Assembly (NCBI GenBank): GCA_024279915.1 | Contig: JAJRRB010000002.1 | Location: 1 to 39,750, forward strand | Length of the DNA: 39,750 bases | Reading direction: 5' to 3' | Origin: Deltaproteobacteria bacterium | GTDB taxonomy: Bacteria > Desulfobacterota > Desulfuromonadia > Desulfuromonadales > BM103 | Shown: positions 1 to 39,750 of the stretch, one piece after another | Numbering within the stretch: position 1 is the stretch's first letter | How the letters are laid out: each line of letters opens with the position of its first letter | Notes under the pieces: generated by a model | The model's database searches: none | What the model saw: the letters and a program-made list of their open reading frames with translations, nothing else | What the model was told of the DNA's origin: nothing | Position numbers and translations under genes: made by a program

Positions 1-1159
1 GGATCGTGAAGGGCAGTATCCTCTTGACCTGCTTGCAGACGTTGAAGATAAGTTGCAAATCGAATGTGCGCCAATGTCATGGCCGATCGGCATGGGCAAA
101 CGGTTCAAGGGTGTTTACAACCTCTATCGTAAAGAGTTACGACTCTTCAAACCAGGCGAAAAACGCCTTACCGATGATGTGCGCGTCATTACGGATCTCA
201 ATGATAGCCAACTTGATGAACTGCTTGGCAGCGCTGCCGATGAATTGCGCGAGGATATCGAACTTCTAGAGGGTGCTGCCAACCCCTTTGACCTGAAGGA
301 ATACCTCAAGGGTAACCAGACACCGGTCTTTTTCGGTAGCGCTATCAATAACTTTGGCGTCGAAGAATTGCTTGATGCTCTGGTTGACCTTGCCCCTGCT
401 CCTGGTCCTCGCCAGACTCAGAGTCGTGAGGTGGCACCGACGGAAGAGGCCTTTTCAGGATTCGTTTTTAAAGTTCAGGCAAATATGGACCCAGCCCATC
501 GTGACCGGATTGCTTTTCTGCGTATCTGCTCAGGGCGTTTTAAGCGTGGTATGAAGGTTCGCCATCATCGTATCGGCAAAGAGGTCAGTCTCTCCAAGGC
601 GATCATTTTTATGGCTCAGGACCGGGCCAATGTTGAAGAAGCTTTTTCCGGAGATATCATTGGCCTGCACAATCACGGCACGATCAAGGTTGGTGATACT
701 TTCACTGATAAAGAACTGCTTAAATTTACCGGCATCCCCAGCTTTGCTGCGGAACATTTTCGACGGGTCCGGTTGAAATCCCCTCTGAAGGCAAACCAGC
801 TGGAGAAGGGTTTGAAGCAGCTCTCGGAAGAGGGTGCTGTCCAGGTGTTTAGACCTTTAATCAGCAACGACTATATCGTTGGTGCGGTGGGGGTTCTGCA
901 GTTTGATGTCACCATGGAGCGTTTGAAGACGGAGTACGGTGTTGACGCCATCTACGAAAGCGTTAACTATGCGACCGCACGTTGGATTGGCTGTCAAGAT
1001 CCGAAAAAACTTGCCGAATTCGAGAAGAAAAGCCAGGCAAATCTGGCACTTGATGCCGAAGGAAATCTCAGCTACCTTGCTCCCAGTGAATGGCGGCTTG
1101 GTTATGTCATGGAACAGTGGCCGGATATCGAATTCGCCAAGACTCGGGAGCATGATTAA
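1..1159 (+). CDS. prfC: Peptide chain release factor 3 (RF3), 5' end outside the window
   Basis: The reading frame is open from base 2 to the TAA at 1157-1159 and shows 385 residues. RF3 is a translational GTPase that recycles RF1/RF2 from the ribosome after peptide release. Family length is about 529 residues, so roughly 140 N-terminal residues (G1 to G3 motifs) lie off the left edge. The first visible residues, DREG, follow directly on the NKxD (G4) motif of the G domain. The stretch [20 protein letters not shown] and the downstream domain 2/3 sequence (for example [20 protein letters not shown] and [10 protein letters not shown]) are characteristic of RF3 and separate it from EF-G. No frame disruption is seen. 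The frame is certain; only the start is missing. Confidence 0.95.
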
Positions 1160-1232
1160 TCAAAACCCGGCTGGCTGATGGGCTGGATTTTTTCGTGATG
1201 GGTCGACTGACTTGTCACTTTGAGGACATGGC

Positions 1233-2634
1233 ATGACGAACACTGATTGGAGAATAGGTCGAATCCGGGTCAAAGCTTTGCTGGAGTCCAAGCAAATTCA
1301 CGGCGAAGTGTTCGTCCAGGGATGGCTACGTACTGTGCGGCGTAGTAAAGGCGTAGTCTTCCTCGCGCTTAACGATGGTTCATGCCTTGATAGCGTACAG
1401 ATTGTAGTTGGAGAAGATTCTCCTGTCTTTGCGGTTGCCGGTCAACTTGGAACGGGTGCCTGTATCGGCGTTCGTGGGAAAATGGTGGCTTCACCGGGCG
1501 AAGGGCAAAGCTGGGAGATCCAGGCCGGGGAGATCATTGTCTACGGTGAGACTGATGATGCCTTCCCGCTGCAGAAAAAGCGCCATGGCTTCGACTTTCT
1601 GAGGTCTATCGCTCACTTACGCCCACGCACCAATGCCTTTGGCGCAGTCTTCCGAGTGCGTAGTCGCATTGCTCATGCCGTTCACTGCTTTTTCCAGGAA
1701 CGCGGCTTTGTCTATGTGCATACACCGATTATCACCGCCAATGACTGTGAAGGTGCCGGGGAAATGTTTCGTGTGACGACTCTGGACCCTGAGAATCCAC
1801 CCTTGGTCGATGGTCGCATTGCCTGGCATGATGACTTCTTTGGCTCCAAGACCGGCTTGACAGTGAGTGGCCAGCTACAGGCCGAGCTCTTTGCCACGGC
1901 ATTCACCGATGTCTATACTTTCGGACCAACCTTTCGCGCCGAGAATTCCAATACCAGTCGTCACGCATCTGAGTTCTGGATGATTGAGCCGGAGGTGGCT
2001 TTGCAGACCTCGCTGACGATTGTCAACTTGCCGAAGATTTCTTCCGCTTTATGGTTGAGTACGCTCTGGAACATTGCGCGGAAGATTTGGCGTTCTTCAA
2101 TAAGTTTATTGATAAAGGTCTGATCGATCGTCTGCAAAAGGTTGTCGAAACGGCTTTCAGTCGATGAGTTATACAGAAGCGATTGAACAACTGCAAAAGT
2201 GTGGGCATAAATTTGAATTCCCCGTGGAGTGGGGTTGTGATCTCCAGTCGGAACATGAACGCTATCTGACGGAAAAAATCGTTGGTGGGCCGCTCTTTGT
2301 CACCGATTATCCGGCAGGGATCAAAGCTTTTTACATGCGCAGTAATGATGATGGACAGACTGTTGCGGCGATGGACCTGCTGGTGCCGAAGGTTGGAGAG
2401 ATCATCGGTGGTAGCCAGCGTGAAGAGCGCCTGGATGTGCTGCAGCACAAAATGAAGTCTTTCGATATTCTCCCGGAAAGCCTCGACTGGTATCTCGATA
2501 CACGACGCTGGGGGGGATGCCCCCACGCGGGTTTCGGGCTCGGCTTTGAGCGTTTCCTGATGTATATCACCGGCATGGAGAATGTCCGCGATGTGATCCC
2601 GTTTCCACGTACTCCAGGGAATGCACGGTTCTGA
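1233..2634 (+). CDS. asnS: Asparaginyl-tRNA synthetase, interrupted by two single-base deletions
   Basis: Class II synthetase that charges tRNA-Asn. The ATG at 1233 follows a TGAGGA ribosome site. An N-terminal OB-fold (about residues 15-100, [14 protein letters not shown]) precedes the catalytic core with motif 2 ([21 protein letters not shown] region) and motif 3 ([20 protein letters not shown]). The gene is read in three frames: 1233 to about 2002, about 2003 to 2163, and 2164 to 2634. Restoring one T near 2001-2003 gives VAFADLADD, and restoring one base near 2162-2164 gives FSRMSYTEAI. The repaired product is 467 residues, close to the 466 of E. coli AsnRS. All parts are well conserved, so I infer sequence errors in short homopolymers, though a true pseudogene cannot be excluded from sequence alone. 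Confidence 0.92.
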
Positions 2635-2651
2635 TCATACATAGTATTGGG

Positions 2652-3542
2652 TTAGACGCTTGGCTCTTTAATTTCCTGGCGGCGTAACGACCACAGCGAC
2701 ATTAACGTGTGCAATGCCAGGGTGGTGACGATCAGCAACCCGGCTAGCAGTGTCGTTGAATGTGGCACCTCACTTAAGACTAACCAGACCCAGATTGGGC
2801 CAAGGATTGTTTCGGTGAGCAGGATCAGGCTGATTTCCGGCGCGGGGAGATAGCGCGGACTGATTGTGATCATGGTGAAAGAGACGGGCAGGACTATCCC
2901 ACCGAGTATGATCAGATAGGTCATGTCAACTGGGGTTACAGAGAGAGGTTGTGCGCCGGCCAGTAGGGCTATCGGAACGACCATCAAATTGCCGAGCAGA
3001 TTAGCCGGGATCATGTTGATGGCTTTGCTTCTGCGTAGAATGACCAGATTGCTGGCCCACATAAAAGTCGCTCCCAGAGCCAGCAGGTCGCCAAACAGGA
3101 AGCCACTCTGCAGGCTTCCTGAGAAGATCAGTAGAATCCCCCCGAAACAGATGATAATGGCAACCCAGGTGCGGCGGGCGATCTTGTCGCGCAGAAACAG
3201 CCAGCTGAGCAGGCTGCTGAAAAGAGGAGTCGCCGCGAGAATGATTAGGGTGTTGGCTGCGGCGGTATGCTTGAGTGAGTTGACGAAAAAAATGCCACCA
3301 GTTGTGACTACTAATGCGGAAAGCAACCCGATACGGCCGATGTTACGGAAACTTTGGATGAACTGTTGGCGGTAGCTCACAGCCAGGAAGAGTGCCTGCA
3401 TGCAGCTTGTTAGCAGACATCTCCAAAAGAGCAAAGTCCATACGTCACACTGGATCAATCTCACCAGTAGCGCATCCGGGCTGAGAATCACGACTGCGAT
3501 AAAGGTCATCAACAACCCTTTGATGTGAGTAGAGCGATCCAT
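2652..3542 (-). CDS. EamA/DMT-family membrane transporter
   Basis: About 296 residues of hydrophobic sequence in the ten-helix, two-repeat EamA pattern of the drug/metabolite transporter superfamily, typically exporters of amino acids or other metabolites. Visible features include the first helix FIAVVILSPDALLVRLI, the mid-protein LLALGATFMWASNLVILRRSK that opens the second repeat, and the C-terminal ETILGPIWVWLVLSEVP typical of EamA repeats. I place the start at the ATG whose complement is 3540-3542, because the protein then begins just ahead of the first helix. An in-frame ATG at 3623 would add 27 residues; neither has a convincing ribosome site. The gene converges on asnS with only 17 bp between stops. 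Substrate unknown. Confidence 0.8.
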   Translation of the reverse strand: MDRSTHIKGLLMTFIAVVILSPDALLVRLIQCDVWTLLFWRCLLTSCMQALFLAVSYRQQFIQSFRNIGRIGLLSALVVTTGGIFFVNSLKHTAAANTLIILAATPLFSSLLSWLFLRDKIARRTWVAIIICFGGILLIFSGSLQSGFLFGDLLALGATFMWASNLVILRRSKAINMIPANLLGNLMVVPIALLAGAQPLSVTPVDMTYLIILGGIVLPVSFTMITISPRYLPAPEISLILLTETILGPIWVWLVLSEVPHSTTLLAGLLIVTTLALHTLMSLWSLRRQEIKEPSV

Positions 3543-3720
3543 AGCGGCGATAAGTCGCACAGAAGTTGTCGAAAGGCAAATGGTTTTCGGTTTGACACGA
3601 TTCTGGGCATATTGTAGAAACATCAAACGTGCGACCTGAATTTCTCAGTCTGTACGACTGGTTAACTTAAACCTGAAGCCGTGAGCTCACTGACTCAGGC
3701 TGACAGAAAGGAAATAAGCT

Positions 3721-4545
3721 GTGCCATTAACAAAAGTAGGTAAAATCGGTTTCATCGGTGGCGGCAATATGGCTGAAGCGTTTATCAAAGGGTTGATGAG
3801 CGGTGGTTTCCCGGCTGCTGATCTCCTCTTTTTTGAACCAAATGAAAAGCGTCGTCAGTTGATGGAAGAACGCTATGGCATCTCCTGTGCAGCAAACAAC
3901 ATGGAGTTGGTCACCAACAGTAATATTGTCCTTCTGGCCACCAAACCGCAGATCCTGGATAAAGTTCTGGAAGATATTGTCTCCGCTTTTAACGATGAGA
4001 AGCTGCTGATCTCAATTCTTGCCGGAGCAACAACAGAAACTCTGGAAGCGGGCCTCGGTGGCCAATCGCGTGTGGTGCGTGCCATGCCGAATACTCCGGC
4101 TCTTGCTGGCCAGGGGGCTGCGGCTCTTTGCCCCGGTAAATATGCCAATGAGGAAGATCGTCGCGTTGCCCAGCATCTGTTCGAAACGGTTGGTATTGCA
4201 CTCTGGGTGGAAGAAGGCCAGATGGATGCGGTGACAGGACTCTCCGGTTCCGGGCCAGCTTTTGTCTTTACCTTTATTGAGGCTTTGACTGCTGGTGGGG
4301 TACAGGAAGGCTTGCGACTTGATATTGCCAATGCTCTGGCAGTGCAAACGGTTGTTGGTGCGGCTCTTCTGGTTCAGAAGACCGGCGAGCATCCTGCTTT
4401 ATTGCGGGAGAAAGTCTGTAGCCCGGCAGGAACGACCATCAGTGCTATTCGCGTTCTTGAAGAACGCGGCTTGCGAGCCATGATGATGGAGGCGGTTGGC
4501 GTTGCAACCGCACGTTCCCGGGAGCTTGGCAAAGAGAAGAAATAG
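3721..4545 (+). CDS. proC: Pyrroline-5-carboxylate reductase
   Basis: 274 residues from a GTG start preceded by GAAAGGA. ProC reduces delta-1-pyrroline-5-carboxylate (P5C) to L-proline with NAD(P)H in the cytoplasm. The N-terminal Rossmann motif GFIGGGNMAEAFIKGL (about residues 9-24) binds the dinucleotide, and the C-terminal dimerisation/substrate domain shows GLSGSGPAFVFTFIEAL and SPAGTTISAIRVLEERG, both ProC signatures. Length matches the family. In this window ProC shares its substrate P5C with HypD, proline dehydrogenase and PruA, so besides biosynthesis it could recycle P5C made from hydroxyproline. A terminator follows directly, so it appears to be a single-gene unit. Confidence 0.95.
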   Translation: MPLTKVGKIGFIGGGNMAEAFIKGLMSGGFPAADLLFFEPNEKRRQLMEERYGISCAANNMELVTNSNIVLLATKPQILDKVLEDIVSAFNDEKLLISILAGATTETLEAGLGGQSRVVRAMPNTPALAGQGAAALCPGKYANEEDRRVAQHLFETVGIALWVEEGQMDAVTGLSGSGPAFVFTFIEALTAGGVQEGLRLDIANALAVQTVVGAALLVQKTGEHPALLREKVCSPAGTTISAIRVLEERGLRAMMMEAVGVATARSRELGKEKK

Positions 4546-4569
4546 GTCTGTTCTTAATTGAGCTACAGA

Positions 4570-4597
4570 GGGCCAGTCAGACTGACTGGCCCTTTAT
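4570..4597 (+). terminator. Rho-independent terminator after proC
   Basis: A 10 bp perfect stem (GGGCCAGTCA paired with TGACTGGCCC) with a three-base loop at 4570-4592, followed by TTTATTA, lies 24 bp after the proC stop. Confidence 0.8.
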
Positions 4598-4632
4598 TAA
4601 TATTAGCCTGAGTACCTCGCAGTAATTCTTTA

Positions 4633-4649
4633 TTGCATAATCTATGCAA
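4633..4649. promoter_or_regulatory. TTGCATA-ATC-TATGCAA palindrome upstream of the sigma-54 activator gene
   Basis: A perfect 7+3+7 inverted repeat lies 48 bp ahead of the activator start, with a further GCATA half-site at 4654-4658. The same TGCATA/TATGCA half-sites recur upstream of livJ, hypD and pruA, so this is a candidate autoregulatory binding site. No -24/-12 element is visible here, so the gene itself probably uses another sigma factor. Confidence 0.5.
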
Positions 4650-4696
4650 AAACGCATAATATGTACCTCTGTCCTATTACGGAGGCAATCTAGTTT

Positions 4697-6436
4697 ATGC
4701 TGAATCCGGTTGATGAACTACAATCTCTCGCCCCTGATCTCCTGAAAGCACTCTCTGTGCCGCTACTTGCCTGCGATGCACAGGGACAAATCGTTTTTAC
4801 AAATCCCGCAGCAGAAAACCAGTTAAATGCCCGAGTCGGAGTTGCCTTGTCGGAGCCATTGCCCAAGCTGGCTGAAGCTGTTGGCAATTATAGACGAAGT
4901 GCAACATCGGCACCGCCTTTAACTATTACCCGTGGTACCGGTGCCCCCTACCTGGCTTTGCTGAGTACGGTCAACTCTGTCGAAGGTCAGAATCTGACTC
5001 TTTGCCTGCTACCACCAGCCCCATCTCCACCAGAATCGGACCAACGCATGCAGGATTTCGAGGCTCTGACCCTAGAGTTGCATGCCATCATTGATTCTTC
5101 TTCAGATGGTCTTTTTGTTTGTAACGCTGATGCCAAGGTTATCAGGGTCAACCCTGCTTCTGAGCGGATTCACAAGCGGCCTGCAGTAGAGATGGTAGGA
5201 CAACACATGCGGGATTTGATTGCTGAAGGTTTTATCGATCGGTCTGCAGCACTGGAAGCGAGCAGTCAGAAAAAAACCATCAGTCAACTGCAGAATCTTC
5301 CCGGTGGTGGCAAGTTGATTTCTGTTGCCACGCCGGTTTTTGATCAGAATGGTGATCTGATTCGGGTTGTAGTCAGTGAACGTGATATCAGCGAGATCGA
5401 CAGACTGCAACGAGAGCTGGAACATCAGGAATCGATCAAGGATCAGCTCCGTCATCAGATTCTTGAGATGCAGCAGGTTGAATTGGAGTCTCGACGTATT
5501 ATCGCGCGTAGCCCAAACATGATTAAATCCCTGCGTCAGGCAACCAAGGTTGCTTCAGCTGATTCCAGTGTCCTTATTCTTGGTGAATCGGGTGTCGGTA
5601 AAGGTGTGATTGCCGATATGATTCATCACAATTCACGACGTTCGGACATGCCTTTGATTACGATCAACTGTGGTGCTATCCCTGAGTCGTTGATTGAAGC
5701 GGAGCTTTTCGGTTATGAGAAGGGCGCTTTTACCGGAGCGAGTCCTAGTGGTAAGCCTGGGCAGTTTGAATTAGCCAACGAAGGAATTCTATTCCTTGAT
5801 GAAGTTGCAGAATTGCCTTTATCTGCACAGGTCAAATTGCTGCGATTCCTCGAAGATGGCCGAATCACGCGGCTTGGTAGCACTGAACAACGCAAGCTTG
5901 ACGTGCGTGTCCTTGCCGCTACTCACCGCGATCTGGAGGAAATGGTTGAGAAAGGCACTTTTCGCCTGGATCTTTACTACCGATTGAACGTAATCCCTAT
6001 TCATGTTCCGGCTGTGCGTGAGCGCAAGGATTGTATCGTCCCGTTGATACGTCACTATATGGACCATTTCTCTGCAATCAACAATACCCGGAAACGCCTG
6101 ACCCGTGCAGCGTTGGACGCACTTGCTGGCTATTCATATCCTGGAAATGTCCGTGAACTGATGAATATCAGTGAGCGGCTGGTTGTTATGTCGGAGACGG
6201 AAGTGATCGATACCCCGGACCTTCCCTCACAAGTTGTTGGTGCTGGAAAGGTTGGGTCACCTGAAGGGCTTGATTGGCCTGATGAAATTACGCTACAGCA
6301 AGCCCTTGAAACCGTTGAGCGTACTTTGCTGAGTCGGGCGCGTGATCGATATCGCAGCCAGGCAGGTATTGCCGAAGCTTTGGGAGTGAACCAGTCGACA
6401 ATAGCCAGAAAACTGAAGCGCTACAATTTGACCTGA
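4697..6436 (+). CDS. Sigma-54-dependent transcriptional activator with two PAS-like sensor regions
   Basis: 579 residues from an ATG behind GGAGG. Layout: an N-terminal PAS-like segment (about 10-110), a second PAS domain (about 125-235, DSSSDGLFVCNADAKVIRVNP), a short coiled-coil linker (about 235-265), an AAA+ sigma-54 interaction domain (about 270-500) and a Fis-type helix-turn-helix at the C-terminus (QAGIAEALGVNQSTIARKLK). The AAA+ domain has Walker A GESGVGKG (296-303), the sigma-54 contact loop GAFTGA (343-348) and Walker B DE at 368-369, so it should be a competent enhancer-binding protein. There is no receiver domain, so it senses a ligand rather than a phosphate relay. Its position beside the amino acid transporter, and shared palindromes at sigma-54 promoters of livJ, hypD and pruA, suggest it controls proline/hydroxyproline use, as PrdR does in Clostridioides. 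That function is inferred. Confidence 0.9.
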   Translation: MLNPVDELQSLAPDLLKALSVPLLACDAQGQIVFTNPAAENQLNARVGVALSEPLPKLAEAVGNYRRSATSAPPLTITRGTGAPYLALLSTVNSVEGQNLTLCLLPPAPSPPESDQRMQDFEALTLELHAIIDSSSDGLFVCNADAKVIRVNPASERIHKRPAVEMVGQHMRDLIAEGFIDRSAALEASSQKKTISQLQNLPGGGKLISVATPVFDQNGDLIRVVVSERDISEIDRLQRELEHQESIKDQLRHQILEMQQVELESRRIIARSPNMIKSLRQATKVASADSSVLILGESGVGKGVIADMIHHNSRRSDMPLITINCGAIPESLIEAELFGYEKGAFTGASPSGKPGQFELANEGILFLDEVAELPLSAQVKLLRFLEDGRITRLGSTEQRKLDVRVLAATHRDLEEMVEKGTFRLDLYYRLNVIPIHVPAVRERKDCIVPLIRHYMDHFSAINNTRKRLTRAALDALAGYSYPGNVRELMNISERLVVMSETEVIDTPDLPSQVVGAGKVGSPEGLDWPDEITLQQALETVERTLLSRARDRYRSQAGIAEALGVNQSTIARKLKRYNLT

Positions 6437-6440
6437 TTGA

Positions 6441-6480
6441 CTGCTTCTTCTGCTTCTGCTTCTGCTTCTGCTTCTTGCTT
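6441..6480 (+). repeat. CTGCTT microsatellite just after the activator stop
   Basis: About five CTGCTT hexamers, with an extra CTT after the first unit and ending in CTTGCTT, begin four bases after the stop codon of the activator. The tract is noncoding and could vary in length by slippage. Confidence 0.75.
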
Positions 6481-6498
6481 TCAGCTGTTTGAGCCCTT

Positions 6499-6516
6499 TA
6501 TGCATAAATGCATAAG
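6499..6516. promoter_or_regulatory. TTATGCA-N4-TGCATAA palindrome, candidate upstream activator site for livJ
   Basis: Two 7-base inverted arms with a four-base spacer, about 215 bp upstream of the sigma-54-type promoter of livJ. That distance is normal for enhancer sites. The site shares its half-sites with those upstream of pruA, hypD and the activator gene. Confidence 0.5.
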
Positions 6517-6731
6517 CTTGGGTTGGAGAATTAATTCTCTCTCTGCTTTTCCTCTTATTTGGTCGTTCGTTCAGGCATTCTACTCACCTTTTTTGTGCTG
6601 CGTGAATTTTCTTTTGCACGATTCTCTGCCAAGGTAATGCTTTAACCTACTAAAAAAATGAAGTAATCCTTATCTGATGCCATTTGTTACTGTTTGTTTG
6701 CATACACCTTGTAAAAAAATGTAACATCGTT

Positions 6732-6746
6732 TGGCATTTCTTTTGC
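6732..6746 (+). promoter_or_regulatory. Sigma-54 (-24/-12) promoter for livJ
   Basis: TTGGCATTTCTTTTGCTT contains the invariant GG (6733-6734) and GC (6745-6746) with the required 12-base register, plus TGGCA and TTGC context. It lies 191 bp upstream of the livJ start. The rest of the ~500 bp gap from 6437 to 6937 holds the microsatellite and the palindrome; I see no gene in it. Confidence 0.65.
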
Positions 6747-6937
6747 TTTGTATCCTTTGCTTCGTAGTAAGAGATTAACTCCAGCGTGCATCTTCAGAGC
6801 TTTGCGGTGCTTTTGGAACATGCTTAGCAAGATACCCGTATTGAAAAGGTGTTGTTCTATGTAACAATGTCTTGATACCTTTGTTGGCCATGTAGTTTGG
6901 TGAGATTGTTAACCTGTTGATGTAAAAGGAGATGAAC

Positions 6938-8052
6938 ATGTTGAAAAAATGCTTTTTAGTGATGGTGTCGTTGGCTCTGGCTTGCGTTCTGACGGCAGGC
7001 TCGAGTTTCGCTGCTGGTGAAGTCAAAGTTGGGATTATGATTCCGACAACTGGCGGGACAGCGACAGACGGTAAAGATATGGAAAGTGCCATCAAGCTGG
7101 CAGTCGACGAAATCAATGCCGCAGGTGGCCTTCTGGGTAAAAAATTGTAACCACAACTGGTGATGATGCCTGTGACCCTCAGCAGGCTGTTGCTGCTGCC
7201 AGCAAGCTGATCTCTGAAGATGTTATTGCCGTTGTTGGTGGCTACTGCTCTGGCGCGACTCTCCCGACTCTCAAGCTTTACGGCGAAGCCAATGTGCCCA
7301 TCGTCATTGCCGCTTCAAACTCGACTGCTCTGGTCGGCGCAAACCCCGGCATCGGTTTTATGATTAACTCGACCGGTGATGCTCAGGCTGACACCGCTGT
7401 TGCTCTGTTCAAATCAGCTGGTGTGAAAAGTATTGCAATCGTTCACATGGGTGAAGCTTATTCAGAAGACCTCGCCAGCATCTCGAAGCAGAAGTGGGAA
7501 GCTGCAGGCAACAAGGTTGTGGCTTACGAGGTTGTTAACAAGGGCGAGCAGGACTTTTCCTCTCTCGTGACGACCATCAAAAGCAAGAAGCCTGATGCAG
7601 TTTTCTGGACTGCCTATTATGCTGAAGGTGCCCTTCTTATCAAACAACTGAGACAAGGTGGCTACCGCGGTACCATTGCTATCGGCGATGGCTCCAACTC
7701 TCCCAAGCTGATCGAAATCGCCGGTAAGGCAGCTGAAGGCGTCTATTGCTTCTCCAACCCAACAGTCGATTATCTCCCCGCCGCAAAAACCTTTGCCATA
7801 GATTTCAAAGCGAAGTATGACGTTGCCCCTGGTCCTTACTCCACACTTTCCTACGACGGCATGAAGCTTCTTGCCGACGCGGTCAAAAGAGCGGGATCCT
7901 TTGATGCAGACGCCATTAAAAAAGCTTTGAAGGCGACTGATAACTACGAAGGCATTGCCGGTCCGATTTCCTTTACGGACAAGCTGACCCTGGCACGCAG
8001 CAACTTCGTGACCCTCCAGGTTAAAGATCAGAAATGGAAGCTTCATCAATAG
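6938..8052 (+). CDS. livJ: Periplasmic amino-acid-binding protein of a branched-chain-type ABC transporter, frameshifted
   Basis: Type I periplasmic binding protein (LivJ/LivK family) that captures the substrate for the LivHMGF permease. The ATG at 6938 is preferred over 6932 because the AAAGGAG ribosome site overlaps the earlier codon. Residues 1 to about 26 form a signal peptide (KKCFLVMVSLALACVLTAGS) cut near SFAAG. The mature start VKVGIMIPTTGG is typical. The frame breaks at the A-run 7139-7144: six A are present where seven would give LLGKKIVTTTGDDACDPQQA in one frame. The repaired product is about 371 residues, the family norm. Both halves are well conserved, so I infer a one-base sequence error. 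Given the context the substrate may be proline or hydroxyproline rather than leucine; that is inference. Confidence 0.9.
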
Positions 8053-8074
8053 AGCTATTTTAAGCCAGCACAGA

Positions 8075-8106
8075 GGAACTGTTGAGGGTTCGCCCTCAAC
8101 AGTTCC
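8075..8106 (+). terminator. Perfect 14 bp hairpin after livJ
   Basis: GGAACTGTTGAGGG pairs perfectly with 8093-8106 around a TTCG loop. No T-run follows, so it looks like an mRNA 3' stabiliser or attenuator between the binding protein and the permease genes. Confidence 0.55.
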
Positions 8107-8126
8107 ATTGGTTCTGGAAAACTTTT

Positions 8127-8160
8127 AAAAAAGCAGGCTGCAAGGTGGGCCTGCTTTTTT
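8127..8160. terminator. Bidirectional intrinsic terminator between livJ and livH
   Basis: A perfect 12 bp stem AAAAAAGCAGGC / GCCTGCTTTTTT with a ten-base loop gives a T-run on the plus strand and an A-run upstream. Partial read-through here would explain the usual excess of binding protein over permease. Confidence 0.75.
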
Positions 8161-8260
8161 AAGAGGTTTTTCAACCGTGAATCACGCCCCTAACTTACCA
8201 ATCATGAAATCAGATAACGGCCATAGCTCAAATAACGGCTCAAAGAAGGGATAACTGTCA

Positions 8261-9175
8261 GTGTCTACTCTGGATATTTTTTGGCAGCAACTTGCAAATG
8301 GTCTGATCCTGGGATCTTTTTACAGTATGGTCGCCCTTGGTTACACCATGGTCTACGGCATTATCAAGCTGCTCAACTTTGCCCATGGTGATATTTACAT
8401 GGTCGGGGGATTTGTCGGATTGATAGTTCTTTCGCTCCTCAGCCCCTTCCTGGGTGCAGGATGGGCGGGAATCCTGGTGGCGATGATCATCAGCATGATT
8501 CTGGTTGGTCTGCTCGGGGTTCTGATCCAGCGTATTGCCTATGTCCCCATGCTCAGCGCACCGCGGCTTTCCATACTCATTACTGCGCTTGCCGTTTCCA
8601 TGGTGCTTTACAACTTCGTCATGTCCATGACCAGCGGCGAATACAAGGCTTTCCCCGTTGATTTGGGCTACGAAGGTCTTGAATTCGGCAATGTTTTTAT
8701 CACCTATACCCAGATTATCCTGGTTTCATCGACGGCAACCCTGATGCTGGTCCTGCATCTTTTCATCAGTAAGACCATGTACGGCAAGGCGATGCGGGCG
8801 ATTGCCATTGATCAGGACGCCTGTCGCCTGATGGGTATTAACGTCAAGACGATTATTGCCATGACCTTTTTCGTCGGCTCGGCACTGGCCTGCGCTGCCG
8901 GTGTCATGGCTGGTGTCTATTATGGCAGTATCCATTTCTTTATGGGTTTTTTGATCGGACTCAAAGCATTCACGGCGGCGGTTATCGGTGGTATAGGCAG
9001 TATCCCTGGGGCTGTGCTCGGTGGGTTGATTCTGGGTCTGCTTGAGGCCTTTGGTACCCAGTTACCCTTCATCGGGTCGGAATGGAAAGATGTTTTTGCT
9101 TTCGGAATTTTGATTCTTCTGCTTCTTTTCAAGCCAACCGGTCTGCTGGGCAAGACCGAGATAGAGAGGATGTAG
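8261..9175 (+). CDS. livH: Branched-chain-type amino acid ABC transporter permease LivH
   Basis: 304 residues from a GTG start behind GAAGGG. This inner-membrane permease has about eight hydrophobic helices. The LivH family hallmark MVALGYTMVYGIIKLLNFAH lies near the N-terminus, followed later by the cytoplasmic EAA-like loop AIAIDQDACRLMGINVKTI. It pairs with LivM to form the channel and is energised by LivG and LivF, whose genes follow in order. Its stop lies two bases before the livM start, showing tight co-transcription. Length matches the family. Confidence 0.95.
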   Translation: MSTLDIFWQQLANGLILGSFYSMVALGYTMVYGIIKLLNFAHGDIYMVGGFVGLIVLSLLSPFLGAGWAGILVAMIISMILVGLLGVLIQRIAYVPMLSAPRLSILITALAVSMVLYNFVMSMTSGEYKAFPVDLGYEGLEFGNVFITYTQIILVSSTATLMLVLHLFISKTMYGKAMRAIAIDQDACRLMGINVKTIIAMTFFVGSALACAAGVMAGVYYGSIHFFMGFLIGLKAFTAAVIGGIGSIPGAVLGGLILGLLEAFGTQLPFIGSEWKDVFAFGILILLLLFKPTGLLGKTEIERM

Positions 9176-9177
9176 CC

Positions 9178-10101
9178 GTGTTGGAAAAGAACAAAATCAA
9201 ATTGAATAATATATACGCCCTGCTGGTTGTTGTTGTCCTGGCTATGCCGTTGGTTGCTAATAATTATGTCCTGAATACCTTTTCAGATGTCTGGTTCTAC
9301 GTAATCGTCTGCCTGGGATTGAATATTGTTGTTGGCTACGCTGGCTTACTGGACCTCGGTTATGCTGCTTTCTTTGCTGTCGGAGCCTATACCACGGCGA
9401 TCCTCACTACGACTTTCGGCATGAACTTCTGGATGACCATTCCTTTTGCCATGCTTTTTGCGGCGATCTCAGGGGTTATTATCGGTGGTCCAACCCTGAG
9501 ACTCCGAAGCGACTACCTGGCGATTGTCACCCTCGGCTTTGGTGAAATAGTCAGGCTTACTGCCAGAAATCTTGAGATTACAGGTGGCGCCAGTGGCATC
9601 TACGGGATCGAAAGGCCATTCTTCTTCGGTATCGAAATGAATGGCAGCATTCATTTCTACTACGCTTTCCTCATGCTTGCTTTTCTGGCCATTTTTGTCA
9701 GTTTCAGGCTGCAGTATTCGAGATTGGGCAGGGCCTGGCAATATGTCCGAGAAGATGAAGACGCAGCAGAGGCCATGGGTATCAACCGGGTCAGAGTCAA
9801 ACTCTCCGCTTACGTGATTGGTGCTGTGTTAGGTGGAGTTGCCGGGAGCTTCTTTGCAGTCAAAATGACGGCGATCTCTCCTGAGACGTTTATGTTTACC
9901 CAGTCAATCCTGATTCTCCTGGGTGTGGTCATTGGAGGTATGGGCAAGATACCGGGAGTTGTCTGCGGTGCTTTCATCCTCGTGCTCTTCCCGGAAATAT
10001 TCCGCTTTGTCGGTGATATGCGCCTGCTGGCTTTTGCCGTCATCATGCTGATCATCATGTTGAAACGTCCACAAGGCCTCTGGCCGTCCAGACTGGGCTA
10101 G
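9178..10101 (+). CDS. livM: Branched-chain-type amino acid ABC transporter permease LivM
   Basis: 307 residues. I start at the GTG at 9178, two bases after the livH stop and behind GAGAGGA, although the frame is open further upstream inside livH; the next codon TTG is an alternative. Family signatures are present: VVGYAGLLDLGYAAFFAVGA, TLRLRSDYLAIVTLGFGEI, and the loop REDEDAAEAMGINRVRVKLS that contacts the ATPases. The C-terminal MLKRPQGLWPSR is also typical. It is the second membrane subunit of the LivHMGF importer. Confidence 0.93.
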   Translation: MLEKNKIKLNNIYALLVVVVLAMPLVANNYVLNTFSDVWFYVIVCLGLNIVVGYAGLLDLGYAAFFAVGAYTTAILTTTFGMNFWMTIPFAMLFAAISGVIIGGPTLRLRSDYLAIVTLGFGEIVRLTARNLEITGGASGIYGIERPFFFGIEMNGSIHFYYAFLMLAFLAIFVSFRLQYSRLGRAWQYVREDEDAAEAMGINRVRVKLSAYVIGAVLGGVAGSFFAVKMTAISPETFMFTQSILILLGVVIGGMGKIPGVVCGAFILVLFPEIFRFVGDMRLLAFAVIMLIIMLKRPQGLWPSRLG

Positions 10102-10123
10102 TTGCATTACAGGAGATTAAAGA

Positions 10124-10891
10124 ATGTCCCTGTTGGAAGTTAAGGATATTGTTCTGAAATTCGGTGGCCTCACGGTTATCGATTCGATGAATATGACCAT
10201 AAAGGAAGGCTCAATCATGAGCCTGATCGGTCCGAATGGTGCCGGGAAAACATCAATATTTAACTCGATCACTGGATTTTATCGGCCCGACTCCGGACAA
10301 ATTAACTTTCGCGACAAGTCGATTATGCGAAAAAAGCCGCACAAGATTACTCAGGCCGGAATGGCGCGCACTTTTCAGAATTTACGCTTGTTCAAAAACA
10401 TGTCGGTCATCGACAATGTGAAATCTGGTATGCATTGCCGGTCTCATGTCGGTTTCTTAGGTTCGGTATTGAGATCTCCAGGTCAACAAAAGGAAGAAAA
10501 GGAGATTACTGAGCATTGCGAGCAGTGCCTGGACTTCGTCGGTATTCTCGATCAGGAGAACCGTTCTGCTTCCACTCTTTCCTATGGTGACCAGAGGCGA
10601 GTTGAGTGGGCAAGGGCGCTGGCAACCAAACCCAAGTTTCTGCTTCTGGATGAACCGGCTGCAGGGCTCAACTTTGACGAAAAACAGCAACTGATTGAGC
10701 TCATCAAAAGAATTCGTGATGAACTCGGTATTACTGTGCTGCTGATAGAGCATGACATGGGCCTGGTCATGAAAGTGTCCGAGTATATCTACGTGATTGA
10801 TTACGGCAAGAACATCGCCCAAGGCCTTCCGGAAGAAGTTAAGAATGATCCCAAGGTTATAGAGGCTTACCTTGGAAAGGACGATGACTGA
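10124..10891 (+). CDS. livG: ABC transporter ATP-binding protein LivG
   Basis: 255 residues, ATG behind ACAGGAGA. Cytoplasmic ATPase subunit with Walker A GPNGAGKT (36-43), the Q-loop region ARTFQNLRLFKNMSV, the ABC signature LSYGDQRRVEWARAL, Walker B LLLDEPAAGLN and the switch histidine in LLIEHDMGLVM. The LivG subclass is recognised by the FQNLRLF motif and the C-terminal DPKVIEAYLG. It is separated by two bases from livF, with which it forms the nucleotide-binding heterodimer. Confidence 0.95.
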   Translation: MSLLEVKDIVLKFGGLTVIDSMNMTIKEGSIMSLIGPNGAGKTSIFNSITGFYRPDSGQINFRDKSIMRKKPHKITQAGMARTFQNLRLFKNMSVIDNVKSGMHCRSHVGFLGSVLRSPGQQKEEKEITEHCEQCLDFVGILDQENRSASTLSYGDQRRVEWARALATKPKFLLLDEPAAGLNFDEKQQLIELIKRIRDELGITVLLIEHDMGLVMKVSEYIYVIDYGKNIAQGLPEEVKNDPKVIEAYLGKDDD

Positions 10892-10893
10892 AG

Positions 10894-11610
10894 ATGTCTG
10901 ATGTAGTCTTGAAAATAACCGATTTGCATGCACATTACGGACAGATTCACGCACTGCGAGGGATCAATCTGGAAGTCAGGGCCGGTCAGATCGTTACCCT
11001 GCTCGGAGCCAATGGTGCCGGGAAAAGCACCACCATGAAATGCATCTCGGGTTTACTGAAACCGACCGGTGGCAAGATAGAGTTTATGGGCGAGAGTATC
11101 TTCGGTGTAGCTGCCCATGAAATTGTCAAGAAAGGCCTGATCCAGGTCCCTGAAGGGAGAAAGATCTTCAAGGGTATGACGATTCAGGAAAACCTCGAGC
11201 TTGGATCTTTTACTCTGAAGGACGATGCTGAACGTAAAAAGAGAATGGAGCATGTCTACGAGCTCTTTCCGGTGCTTGGCGAAAGGCGCCACAGAGATTC
11301 AGGAATGCTCTCTGGTGGTGAACAGCAGATGCTGGCTATAGGCCGGGCGCTAATGGTCAACCAGAAGCTGGTTCTCCTCGATGAACCGTCAATGGGGCTA
11401 GCGCCATTTCTGGTGAAAAACATCATGAAGGTTATCAAGCGGCTCAATGAGGAAGGGATTACGATCCTCCTGGTGGAGCAGAATGCAAAAATGGCTTTGA
11501 ACATTGCTGATTACGGTTATGTGGTCGAAACCGGTGAAATTGTTATGCATGACGATGGTGATGTGCTGAAGAAGGATGAACGGATTATTAATGCTTATCT
11601 TGGTGAGTGA
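10894..11610 (+). CDS. livF: ABC transporter ATP-binding protein LivF
   Basis: 238 residues, ATG two bases after the livG stop. It has Walker A GANGAGKS (38-45), signature LSGGEQQMLAIGRAL, Walker B LVLLDEPSMGLAP and the histidine-lacking LivF switch LLVEQNAKMAL, which distinguishes LivF from LivG. The VPEGRKIFKGMTIQENLELG stretch is diagnostic of LivF. It is the last gene of the transporter operon; a GC hairpin and a repeat block follow. Confidence 0.95.
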   Translation: MSDVVLKITDLHAHYGQIHALRGINLEVRAGQIVTLLGANGAGKSTTMKCISGLLKPTGGKIEFMGESIFGVAAHEIVKKGLIQVPEGRKIFKGMTIQENLELGSFTLKDDAERKKRMEHVYELFPVLGERRHRDSGMLSGGEQQMLAIGRALMVNQKLVLLDEPSMGLAPFLVKNIMKVIKRLNEEGITILLVEQNAKMALNIADYGYVVETGEIVMHDDGDVLKKDERIINAYLGE

Positions 11611-11635
11611 GGTTTAAATGCCTCTTGGGTATATT

Positions 11636-11660
11636 CCCCGCTGGGTGCGGCGGGGTTGTT
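11636..11660 (+). terminator. Weak terminator-like hairpin after livF
   Basis: CCCCGC (11636-11641) can pair with GCGGGG (11650-11655), followed by TTGTT. The short T-rich tail makes this a weak candidate. Confidence 0.35.
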
Positions 11661-11667
11661 CGTTGTC

Positions 11668-11844
11668 GTAGGGGCGAAGCAAGTTTCACCTGCTTCGCCC
11701 GGTTTTGACTTTCGTTGCGACAAGGGCTTGGCAAGCTTCGCCCGGTTTTGACTTTCGTTGCGACAAGGGCTTGGCAAGCTTCGTCCATTTTGGGTTTTTC
11801 TTGTGACAAGGGCGAAGCAGGTGTGACGTTTGCTTAGCCCCTAC
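11668..11844. repeat. REP-type 'TAGGGGCGAAGC' element with an internal 43 bp tandem duplication
   Basis: The block starts GTAGGGGCGAAGCAAG and ends with the inverted TTGCTTAGCCCCTAC, as do three other copies (18410, 18926, 19305). Inside, a 43 bp unit is repeated head to tail (11692-11734 and 11735-11777). It is noncoding and lies between livF and the dehydrogenase gene. Confidence 0.75.
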
Positions 11845-11893
11845 GATAGATAAATCGGGTTTTGTTTGTTGTCATTGCATGGGAGAATGCGTG

Positions 11894-12640
11894 ATGGATT
11901 TTACAGGAAAAGTTGCTCTGGTTACCGGGGCGGCATCAGGTATGGGTGCTGCAACTGCTCGTGAATTCAGTGCTGCCGGTGCAAAGGTCGTTATCGTTGA
12001 TCGCAACGCAGAGCTCGCCGCGCAAGTTGCCGCCGAGATCGCTTGCGATCCTCCTCTTATTGGTGACATCAGTGATTCGGCTTTCTGCGCACAAGCTGTA
12101 GCGACGGCCGTGGAGCGTTATGGTCGTCTGGATGTTCTGGTCAATGCTGCAGGGATTATCGTTCGTGCCGATGGTCTGGAGACCTCGGATGAGCAATGGC
12201 AGCGCATCATGAATGTCAACGTCAACGGTGTGTTCTTTATGAGTCGCGCAGCTGTTGCCGTGATGAAAAAACAAGGTTCCGGTGCTGTTGTGAATTTCGG
12301 TTCAATCTGGGGCGAAGTTGGAGCTGCTGGCGTTATGGCCTATTGCGCTTCGAAGGGCGCTGTCCACCAGATTACCCGGGCGATGGCTCTGGATCACGTT
12401 AAGGACGGCATCAGGATTAACGCGGTTTGCCCCGGCGAGGTCAACACGCCGATGCTGAGTTCCGAGCGTTCCGGGCCGGTTACTTCTGAAATGATGCAGG
12501 CATTGGCCGATTCTGTACCGATGGGACGTCTGGCCGAACCGGTCGAAATTGCCCAGGTTGTTCTCTTCCTCTCATCCGATGCCGCCAGCTATATGACCGG
12601 CGCGATGATTAACGTCGATGCTGGGTTTACAGCGAGGTAA
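11894..12640 (+). CDS. Short-chain dehydrogenase/reductase (SDR)
   Basis: 248 residues. The ATG at 11894 is chosen over 11879 because GGGAGA at 11881-11886 then serves as ribosome site. Classical SDR: dinucleotide motif TGAASGMG (11-18), NAAG motif (LVNAAGIIVRAD) and catalytic Ser137, Tyr150 and Lys154 (YCASK). The C-terminus YMTGAMINVDAGFT is the usual classical SDR ending. The acidic residue VIVDRN at the end of strand 2 favours NAD(H). It oxidises or reduces an alcohol/ketone whose identity cannot be read from sequence. Ten bases separate it from the aldo/keto reductase gene, so the two probably form an operon and may share a substrate. Confidence 0.9.
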   Translation: MDFTGKVALVTGAASGMGAATAREFSAAGAKVVIVDRNAELAAQVAAEIACDPPLIGDISDSAFCAQAVATAVERYGRLDVLVNAAGIIVRADGLETSDEQWQRIMNVNVNGVFFMSRAAVAVMKKQGSGAVVNFGSIWGEVGAAGVMAYCASKGAVHQITRAMALDHVKDGIRINAVCPGEVNTPMLSSERSGPVTSEMMQALADSVPMGRLAEPVEIAQVVLFLSSDAASYMTGAMINVDAGFTAR

Positions 12641-12649
12641 AGGTGACTT

Positions 12650-13651
12650 ATGGAATACCGTATTCTGGGCAGAACCGGTGTCAAGGTCGCGCCGCTTTGT
12701 CTCGGCTCCGATAACTTTGCCAACCCCACCTCAGAGGCTGAATCAATAGCCATTATCGACCGTGCCATGGACGCCGGTATCAACCTGATTGATACCAGCA
12801 ACAGCTACGCCAAAGGCGAGAGTGAACGGATTATCGGTCGTGCTCTCGCGGCCAACGGTCGTCGTGATCAAGTCATGATTGCCACTAAAGTGCATTACCC
12901 GACTGGTCCCGGCCCGAACGACTGTGGCAACTCCCGTTTACACATTATCAAGGCGTGTGAAGATTCCTTACGCCGTTTGCAAACAGACCACATCGACCTT
13001 TACCAATTGCATCGCCCTTCCTTTGAGCTGCCAATCGATGAGGCCTTGAGCGCACTGACCGATCTGGTGCGGCAGGGCAAGGTGCGCTATGTCGGTTGTT
13101 CCACGACTCCGGCCTGGAAGGCGATGGAAGCTATTATGGGCAGCGAGTTGAAGGGTTACGTGCGCTTCGTCTCGGAACAACCGCCCTACAATTTGCTGGA
13201 TCGACGGATTGAAAACGAGATGGTGCCGATGTGTAAAGAGTACCAGATGGGCATCTTCCCCTGGTCTCCGATGGCCATGGGTATCCTGGCTGGCCGATAC
13301 GCTGATGCTGAAAATGCGCCGGCCGATTCGAGGGCCACTCTGCGTGGCGGGATTTATGCTGAAAGGATCACCGCGCGTGGCATAGAAGTGGGCAACAAGT
13401 TCGTACAGTTGGCAAAAGACAGCGGTGTTTCACCTGCACAATTGGCGGTTTTGTGGGTCAAGGATCAACCCGGAATCACAGCCCCCCTTATTGGTCCTCG
13501 GACGATGGAGCAGCTTGAGCACTTTTTGCCCGTTATGGAGATGCAACTCACTGATCAAATCCGTGAAGCTTATGATGAACTGGTTCCGCCGGGCAGTGCA
13601 GTCTCTGATTTCCACAATTCAGCACCCTGGATGAAGATGCAGATAGTTTAA
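12650..13651 (+). CDS. Aldo/keto reductase family oxidoreductase
   Basis: 333 residues, a TIM-barrel NADPH-dependent reductase. The catalytic tetrad is complete: Asp48 and Tyr53 ([12 protein letters not shown]), Lys80 (MIATKVHYP) and His121 (DLYQLHRPS). The opening [20 protein letters not shown] and C-terminal [17 protein letters not shown] match the YghZ/Kv-beta-like branch. It directly follows the SDR gene and is followed by a MITE-like repeat instead of an obvious terminator. Substrate unknown. Confidence 0.9.
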
Positions 13652-13658
13652 GCTGTGA

Positions 13659-13824
13659 TAGGAGGCTGTCGGACTATACGGGCCGAAGCGAAAATTCGGA
13701 AGTTTGAGGCCAGATTTTGGCTCGTTTGAGAGTAATAGCCATAGCTATTGGTAGAAAAGGAGCTGAAATATGGGCCAAACAGCCGGATTTGCAGCCGGAT
13801 CATGGATAGCCCGACAGCCTCCTA
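13659..13824. mobile_element. MITE-like element, family 1, copy A
   Basis: About 166 bp bounded by terminal inverted repeats that read TAGGAGGCTGTCGG inward from both ends. It is closely similar along its length to the reverse complement of 16622-16788, including the shared core GAGAGTAATAGCC. It has no coding capacity. It lies between the aldo/keto reductase and serine lyase genes. Confidence 0.75.
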
Positions 13825-13895
13825 GTCCTTTTAGATTTCCTTCCTGAGCCTCTGCGCTCCTTGACCTGATATTCCTCCAATGCGGAGTAATTGGT

Positions 13896-15464
13896 ATGAG
13901 CAACCTGCATCCAAGCATATTCAATGATGTCATCGGACCTGTCATGAGGGGTCCCTCCAGTTCGCATTGTGCCGCTGCATTACGCATCGGCTTGATCGCC
14001 AGAGACTTGATGGGTGGTTCCATAGACGAGGTGTTGGTTGAATGTGATGCGCAGGGCTCACTGGCAACGACCTTCGATGCTCAGGGCAGTGGCATAGGCT
14101 TGTGGGGTGGTTTGCTCGGTTGGGACGCAACCAATGACCGGCTTGCTGACTCCGGCAAAATTCTACACGCTGCTGGTGTCACCACCGAAGTGCGTATTGG
14201 TGAATTTGGCGATACCCATCCGAATACCTATCGACTGACTTTGAAGGGCGGTAGTGAGACACGCAAGCTGGTGGCACTTTCCACCGGTGGTGGCATGATC
14301 GAAGTTCTTTCGATCGACGACGTCCCGATTACAATGCATGGTGACCGGCATGAGACGCTCATCTTTCTCAACCAGAGCGACATGAGCGTGCTGACTCTGC
14401 TCGAACGTCACCTTGCCGATGAAAAACTCAAGCTCAACAGTCATGCCGGGTTCACAATTGTGCAGGTGCAGGGAAAAGCTGATGCTGAAATACTCCTGGC
14501 TTCATTGAAGGGGCAGCTTGCACATTTGCTGGTGAGAACGATTAAGCCGGTTATGCCTGTGCTTGCCATGGAAGAGGAGCCATTGCCGTTTCTGACATAC
14601 CAGGAGATGATGGATTATGGTGAGCAGCACTCCTTGGACCTTTGGGAATTGGCGGTAAAGTATGAGAGCGCCCGTGGCGGATTCGCTGAATCCGAAGTCT
14701 TTGAAAAAATGCGTGAGATCGCTGGGGTTATGCGTCGAGCCATAGATGCTGGACTTGCCGGGACAGCATACGATGATCGTATCCTGGGCTGGCAGTCTGG
14801 CAAGTTCAGAGATTTGATGGAGCAAGGTGCGTTGCTTGACGCGGGTGTCCTCAACAAGATTATCCTGGCTGTGACCGCAACCATGGAATGCAAGAGCTCC
14901 ATGGGGATCGTGGTTGCTGCGCCTACGGCAGGCTCATGTGGTGTTTTGCCGGGGAGTTGCCTGGCCACGGCCGATTTCCTGGGCGTGGGTGAGGACGATG
15001 TGGTTAAGGCGTTGCTCGCTGCAGGGATGATCGGTGTTTTTATTGCCAGGCAGGCGACCTTCTCGGCTGAAATAGGTGGCTGCCAGGCTGAATGTGGCTC
15101 TGCTTCCGGCATGTCTGCTGCCGGGCTGGTGACCTTGGCGGGCGGTAGTCTGGAGCAGGCCATTGCTGCCGCTTCCATGGCTCTGCAGTCGAGTTTCGGT
15201 ATGATCTGTGACCCGATCGCCAATCGGGTTGAAGCGCCCTGCCTGGGTAAAAACATGATGGCCGCGGGCAACGCGCTTTCTGCGGCGAATATGGCACTGG
15301 CCGAATTCGATCATCTGATCCCATTCGACGAAGTTCTGGTGGCCATGGACCAGGTCGGCAGGAGCCTGCCCCATGCCTTGCGCTGCACAGGTCTGGGGGG
15401 GTTGTCCATAACTGAAACCTCGCGGGGCATTGAAGAAAACCTGAAACAGAAGAAGAACGTGTAA
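13896..15464 (+). CDS. Iron-sulfur L-serine ammonia-lyase (L-serine dehydratase), fused beta-alpha type
   Basis: 522 residues, ATG behind GCGGAG. It deaminates L-serine to pyruvate and ammonia using a [4Fe-4S] cluster. The N-terminal beta domain (about 1-190; IGPVMRGPSSSHCAAALRIG) is fused to the alpha domain (about 215-510), as in single-chain L-SDHs. Cys396, Cys438 and Cys449 keep the 42- and 11-residue spacings I recall for the Legionella enzyme cluster ligands, and the APTAGSCGVLPG motif is present. The usual SSSHTAG reads SSSHCAA here, a small departure. It would feed pyruvate into central metabolism alongside the proline-to-glutamate route. Cys desulfidase-like relatives exist, so the exact substrate is not certain. 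Confidence 0.85.
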   Translation: MSNLHPSIFNDVIGPVMRGPSSSHCAAALRIGLIARDLMGGSIDEVLVECDAQGSLATTFDAQGSGIGLWGGLLGWDATNDRLADSGKILHAAGVTTEVRIGEFGDTHPNTYRLTLKGGSETRKLVALSTGGGMIEVLSIDDVPITMHGDRHETLIFLNQSDMSVLTLLERHLADEKLKLNSHAGFTIVQVQGKADAEILLASLKGQLAHLLVRTIKPVMPVLAMEEEPLPFLTYQEMMDYGEQHSLDLWELAVKYESARGGFAESEVFEKMREIAGVMRRAIDAGLAGTAYDDRILGWQSGKFRDLMEQGALLDAGVLNKIILAVTATMECKSSMGIVVAAPTAGSCGVLPGSCLATADFLGVGEDDVVKALLAAGMIGVFIARQATFSAEIGGCQAECGSASGMSAAGLVTLAGGSLEQAIAAASMALQSSFGMICDPIANRVEAPCLGKNMMAAGNALSAANMALAEFDHLIPFDEVLVAMDQVGRSLPHALRCTGLGGLSITETSRGIEENLKQKKNV

Positions 15465-15487
15465 GTTGTAGAGAATCTTGCATAAAT

Positions 15488-15567
15488 CGTCATCCTCGTG
15501 AAAACGGGGATCCAGTTGTTAGACAACCACAGAGAACCTCTGGATTCCCGCCTGCGCGGGAATGACG
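15488..15567. repeat. Palindromic 'CGTCATCC...GGATGACG' intergenic repeat, copy 1
   Basis: Begins CGTCATCCTCGTG, contains GGGGATCCA and CTCTGGATTCCCGC, and ends GGGAATGACG, so the ends are inverted. Similar copies lie at 18294-18372 (inverted) and 29156-29231. It is noncoding and flanked by TTGCA/TGCAA-containing arms. Confidence 0.75.
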
Positions 15568-15650
15568 GCAGATGAAGTTTATAGCATTTTGCAAGAGGCT
15601 CTGTAGAGATTCTTTTGCTTGTTAACTTTGAATTCCCCAGGAGATAAACG

Positions 15651-16612
15651 ATGAAAATCAGGATACTTGCAGCTGCTGATGTTAAAGCGGCACTACCGAT
15701 GCCGAAAGCGATTGAGGCAATGAAGCAGGCTTATGTGCAGTTCTCTACGGGGCGTTCGACAGTCCCTCTGCGCACCCATGTGCAGACTGAAAAGGGGTCA
15801 GCCTGCTGATGCCGGCCTATCTGCACGACAGCCAGAACCTTGGCGTCAAGATCATTTCTATTTATGAAGACAATCCAAAGCAGAATCTGCCGACCATCTC
15901 TGCAACCGTCATGGTTCTCGACCCCGAGGCCGGTTTCCCGCTGGCGCTGATGGATGGCAGCAGCCTCACCGCAATCCGTACCGGTGCCGGTGGTGGTGCT
16001 GCGGCTGATGTGCTGGCGCGCAAGGACGCTAAAAACGTGGCCTTGTTTGGAGCTGGGGTGCAGGCGAGGACACAATTGCAAGCGGTGCTCGCAGTTCGTA
16101 AGATCGAAGAAGTCAGCATCATTGATCACTTCGAAGAAGCGGCAAATCGTCTGGCTGATGAGGTTGCCACCTGGCCGAATGCTCCCAAGGTTGTGCTTGG
16201 ACGGACCCCGCGCGAAGCCGTGCAGGTTGCTGATATTGTCCTGACCGCGACCACATCGCCGACCCCTCTCTTTGATGGTAATGACCTCAAACCCGGTACG
16301 CACATTACCGGTATCGGCACCTTCACTCCGGACAAGCGGGAAGTTGATGAGGTTGCCGTGGGCCGCGCCATGGTCGTGGTTGACTCTTGCGAAGCTTGTC
16401 TGGAAGAGGCAGGAGATATCATTATTCCGAATGCGCAGATTGATGCTGAACTTGGCGAAATTCTTAACGGTGATAAACCCGGGCGTGAAAATGATGAGCA
16501 GATCACTTTCTTCAAGTCTGTCGGGGTTGCTGTGCAGGACACCATGGCGGCTGCACTGGTTTTTGCTGCGGCAAAAGAGCAGGGGCTGGGGACGGAGGTT
16601 GATCTTTCCTGA
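15651..16612 (+). CDS. Ornithine cyclodeaminase / mu-crystallin family protein, frameshifted
   Basis: The ATG at 15651 follows CAGGAGA. The first 52 codons run to a TGA at 15807-15809, while the rest is open in another frame from about 15798. Adding one G to the GGGG run at 15795-15798 restores HVQTEKGVSLLMPAYLHDSQ and a product near 320 residues, the family norm. The Rossmann region (GAGVQARTQLQAV) and the LTAIRTGAGGGAAADVLA stretch are typical. Members include ornithine cyclodeaminase (ornithine to proline), delta-1-pyrroline-2-carboxylate reductase and some alanine dehydrogenases; sequence alone does not decide between them. Either of the first two would fit the proline theme here. I infer a sequence error, not a pseudogene. 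Confidence 0.85.
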
Positions 16613-16621
16613 TACGTTAGT

Positions 16622-16788
16622 TAGCAGCCTGTCGGACAATCAATAAACTGGCTGCAAATTCGTCTGTTTGATCCATATTTCAGCTCCTTGTCGACCAATA
16701 GCTACGGCTATTACTCTCAAATGAGCCAAAATCTGGCTTCAAACATTCAAATTTTCGCTTCAGCCCTGATTGTCCGACAGGCTGCTAG
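16622..16788. mobile_element. MITE-like element, family 1, copy B
   Basis: 167 bp with perfect 21 bp terminal inverted repeats (16622-16642 and 16768-16788; TAGCAGCCTGTCGGACAATC inward). The interior matches copy A at 13659-13824 in opposite orientation. Its right end is 23 bp from the start codon of the second sigma-54 activator, so it makes up that gene's upstream region. Confidence 0.85.
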
Positions 16789-16811
16789 AAGCCGTTTGCG
16801 AGGGATGTCGC

Positions 16812-18260
16812 ATGGCGAAGGAAGTGAGTTCTGCAAATAAAAGCACGGGACTGGAAGAACTGACCCGGGAGCTTGATGCGATCATCGAATCATCATCGGA
16901 CGGTCTCTTTGTCTGCGATGGCTCTGGTCGCATCATCCACATGAATCCGGTCTCTGCCCGGATTAATCATGCCCCTCCGGAAAAGGTGATTGGCCGCGAT
17001 TATCTCGATGTCGCTAAAGAGGGTTATGTCATCCTGCCTTCAGCTGCCCTTGAAGCCATTAAGAAGCGTGACGTTGTCAGCCTGTTGCAGGAAAACCGCT
17101 ACGGCTTGAAGCTTATCTCTACGGCAACGCCGGTTTTTGATGACAACGGTGAAGTGTTTCGGGTTGTTGTCAGCGAAAGGGATATCACCGAAATTGATCG
17201 TTTGCAAAGAGAGCTGGAAGATCAGCAATCAATCGGTGACCAGTTCCGTCATCAGGTTCTAGAACTGCAACTTGAGCATCTCGACGCGCAACCGATTATT
17301 GCCAGAAGCCCCCTCATGGTTAAGACTCTTCAGCTGTCCATTAAGTTGAGTGAGGTTGATTCCACAGTTCTAATCCTCGGTGAATCTGGAGTCGGTAAAG
17401 GCTTAATTGCCGATTTAATTCATAAAAACTCACGTCGCGCTAAGAATCCGATCATTAAAATCAATTGTGGTGCTATTCCAGAAACCTTGATTGAGGCTGA
17501 ACTCTTTGGTTATGAAAAGGGGGCTTTTACCGGAGCCTCTGCCCGCAAGCCTGGCCATCTTGAACTGGCTGATGGTGGCACTTTGCTCCTTGATGAAGTC
17601 GCCGAACTGCCTCTTACGTCTCAGGTCAAGCTCTTGCGTTTTATGGAAGATGGCATGGTCTCCCGCCTGGGGAGTACTTCCAGTCGCAGAATTGATGTCA
17701 GAATTCTTGCTGCGACCAATCGCGATCTTGAACATCAGGTTGAGGCCGGGCTGTTTCGAGCTGACCTTTTCTATCGTCTCAGCGTTATTCCATTGACCGT
17801 GCCAGCATTGCGGGAACGTAAAGAATGCCTTGTTCCATTGATCCGTTCCTATATCGATCATTTTGCGCAGCGATCAAATGTTTCAAAGCGGCTGACTGCT
17901 GCAGCTCTTGATGTGTTGGTCCACTACCGGTATCCGGGTAATGTCCGAGAATTGATGAATATTTGTGAGCGCATGGTGGTGATGTCCGATACTGAGGTCA
18001 TTGACGTGAGCGATCTTCCACAGGATGTTGTCGTTGGGACAAATATTGAATCTGATCCTTCTGCAGGGTCTTGGCCAGCAGAAATGAAGATGGTGCAAAT
18101 CCTGGAAAGCGTTGAAAAGCGTGTGTTGACTGATGCGTGTAAGCGTTATCGTAAACAACAGGATATTGCTGCTGCGCTGGGGATGAGCCAACCGACGGTT
18201 GCACGAAAGTTGCGGAAGTATGGAATCGGCTCTCACCTTAAAGATAATGACAACGAATAA
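16812..18260 (+). CDS. Sigma-54-dependent transcriptional activator with one PAS domain
   Basis: 482 residues. The ATG at 16812 is chosen because GAGGG lies just upstream; the open frame further left runs into the MITE. Layout: PAS domain (about 20-130, SSSDGLFVCDGSGRIIHMNP), linker helix, AAA+ domain with Walker A GESGVGKG (190-197) and GAFTGA loop (237-242), and a Fis-type HTH (QDIAAALGMSQPTVARKLRKYG). It is a close paralogue of the activator at 4697-6436 but lacks that protein's first N-terminal sensor segment. No receiver domain. Target promoters are not evident next to it; it may share the TGCATA sites with its paralogue or act on the serine lyase/cyclodeaminase genes upstream. Function inferred from family only. 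Confidence 0.9.
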   Translation: MAKEVSSANKSTGLEELTRELDAIIESSSDGLFVCDGSGRIIHMNPVSARINHAPPEKVIGRDYLDVAKEGYVILPSAALEAIKKRDVVSLLQENRYGLKLISTATPVFDDNGEVFRVVVSERDITEIDRLQRELEDQQSIGDQFRHQVLELQLEHLDAQPIIARSPLMVKTLQLSIKLSEVDSTVLILGESGVGKGLIADLIHKNSRRAKNPIIKINCGAIPETLIEAELFGYEKGAFTGASARKPGHLELADGGTLLLDEVAELPLTSQVKLLRFMEDGMVSRLGSTSSRRIDVRILAATNRDLEHQVEAGLFRADLFYRLSVIPLTVPALRERKECLVPLIRSYIDHFAQRSNVSKRLTAAALDVLVHYRYPGNVRELMNICERMVVMSDTEVIDVSDLPQDVVVGTNIESDPSAGSWPAEMKMVQILESVEKRVLTDACKRYRKQQDIAAALGMSQPTVARKLRKYGIGSHLKDNDNE

Positions 18261-18293
18261 AGGCTCTTACAAAACGTAATAAAATCCATTGAT

Positions 18294-18372
18294 CGTCATT
18301 CTCGCGTATGCGGGAATCCAGAGGTTTCCTGAAATTGTCAAAAAATGGATCCCCGTATTCACTAGGATGACG
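18294..18372. repeat. Palindromic 'CGTCATTC...GGATGACG' repeat, copy 2
   Basis: Inverted relative to copies 1 and 3: starts CGTCATTCTCGCG, then GGGAATCCAGAGG, and ends GATCCCCGTATTC...GGATGACG. Lies just after the second activator gene. With the adjoining REP element it fills the 380 bp gap 18261-18640, in which I see no gene. Confidence 0.7.
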
Positions 18373-18409
18373 GCCTTTTGAGGCGATAAGCAACAACAAT
18401 CATGCACAT

Positions 18410-18541
18410 GTAGGGGCGAAGCAAGATCCACCTGCTTCGCCCTGATCGCGACGTCCTGTTTTGTTTGATCTGACTGTTCAATCCAATCTGTTAATGCACC
18501 TAAAAAGGGCAAAGCAGATGAACCGTTTGCTTGGCCCCTAC
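18410..18541. repeat. REP 'TAGGGGCGAAGC' element upstream of the RAYT gene
   Basis: Starts GTAGGGGCGAAGCAAG, has CACCTGCTTCGCCCTG and GGGCAAAGCAGATGAACC, and ends TTGGCCCCTAC. The inverted ends can fold into a long hairpin. It is one of three copies that flank or lie within the RAYT gene. Confidence 0.8.
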
Positions 18542-18640
18542 GTTGTCCATTCGCAAAAACGTTACGTAGCACCATACGTAATAAATGTAATGTAATACAA
18601 TGAAAAATTGTTAAACATGTTCTGATTTTAGGAGGGGACC

Positions 18641-19288
18641 ATGCCGCACATTCATCACCGTCAATCAATTCGGTTGCAAAATTATGATTATTCCACGTAA
18701 GGTGCGTATTTCATCACCATATGCGCCTTTGAATGCCAATGTCTGTTCGGCAATGTTTTCGAGGAGAAAATGTACTTGAATGCCGTAGGAGAGTCTGTCT
18801 CCAGATGCTGGCGCGACATCCCGCGCCATTTCCCCCGTGCGGCATTGGACGAATTTGTCGTCATGCCGAACCATCTCCATGGATTGATCCATATTGCAGA
18901 TTACGAAAATAACACATTGACCCATGTAGGGGCGAAGCAAGGTTCATCTGCTTCACCCTGTCCTGCTCCGCCCTACCCAGAATCGTCCAACCCCACGCAA
19001 TCATCCGGCAAAACAACCAAGGGCAAAGCAGATGAACCTTTTGCTTTGCCCCTACGGGACAAATATGGAACGATTGCTGGTTCCTTGGGCGCGATTGTCC
19101 AGAATTTCAAGTCAGTTTCGACACGAAGAGCAAACAAAACCAATGGTCAACGTGGTGTGAAAATCTGGCAACGAAATTATTACGATAGAATCATACGCAA
19201 CGAAATCGAATTAAGGGCATGTCGTGATTATATCGTCAACAATCCTCTGAAATGGGACCTCGACGACAATAACCCAGCAAACGTATGA
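18641..19288 (+). pseudogene. REP-associated tyrosine transposase (RAYT, Y1 family), broken by a nonsense codon
   Basis: The ATG at 18641 sits behind a strong AGGAGGGG site and opens the RAYT N-terminus (QNYDYST-x-GAYFITICAF), but codon 20 is TAA (18698-18700). The frame then stays open to the TGA at 19286-19288, about 215 codons in all. The HUH motif PNHLHGLI (His78 and His80) and the C-terminal CRDYIVNNPLKW helix with the likely catalytic Tyr are present. Translation could restart at the ATG at 18770, which has GAGGAG upstream, but would lose the first beta strand. Oddly, about 40 codons in the middle (VGAKQGSSASPCP...ADEPFALPLR) are encoded by a copy of the same REP element that flanks the gene. 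RAYTs are thought to mobilise REP sequences. Confidence 0.8.
18926..19055. repeat. REP element embedded in frame in the RAYT reading frame
   Basis: GTAGGGGCGAAGCAAG at 18926 and TTGCTTTGCCCCTAC ending at 19055 match the flanking REP copies. The insert keeps the RAYT frame open and separates the HUH motif from the C-terminal domain. Confidence 0.8.
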
Positions 19289-19304
19289 GCCACGTACGGG
19301 CGAT

Positions 19305-19419
19305 GTAGGAGCGATGCAGGGGTAAAACAAGACCCACCTGCTTCGCCCTGATTGTTGAACCTGATCTGTTGAGGCGCCTAAAAAGGGCAAAGCAGGTGGA
19401 CCGTTTGCTTGGCCCCTAC
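19305..19419. repeat. REP element downstream of the RAYT gene
   Basis: A diverged start (GTAGGAGCGATGCAGG), then CACCTGCTTCGCCCTGATTG, GGGCAAAGCAGGTGGACC and TTGGCCCCTACG. Same orientation as the copies at 18410 and 18926. Confidence 0.75.
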
Positions 19420-19538
19420 GTGGGTTAACATACGTGGGTTAAAAATAAATTCTATCTATGTTCTGATTGCGAAATGAATCAAAGCCCAAGCGCACAAAAG
19501 GTGCCTCTGCATTGATTTAACGGTGTTGGCTTGTTCAG

Positions 19539-20423
19539 TCATTTCTTCTTGAGCAGAAATACCCCTGTAAAAATCAGAAGCGTCGCTCCATAGTCTGCCA
19601 GCTCAATAGGTTCACCAACAATCAGGGCACCTATCAGAAGTGCAACAACGGGTGGAATGTAGGTGACAGATGATGCCGATATGGCTCCGAGTTGTTCGAC
19701 GATGTAGTAATAAAGGATGTACGCCAGACCGGTTCCAAGTAACCCAAGACCGACAATCAGCCCTGCTGAAGCGTGTGTGTCGGTAAAAATGTTGGTTATT
19801 CCATCATGGCTTGTGAATAACGCTAACAGAAGTAAGCCCAAGCCTAACTGGTATGTTGTGAGAGCTGCGGGCGGTATCTTTAAAGGAATGACATATCGCT
19901 TGGCGTAAACAAACGAAGCGCCGACACTGAGCGACCCTGCCACCATGTAAAAAACACCTTCCAGATTGGTTGACATCAGGTCATCTCCCGATGGTCGGCC
20001 GATCATGACCACGCCAACAAATCCAATCAGGACCCCTGCTATCTTTAGTCTGGTTGCTTTCTCTTCAGCAATAAAAAGGACTGCCAGTAAAAAGGTGAAA
20101 AGAGGGATGGCGCCACTCAAAGCTCCAGCCACCCCGGAAAGTAGAAGTGCGGCTGCCATGGCAAAGCCGTAGTAGTAGAGGGCAGTTGCCAGCAGGGCCA
20201 TGATGAGAAAATGACCGCTGTGCTTAAGGTGTGTCCAACTCAAGGTGTCGCTGAGATAGGCGTAAATTGCGACCGGGATGAATCCGAAGAGGACACGGAA
20301 GAAAACGACCTGGGTCGGGGTGATCAATTCGACCGCAAGTTTCATGTAGATAAAATTGCTGCCCCATATGGCACCGAGCAGGCAGAAGGCCAAGAGGGGC
20401 AGGGAGTTGGGTTGAGGTTTCAT
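19539..20423 (-). CDS. EamA/DMT-family membrane transporter
   Basis: 294 residues with ten predicted membrane segments in two EamA repeats. The opening LLAFCLLGAIWGSNFIYMKLA and FFRVLFGFIPVAIYAYL are classic repeat-1 sequence. YIPPVVALLIGALIVGEPI and LIFTGVFLLKKK close repeat 2. The family exports small metabolites, often amino acids; the substrate here is unknown. It stands alone on the minus strand, downstream of the minus-strand DUF1127 gene (95 bp gap), and could be co-transcribed with it. Confidence 0.88.
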   Translation of the reverse strand: MKPQPNSLPLLAFCLLGAIWGSNFIYMKLAVELITPTQVVFFRVLFGFIPVAIYAYLSDTLSWTHLKHSGHFLIMALLATALYYYGFAMAAALLLSGVAGALSGAIPLFTFLLAVLFIAEEKATRLKIAGVLIGFVGVVMIGRPSGDDLMSTNLEGVFYMVAGSLSVGASFVYAKRYVIPLKIPPAALTTYQLGLGLLLLALFTSHDGITNIFTDTHASAGLIVGLGLLGTGLAYILYYYIVEQLGAISASSVTYIPPVVALLIGALIVGEPIELADYGATLLIFTGVFLLKKK

Positions 20424-20517
20424 TTCTGTGTGATCGTTTCGTCTGTCGAGACGTTTTGGGGGACATCGTGCTAGCGTTTGTGATTAGTATGATGCCCCTC
20501 ACTGTACTGTCAATGAA

Positions 20518-20799
20518 TTACCGGCCATCCCCTGAACGATAACGCTCATCTATATTTTCTCCTGTCTGCAAAGGATCCTCCCAGAAGCGTTTGCCAGCAA
20601 TCCGCTTAACATCAGCCTGACTCAAGCCGATATCTTTCAACAGCCTGTCATCCATCTTTTGTAATTGCCGACGTTGCTCAGCCAGTTGATCCCAGCGCGT
20701 AATGGTGTTGCCAATACGTTGCAGAATATTTCCAATGTGTTGCCAGAAGCCGCTTAACGGTTGCTCTATGCATGGGGGTGCGCATCTTTCCAGGATCAT
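20518..20799 (-). CDS. DUF1127 domain small protein
   Basis: 93 residues, start ATG (complement of 20797-20799) behind AAAGGAG. The C-terminal half carries the DUF1127 pattern: RRQLQKMDDRLLKDIGLSQA, followed by a basic tail. DUF1127 proteins are small, basic and in some bacteria bind RNA or proteins in stress or phosphate/nitrogen control; the role here is unknown. It is transcribed divergently from the LysR gene across a 120 bp region with inverted repeats, so it is a likely LysR target. Confidence 0.8.
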   Translation of the reverse strand: MILERCAPPCIEQPLSGFWQHIGNILQRIGNTITRWDQLAEQRRQLQKMDDRLLKDIGLSQADVKRIAGKRFWEDPLQTGENIDERYRSGDGR

Positions 20800-20857
20800 G
20801 ACTCAGTCTCCTTTATAGTTTTGTTGTTCTTTTGAAACGACTATAGCGACAAAAGTC

Positions 20858-20906
20858 TTGATCAATCAAACGAATTGTACTTATACTAAAGATCAATAAT
20901 ATTGAT
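20858..20906. promoter_or_regulatory. Two palindromes between DUF1127 and lysR, candidate LysR operators
   Basis: TTGAT-CA-ATCAA (20858-20869) and ATCAATA-A-TATTGAT (20892-20906, 7 bp perfect arms) share ATCAA half-sites and sit in the divergent promoter region, the second just ahead of the LysR ribosome site. Position fits LysR autoregulation. Confidence 0.45.
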
Positions 20907-20919
20907 GTATGGAGGTGTT

Positions 20920-21816
20920 ATGCCGACGAATTTGCCGACCGAGTTACTGCGAACATTTGTCGCAATTGCCGATACTGGAAATTTTAGCCAGGCTGCGGAG
21001 CAGGTGCATCGCACTCAGTCAGCTGTGAGTATGCAGATCAAGCGTCTGGAGGAGTTGCTTGAAAAGACGCTTTTTACGCGAGACAGCAGGCATTCGAGTC
21101 TGACTGCCGATGGTTTGACTTTGCTTGGCTACGCCCGCCGTATACTCAAACTGAATGAGGAAGCGGTCTCGCTGCTCACGCAACCGGAACTCTCCGGGTG
21201 GGTACGTATCGGTCTGCCAGACGATTACGCGACTCGTTTCCTTCCTGAGATCCTGGCAGGGTTCTCCCGTAGCCATCCGCGAGTTCAGGTTGAGGTCATT
21301 TGTGAGCCGAGTACTCAGTTGCGGCAACGCATTAAGCGCCACGAGCTTGATCTTGCAATGACGACATCGGCGGTGCCTGATGAAGAACACACTCTGTTGC
21401 TGAGTTGCGAAGCCGTGGTCTGGGCGACTTCGGAGCAGCATCTTCCACACGAAGACAAACCCTTGCCGCTAGCTCTGTTCCCCAATGATTGTATTTATCG
21501 AACCTGGGCGATTGAGGCGCTGGAAGAGGCGGGTGTCGAGTATCGAATCGCTTATAGCAGCCCGAGCAATATGGGACTTCAGTCTGCTGTGATTGCAGGG
21601 CTGGCTGTGACGGCCACAAGTCTGAGCATTATCCCTCCAGGAATGCGCCAGCTGCGTCCTGATGAGGGGGTGCCGTTATTGCCGAATGTTTATTTTTTGT
21701 TGCATCGTAGCCCTGCAGCCGACAACTGTGTTGTTGATTCCCTGGCCGAGCATATCGCAAAAGCTTTTGGGGCCATTAGTCAAACATCAGGCGGGGTTGC
21801 ATGCAATAGTGAATAA
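20920..21816 (+). CDS. LysR-family transcriptional regulator
   Basis: 298 residues; the ATG at 20920 follows TGGAGGTG, better than upstream in-frame ATGs. The N-terminal winged HTH (TNLPTELLRTFVAIADTGNF then SQAAEQVHRTQSAVSMQIK, about residues 5-45) is of the LrhA/HexA-like branch. An effector-binding domain covers about 90-290. It is divergent from DUF1127 and immediately upstream of hypD, 275 bp away on the same strand. It may respond to an amino acid or intermediate of that pathway, but nothing in the sequence identifies the ligand. Confidence 0.9.
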   Translation: MPTNLPTELLRTFVAIADTGNFSQAAEQVHRTQSAVSMQIKRLEELLEKTLFTRDSRHSSLTADGLTLLGYARRILKLNEEAVSLLTQPELSGWVRIGLPDDYATRFLPEILAGFSRSHPRVQVEVICEPSTQLRQRIKRHELDLAMTTSAVPDEEHTLLLSCEAVVWATSEQHLPHEDKPLPLALFPNDCIYRTWAIEALEEAGVEYRIAYSSPSNMGLQSAVIAGLAVTATSLSIIPPGMRQLRPDEGVPLLPNVYFLLHRSPAADNCVVDSLAEHIAKAFGAISQTSGGVACNSE

Positions 21817-21822
21817 AAAATG
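21797..21822. promoter_or_regulatory. TTGCATGCAA palindrome plus ATGCAT, candidate upstream site for hypD
   Basis: A perfect 10 bp palindrome (21797-21806) and a second ATGCAT (21819-21824) overlap the end of lysR, 105-130 bp upstream of the sigma-54-type promoter. They resemble the TGCATA sites ahead of livJ and pruA but are less complete. Confidence 0.35.
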
Positions 21823-21928
21823 CATGAATGAATAGATGTCGTCTTGTGTTGCTTTGCTTATGGTCTTGTACGGTTGGATTTCGTTTGTAATTACGGCATG
21901 TTTTGGTTGTGTCTGACTTTTACTCGGT

Positions 21929-21943
21929 TGGTACTCTTCTTGC
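21929..21943 (+). promoter_or_regulatory. Sigma-54 (-24/-12) promoter for hypD
   Basis: TTGGTACTCTTCTTGCTC keeps the GG (21930-21931) and GC (21942-21943) with correct 12-base spacing; the -24 box is TGGTAC, one change from TGGCAC. It lies 148 bp ahead of the hypD start. Confidence 0.55.
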
Positions 21944-22091
21944 TCACTAGATTTGGTTAAATGTTCTGTTGGTCCATATCGTGAGGTTGGCGCTCTTGTT
22001 TGCGGATGCTGCACGAAGTAGAATGATGACTAATGCTTTTACTGCCACTTATGAATGAATGTGTGTGGCGCGAGGCTTAAAGGAAGTAGAT

Positions 22092-24548
22092 ATGGAGAAA
22101 ACAAGCGACTTGAAGGCTGTTCCGGAACGTAAAGCTGATGCCGAGGGGAACTTTTACCCAACAGGCAAGGGTGGTGTCGGACCGGGAATGAATGAACGAA
22201 TTCAGCGCCTGCGCAAGTTAAGCGTTGAGGCCGAACCCAGCCTTTCGATTGAGAGAGCTTTGCATGAGACTGCTTTCTATAAAGAGAATTACGGCAATTA
22301 CTCGACCCCAATGCTGCGGGCTTTGAATTTCTTCGATCACTGCCAGAAGAAAACTCTCTATCTCGGTGACGACGAACTGATCGTTGCCGAACGTGGCCCG
22401 CAGCCCAAATCAGTACCAACCTTCCCTGAATTGACCTGCCACAGCATAGAAGACTTTCACGTTCTGAACACCCGTGATCAACAACGCTACACCATCAGTG
22501 ATGAAGATGTGGCAACCTACGCCCGTGAGGTGATTCCCTACTGGCAGGGCAAAACGATCCGTGAGCGGATCTTCAGCCATGTTCCTGATGAGTGGCGAGT
22601 TGCTTACGAAGCAGGGCTGTTTACTGAATTTATGGAACAACGCGCACCTGGGCATACGGCACTCGATGGGCAGATCTATGGCAAGGGCATGCTTGATTAT
22701 AAGCGTCAAATTGCCGATGAAATTGCCTTACTCGATTACCTCAATGATCCGGAGGCGACCGATAAGGCAGAAGAGCTCAAGGCGATGGATATCTCCTGTG
22801 ATGCTGTGATCGTTTTTGCCGAACGGCATGCCGAGCTGGCCGAAGAAATGGCGACCAAAGAGGGTGATCCACAAAGGGTTGCTGATCTGCATAAAATTGC
22901 CGAGGTCTGTCGCTGGGTTCCCGCTAACGCACCACGAACCTTTCACGAAGCCATTCAGATGTACTGGTTCGTCCATCTTGGCACCATCACCGAATTGAAT
23001 GGCTGGGATGCCATGAACCCGGGCCACTTCGATCAGCACCTGGCGCCATTTTACGAGGCTGAAATAGCTGATGGCAGCTTAACTCGCGATCAGGCCAAAG
23101 AGTTGCTCTGCTGCTTCTGGATCAAGGTCAATAACCATCCGGCACCGCCAAAGGTTGGCATTACCGCGCGTGAAAGCGGTACCTACAACGATTTCACCAA
23201 TATTAATATCGGTGGCATCACCAGTGACGGCAAGGACGGTGTCAGCGAAGTCTCCTACATCATGCTTGAGGTGGTCGAGGAGTTACATGTTTTGCAGCCG
23301 GGTAGCTCGGTACACGTTAGTAGTAAGACGCCGGATCGTTTTCTGCAGGCCGCTTGCAAGGTGATCCGTCAGGGCCACGGTTATCCGTCGGTCTTTAATC
23401 CGGATGTTTATCTTGTCGAGTTGATGCGTCAAGGTAAGTCACTTAAGGATGCCCGCGAGGGTGGTTGCAGCGGTTGTATCGAAGTCGGCGCCTTCGGCAA
23501 GGAAGCCTATATTCTGACCGGTTATCTCAATGTGCCGAAGATTCTTGAGGTCACCCTGAACAATGGTATTGACCCGGTCACCGGTAAAATGGCTGGCATT
23601 GAGACCGGCGACCCTCGCGAATTTACAAGCTATGAGGAGTTGTACCAAGCGTTCCTCAAACAACTCAACTTCATCGTCGACACCAAGGTGCGGGTCAGTA
23701 ACTACATCGACCGCATGTTTGCCAAATATGCTCCTGCGCCTTTCCTCTCGGTGGTGATTGAGGATTGTATCAGTAAGGGCCGGGACTATTACGACAGCGG
23801 CCCACGTTACAATACCAACTATATCCAGTGTACCGGCCTTGGCACGACCACCGACAGCCTGGCCTCGCTCAAAAAACATGTTCTGGAAGACCAGACCTTC
23901 AGCATGGAACGTGTCCTTGACGCGGTTGCCAAGGATTTTGCTGGCGAAGAGTTCCTGCGCCAGACGATCGTTAACAAGACCCCTTTCTTCGGCAATGATG
24001 ATGATTATGCCGATGATATCGCTCTACAGATTTATGCTGACCTGCTTGCTGCCATTGATGGCAAGCCAAACGTCAAGGGTGAAACCTTCCATCTCAATAT
24101 GCTCTCCACGACCTGTCACATCTATTTCGGTAAGGTGATGGGAGCGACCCCTAATGGTCGTTTTGCAGGCAAGTCAATCTCCGATGGTACTTCGCCGTCC
24201 CACGGTGCGGATACTCACGGCCCCTCGGCTGTGGTTCGCTCGTTGACCAAACTTGATCACACCATGTCCGGCGGGACGCTGCTTAACCAGCGCTCTTTGC
24301 CCAGCCTGCTCAAACGCGATGAGGATGTCACCCGTCTGGGGCAGTTGATTCGCAGTTATTTCACCCTCGGAGGCCACCATATTCAATTTAATGTTGTTGA
24401 TACGGCGACCTTGAAGGCTGCCCAGGAGACACCGGAGGATTACAAAGATCTGTTGGTGCGCATGGCCGGTTACAGCGACTATTTCAACGATATGAATGCC
24501 GATCTGCAGCAGGAAGTGATTGAACGCACCGAGAACGAGTCGTTCTGA
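22092..24548 (+). CDS. hypD: Glycyl radical enzyme: trans-4-hydroxy-L-proline dehydratase
   Basis: 818 residues; the ATG at 22092 follows AAAGGAAG. HypD uses a glycyl radical to dehydrate trans-4-hydroxy-L-proline to P5C. The radical Gly is Gly793 (RMAGYSDYFND) and the thiyl Cys is Cys462 (SGCIEVGAFGKEAY). Compared with the active-site residues I recall for Clostridioides HypD (His160, Asp278, Ser334, Phe340, Cys434, Glu436, Tyr450, Thr645, Gly765), this protein has the same residue at a constant offset of +28 each time: His188, Asp306, Ser362, Phe368, Cys462, Glu464, Tyr478, Thr673 and Gly793. That is strong evidence for HypD rather than another glycyl radical enzyme. The extra residues are an N-terminal extension of about 28. 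The activase gene follows at once. The enzyme is oxygen-sensitive by family. Confidence 0.95.
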   Translation: MEKTSDLKAVPERKADAEGNFYPTGKGGVGPGMNERIQRLRKLSVEAEPSLSIERALHETAFYKENYGNYSTPMLRALNFFDHCQKKTLYLGDDELIVAERGPQPKSVPTFPELTCHSIEDFHVLNTRDQQRYTISDEDVATYAREVIPYWQGKTIRERIFSHVPDEWRVAYEAGLFTEFMEQRAPGHTALDGQIYGKGMLDYKRQIADEIALLDYLNDPEATDKAEELKAMDISCDAVIVFAERHAELAEEMATKEGDPQRVADLHKIAEVCRWVPANAPRTFHEAIQMYWFVHLGTITELNGWDAMNPGHFDQHLAPFYEAEIADGSLTRDQAKELLCCFWIKVNNHPAPPKVGITARESGTYNDFTNINIGGITSDGKDGVSEVSYIMLEVVEELHVLQPGSSVHVSSKTPDRFLQAACKVIRQGHGYPSVFNPDVYLVELMRQGKSLKDAREGGCSGCIEVGAFGKEAYILTGYLNVPKILEVTLNNGIDPVTGKMAGIETGDPREFTSYEELYQAFLKQLNFIVDTKVRVSNYIDRMFAKYAPAPFLSVVIEDCISKGRDYYDSGPRYNTNYIQCTGLGTTTDSLASLKKHVLEDQTFSMERVLDAVAKDFAGEEFLRQTIVNKTPFFGNDDDYADDIALQIYADLLAAIDGKPNVKGETFHLNMLSTTCHIYFGKVMGATPNGRFAGKSISDGTSPSHGADTHGPSAVVRSLTKLDHTMSGGTLLNQRSLPSLLKRDEDVTRLGQLIRSYFTLGGHHIQFNVVDTATLKAAQETPEDYKDLLVRMAGYSDYFNDMNADLQQEVIERTENESF

Positions 24549-24549
24549 G

Positions 24550-25458
24550 ATGCAGCAAGGCCTGATTTTCGATATCAAGCGCTATTCCATCAATGATGGA
24601 CCAGGTATTCGTGTCACTATTTTTTTCAAAGGTTGTCCACTCAACTGCCAGTGGTGCCATAACCCGGAAAGTATCTCACCGAAGATCCAGAAACTCTTTA
24701 CGGCGAGTAAGTGTATCGGCTGTGAAGAGTGTTGCCGGGTCTGTCCCATGCAAGCGTGTCGTCTGACTCCTGAGGGAATTGTCACCGACGACAGCCTCTG
24801 TACTTTGTGTGGCAAGTGCGCTGAGGTCTGCCCGACTCTGGCAACCGAGATGTCGGGTTGTTATCGCTCAGTCGACGAACTTCTCAATATCATCGAGAAA
24901 GAGCGGCCGTTCTTTGATCAGTCGGGTGGTGGCGTGACTTTCTCAGGTGGTGAGCCGCTGCTCTATCCTGACTTTCTCATCGAAATTCTTGATGCCTGCG
25001 GCAAACAACAGATTCACCGTGCTATTGATACCTCTGGGTTTGTCAAAACTGCAACGCTGCTTGAGGTGGCGAAGCACACCGACTTGTTTCTTTATGATCT
25101 GAAAATGATAGATGCCGAAAAGCACAAACGTTACACTGGTGTCGACAATCAGTTGATCCTCGAAAATCTCAAGATCCTGGCGGAGAGCGGCGCGGCTATT
25201 CGAGTGCGCATCCCGCTGATCGGTGGCGTTAATGATGATGACGCCAGCATTGAAGCCGCAGCAGCTTTTGTTGCCGCTCTGCATGGAGAAAAAAAGCCGG
25301 TGGATCTGCTGCCGTTTCATGATGTCGCCAAGGGTAAGGATGTGAAACTTGGTCAGGAACGTGATCTCAGCGGACTCTCTGAACCGACTCCAGATGGTCT
25401 GGAGCGAGTGATCAGCATTTTTGCCGGGCATGGTCTGCTTGCGAGTGTTGGTGGGTAG
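24550..25458 (+). CDS. Glycyl-radical enzyme activating enzyme (radical SAM) for HypD
   Basis: 302 residues; the ATG at 24550 is one base after the hypD stop, so the two are translationally coupled. It uses S-adenosylmethionine and a [4Fe-4S] cluster to abstract H from Gly793 of HypD. The radical SAM motif is Cys29-x3-Cys33-x2-Cys36 (GCPLNCQWCHNPES). An inserted ferredoxin-like domain carries two four-Cys clusters: Cys55/58/61/65 (CIGCEECCRVCP) and Cys84/87/90/94 (CTLCGKCAEVCP), as is usual for activases other than PflA. The FSGGEPLLYPDF motif binds SAM. No separate electron donor gene is adjacent. Confidence 0.95.
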   Translation: MQQGLIFDIKRYSINDGPGIRVTIFFKGCPLNCQWCHNPESISPKIQKLFTASKCIGCEECCRVCPMQACRLTPEGIVTDDSLCTLCGKCAEVCPTLATEMSGCYRSVDELLNIIEKERPFFDQSGGGVTFSGGEPLLYPDFLIEILDACGKQQIHRAIDTSGFVKTATLLEVAKHTDLFLYDLKMIDAEKHKRYTGVDNQLILENLKILAESGAAIRVRIPLIGGVNDDDASIEAAAAFVAALHGEKKPVDLLPFHDVAKGKDVKLGQERDLSGLSEPTPDGLERVISIFAGHGLLASVGG

Positions 25459-25629
25459 ATAATCAAATTGAGGTTGCGGATTTAGAGCCGCAAAAACTAC
25501 CGGACTCAACTTCCCGGATGTGCCTGACTTTGACGTTACCTGTTGTTTGCTGTAAATTAGCGAGTATCTGATTTGTGTAGTTTTCAGGGTCGTTAGTTTG
25601 CGGCAAAAAGCTTCTGGAGGACGAAAGAG

Positions 25630-25926
25630 ATGTTGAACTCCAAAGATATTAAGGAAAAATTACAAAGGCACCTGGATGCCCTGCGTGTTCAATATGGTGT
25701 AGATCGCAGAGGACTATTTGGCTCCTTTGTCCGTGACGAGCAACGCCCCGGTAGCGATATCGATCTTCTTGTTGAGTTTGCCCGCCCAGTAGGCCTCTTT
25801 AAGTTTATAGAACTGGAAAACCAATTGTCAGAACTCCTTGGTGGTAAAGTCGACTTGGTGACTCGCAATGCTTTAAAATCTCAGATTGGTAAACGTATTC
25901 TCGACGAGGTTAAGTATGTCAACTAA
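25630..25926 (+). CDS. mntA: MNT-family nucleotidyltransferase antitoxin
   Basis: 98 residues, ATG behind TGGAGG. Minimal nucleotidyltransferase with the polymerase-beta-like signature Gly31-Ser32 and Asp43-x-Asp45 (GSFVRDEQRPGSDIDLLVEF). In characterised MntA/HepT pairs it neutralises the HEPN toxin by AMPylating its tyrosine. The toxin gene overlaps its 3' end by 11 bases, the usual order and coupling for this system. Length is typical. Confidence 0.88.
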   Translation: MLNSKDIKEKLQRHLDALRVQYGVDRRGLFGSFVRDEQRPGSDIDLLVEFARPVGLFKFIELENQLSELLGGKVDLVTRNALKSQIGKRILDEVKYVN

Positions 25927-26263
25927 TCGGGTTGTAGATGATTATCTTGCCGATATCATCGGGGCAATCGGGGACATACATTCTTCTGTTGATGGATTAG
26001 ATTACGATGCTTTCTCTTCAGACAAGAAAACGGTTAACGCCGTTATCCGTAGTTTGGAGGTGATTGGGGAAGCAGTAAAGAAGGTCCCCACTGAGTTGCG
26101 ACAGGAACATCCAGATCTTCCGTGGCAGGAGATAGCAGGGACACGGGATAAACTTGTTCATGAGTACTTTGGCGTTGATCTCCAGATTGTCTGGGAGACA
26201 ATTAAAAGTGATTTGGATGCCCTTGATCAAGGGGTTCGTTCTCTGCGACAAAACAGATCTTGA
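25916..26263 (+). CDS. hepT: HEPN (DUF86/HepT-like) ribonuclease toxin
   Basis: 115 residues; the ATG at 25916 lies inside the end of mntA with GAGG upstream. All-helical HEPN domain with the RX4HXY motif Arg77-DKLV-His82-E-Tyr84. Arg and His form the RNase active site, and the Tyr is the residue AMPylated by MntA in known systems. The motif is complete, so the toxin should be active when free. The pair sits between hypD-activase and an AT-rich gene, an accessory-looking stretch. Confidence 0.88.
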   Translation: MSTNRVVDDYLADIIGAIGDIHSSVDGLDYDAFSSDKKTVNAVIRSLEVIGEAVKKVPTELRQEHPDLPWQEIAGTRDKLVHEYFGVDLQIVWETIKSDLDALDQGVRSLRQNRS

Positions 26264-26541
26264 TCTGGTTTGTCGTTGTTAATGCCACGCTGGACAAAGG
26301 GTTATCGCAATAAGTTGAGTGTGTCAGATGCAGGGTTAGTAAGAATTATGCATTTCTGTAAGTTTGACTGCATCAAAACCGGCGGGTGTCTCGGCCACCA
26401 AGGTTTATAGGAAGCGCCCGTTTCAGTCGATTTTACCGTTCAGAGTTCTGACACAACTTCTAGGACACCTGCTTTTTTTACTTCGACAAGTTTTCAAAGA
26501 TTACGAAACTCTAAACTTCAGTTAACCAAGAGAATATTGAT

Positions 26542-27126
26542 ATGGCTGATTTATTGCGATGCAGACCTTGTGGTTATGTGATTAGGGAGGATAGACTCAA
26601 TGATGTTTGTCCTGCTTGCGGACTACCACGAGAAGTTTTTGAAACATACAGAGAAAAGGTTTCCAGTAATCGTAAGTTTATTCTAAATTTGGATTTGCAC
26701 CCCATAGCAATTCATCTTTCTCAAACCTTCGTTGTTTTAATCCCAATTCTATTAGTATTGAACTATTACTATCCTGAATTTAAATTATATAGGGTGCACT
26801 CCGTTTTGGATTTTTGTATAGATCTATTACCCTTTTCTCTTGTATTGGCTACTATTACAGGTGCTATTGATGGGGTTACCAGATTTAAATCATTAAAAAC
26901 TCCATTACTAAGGGTGAAGATTATTGTATCAATTATAATAATGACTTTATCTTTTATACTCTTTTATGTAACACCTAATAACATATATGGGATTGAAACC
27001 TTTATAATTAGCATGGTCATGCTTTGCTTTGCTGTTTTACTGGGATTGTGGGGTAAAAAGCTACTGGACGTTATTTTGCCTGGTACAATTAGAATCATAA
27101 AAAAGAAACAACTTAAAACATTATAA
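26542..27126 (+). CDS. Zinc-ribbon (rubredoxin-like) membrane protein of unknown function
   Basis: 194 residues, ATG at 26542 with AAGAGAA upstream. The N-terminus has two CxxC knuckles (CRPCGYVI at about 7-14, CPACGLPREVFE at about 24-35), the pattern of the rubredoxin-like domain of rubrerythrins, binding Fe or Zn. A DLHPIAIHLS segment then leads into about four membrane helices (about 60-80, 95-115, 130-147, 152-172), reminiscent of DUF2231 proteins. The gene is clearly more AT-rich than its neighbours (many TTA, ATA and AAT codons), suggesting recent transfer. Fusion of a metal ribbon to a small membrane domain hints at a redox or oxygen-response role, but I do not recognise a characterised homologue. 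The gap 26264-26541 before it shows no gene. Confidence 0.75.
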   Translation: MADLLRCRPCGYVIREDRLNDVCPACGLPREVFETYREKVSSNRKFILNLDLHPIAIHLSQTFVVLIPILLVLNYYYPEFKLYRVHSVLDFCIDLLPFSLVLATITGAIDGVTRFKSLKTPLLRVKIIVSIIIMTLSFILFYVTPNNIYGIETFIISMVMLCFAVLLGLWGKKLLDVILPGTIRIIKKKQLKTL

Positions 27127-27162
27127 CTTTCAGTCCGAATCCCCAGATAGACCACAAATGCT

Positions 27163-27348
27163 AGCTAGTGTCCATCCGGAAACTCCAGATGGCACAGGTG
27201 CAGTTTTCGATTTGGAAGCGAGCAATTTTTCGCAAGGTCAAGGAAATCAAGCATTTGAGCGGAGGCGTAGCACTTTACGCCGTACAATCAAATGTGCAGA
27301 TTGACGCAGAGATTGCGGAAAAGGGCCGTTTCCGGACGAAAACTAGCT
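27163..27348. mobile_element. MITE-like element, family 2, copy C
   Basis: 186 bp with terminal inverted repeats matching at 18 of 21 positions (27163-27183 and 27328-27348, ends AGCTAGT and TCCGGAAAC). The interior, with a central GGCGTA/TACGCC hairpin, is closely similar in inverted orientation to 31373-31515. No transposase is encoded. Confidence 0.8.
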
Positions 27349-27382
27349 AACACCTTTTGCTCAGTTTTCCTCAGGAGAAATC

Positions 27383-28009
27383 ATGGCAACCCGTAAAGAG
27401 ATTCATGACAGAGTTCTCAATGCAAAATGTAAGGAAGAGTTGGCGACGGTCTATGGTGAATGGGCCGAGCAGTATGACAAGGACCTTGTCGATGAGATGG
27501 GCTATGTTGCTCCGGCTATAGCCAGTCAACTCCTACAGGAGTATGTAGAAGATCAGCACATCAGGATCTTGGATGCTGGTTGTGGAACTGGGCTTGTAGG
27601 GGCAGATTTGCATCAAAATGGATATCTTAACCTTGAAGGGTTAGATTATTCTGTACAAATGCTGGAAAGGGCCAAAGACAAAGGGGTCTATACTAGACTA
27701 CATCAGGGGGACCTGACCGACAGACTTGATTTGCCGGAAAACAGTTACGATGCGATCATCAGTGTCGGAACATTTACCTGCGGTCATGTCGGCCCTGAGG
27801 CTTTTGATGAACTGATCCGCATTACCAAGCCGGGAGGTCATCTCTGCTTTACGGTTCGTGACCAGGCTTGGGAAGAGGATAATTACCGCTTCGCGATGGA
27901 TAAAATAGAAAAGAGCGGTGCCTGGAAACGCTTGGAAGAAAAAACCACTGATTATATCCAACAGGACGGATCAAGCTGTAATGTCTGCATTTATCAAAAA
28001 AGCATATAA
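27383..28009 (+). CDS. Class I SAM-dependent methyltransferase
   Basis: 208 residues, ATG behind CAGGAGA. Seven-strand Rossmann-like fold with motif I ILDAGCGTGLVG (about 62-73) and the acidic loop GLDYSVQMLERA that holds the SAM ribose. The post-motif TKPGGHLCFTVRD ends the core. The N-terminal YGEWAEQYDKDLVDEMGYVAP resembles the METTL27/Williams-Beuren-type group, whose substrates are unknown. It lies between the MITE copy C and the proline-racemase-family gene, 96 bp upstream of the latter on the same strand, so co-transcription is possible. No specific function is claimed. Confidence 0.85.
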   Translation: MATRKEIHDRVLNAKCKEELATVYGEWAEQYDKDLVDEMGYVAPAIASQLLQEYVEDQHIRILDAGCGTGLVGADLHQNGYLNLEGLDYSVQMLERAKDKGVYTRLHQGDLTDRLDLPENSYDAIISVGTFTCGHVGPEAFDELIRITKPGGHLCFTVRDQAWEEDNYRFAMDKIEKSGAWKRLEEKTTDYIQQDGSSCNVCIYQKSI

Positions 28010-28105
28010 CCAAGCGTCTCAAACACCACGCTGCTGACACACTATGCTTGGCATCTAAAAATCGCGAGCTGAGCCACAGGCTTTTAAGTATGGGGGAAAG
28101 ATATT

Positions 28106-29137
28106 ATGCGTACAAACCAGGTTATCCATGTTGTCAGTTGTCATGCCGAAGTAGAAGTCGGAGACGTCATCGTTGGCGGTGTGGCGCCTCCTCCAGGGGA
28201 AACGATCTGGGAGCAGGCCCGTTGGATTGCCAAGGACAAAAAGCTTAGAAACCTTGTCTTGAACGAACCCCGCGGCGGCGTGTTTCGCCATGTCAATCTG
28301 CTGGTCCCGGCCAAAAATCCAAAAGCCCAGATGGGCTGGATTATCATGGAGCCGGAGCATACGCCTCCTATGTCCGTATCAAACTCAATCTGTGTGTCGA
28401 CGGTTCTTCTCGAAACCGGCATCATTCCTATGCAGGAACCGGAGACCCGAATGACTCTGGAGCCTCCCGGAGGGCTGGTTGATGTGGTGGCCAGTTGCAA
28501 GGATGGCAAGGTCACCAAGGTGCAGATTCGCAATGTCCCCTCATTTGTTGATAAATGTGATGCCACTATCGAGGTGGAAGGACTTGGTACTCTGACTGTG
28601 GATACGGCCTATGGTGGCGACAGCTTTGTGATTGTTGACGCTGAACTATTTGGCTTTAAACTCACTCCTGACGAGGCACAAGACATTGTGCAGACAGGTC
28701 TCAAAATAACCAATGCTGCGAATGAGCAACTGGGTTTTCATCATCCAGAAAATCCGGATTGGCAGCACATTTCTTTTTGTCAGATTGCTGCTCCTCTGCA
28801 AAAAGAAAATGGCGTCTGGCTCGGTCGCAACAGTGTGGTGATTCAACCCGGTAAGTTGGACAGGTGTCCCACTGGAACAGGCTGCTCGGCCCGGATGGCG
28901 CTTTTGCATCATAAGGGTGTCCTCAAGGTTGGCGATCAGTATATTGGCGAATCAATTCTTGATTCACGTTTCCATTGTTCTATTGACGCGGTGACTACTG
29001 TAGGCGAGCGTGAGGCAATCTATCCGCTTATCTCAGGACAAGCCTGGATAACCGGGACGCATCAACATATGCTGGATCCGACCGATCCTTGGCCGGAAGG
29101 CTACAGAGTGGCTGATACCTGGCCTATGATGAAATAG
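28106..29137 (+). CDS. Proline racemase superfamily protein with a Ser/Thr catalytic pair
   Basis: 343 residues, ATG behind GGGGGAAAG. The superfamily includes proline racemase and 4-hydroxyproline 2-epimerase (Cys/Cys or Ser/Cys pair) and trans-3-hydroxyproline dehydratase (Cys/Thr pair). By alignment to the MCGHN motif, the first catalytic position here is Ser90 ([16 protein letters not shown]) and the usual His is also Ser. In the second motif, [14 protein letters not shown] takes the place of DRSPCGTG, giving Thr256, with cysteines shifted to 254 and 260. The full fold is present ([25 protein letters not shown]). This is therefore a divergent subgroup; racemase, epimerase or dehydratase activity cannot be assigned. 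Context with hypD, ProDH and PruA favours a proline or hydroxyproline isomer as substrate. Confidence 0.85.
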
Positions 29138-29155
29138 TAGAGGCTTCTCAAAGGT

Positions 29156-29231
29156 CGTCATCCTCGTGAAAACGGGGATCCATTCTTTTGCAACCCAAGA
29201 CCTCTGGATTCCCGCATGCGCGAGAATGACG
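29156..29231. repeat. Palindromic 'CGTCATCC...GAATGACG' repeat, copy 3
   Basis: CGTCATCCTCGTGAAAACG, GGGGATCCA, CTCTGGATTCCCGC and GAGAATGACG match copy 1 at 15488 in the same orientation. Occupies the space after the racemase-family gene. Confidence 0.75.
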
Positions 29232-29280
29232 AGAGGTGGAGTTTTACAAGAGCCTCGATAGTGTCAAAAGAATAGGCGGT

Positions 29281-29404
29281 TATGCAAAATTGCATATGCT
29301 GGGCAATTATTATACGCAATGCATAAGTGCATAGAATGTGCTATTTCCTTTTAATTACATTGTGTTGTGGCGTTGCCCATGGTTGATGCATATGCGTTAA
29401 AGCA
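29281..29404. promoter_or_regulatory. Cluster of TGCATA palindromes upstream of pruA
   Basis: TATGCAA-AA-TTGCATA (29281-29296, perfect arms), ATGCATAAGTGCATA (29320-29334) and GATGCATATGCG/AGCATAATGG (29384-29411) lie 200-330 bp upstream of the sigma-54-type promoter. The second nearly copies the site upstream of livJ. This is the densest cluster of the motif in the window. The whole gap 29138-29724 otherwise holds the repeat at 29156 and the promoter at 29609; no gene is seen. Confidence 0.55.
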
Positions 29405-29608
29405 TAATGGTCCCTCGGCGCCTCCTGTTTAATTCCCCAGTTTTTATCTGAAAAACAAAAAAATCCCCCCAGTCGTTAACCCCGCGTAGGATTTGTCCGC
29501 TTGTGGTGAAAACCGTTACTTGTCAGGTATTTATCTCTTCTCTTGACTGATGTGTCCCTGTTCTGTTGACGACAGTCGAGTCCTCTGGGTGGCTGCTGTT
29601 TTTAAATT

Positions 29609-29623
29609 TGGCATTCTGTTTGC
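29609..29623 (+). promoter_or_regulatory. Sigma-54 (-24/-12) promoter for pruA
   Basis: TTGGCATTCTGTTTGCTC has GG at 29610-29611 and GC at 29622-29623 in the right register, and is close in sequence to the livJ promoter (TTGGCATTTCTTTTGCTT). It lies 101 bp ahead of the pruA start. Confidence 0.65.
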
Positions 29624-29724
29624 TCTATTAGAGTGTCTGAATTGTGTATCACGTACAACCTGCTACCTTTGAACAAGCGAATTATTTTCTGACCTCATAA
29701 ACATAATTAAGGAAGGTGCCCATT

Positions 29725-31368
29725 ATGAATCTGCTAAACAATGCCATTCTCAAAGTCCCGACACCTGTTAATGAACCCGTTTACAGCTTCGCGCCCGGAA
29801 CTCCGGAGCGTGACCTGCTTAAGGCGGCGATTGATGAAATCTCCTCAAAGAAGGTGGAGATTCCCCTGATTATCGGTGGCAAAGAAGTCCGTACCGGTAA
29901 GATGGGCAAGATTGTCATGCCTCATGACCATCAGCATGTACTCGGTGAGTATCATATTGCGGGTGAAAAAGAGATCAACATGGCGATTGATGCTGCTATG
30001 GACGCCAAAGAGGGCTGGGCTAACCTGCGTTGGGAAGAGCGTGCCGCGATCTTCCTCAAGGCAGCTGAGCTGCTCTCTGGCAAATACCGCTACCTGATGA
30101 ATGCAGTCAGCATGCTTTCCACCAGTAAGAGCGCTTACCAGGCCGAGATTGACGCTGCCTGTGAATTGATCGACTTCCTGCGTTTCAACGTCTACTACGC
30201 TCAGCAGGTCTATACGGATCAACCGCTTTATTGCTCGAAGGGTCTTTGGAACTTCGTACAACAACGTCCTCTGGAAGGCTTTGTCTTTGCGGTCGCGCCA
30301 TTTAACTTCACAGCGATTGCCGGCAACCTTGCCACTGCACCGGCCATCATGGGCAACACGATTTTCCTCAAGCCCGCGTCGTCATGTGTTTATACCCCTT
30401 ATCTCTTTATGCAAATTCTCAAAGAAGCCGGGATGCCTGATGGTGTTATCAACTTTGTGCCTGGTCCCGGTTCGGTGGTTGGCAAAATCTGTCTCGATCA
30501 TCGTGATCTCGGCGGCATACACTTTACCGGTTCGACTGCTGTCTTCCATCAGATGTGGCAGACCGTTGGCAGCAATATAGCCAAATACAAATCTTATCCA
30601 CGCATTGTTGGTGAAACCGGTGGCAAGGACTTCATCGTTGCTCACGAGAGTGCTGATGTAGAGCAACTGACCACCGCGATCATTCGTGGCTCGTTTGAAT
30701 TTCAGGGACAGAAATGTTCTGCAGCTTCACGCGCCTATATTCCGAAATCTATCTGGGGGCAGGTCCGCCAGCAACTTGAAACGGACATGGCAACGATCAA
30801 AATGGGACACCCAAAAGATTTCAGCAATTTCTTTAACGCGGTCATCGATAAATCGGCATTTGCAACCATCACCGAGTTTATCGATTACTCCAGAAAGTCT
30901 GAAGATGCAGAGATCATCATCGGTGGCGGTTATGACGACAGTAAAGGTTACTTCATTGAGCCGACTGTGATTCTGGCTAAGACGCCGAATTTCCGTACCA
31001 TGGAAGAAGAAATATTTGGGCCGGTTATGACCATCTATGTTTACGACGATGCCAAGTACGAAGAGATGCTTGAGCTTTGCGACCAGACCTCGATATATGC
31101 TCTGACCGGTGCAGTTTTTGCCACCGAACGGACTGCTGTCAGCCTGGCTATGACCAAACTGGAAAATGCTGCTGGTAACTTCTATATCAATGACAAGCCA
31201 ACCGGTGCGGTGGTTGGACAGCAACCTTTCGGTGGTGCCCGTGCTTCCGGTACCAACGACAAGGCTGGTTCTTACCTGAATCTGGTTCGTTGGGTTTCGC
31301 CACGTACGATCAAGGAAACCTTTGAGGCGCCAACGCACTTTGCTTACCCATTCATGGATGCTGAATAA
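29725..31368 (+). CDS. pruA: L-glutamate gamma-semialdehyde (P5C) dehydrogenase
   Basis: 547 residues; the ATG at 29725 follows TTAAGGAAGG, preferred to an in-frame GTG at 29716 that overlaps the ribosome site. It oxidises glutamate semialdehyde (from P5C) to glutamate with NAD+. ALDH-fold with general base Glu297 (VGETGGKDF) and catalytic Cys331 (FEFQGQKCSAASRAYI). FNFTAIAGNLATAPAIMGN and the long GTNDKAGSYLNLVRWVSPRT end are typical of the stand-alone P5CDH type found with separate ProDH (about 543 residues). It is the meeting point of the ProDH and HypD products. Proline dehydrogenase follows after a MITE insertion. Confidence 0.95.
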   Translation: MNLLNNAILKVPTPVNEPVYSFAPGTPERDLLKAAIDEISSKKVEIPLIIGGKEVRTGKMGKIVMPHDHQHVLGEYHIAGEKEINMAIDAAMDAKEGWANLRWEERAAIFLKAAELLSGKYRYLMNAVSMLSTSKSAYQAEIDAACELIDFLRFNVYYAQQVYTDQPLYCSKGLWNFVQQRPLEGFVFAVAPFNFTAIAGNLATAPAIMGNTIFLKPASSCVYTPYLFMQILKEAGMPDGVINFVPGPGSVVGKICLDHRDLGGIHFTGSTAVFHQMWQTVGSNIAKYKSYPRIVGETGGKDFIVAHESADVEQLTTAIIRGSFEFQGQKCSAASRAYIPKSIWGQVRQQLETDMATIKMGHPKDFSNFFNAVIDKSAFATITEFIDYSRKSEDAEIIIGGGYDDSKGYFIEPTVILAKTPNFRTMEEEIFGPVMTIYVYDDAKYEEMLELCDQTSIYALTGAVFATERTAVSLAMTKLENAAGNFYINDKPTGAVVGQQPFGGARASGTNDKAGSYLNLVRWVSPRTIKETFEAPTHFAYPFMDAE

Positions 31369-31372
31369 GTGT

Positions 31373-31515
31373 GGTTTTCGTCCGGAAACGGCCCTTTTCC
31401 GCAATCTCGGCGTCAATTTGCACATTTGATTGTGCGGCGTAAAGTACTACGCCTCCGCTCAAAGGCTTGATTTCCTTGACCTTGCGAAAAATTGCTCGTT
31501 TCCAAATCGAAAATT
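31373..31515. mobile_element. MITE-like element, family 2, copy D (truncated), inside the pruA-ProDH operon
   Basis: Closely similar to the reverse complement of copy C from its TTTTCGTCCGGAAACGG end through the CCAAATCGAAAA segment, then diverges. It fills nearly all the space between the pruA stop (31368) and the proline dehydrogenase ribosome site. Confidence 0.75.
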
Positions 31516-31542
31516 TAGTCCGGTTTGATTCTGGAGGAATGA

Positions 31543-32457
31543 ATGTCCCTGTTTAATTTTTTTGTCTCAAAAACGATCATGTACGTGCCCAGCCCGATTG
31601 TCGGTTTTTTTGCTAAAGGCTATATTGCTGGTGAGGACCTGGGGGCTGCAATTGCGACAACCAAAGAGCTGAATCGTAAAGGGATGGTCGCGACCATCGA
31701 TATCCTGGGTGAGTTCATTAAGACCAGGGAAGAGGCCACCTTTTTCAAACAACAGTGTCTCGATATTCTTAACGGCATCGATAAAGATGATATCGATGCT
31801 AACTTATCGCTCAAGCCAACCCAGATGGGTCTGGAACTTGATAAGGAATTTGCTTTCGCAAATATCCGAGAAATCGTTGCTTTGGCGGCCAGTTTGAATA
31901 ACTTTGTGCGCATCGACATGGAAGATCATCCCTGCACCGATGCCACCCTGGAATTCTTCCGGCGTCTGCGCGAGGAGTTTCCGGGGCATGTTGGTGTGGT
32001 GGTACAGTCCTACATGCGCCGTACGCTAGACGATATTGAAGAGTTGAGCGATGGCCTGCTTAACTTTCGTCTCTGTAAAGGGATCTATAATGAGCCAAGA
32101 CATATTGCCTACAAGGATATGGCGATCATCAACCGGAACTTTACCTGTTGCCTTGAAAAAATGTTTGAGAAGAAAGCGTATGTCGGGATTGCTACCCATG
32201 ATGAAATTCTGGTCTTTGAAGCACAACAGTTGATCAACAAGTTTGGACTGAAACGGGACGAATACGAGTTTCAAATGCTGCTCGGTGTCGATCCTGAGTT
32301 GCGCGACCTATTGGTTGAACAGGGTCATCGTTTGCGTATCTACGTTCCTTTTGGGGAAAAGTGGATGCCTTATTCCAGACGTCGCCTGAAAGAGAACCCG
32401 AGTATTGCCAAGCATGCGCTGAAGCAGATGCTGGGTATGTCAGCGCTGCCAGTCTGA
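31543..32457 (+). CDS. Proline dehydrogenase (monofunctional, FAD-dependent)
   Basis: 304 residues, ATG behind CTGGAGGA. It oxidises L-proline to P5C with FAD and passes electrons to the quinone pool. The (beta/alpha)8 ProDH signatures are present: NFVRIDMEDHPCTDATLEFF, LNFRLCKGIYNEP, YVGIATHDE, FQMLLGVDPELRDLLVEQGH and the substrate-binding end YVPFGEKWMPYSRRRLKENP, with the RR pair that holds the proline carboxylate. Length fits the one-domain bacterial type (about 300). It is downstream of pruA, separated by MITE copy D, and followed by a terminator, so the two form an operon from the sigma-54-type promoter. Confidence 0.95.
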   Translation: MSLFNFFVSKTIMYVPSPIVGFFAKGYIAGEDLGAAIATTKELNRKGMVATIDILGEFIKTREEATFFKQQCLDILNGIDKDDIDANLSLKPTQMGLELDKEFAFANIREIVALAASLNNFVRIDMEDHPCTDATLEFFRRLREEFPGHVGVVVQSYMRRTLDDIEELSDGLLNFRLCKGIYNEPRHIAYKDMAIINRNFTCCLEKMFEKKAYVGIATHDEILVFEAQQLINKFGLKRDEYEFQMLLGVDPELRDLLVEQGHRLRIYVPFGEKWMPYSRRRLKENPSIAKHALKQMLGMSALPV

Positions 32458-32487
32458 CGGTACATAAAACATCTCTGCTATATATAG

Positions 32488-32516
32488 GGGGACCACTTGT
32501 TGGTCTCCTCTTTTTC
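32488..32516 (+). terminator. Intrinsic terminator after proline dehydrogenase
   Basis: GGGGACCA pairs with TGGTCTCC (one G-T pair) around a short loop at 32488-32508, followed by TCTTTTTC. Confidence 0.7.
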
Positions 32517-32534
32517 ATATAGTCTGGTTCCGCT

Positions 32535-32622
32535 GGGACTGTCCCCGAATGGGGACTGTCCCTTTTGCACTAATGTGATTACTAAAAGCGGGGACAGTCC
32601 CGTGAGAAACCGGGACAGTCCC
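32535..32622. repeat. Four copies of the 11 bp palindrome GGGACWGTCCC
   Basis: GGGACTGTCCC at 32535-32545 and 32552-32562, and GGGACAGTCCC at 32591-32601 and 32612-32622. The first pair and second pair are inverted relative to each other, so the array can fold into a large hairpin. It lies between the terminator and the MATE-like gene. Confidence 0.85.
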
Positions 32623-32634
32623 CTCTCATTTATC

Positions 32635-33951
32635 ATGACCCAACAGACAACTCTTAAAACGATATACCGCCTCTGGTGGCCACTGGCTCTGACTTGGCTG
32701 ATGATGGCTGTCGAAGGGCCATTCCTTGCAGCAGTTATTGCCCGTATGGGTGACAGCGCCACCAACCTGGCAGCCTATGGGATCGCCTACGCCTTTGGCT
32801 TGATTACCGAAGCTCCGGTGATCATGCTCCTCAGTGCTTCAACTTGTTTGGCCAGGGGACGCTCTGATTATCTCCGTTTGCGGTCTTTCTCGCTCTGCTT
32901 GTGCGCTGTTGTTACTCTTATGCTCATCCTGCTGTTGACTCCGACGGTTTTTACCCCCCTGACAAACACTCTTCTGGGCCTCTCTGCTGACATCGCAAGC
33001 CATGTCTATCAGGCCTTGCTATTACTCCTGCCCTGGCCAGCCGCAATCGGTATTCGCCGTTTCTACCAGGGGGTGCTGATTGCTCACCATCAACCCGGTC
33101 TGGTTGCTGCCGGAACTATGGTCAGGCTGCTGGTTATGTCGACAACAGCATTCACCTTGTGGACACTGGACAGCTTAGCTGGAGCGAGCCTGGGAGCTTG
33201 CGCGTTGAGTGCTGGAGTGGTTGCCGAAGCGGTAGCAACCCGTTGGTTGGCCCGACGGGCAATCGCATTATCTTTGCGTGGTGATGACGAGGATATTGTC
33301 ATGCATTCCTACGCTGCCTTGAGTCGTTTTTACCTGCCACTCGCTATGACCCCGCTGATCGGTTTGAGCATCCATCCTGTAGTGACATTTTTCCTTGGCC
33401 ACAGTTACAAGCCGCTCGAATCGCTGGCTGTTATGCCGGTACTCTATGCTCTGACCTTTCTCTTTCGGGCGCTCGGGCTCTCTTTCCCTGAGGTGGCTAT
33501 TGCTACCTTGAAGGAGGGCCGGCATAACCGTGAAGTGATTCGAAAGTTTGCTCTCTACTTAGCTCTTGCGCTTGGCGGCGGATTGTCGTTGATTGCTTTT
33601 ACGCCGCTGAATATTTTCTGGTTTGCAACCCTTTCCGGGTTGTCTGCCGAATTGGTCGCATTAGCGATTCCGCCATTGCAAATCATGGCTTTCTTCCCGG
33701 CATTAACAGTCGCTATCGGCTATCAGAGGGCGATTCTGATTGACGCCGGAACTACCTTACCGGTGACATTGGCGACAGCCATCGAAGCCTTTGCAATTTT
33801 TACCATTCTAACTTTTCTTGTATTATACTCCACGCTTCCCGGAGTCACTTCGGCAGCCCTTGCTTATCTGTTGGGTCGGTTGTTGGCTCTGCTATATCTC
33901 TGTTGGCCATGCTCTAAAGTTCTTCGCCTTGATTCCACTGCTGTTTTGTAA
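32635..33951 (+). CDS. MATE-like (MOP superfamily) membrane transporter
   Basis: About 438 residues with about twelve hydrophobic segments. The ATG at 32635 is chosen because translation further upstream would read the palindromic repeats; no clear ribosome site is visible. The start TLKTIYRLWWPLALTWLMMA followed by GPFLAAVIARMGDSATNLAA, and the later IGIRRFYQGVLIAHHQPG, resemble bacterial relatives of the MATE/ANKH branch of the MOP exporters. Substrate unknown. It is followed 20 bp later by a DMT transporter gene on the same strand. Confidence 0.75.
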   Translation: MTQQTTLKTIYRLWWPLALTWLMMAVEGPFLAAVIARMGDSATNLAAYGIAYAFGLITEAPVIMLLSASTCLARGRSDYLRLRSFSLCLCAVVTLMLILLLTPTVFTPLTNTLLGLSADIASHVYQALLLLLPWPAAIGIRRFYQGVLIAHHQPGLVAAGTMVRLLVMSTTAFTLWTLDSLAGASLGACALSAGVVAEAVATRWLARRAIALSLRGDDEDIVMHSYAALSRFYLPLAMTPLIGLSIHPVVTFFLGHSYKPLESLAVMPVLYALTFLFRALGLSFPEVAIATLKEGRHNREVIRKFALYLALALGGGLSLIAFTPLNIFWFATLSGLSAELVALAIPPLQIMAFFPALTVAIGYQRAILIDAGTTLPVTLATAIEAFAIFTILTFLVLYSTLPGVTSAALAYLLGRLLALLYLCWPCSKVLRLDSTAVL

Positions 33952-33971
33952 GTTCCACCCAGGAGAGTTTG

Positions 33972-34865
33972 ATGCAAAAAGAGGGTTCACATTCAGGCGT
34001 CTGGTTCGTCCTCGGTGCGGCATTACTATGGGGAACTACCGGTACGGCTCAGGCTTTCGCACCTGCTGGTTTTGATCCAAAGGTGATTGGTGCTTTGCGA
34101 CTATTGGTCGGCGGCATTGCGTTGTTGAGCCTGGCTCTCTATAGAAGGGAATTGACGGGACTGCGTGATTGGAATTGGTTGCCGATTTTGCTGGCTGCAG
34201 CTTTTACTGCCAGCTATCAACTTGGCTTTTTTGCTGCAGTTGCCAGGACCGGAGTCGCTGTTGGCACTATCGTTGGTATCGGCAGCGCTCCTGTCTTCGG
34301 TGGTTTTTTAGGAATTGTCTTTCGTGGAGAAAGGCCTGGTCCGCGTTGGTTTATGGCAACAGCACTGGCTATCATCGGCTGTAGCCTGCTCAGTTTAAGT
34401 GGTGGTGAGATCGCAGTCGATCCATTGGGGATCCTGCTGGCAATTGGTGCCGGGGCAGCTTATGCCGCTTATACATTGATGATCAAGGGCCTGCTGGAGA
34501 AGCAGTCACCAAATGCCGTAATGGCTCTGGTGGTCTGTACCGGGGCGATCATGATTTCGCCAGTTCTGGTAAACTGTGATCTCAACTGGCTGCTGCAACC
34601 ACGCTCAATCGGCGTTGTCTTGCACTTGGGATTGGCGACGATGGCGCTTTCCTACTGGTTGTTTGCCCGTGGTTTACAGGCTGTGCAAGTGTCGACTGCA
34701 GTCACCCTGTCGTTAGCCGAACCGATGACTGCGGCAACACTCGGAATTCTGGTCCTGGGAGAGCGACTGAATACTCAGGCTTTCTTTGGTATCAGTCTTA
34801 TTTTGATTGGACTGTTTGTGTTGGTGTTGAAACGCTCTGTCGTTAAAGTGGAGGGCACAGTCTGA
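33972..34865 (+). CDS. EamA/DMT-family membrane transporter
   Basis: 297 residues, ATG behind AGGAGAG. Ten-helix EamA architecture: WFVLGAALLWGTTGTAQAFA opens repeat 1, and GILLAIGAGAAYAAYTLMIK opens repeat 2. LAEPMTAATLGILVLGERLN is the characteristic second-repeat ending. It is the third DMT exporter in this window and sits between the MATE-like gene and the MoaD-like gene, the latter only three bases downstream, suggesting one operon. Substrate unknown. Confidence 0.9.
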   Translation: MQKEGSHSGVWFVLGAALLWGTTGTAQAFAPAGFDPKVIGALRLLVGGIALLSLALYRRELTGLRDWNWLPILLAAAFTASYQLGFFAAVARTGVAVGTIVGIGSAPVFGGFLGIVFRGERPGPRWFMATALAIIGCSLLSLSGGEIAVDPLGILLAIGAGAAYAAYTLMIKGLLEKQSPNAVMALVVCTGAIMISPVLVNCDLNWLLQPRSIGVVLHLGLATMALSYWLFARGLQAVQVSTAVTLSLAEPMTAATLGILVLGERLNTQAFFGISLILIGLFVLVLKRSVVKVEGTV

Positions 34866-34868
34866 TTT

Positions 34869-35093
34869 ATGGTTGTCAACGTTAAATTAGTCGGTCTTTT
34901 TCAGACTGGTCGCTTTAAGCAAAAGGATCGAGAGTATCCGGCTGGTATAAAAGTTCAGGACGTCATCAATGAGCTTAAATTGCCTCAACAACATTTTGGT
35001 ATCGTTCTGGTTAATGGCGTGCACGCTGACATTGACACTGTTCTGACTGAGGGTGATCACTTGGTGATCATGCCAATTGTGGATGGAGGGTAG
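34869..35093 (+). CDS. MoaD/ThiS-family sulfur carrier protein
   Basis: 74 residues with a beta-grasp ubiquitin-like fold and the essential C-terminal Gly-Gly (MPIVDGG), where sulfur is carried as a thiocarboxylate. The internal GIVLVNGVHADIDTVLTEGD pattern matches the family. Placed three bases after a transporter gene and 163 bp before an aldehyde ferredoxin oxidoreductase gene, it most likely supplies sulfur for the pterin cofactor of that enzyme, an arrangement seen with many AORs. The start ATG at 34869 lacks a strong ribosome site and may depend on coupling to the preceding gene. Confidence 0.88.
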   Translation: MVVNVKLVGLFQTGRFKQKDREYPAGIKVQDVINELKLPQQHFGIVLVNGVHADIDTVLTEGDHLVIMPIVDGG

Positions 35094-35099
35094 TACCGT

Positions 35100-35250
35100 G
35101 CAACCCATAAACTAACGCATCTTGCTTGTTTTTTGGCACGCCAACTGCGTTGTGTCTTCGGTTACATAGCGGTGCTATGCGTCTTCAGCCACGCCTTATT
35201 GGTGCACCAAACCCCGTCGCAATCTTGCGACATTCTATGAGTTACAAGGC
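35100..35250. other. Noncoding stretch between the MoaD-like gene and aor
   Basis: Contains a short hairpin ATAGC-GGT-GCTAT (35166-35178) and GGTGCACC. It has the look of an intergenic repeat but I found no second copy in this window. Confidence 0.3.
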
Positions 35251-35256
35251 ACTGGT

Positions 35257-37095
35257 ATGAAATTCCAGACGACAGATCCGGCAGCAAACCCTACGGCAAT
35301 TCTCTATAAGCGTTGCACCATCGACTTACGCAGTGGCGATATGAGCTTTGCCGATATTCCCTGTCGCAACCTTGAGGACGTTCTCGGCGGCTTCGGTCGC
35401 TCCTTTCAGGATTTGGCTGAACGAGAGATCGAGAACGCCTATTGCGAAGAGAATCCATTGATCGTCAACACTGGTCTGCTGACAGGTAGCAGTGTCATGA
35501 CTGGGATGCGTACCTACTTTTCTGGCTATAGTCCGATCAAGGGCTCCAAGGCTGGGTTACCTGCTGCTATGTGGTCGACCGGTAGTGGTAGATTTGGCGC
35601 TAAATTCAAATGGACTGGTCTGGATGAACTGATTTTCGAGAATCGCTCAGAAAAACCGGTCTATGTGGTTATTACCGAGACAGATGCAGGACCGCAAGTT
35701 GCATTAAAACCAGCTGAACACTTGTTCGGCCTTTCGACTCACGACAAGATCATGGCACTGCAGAAGGGCTACGCTGATGCCCACTTCGCTGTTATCGGTC
35801 AAGCCGGGGAGAATTGGCAGAATAACTATATGGGTGCCGTGGCTCTTTCCACCGAGAACCAGCTCAAAGAGCATGAGGATAAGAGCCGATTCGCCGGGCG
35901 GGGTGGTATGGGTAGTCTGATGGGCTATAAGAACATCCTTGCTCTGGTGGCGCAAAGCAGTGATAAGTTTAAACCCTTATCTGAAGCGATCAAGCAGGTT
36001 AATCTCAATGTCATCAAGGGCGGCGGTTCCGCCCGTATTCAACCCTTGAGCCGTGGCGGGGGTGGGGGTACCTGGGCCGCCTACGATGTCCTGCAAGAAT
36101 TTCATGCTGTGCCGGTCAATAACTTCCGCCCGCAAGGGAATGATATCCCGGAGCAGTTGTTCCGCGAAAATGTTGAGAAAGAGTACAACATCAAATCACA
36201 AGCATGTTATCGCTGCGGTATCACTTGCCACAACAATATCTCCGAGAAGAATGCCGATGGCAGTAAAGGAGAGTTTTTGGCCAAGTTCGATTATGAGCCG
36301 CTCAATCTGTTCAGCACCAACATCGGCATCCATGATGCCGGTCAGGCTGCGCGGTTAATTCAGCTTGGCGACAACTACGGTATGGATGCCATCTCTCTTG
36401 GTGTCACCATCTCCTATGCCCTGTCGTACAACGAGCGCCACCCGGAGAAAACCATCCTTAATGGTGCTACCTTTGGCGATTACGAAAAGATCCGCGAGCT
36501 GATCATTCAGGCCGGAGAGGGGACACTACCGGAGATCGGGCAAGGCTCCATGCGCCTGTCGCAAAGACTGAACGAAACCAGCTACGCTTACCATGTCAAG
36601 GGTCTGGAGATCGCTGCTTACCAACCGGAAACCAACCCCGGTTACATCTGGGCTATCGCCGGTGGTCATATGTCGATGGGTACCTATGGGCTGCTGACCC
36701 GTGAAGGGAAGTCGGACCTTGAGTCCTGGGTCAGAGGGATCACTGAGGACAAGCTGCATATCGTTGGTTTCGACATGATTGGCTTGTGTAAATTCTTCGA
36801 CATTACCAAAGGCATCGGTACCCAGATGGTTGTTGACTGTCTGAAGAGCGAACTTGATCTGGATGTCAGCACCGATGATATCCGCGCTGCAGTACGTCGG
36901 GCCTTTTTGCGGGGCCTGGCTCTGGAACTGCGCCAGGGCTACACCAAGGCGGAGTTCTGCTTGCCAGCCGAAGTGTCCGAAAATCCGAATCAAAATATCA
37001 AGCTGCCGAACATAACCAGCCGTGAATTTATCGAAAAGCTGGAGAAGAGGGTCTGGGAGATTTTTGAGCCGGAGCTTGAGGGTCTGTTTGACTAA
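35257..37095 (+). CDS. aor: Tungsten-type aldehyde ferredoxin oxidoreductase
   Basis: 612 residues. Oxidises aldehydes to carboxylic acids with a bis-pterin W (or Mo) cofactor and passes electrons to ferredoxin. The [4Fe-4S] ligands are Cys317, Cys320 and Cys324 (CYRCGITC) plus Cys511 (DMIGLCKFF). Pterin-binding segments MGSLMGYKNILALVA, DAISLGVTISYAL and MGTYGLLTREG are in the expected order. Length is typical for the AOR family (about 600). A preceding MoaD-like gene supports cofactor maturation. In an amino-acid degrader it may remove aldehydes from 2-oxoacid breakdown. The start ATG at 35257 has only a weak AAGG upstream. Exact aldehyde unknown. Confidence 0.93.
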   Translation: MKFQTTDPAANPTAILYKRCTIDLRSGDMSFADIPCRNLEDVLGGFGRSFQDLAEREIENAYCEENPLIVNTGLLTGSSVMTGMRTYFSGYSPIKGSKAGLPAAMWSTGSGRFGAKFKWTGLDELIFENRSEKPVYVVITETDAGPQVALKPAEHLFGLSTHDKIMALQKGYADAHFAVIGQAGENWQNNYMGAVALSTENQLKEHEDKSRFAGRGGMGSLMGYKNILALVAQSSDKFKPLSEAIKQVNLNVIKGGGSARIQPLSRGGGGGTWAAYDVLQEFHAVPVNNFRPQGNDIPEQLFRENVEKEYNIKSQACYRCGITCHNNISEKNADGSKGEFLAKFDYEPLNLFSTNIGIHDAGQAARLIQLGDNYGMDAISLGVTISYALSYNERHPEKTILNGATFGDYEKIRELIIQAGEGTLPEIGQGSMRLSQRLNETSYAYHVKGLEIAAYQPETNPGYIWAIAGGHMSMGTYGLLTREGKSDLESWVRGITEDKLHIVGFDMIGLCKFFDITKGIGTQMVVDCLKSELDLDVSTDDIRAAVRRAFLRGLALELRQGYTKAEFCLPAEVSENPNQNIKLPNITSREFIEKLEKRVWEIFEPELEGLFD

Positions 37096-37442
37096 GTAGC
37101 TGACGAGTGCCAGGACATCGATAAAATGTTGCAGTTTTATACTGAAATCCTGCAATTGCCTGGAGAGAGACTGGAGGAGTTTGCTGCGGGGCGGGTTCCC
37201 TTTCCCTCTGTAAGGCTTTCTGCCGACAGCATAATCGACCTTTTTCCGAAAAAGATGGTTACGCTCTCAATCCACGCGGCGAGTTCTACACAGAGGACAA
37301 TATTCATGAACGTCTTGCCGTGGGTAACATGCTCGACAAGCTTCGTGGCTGTAGAATAGAAACTGGTGGACCCGCTGCCTTCAGTTCCTGTGACAAGCAG
37401 GCCTTTGCTAATCAGCTTGATCGATTTTTGGCTAAACATTAG
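37096..37442 (+). pseudogene. Broken VOC-like gene remnant, possibly joined to another coding fragment
   Basis: Directly after the aor stop the frame reads DIDKMLQFYTEILQLPGERL then EEFAAGRVPFPSVRLSADSI and IDLFPKKM, which is the front half of a VOC/glyoxalase-like metalloprotein without its first strand. At 37257-37258 the frame breaks; adding one G gives KMGYALNPRGEFYTEDNIHE and an open frame to the TAG at 37440-37442 (ending QLDRFLAKH). The second part does not look like the rest of a VOC domain and I do not recognise it. Either this is decayed DNA after a rearrangement, or a short unusual protein with one sequence error. The ATG at 37126 is the only visible start. Confidence 0.55.
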
Positions 37443-37860
37443 GGGCAGTGGGTGAGAGTTGAACGGCTGTCCAGATAAACCTTCTGGCGCCATTCAAAAG
37501 GAGCGCCCCCAAGGTCTACATTTGTGAACATTTACCAAGTACGGGATTCTGTTACGCCACATACCGCAACTGTTCAAAGCCACACATTCCTCTGCGTAAT
37601 CGCGTAAGTGGCTAAATCGCCGCACTTTTTTACGTCATGTCGTCAAATTAACACACTTGCGCACACCCTCCCTTTTGCTGTCTTAATGAATTCAGCTACT
37701 TGCAAATTTGGCACAACGTATGCAATAGAACTAGATCCACAAGGAAACAGTAAAGAACATTTGACGCTCAACATGTTGCCCAAAGGACAAATTGCAACAA
37801 ATCAGAAAAAGGCATTCATTTGATAAGAATGAACTGAAAACACATAAAAATTATTAGTCT
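37443..37860. other. Gene-free stretch ahead of the riboswitch
   Basis: About 420 bp without a credible gene; the short open frame at 37608-37823 has no ribosome site and no recognisable protein features. It holds the sigma-54-type promoter at 37709 and the untranslated leader leading to the riboswitch. Confidence 0.6.
37709..37723 (+). promoter_or_regulatory. Sigma-54 (-24/-12) promoter upstream of the riboswitch
   Basis: TTTGGCACAACGTATGCAAT has a perfect TGGCAC -24 box and TATGCA at -12, with GG (37710-37711) and GC (37722-37723) 12 bases apart. Transcription from here would produce a leader of about 375 bases containing the riboswitch at 37862 and the terminator at 37987 before the cytochrome gene. 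Confidence 0.6.
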
Positions 37861-37861
37861 C

Positions 37862-37938
37862 CGATAAGGGCAAAGCCAGGGAAATCTGGTGACGCAAAGC
37901 CACGGGTCCTGAACCATCAGGGCAGCCGGGTTGCCGAA
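37862..37938 (+). ncRNA. GEMM-I cyclic-dinucleotide riboswitch aptamer
   Basis: The stretch follows the GEMM-I consensus: AGGGCAAAGCC (37867-37877), a P1b hairpin CCAG-GGAAAT-CTGG with a GAAA loop, the invariant GACGCAAAGCC (37891-37901), a P2 hairpin CCTGA-ACCA-TCAGG, and the 3' strand GCCGGGTTGCCG. By alignment to the Vibrio Vc2 aptamer, the ligand-contacting position 20 is G (37869), the c-di-GMP type; the Geobacter cGAMP-selective variants that I recall carry A there. Placement ahead of a cytochrome gene matches the known GEMM use in Geobacter-type bacteria. Confidence 0.88.
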
Positions 37939-37986
37939 GAGAGTGTACGCTTAGCTTTTGCCCTGTTTAGATTTCTGCATTACACG

Positions 37987-38021
37987 CGCTCACCTTCGGT
38001 AACAAGAGGTGAGCGTTTTTT
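37987..38021 (+). terminator. Riboswitch expression-platform terminator
   Basis: CGCTCACCT pairs perfectly with AGGTGAGCG (38007-38015), followed by six T. Located between the aptamer and the cytochrome start codon, it is the likely on/off switch. A separate segment GCTTTTGCCCT (37953-37963) is complementary to the 5' strand of the aptamer and could compete with it. Confidence 0.85.
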
Positions 38022-38110
38022 ATTCAGAATTTCCAGGCGCACTATCGGAGTCGAGAGTAGCAACGGTGGCATGATGCCACTTAGATCCACGAACAAAGGA
38101 GTGTAGATTT

Positions 38111-39750
38111 ATGAGGAACATGAAAAGTATTTTTGGCCTTATCACCCTGTTAGTACTGATGAGTCTTGCTGGTTGCGGCGGTTCGGGCGGTTCAGGTGCA
38201 GACTCGCCTGGTGGGTCTGGAACGGCTGTTGACCCGTATATCGCAGGAGCCGTTTTTCAGGAAGTTTCCGCTGACGGCCAGACGGTGCTGCAGCGCCAAT
38301 CCACCATCACCAACAGCCAAGGTCGGTTCGTCTTTACCAAGCCCTTCACCCCAGGCTCTCTGGTTGTGATGAAACCAGGCTCCACCGGCATGCATGTGGG
38401 CGAACCCTTCCAGGGGATCCTCAAGCGAAAAGTGGAGACCGATGACAACGGAGAGCTTGTCGTCTCCCCCCTGACCACCCTACTGGCCAATGGCATGAGC
38501 AAAGCCGATGTCGTCTCCCTTCTCGGCGATGCCGGCCTCACCGGTATATCGGAGGCGGATCTGACCACCGACCCAATGGCCGGGCTTGCCGGACAGACCG
38601 GCACGCTCAGCGATGAGTCACTGTATCTGTTGCGCGCCTCGATGGCGGTTAATACCACCCTCGACATTCTCGGTAACTACGACGCCGACTACTCGACACT
38701 CAGCTCCTCCGGTGGTGCCCTGCTTCTGAAGAGTATGGCCGCCGTCGCCCAGGAGACCCTCAGCAAGACTGTCTATGAGGCCGTCTTCGACCCGGATGCC
38801 ACCGCCCCCTTGCAACTTGGTGACGTTATCAACGCCTCCGTCGAATTTTCCCGTGCCGTCGTCAAACAGATCAAGACCGAAATGGCGCACAACAACGGCG
38901 TACCAAACATCGCCATGATCGACGATGCTGTCCTGGCCGCGCCCGCCATTCATGATATGGTGAGCATTCATTACCATGGTCGTCTGGGTAGCGCCCCGAC
39001 TGCCGGTACCGATCCAGTACCGGTTCCGACACCTGACCCGATCCCGACGCCCGATCCCGTACCGGTCGACGGTCAGGCCGTCTTCAGCGACAACTGCTCC
39101 TCCTGTCACAACGTCGGCACCTCCGGCAACATGATGGACCTCTCCGGTGACAGCGCCAAGATCATAGGCAGGTTCCAGCCCAACAGCGCCGGACACATGG
39201 GTAAGACTCTGACCGCCGATGAAATCCAGTCCATGATGATGTACGTGGACAGCATAACAACATCTCCCACACTGCCGACGTCGCCCCCTGAACCGCCGAC
39301 GTCGACCCCAGAGCCACCGGTGACCGACCCCTCGACGCCTGTCGATGGAGTCTCCCTCTATGCCGTCGAATGCATCAGCTGTCACGGCAAGTTGGCGAAC
39401 ACCAACATCGTCAACCGCGACGCTGCTTCCATCGAGACGGCCATAGCCGGAAATGCGGGCGGCATGGGCGGCATCGTCCTGAGTTACGAGCAGGTACAGG
39501 CCATTGCCGATGCCCTGCTGGTTGCCGCTCCCGAGCCGCCGGTACCGACTCCGGTTGACGGTCAAGCGCTCTATGACGACAACTGTTCCAGCTGCCATCG
39601 TCTGGGAGGTTATGATGTCAATGGATCAGCGCCGCAACTCGGAGGGCTGGGCAATATGGTCATCAGCAAGGTTGAGGGCGGCCACAAGGGGATCAGCATG
39701 ACAGCCGATGAACTCAATGCTCTGGCCGACTGGGCTGATGCCAATCCAAC
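38111..39750 (+). CDS. Lipoprotein multihaem c-type cytochrome, 3' end outside the window
   Basis: Open from the ATG at 38111 (AAAGGAG upstream) to the right edge, at least 546 residues with no stop. A lipoprotein signal ends in LMSLAGC with Cys22 as the lipid anchor. Residues about 40-85 resemble a carboxypeptidase-regulatory/Ig-like beta domain (ITNSQGRFVFTKPFTPGSLV). Pro/Thr/Asp-rich linkers (for example VPVPTPDPIPTPDPVP) then separate cytochrome c modules, each with one CXXCH haem site: CSSCH 329-333, CISCH 421-425 and CSSCH 492-496, with further modules possible beyond the edge. This beads-on-a-string layout suits an outer-membrane or extracellular electron carrier. It is controlled by the sigma-54-type promoter and GEMM-I riboswitch upstream. 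Not a recognised Omc protein. Confidence 0.9.
   Translation, partial: MRNMKSIFGLITLLVLMSLAGCGGSGGSGADSPGGSGTAVDPYIAGAVFQEVSADGQTVLQRQSTITNSQGRFVFTKPFTPGSLVVMKPGSTGMHVGEPFQGILKRKVETDDNGELVVSPLTTLLANGMSKADVVSLLGDAGLTGISEADLTTDPMAGLAGQTGTLSDESLYLLRASMAVNTTLDILGNYDADYSTLSSSGGALLLKSMAAVAQETLSKTVYEAVFDPDATAPLQLGDVINASVEFSRAVVKQIKTEMAHNNGVPNIAMIDDAVLAAPAIHDMVSIHYHGRLGSAPTAGTDPVPVPTPDPIPTPDPVPVDGQAVFSDNCSSCHNVGTSGNMMDLSGDSAKIIGRFQPNSAGHMGKTLTADEIQSMMMYVDSITTSPTLPTSPPEPPTSTPEPPVTDPSTPVDGVSLYAVECISCHGKLANTNIVNRDAASIETAIAGNAGGMGGIVLSYEQVQAIADALLVAAPEPPVPTPVDGQALYDDNCSSCHRLGGYDVNGSAPQLGGLGNMVISKVEGGHKGISMTADELNALADWADANP

Follow-up and report, generated by a model that had tools for sequence, protein, structure and literature searches.

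A candidate sigma-54 regulon with two paralogous activators for proline and hydroxyproline use in a Desulfuromonadales genome

Genes and predicted control elements of the locus

The window, meaning the whole stretch of 39,750 nucleotides that was analysed, comes from a Deltaproteobacteria bacterium of the Desulfuromonadales (assembly GCA_024279915.1, contig JAJRRB010000002.1) and harbours genes for proline and hydroxyproline use together with two predicted sigma-54 activators, EBP1 and EBP2. Its features are as follows.

3721..4545, + strand: proC, pyrroline-5-carboxylate (P5C) reductase, neighbour of EBP1 (TIGR00112, 287 bits, cut-off 196.75)
4624..4658, + strand: tandem operator before EBP1, AATTCTTTATTGCATA at 4624-4639 and TATGCAAAAACGCATA at 4643-4658, 19 bp apart
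4697..6436, + strand: EBP1 sigma-54 activator, 579 aa, with PAS_4 at 133-233, AAA+ with GAFTGA, and HTH_50 helix NQSTIARK
6499..6514, + strand: livJ operator TATGCATAAATGCATA, an exact TATGCR-N4-YGCATA 233 bp upstream of the -24, kept in relatives
6732..6747, + strand: predicted livJ -24/-12 element TGGCATTTCTTTTGCT (consensus scan), conserved in relatives
6932..11610, + strand: livJHMGF amino-acid ABC transporter (livJ 6932 or 6938, livH 8261, livM 9082, livG 10124, livF 10894)
15651..16612, + strand: ornithine cyclodeaminase/mu-crystallin family gene in two frames, the first stopping at 15807 (PF02423 over cut-off)
16770..18260, + strand: EBP2 sigma-54 activator, with one PAS_4, GAFTGA, and HTH_50 helix SQPTVARK; start uncertain
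21800..21834, + strand: hypD operators, CATGCAATAGTGAATA at 21800-21815 and AATGCATGAATGAATA at 21819-21834, 19 bp apart, 129 and 110 bp upstream of the -24
21929..21944, + strand: predicted hypD -24/-12 element TGGTACTCTTCTTGCT (consensus scan)
22092..24548, + strand: hypD, trans-4-hydroxy-L-proline dehydratase, a glycyl radical enzyme (NF043068, 1176.9 bits, cut-off 1100)
24520..25458, + strand: HypD activase, radical SAM (NF043069, 350 bits, below cut-off 425; TIGR02494, 332 bits, above 174)
28106..29137, + strand: trans-3-hydroxy-L-proline dehydratase (NF047722, 627.1 bits, cut-off 550)
29281..29406, + strand: three pruA operators, TATGCAAAATTGCATA at 29281, AATGCATAAGTGCATA at 29318 (one mismatch) and TATGCGTTAAAGCATA at 29391
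29609..29624, + strand: predicted pruA -24/-12 element TGGCATTCTGTTTGCT (consensus scan)
29716..31368, + strand: pruA, L-glutamate gamma-semialdehyde (P5C) dehydrogenase (TIGR01236, 783.6 bits, cut-off 613.6); likely start ATG 29725
31543..32457, + strand: proline dehydrogenase (ProDH), behind pruA (NF045947, 236 bits, below cut-off 500)
32635..33951, + strand: conserved membrane protein without match in Pfam and NCBIfam

Both activators combine PAS, sigma-54 AAA+ and HTH_50 domains, which bears out the initial annotation in its claim of two PAS/AAA+ activators with intact GAFTGA loops. The Sigma54_activat domain (PF00158, cut-off 20.2) scored 229.7 bits in EBP1 and 216.8 bits in EBP2, with GAFTGA at residues 343 and 251, and the two paralogues match at 62% over 460 aa; in EBP1 the Pfam search gave no match before residue 127. 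The livJ frame is broken at the A-run 7139-7144 in the window, and livJ is intact in the 4 relatives looked at. The HypD activase probably starts at ATG 24550, and the 484-aa ORF of the membrane protein begins too early, its close relatives starting at the ATG equivalent to 32635. The cyclodeaminase-family gene, for which all NCBIfam models fell below cut-off, is a candidate pyrroline-2-carboxylate reductase.

The three -24/-12 elements proposed earlier at 6732, 21929 and 29609 were recovered, all with GG-N10-GC and a single mismatch to TGGCACN5TTGCW, a consensus that, like the matrix weights, is approximate. At up to 3 mismatches the window shows no excess of matches to it (204, with 203 expected). 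Across the whole genome the strict form TGGYAYN5TTGCT has 34 matches against 9 in the reversed control, and three of the 34 are the livJ, hypD and pruA elements. The DNA-binding domain of RpoN has one match in the genome, and the predicted promoters of livJ, hypD and pruA are, as judged from sequence, putatively sigma-54 dependent.

The predicted operator has the form of an inverted repeat of 16 bp, TATGCR-N4-YGCATA. The 3.83-Mb genome holds five exact copies (control 2), four of them inside the window at 4643 (EBP1), 6499 (livJ), 29281 and 29391 (both pruA); copies with one mismatch lie at 29318 (pruA) and at 14729, the latter inside a gene. TGCATA palindromes had been reported at all three promoters, a description that fits livJ and pruA but not hypD, which has TGAATA half-sites. 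The reported range of 100-330 bp holds throughout, the sites lying 233 bp (livJ), 110 and 129 bp (hypD) and 218, 291 and 328 bp (pruA) upstream of the -24. Helical phasing of these distances is at best weak (uncorrected p for periods 10-11 of 0.02-0.19 at pruA and 0.004-0.03 at hypD) and was rejected as support. TGCATA alone was dropped as a motif, since it is not enriched in the window (23 vs 18.8 expected). Likewise dropped was a wider regulon in the same genome, with a single further exact copy at C17:25910 (control 2) and 11 degenerate TATKC..GMATA sites against 10 in the control.

Conservation in related loci

A promoter with an upstream operator was found at 51/55 pruA, 15/19 hypD and 11/48 livJ starts in related loci that are kin to one another and not independent, against a background of 4/487 other gene starts and none in shuffles. 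Whether orthologues have lost the palindromes upstream was checked, and the sites were found to be kept, in support of the regulon reading. Linkage of the genes EBP1, pruA, ProDH, liv, EBP2 and hypD recurs in many related genomes. What has to be amended is the composition of the proposed proline/hydroxyproline regulon: it probably has two activators that use different operators, and its livJ branch was seen in the window's family alone. The livJ counts come from a looser E-value search (n=48; 34 at the stricter setting), and the 11 positives are the scored loci where liv follows EBP1. All livJ promoters of the EBP1-operator kind that were found come from the window's family, in which EBP1 relatives are present and liv lies directly behind EBP1. 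Five family members carry a non-orthologous liv (livJ 29-33% to that of the window), yet behind the same operator and promoter. At pruA, the genomes G005, G014, G016 and G010 also have three sites, of which the middle one is often weak, at spacings of some 37 and 72 bp. One hypD promoter (G003b) was false, lying at a contig end, and was left out of the counts.

The tandem site before EBP1 is probably autoregulatory, judging from its recurrence: among the fetched loci a site precedes 62/71 activators of the NQS type, as a 19-bp pair in 55/71, and precedes 1/33 EBP2 genes. Sites before SQP-type activators are mixed. No -24/-12 element was found at the tandem site. The combination of promoter and operator of the EBP1/EBP2 kind was seen at proC in 0/21 loci and is absent from proC in the window.

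EBP2 forms its own clade of 32 rows, and HypD is present in 31/33 EBP2-bearing genomes vs 25/103 others. TGAATA-type sites are found at hypD of relatives as well. Each of the 15 genomes that have a hypD promoter shows a GC site at pruA or livJ, while its best hypD sites (up to three considered) include no GC site. Control by EBP2 of the cyclodeaminase, SDR, AKR and serine-dehydratase genes through promoters of this type was dropped, promoter plus operator occurring at 0/6, 0/6, 0/6 and 0/5 of their starts.

Two activators, two operators and competing readings

When operator bases 4 and 13 were left free in the search, activators with the helix NQSTxARK faced TATGC/GCATA in 54/56 cases, and those with SQPTxAR faced TATTC/GAATA in 7/9 and never GC/GC. 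The exceptions are two NQSTISKK proteins with TATTC sites (G232 and G247), G077 (TA) and G035 (CC); 53/121 activators had no promoter and site close behind. Two sister proteins (support 100/98) differ in helix and operator together, G170 being SQP/TA and G224 NQS/GC. Independent switches are few, with 2 starred pairs and a median sign-test p of 0.5, and a single origin of the NQS helix was not rejected (p-AU 0.354, order-level set). We lean slightly towards an operator code in which NQST reads TATGCA/TGCATA and SQPT reads TATTCA/TGAATA, the sites changing with the helix and the pair splitting proline and hydroxyproline control.

We consider it likely that the locus encodes a compact sigma-54 regulon in which EBP1 serves livJ, pruA-ProDH and its own gene, while its paralogue EBP2 serves hypD. 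This two-activator regulon is based on motifs, conservation, co-occurrence and covariation. EBP1, with proline as its presumed signal, would bind TATGCR-N4-YGCATA upstream of the livJ and pruA-ProDH promoters (218-328 bp in the window) and loop to RNA polymerase-sigma-54, which would switch on proline uptake and oxidation to glutamate; on the tandem site at its own promoter it would probably repress its gene. EBP2, presumably responding to hydroxyproline, would bind the paired TGAATA half-site operators 110/129 bp upstream of the hypD promoter and turn on hypD. The radical dehydratase HypD would then convert trans-4-hydroxyproline to P5C for oxidation by PruA. The recognition helix (NQST or SQPT) may read one base per half-site (G/C or T/A) and help to separate the arms. 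As the landing sites of the sister activators lie one letter apart per half, the cell could control proline and hydroxyproline separately.

It is also conceivable, though unlikely, that EBP1 alone drives all three promoters, that EBP2 regulates something else and that the sites at hypD count as weak ones for EBP1. Family f8 argues against EBP1 as the sole activator: there, TATTC is the left arm of the best hypD site in 7/7 genomes and GAATA the right arm in 5/7, with GC at pruA in the same genomes. So does the distribution of hypD sites, present in 14/14 readable genomes with EBP2 vs 1/5 without, as does the lack of promoter plus operator at the scored SDR, AKR, serine-dehydratase, cyclodeaminase and EBP2 starts. 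In its favour, the hypD sites of the window's own family are mostly hybrid with a TATGC-like left arm, so that EBP1 might act there too; the site upstream of EBP1 itself is a similar hybrid, and G013 has hypD sites and promoter although the search found no EBP2 there.

That the palindromes belong to another regulator, such as the LysR protein at 20902, and merely neighbour sigma-54 promoters is quite improbable: across several families the operator goes together with the activator genes and with their HTH letters, and it precedes the EBP1 gene itself. Palindromes are nevertheless a common operator form and the LysR gene adjoins hypD, but with the LysR query only two gene starts, window included, could be scored among the fetched loci.

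EBP1 and EBP2 are best read as PrdR-like, PrdR being the nearest named family and their best NCBIfam match. A clostridial-type system, with PrdR-family members controlling proline reduction, is highly improbable all the same. NF041552 scores 391.8 (EBP1) and 346.1 (EBP2) against a cut-off of 795, with the profile aligning only from its residue 127, and the genes that follow these promoters serve uptake, encode HypD or belong to proline oxidation. Elsewhere in the genome there is a PrdB-like piece (C49:4055-4492; TIGR04483, 115.5 bits, cut-off 300), but this 5.8-kb contig is without a site of either operator type at up to one mismatch, and no proline reductase gene was found among the 30 window ORFs scanned. 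Chance, with -24/-12 look-alikes beside AT-rich palindromes in intergenic DNA, has a negligible probability, since loose forms of both motifs are indeed not enriched in the window but the strict forms are enriched and are conserved at orthologous starts (4/487 elsewhere, 0 in shuffles).

Relation to known systems and possible significance

The proposed two-activator regulon resembles that of PrdR in Clostridiales (prdABDEF, prdC) in its PAS/AAA+/HTH sigma-54 activator, proline substrate and -24/-12 promoters, and differs in that PrdR controls proline reduction. The PrdR UAS, according to the accessible part of its description, is TGT-N10-12-ACA, unlike the 54 sites here that read TATGC..GCATA; with a spacer of 10 it is likewise an inverted repeat of 16 bp overall, compared with TAT-N10-ATA here (PMC6615313). 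The sox locus of Bacillus thuringiensis HD73, as far as the accessible text goes, also has a sigma-54 activator, SoxR, beside a catabolic operon that includes a gene of the proline racemase family, but is oxidative, shown for sarcosine, with one activator and an 11-bp inverted repeat as binding site; two promoters are activated by SoxR, which inhibits the promoter of its own gene, one not dependent on sigma-54 (PMC4941409).

The bacteria that bear the locus have their named relatives in the Desulfuromonadales, and metal or sulfur reduction may be supposed from this kinship. Geobacter sulfurreducens belongs to the same class, and the pathways under LhpR and HypR are, to our knowledge, aerobic and without HypD. 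In the main text on the G. sulfurreducens RpoN regulon, a term search gave neither proline nor pyrroline (PMC2725144). Hydroxyproline control is likewise substrate-specific under LhpR (AraC, Pseudomonas aeruginosa) and HypR (GntR, Streptomyces and Sinorhizobium), which belong to other protein families according to the accessible text (PMC6608401). The HypD pathway of Clostridioides difficile shares HypD and ProC but feeds proline reduction, and hypD is induced by hydroxyproline in two strains, with no hypD activator named in the part of the report available (PMC9815643). The literature searched, from which subscription journals were largely absent, yielded no description of hypD as a sigma-54-controlled gene.

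The proposed regulon would be a defined and testable one for how anaerobes use the major collagen amino acids proline and hydroxyproline, and HypD would gain in EBP2 a candidate dedicated activator. Paired activators with a one-letter operator difference could serve as a natural experiment on the ways in which regulators escape cross-talk after duplication. If the operator code is true, operator letters, and thus regulon membership, may be readable from two residues, and the hybrid hypD sites in the window's family could respond to both activators, as a point of convergence for the proline and hydroxyproline signals.

Predicted promoters and a shared operator in the hydroxyproline locus

Gene identities were assigned with NCBIfam and Pfam profiles, and operators by matching to the window sequence:

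proC; 4697–6436 (plus strand), EBP1, the first sigma-54 activator gene; livJHMGF; SDR; aldo-keto reductase
fused serine dehydratase; cyclodeaminase-family gene; 16770–18260 (plus strand), EBP2, the paralogue of EBP1; LysR regulator
HypD, above cut-off
HypD activase, under its own cut-off and over that of the wider family
28106–29137, trans-3-hydroxyproline dehydratase, above its cut-off
PruA, above cut-off
ProDH, under the cut-off of the one specific model
membrane protein of no family; EamA transporter
4643, 6499, 29281 and 29391, exact operators TATGCR-N4-YGCATA
29318, operator with one mismatch

This gene set could presumably convert trans-4-hydroxyproline (by HypD) and proline (by ProDH) to L-glutamate gamma-semialdehyde (P5C), and P5C to glutamate (by PruA).

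The -24/-12 elements that the initial annotation had placed ahead of livJ, hypD and pruA are present (6732, 21929 and 29609). Loose matching has no evidential value in the window (204 found, 203 expected). The three elements are among the 34 matches to the strict form TGGYAYN5TTGCT in the 3.83-Mb genome, against 9 in a reversed control, and arithmetic from the genome count gives an expectation of about 0.35 for a stretch of this size. RpoN has one match in the same genome. A further look-alike with one mismatch, TGGCACAACGTATGCA, lies at 37709–37724 and is not followed by any assigned plus-strand gene.

The TGCATA-type palindromes of the initial annotation stood in a modified form: TGCATA alone is not enriched, and what is present is the 16-bp inverted repeat TATGCR-N4-YGCATA, derived by side-by-side reading of promoter regions. 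Four of its five exact copies in the whole genome fall inside the window. The 22 genomes of the family hold 35 exact copies versus 14 in the reversed control (summed from the table), and 24 of these 35, as counted from the listings, sit on contigs carrying this locus.

For a controlled count, the 420 bp ahead of every scorable gene start in the fetched loci were searched for both a promoter scoring 12 or more and an operator scoring 9.5 or more. Retention of operators ahead of orthologues, proposed earlier as a check, was borne out: both elements precede pruA in 51/55 cases, hypD in 15/19 and livJ in 11/48 versus 4/487 for all other genes, the loci being related and non-independent. Two of those four are ProDH (G106, G047) and two the membrane protein (G074, G075); five mononucleotide shuffles per region gave no promoter plus operator. 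All 11 livJ positives come from loci with liv behind EBP1. By count, both elements together are missing from pruA in G048b, G165, G166 and G177 and from hypD in G011, G017, G046 and G130. The sigma-54-type promoters with their shared operator are a real conserved set, most likely one regulon. It is likely split between two paralogous activators, EBP1 and EBP2.

Two activators and their probable sites

EBP2 is 62% identical to EBP1 over 460 aa and forms its own clade (32 rows, supported branch, 100). The hypD promoter and sites occur in 14/14 readable genomes with EBP2 and in 1/5 without it (G013), and HypD is found in 31/33 EBP2 genomes versus 25/103 others, EBP2 being called in the loci that were fetched, with one truncated case among the 33. 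The hypD sites have TGAATA half-sites and are paired 19 bp apart in 11/15 genomes; their distances to the -24 element are mostly about 109 and 128 bp. In f8, another family, the best hypD site has the left arm TATTC in 7/7 genomes and the right arm GAATA in 5/7; hypD sites of the window's family combine a GAATA right arm with a left arm that is mostly TATGC-like. Each of the 15 genomes in which a hypD promoter is present has a GC site (letters at bases 4 and 13) at pruA or livJ, and in all 15 the GC type is absent among up to three best hypD sites.

For each activator the first -24/-12 element within 1.5 kb behind it was taken with its best upstream site, bases 4 and 13 left free; 68 of 121 activators had such a promoter and site, and 53 had none.

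Operator letters (bases 4 and 13) by recognition helix of the activator HTH
NQSTxARK: GC 54, TA 1, CC 1
NQSTISKK: TA 1, TC 1
SQPTxAR[KR]: TA 7, GA 2
TQA: GT 1

The 54 GC sites read T (53/54) A T G C [A42 G12] N4 [T46 C7 A1] G C A T A (53/54). On a tree of 67 activators built with the HTH left out, the helix changes four times and the operator five times, and G170 (SQP/TA) and G224 (NQS/GC) are sisters (support 100/98). No pair on supported branches runs in the wrong direction, with two pairs (median p 0.5) being too few for significance; a single origin of NQS was not rejected on the order-level set (p 0.354). Sites lie ahead of the activator's own gene in 62/71 NQS-type and 1/33 EBP2 cases, and the 19-bp pair precedes 55/71 NQS-type genes. 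SQP-type activators outside the EBP2 group have own-gene sites with T/A in both arms (G091, G092) or mixed arms (e.g. G093, G094, G105, G130), and none is listed with GC/GC.

Since neither EBP1 nor EBP2 has a receiver domain by Pfam, both may sense their ligand directly through the PAS domains. The ligand of EBP1 would be proline or P5C, because G007, where HypD is absent at the search threshold, retains the operator and pruA-ProDH-liv together with an EBP1-type protein; that of EBP2 would be hydroxyproline, given its co-occurrence with HypD. The site ahead of the EBP1 gene itself overlaps a possible sigma-70 promoter, TTGCAT-16-CATAAT (read by eye), so autorepression is likely. The Bacillus thuringiensis activator SoxR inhibits its own expression (PMC4941409).

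Relatives and known systems

EBP1 relatives occur in 14/22 genomes of the window's family and HypD in 13/22; at the thresholds used the order has 63/136 and 56/136, and 96/277 genomes of the class have EBP1 relatives. The order proC-EBP1-pruA-ProDH-liv-EBP2 recurs, not always complete, in f8, f9 and other families, some loci having hypD-activase-membrane protein-EamA farther along. The window's family is rearranged, with liv directly behind EBP1 and pruA-ProDH behind hypD, each with its own promoter and operators. In five members of this family, G009, G010, G011, G014 and G016, the liv genes are not orthologous to those of the window (livJ 29–33%) and have the same operator and promoter in front.

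In other orders of the class (stretches L170, L171, L172, L174 and L180, from G186, G256, G141, G224 and G170), an EBP1-type activator with operators of these types precedes liv-like genes, joined in G256, G224 and G170 by a gene for aldehyde:ferredoxin oxidoreductase. No pruA match lies within these five stretches. In those orders the EBP1-type family may act in a different amino-acid pathway.

PrdR, with the UAS TGT-N10-12-ACA, activates proline reductase genes (PMC6615313), sigma-54 control is predicted for proline dehydrogenase in Bacilli (PMC12316311), and the hydroxyproline regulators known so far belong to the AraC (LhpR) or GntR (HypR) families (PMC6608401). The B. thuringiensis sox locus holds racemase, dihydrodipicolinate-synthase and aldehyde-dehydrogenase genes (PMC4941409); by eye, we infer a resemblance to a hydroxyproline pathway. 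A term search of the available text of papers on sigma-54 in D. vulgaris and G. sulfurreducens (PMC4641369, PMC2725144) returned no proline or hydroxyproline regulon, and the portions of literature searched did not describe hypD as under sigma-54 control. The same genome holds a PrdB-like piece (C49:4055-4492; stretch L188, C49:1-5828; 4046-4567, minus strand) that scores 115.5 bits against TIGR04483 (cut-off 300), and may therefore have a protein resembling proline reductase; neither operator type occurs on its 5.8-kb contig at up to one mismatch.

Further features of the window

The livJ frame (6932–8052) is broken at an A-run (7139–7144), with a stop at 7148; it is uninterrupted in four relatives examined, which makes an error of assembly or sequencing likely. 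The cyclodeaminase-family gene (15651–16612) is split over two frames, the first stopping at 15807. In G003, G004, G005, G013 and G017 a proline-racemase-family gene, below all curated cut-offs in two tested relatives, is no more than about 2 kb from this gene. An MntA-type antitoxin-like ORF, under cut-off, and a small ORF behind it (25630–26263) separate the HypD activase from pruA; the activase–pruA distance of about 0.5 kb in G011 and G016 suggests an insertion in the window. For the trans-3-hydroxyproline dehydratase the fetched loci show only 29–35% homologues. The membrane protein (32635–33951) is conserved, multi-pass by eye and without a Pfam or NCBIfam family; in many of the loci fetched its neighbour is hypD or ProDH, and it is a possible pathway transporter. 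A REP-associated transposase-like ORF, below its cut-off, lies at 18770, and similar repeats, GTCATCCTCGTGAAAACGGGGATCCA ... GGATTCCCGC (by eye), are found in two intergenic regions (15490–15570 and 29150–29240).
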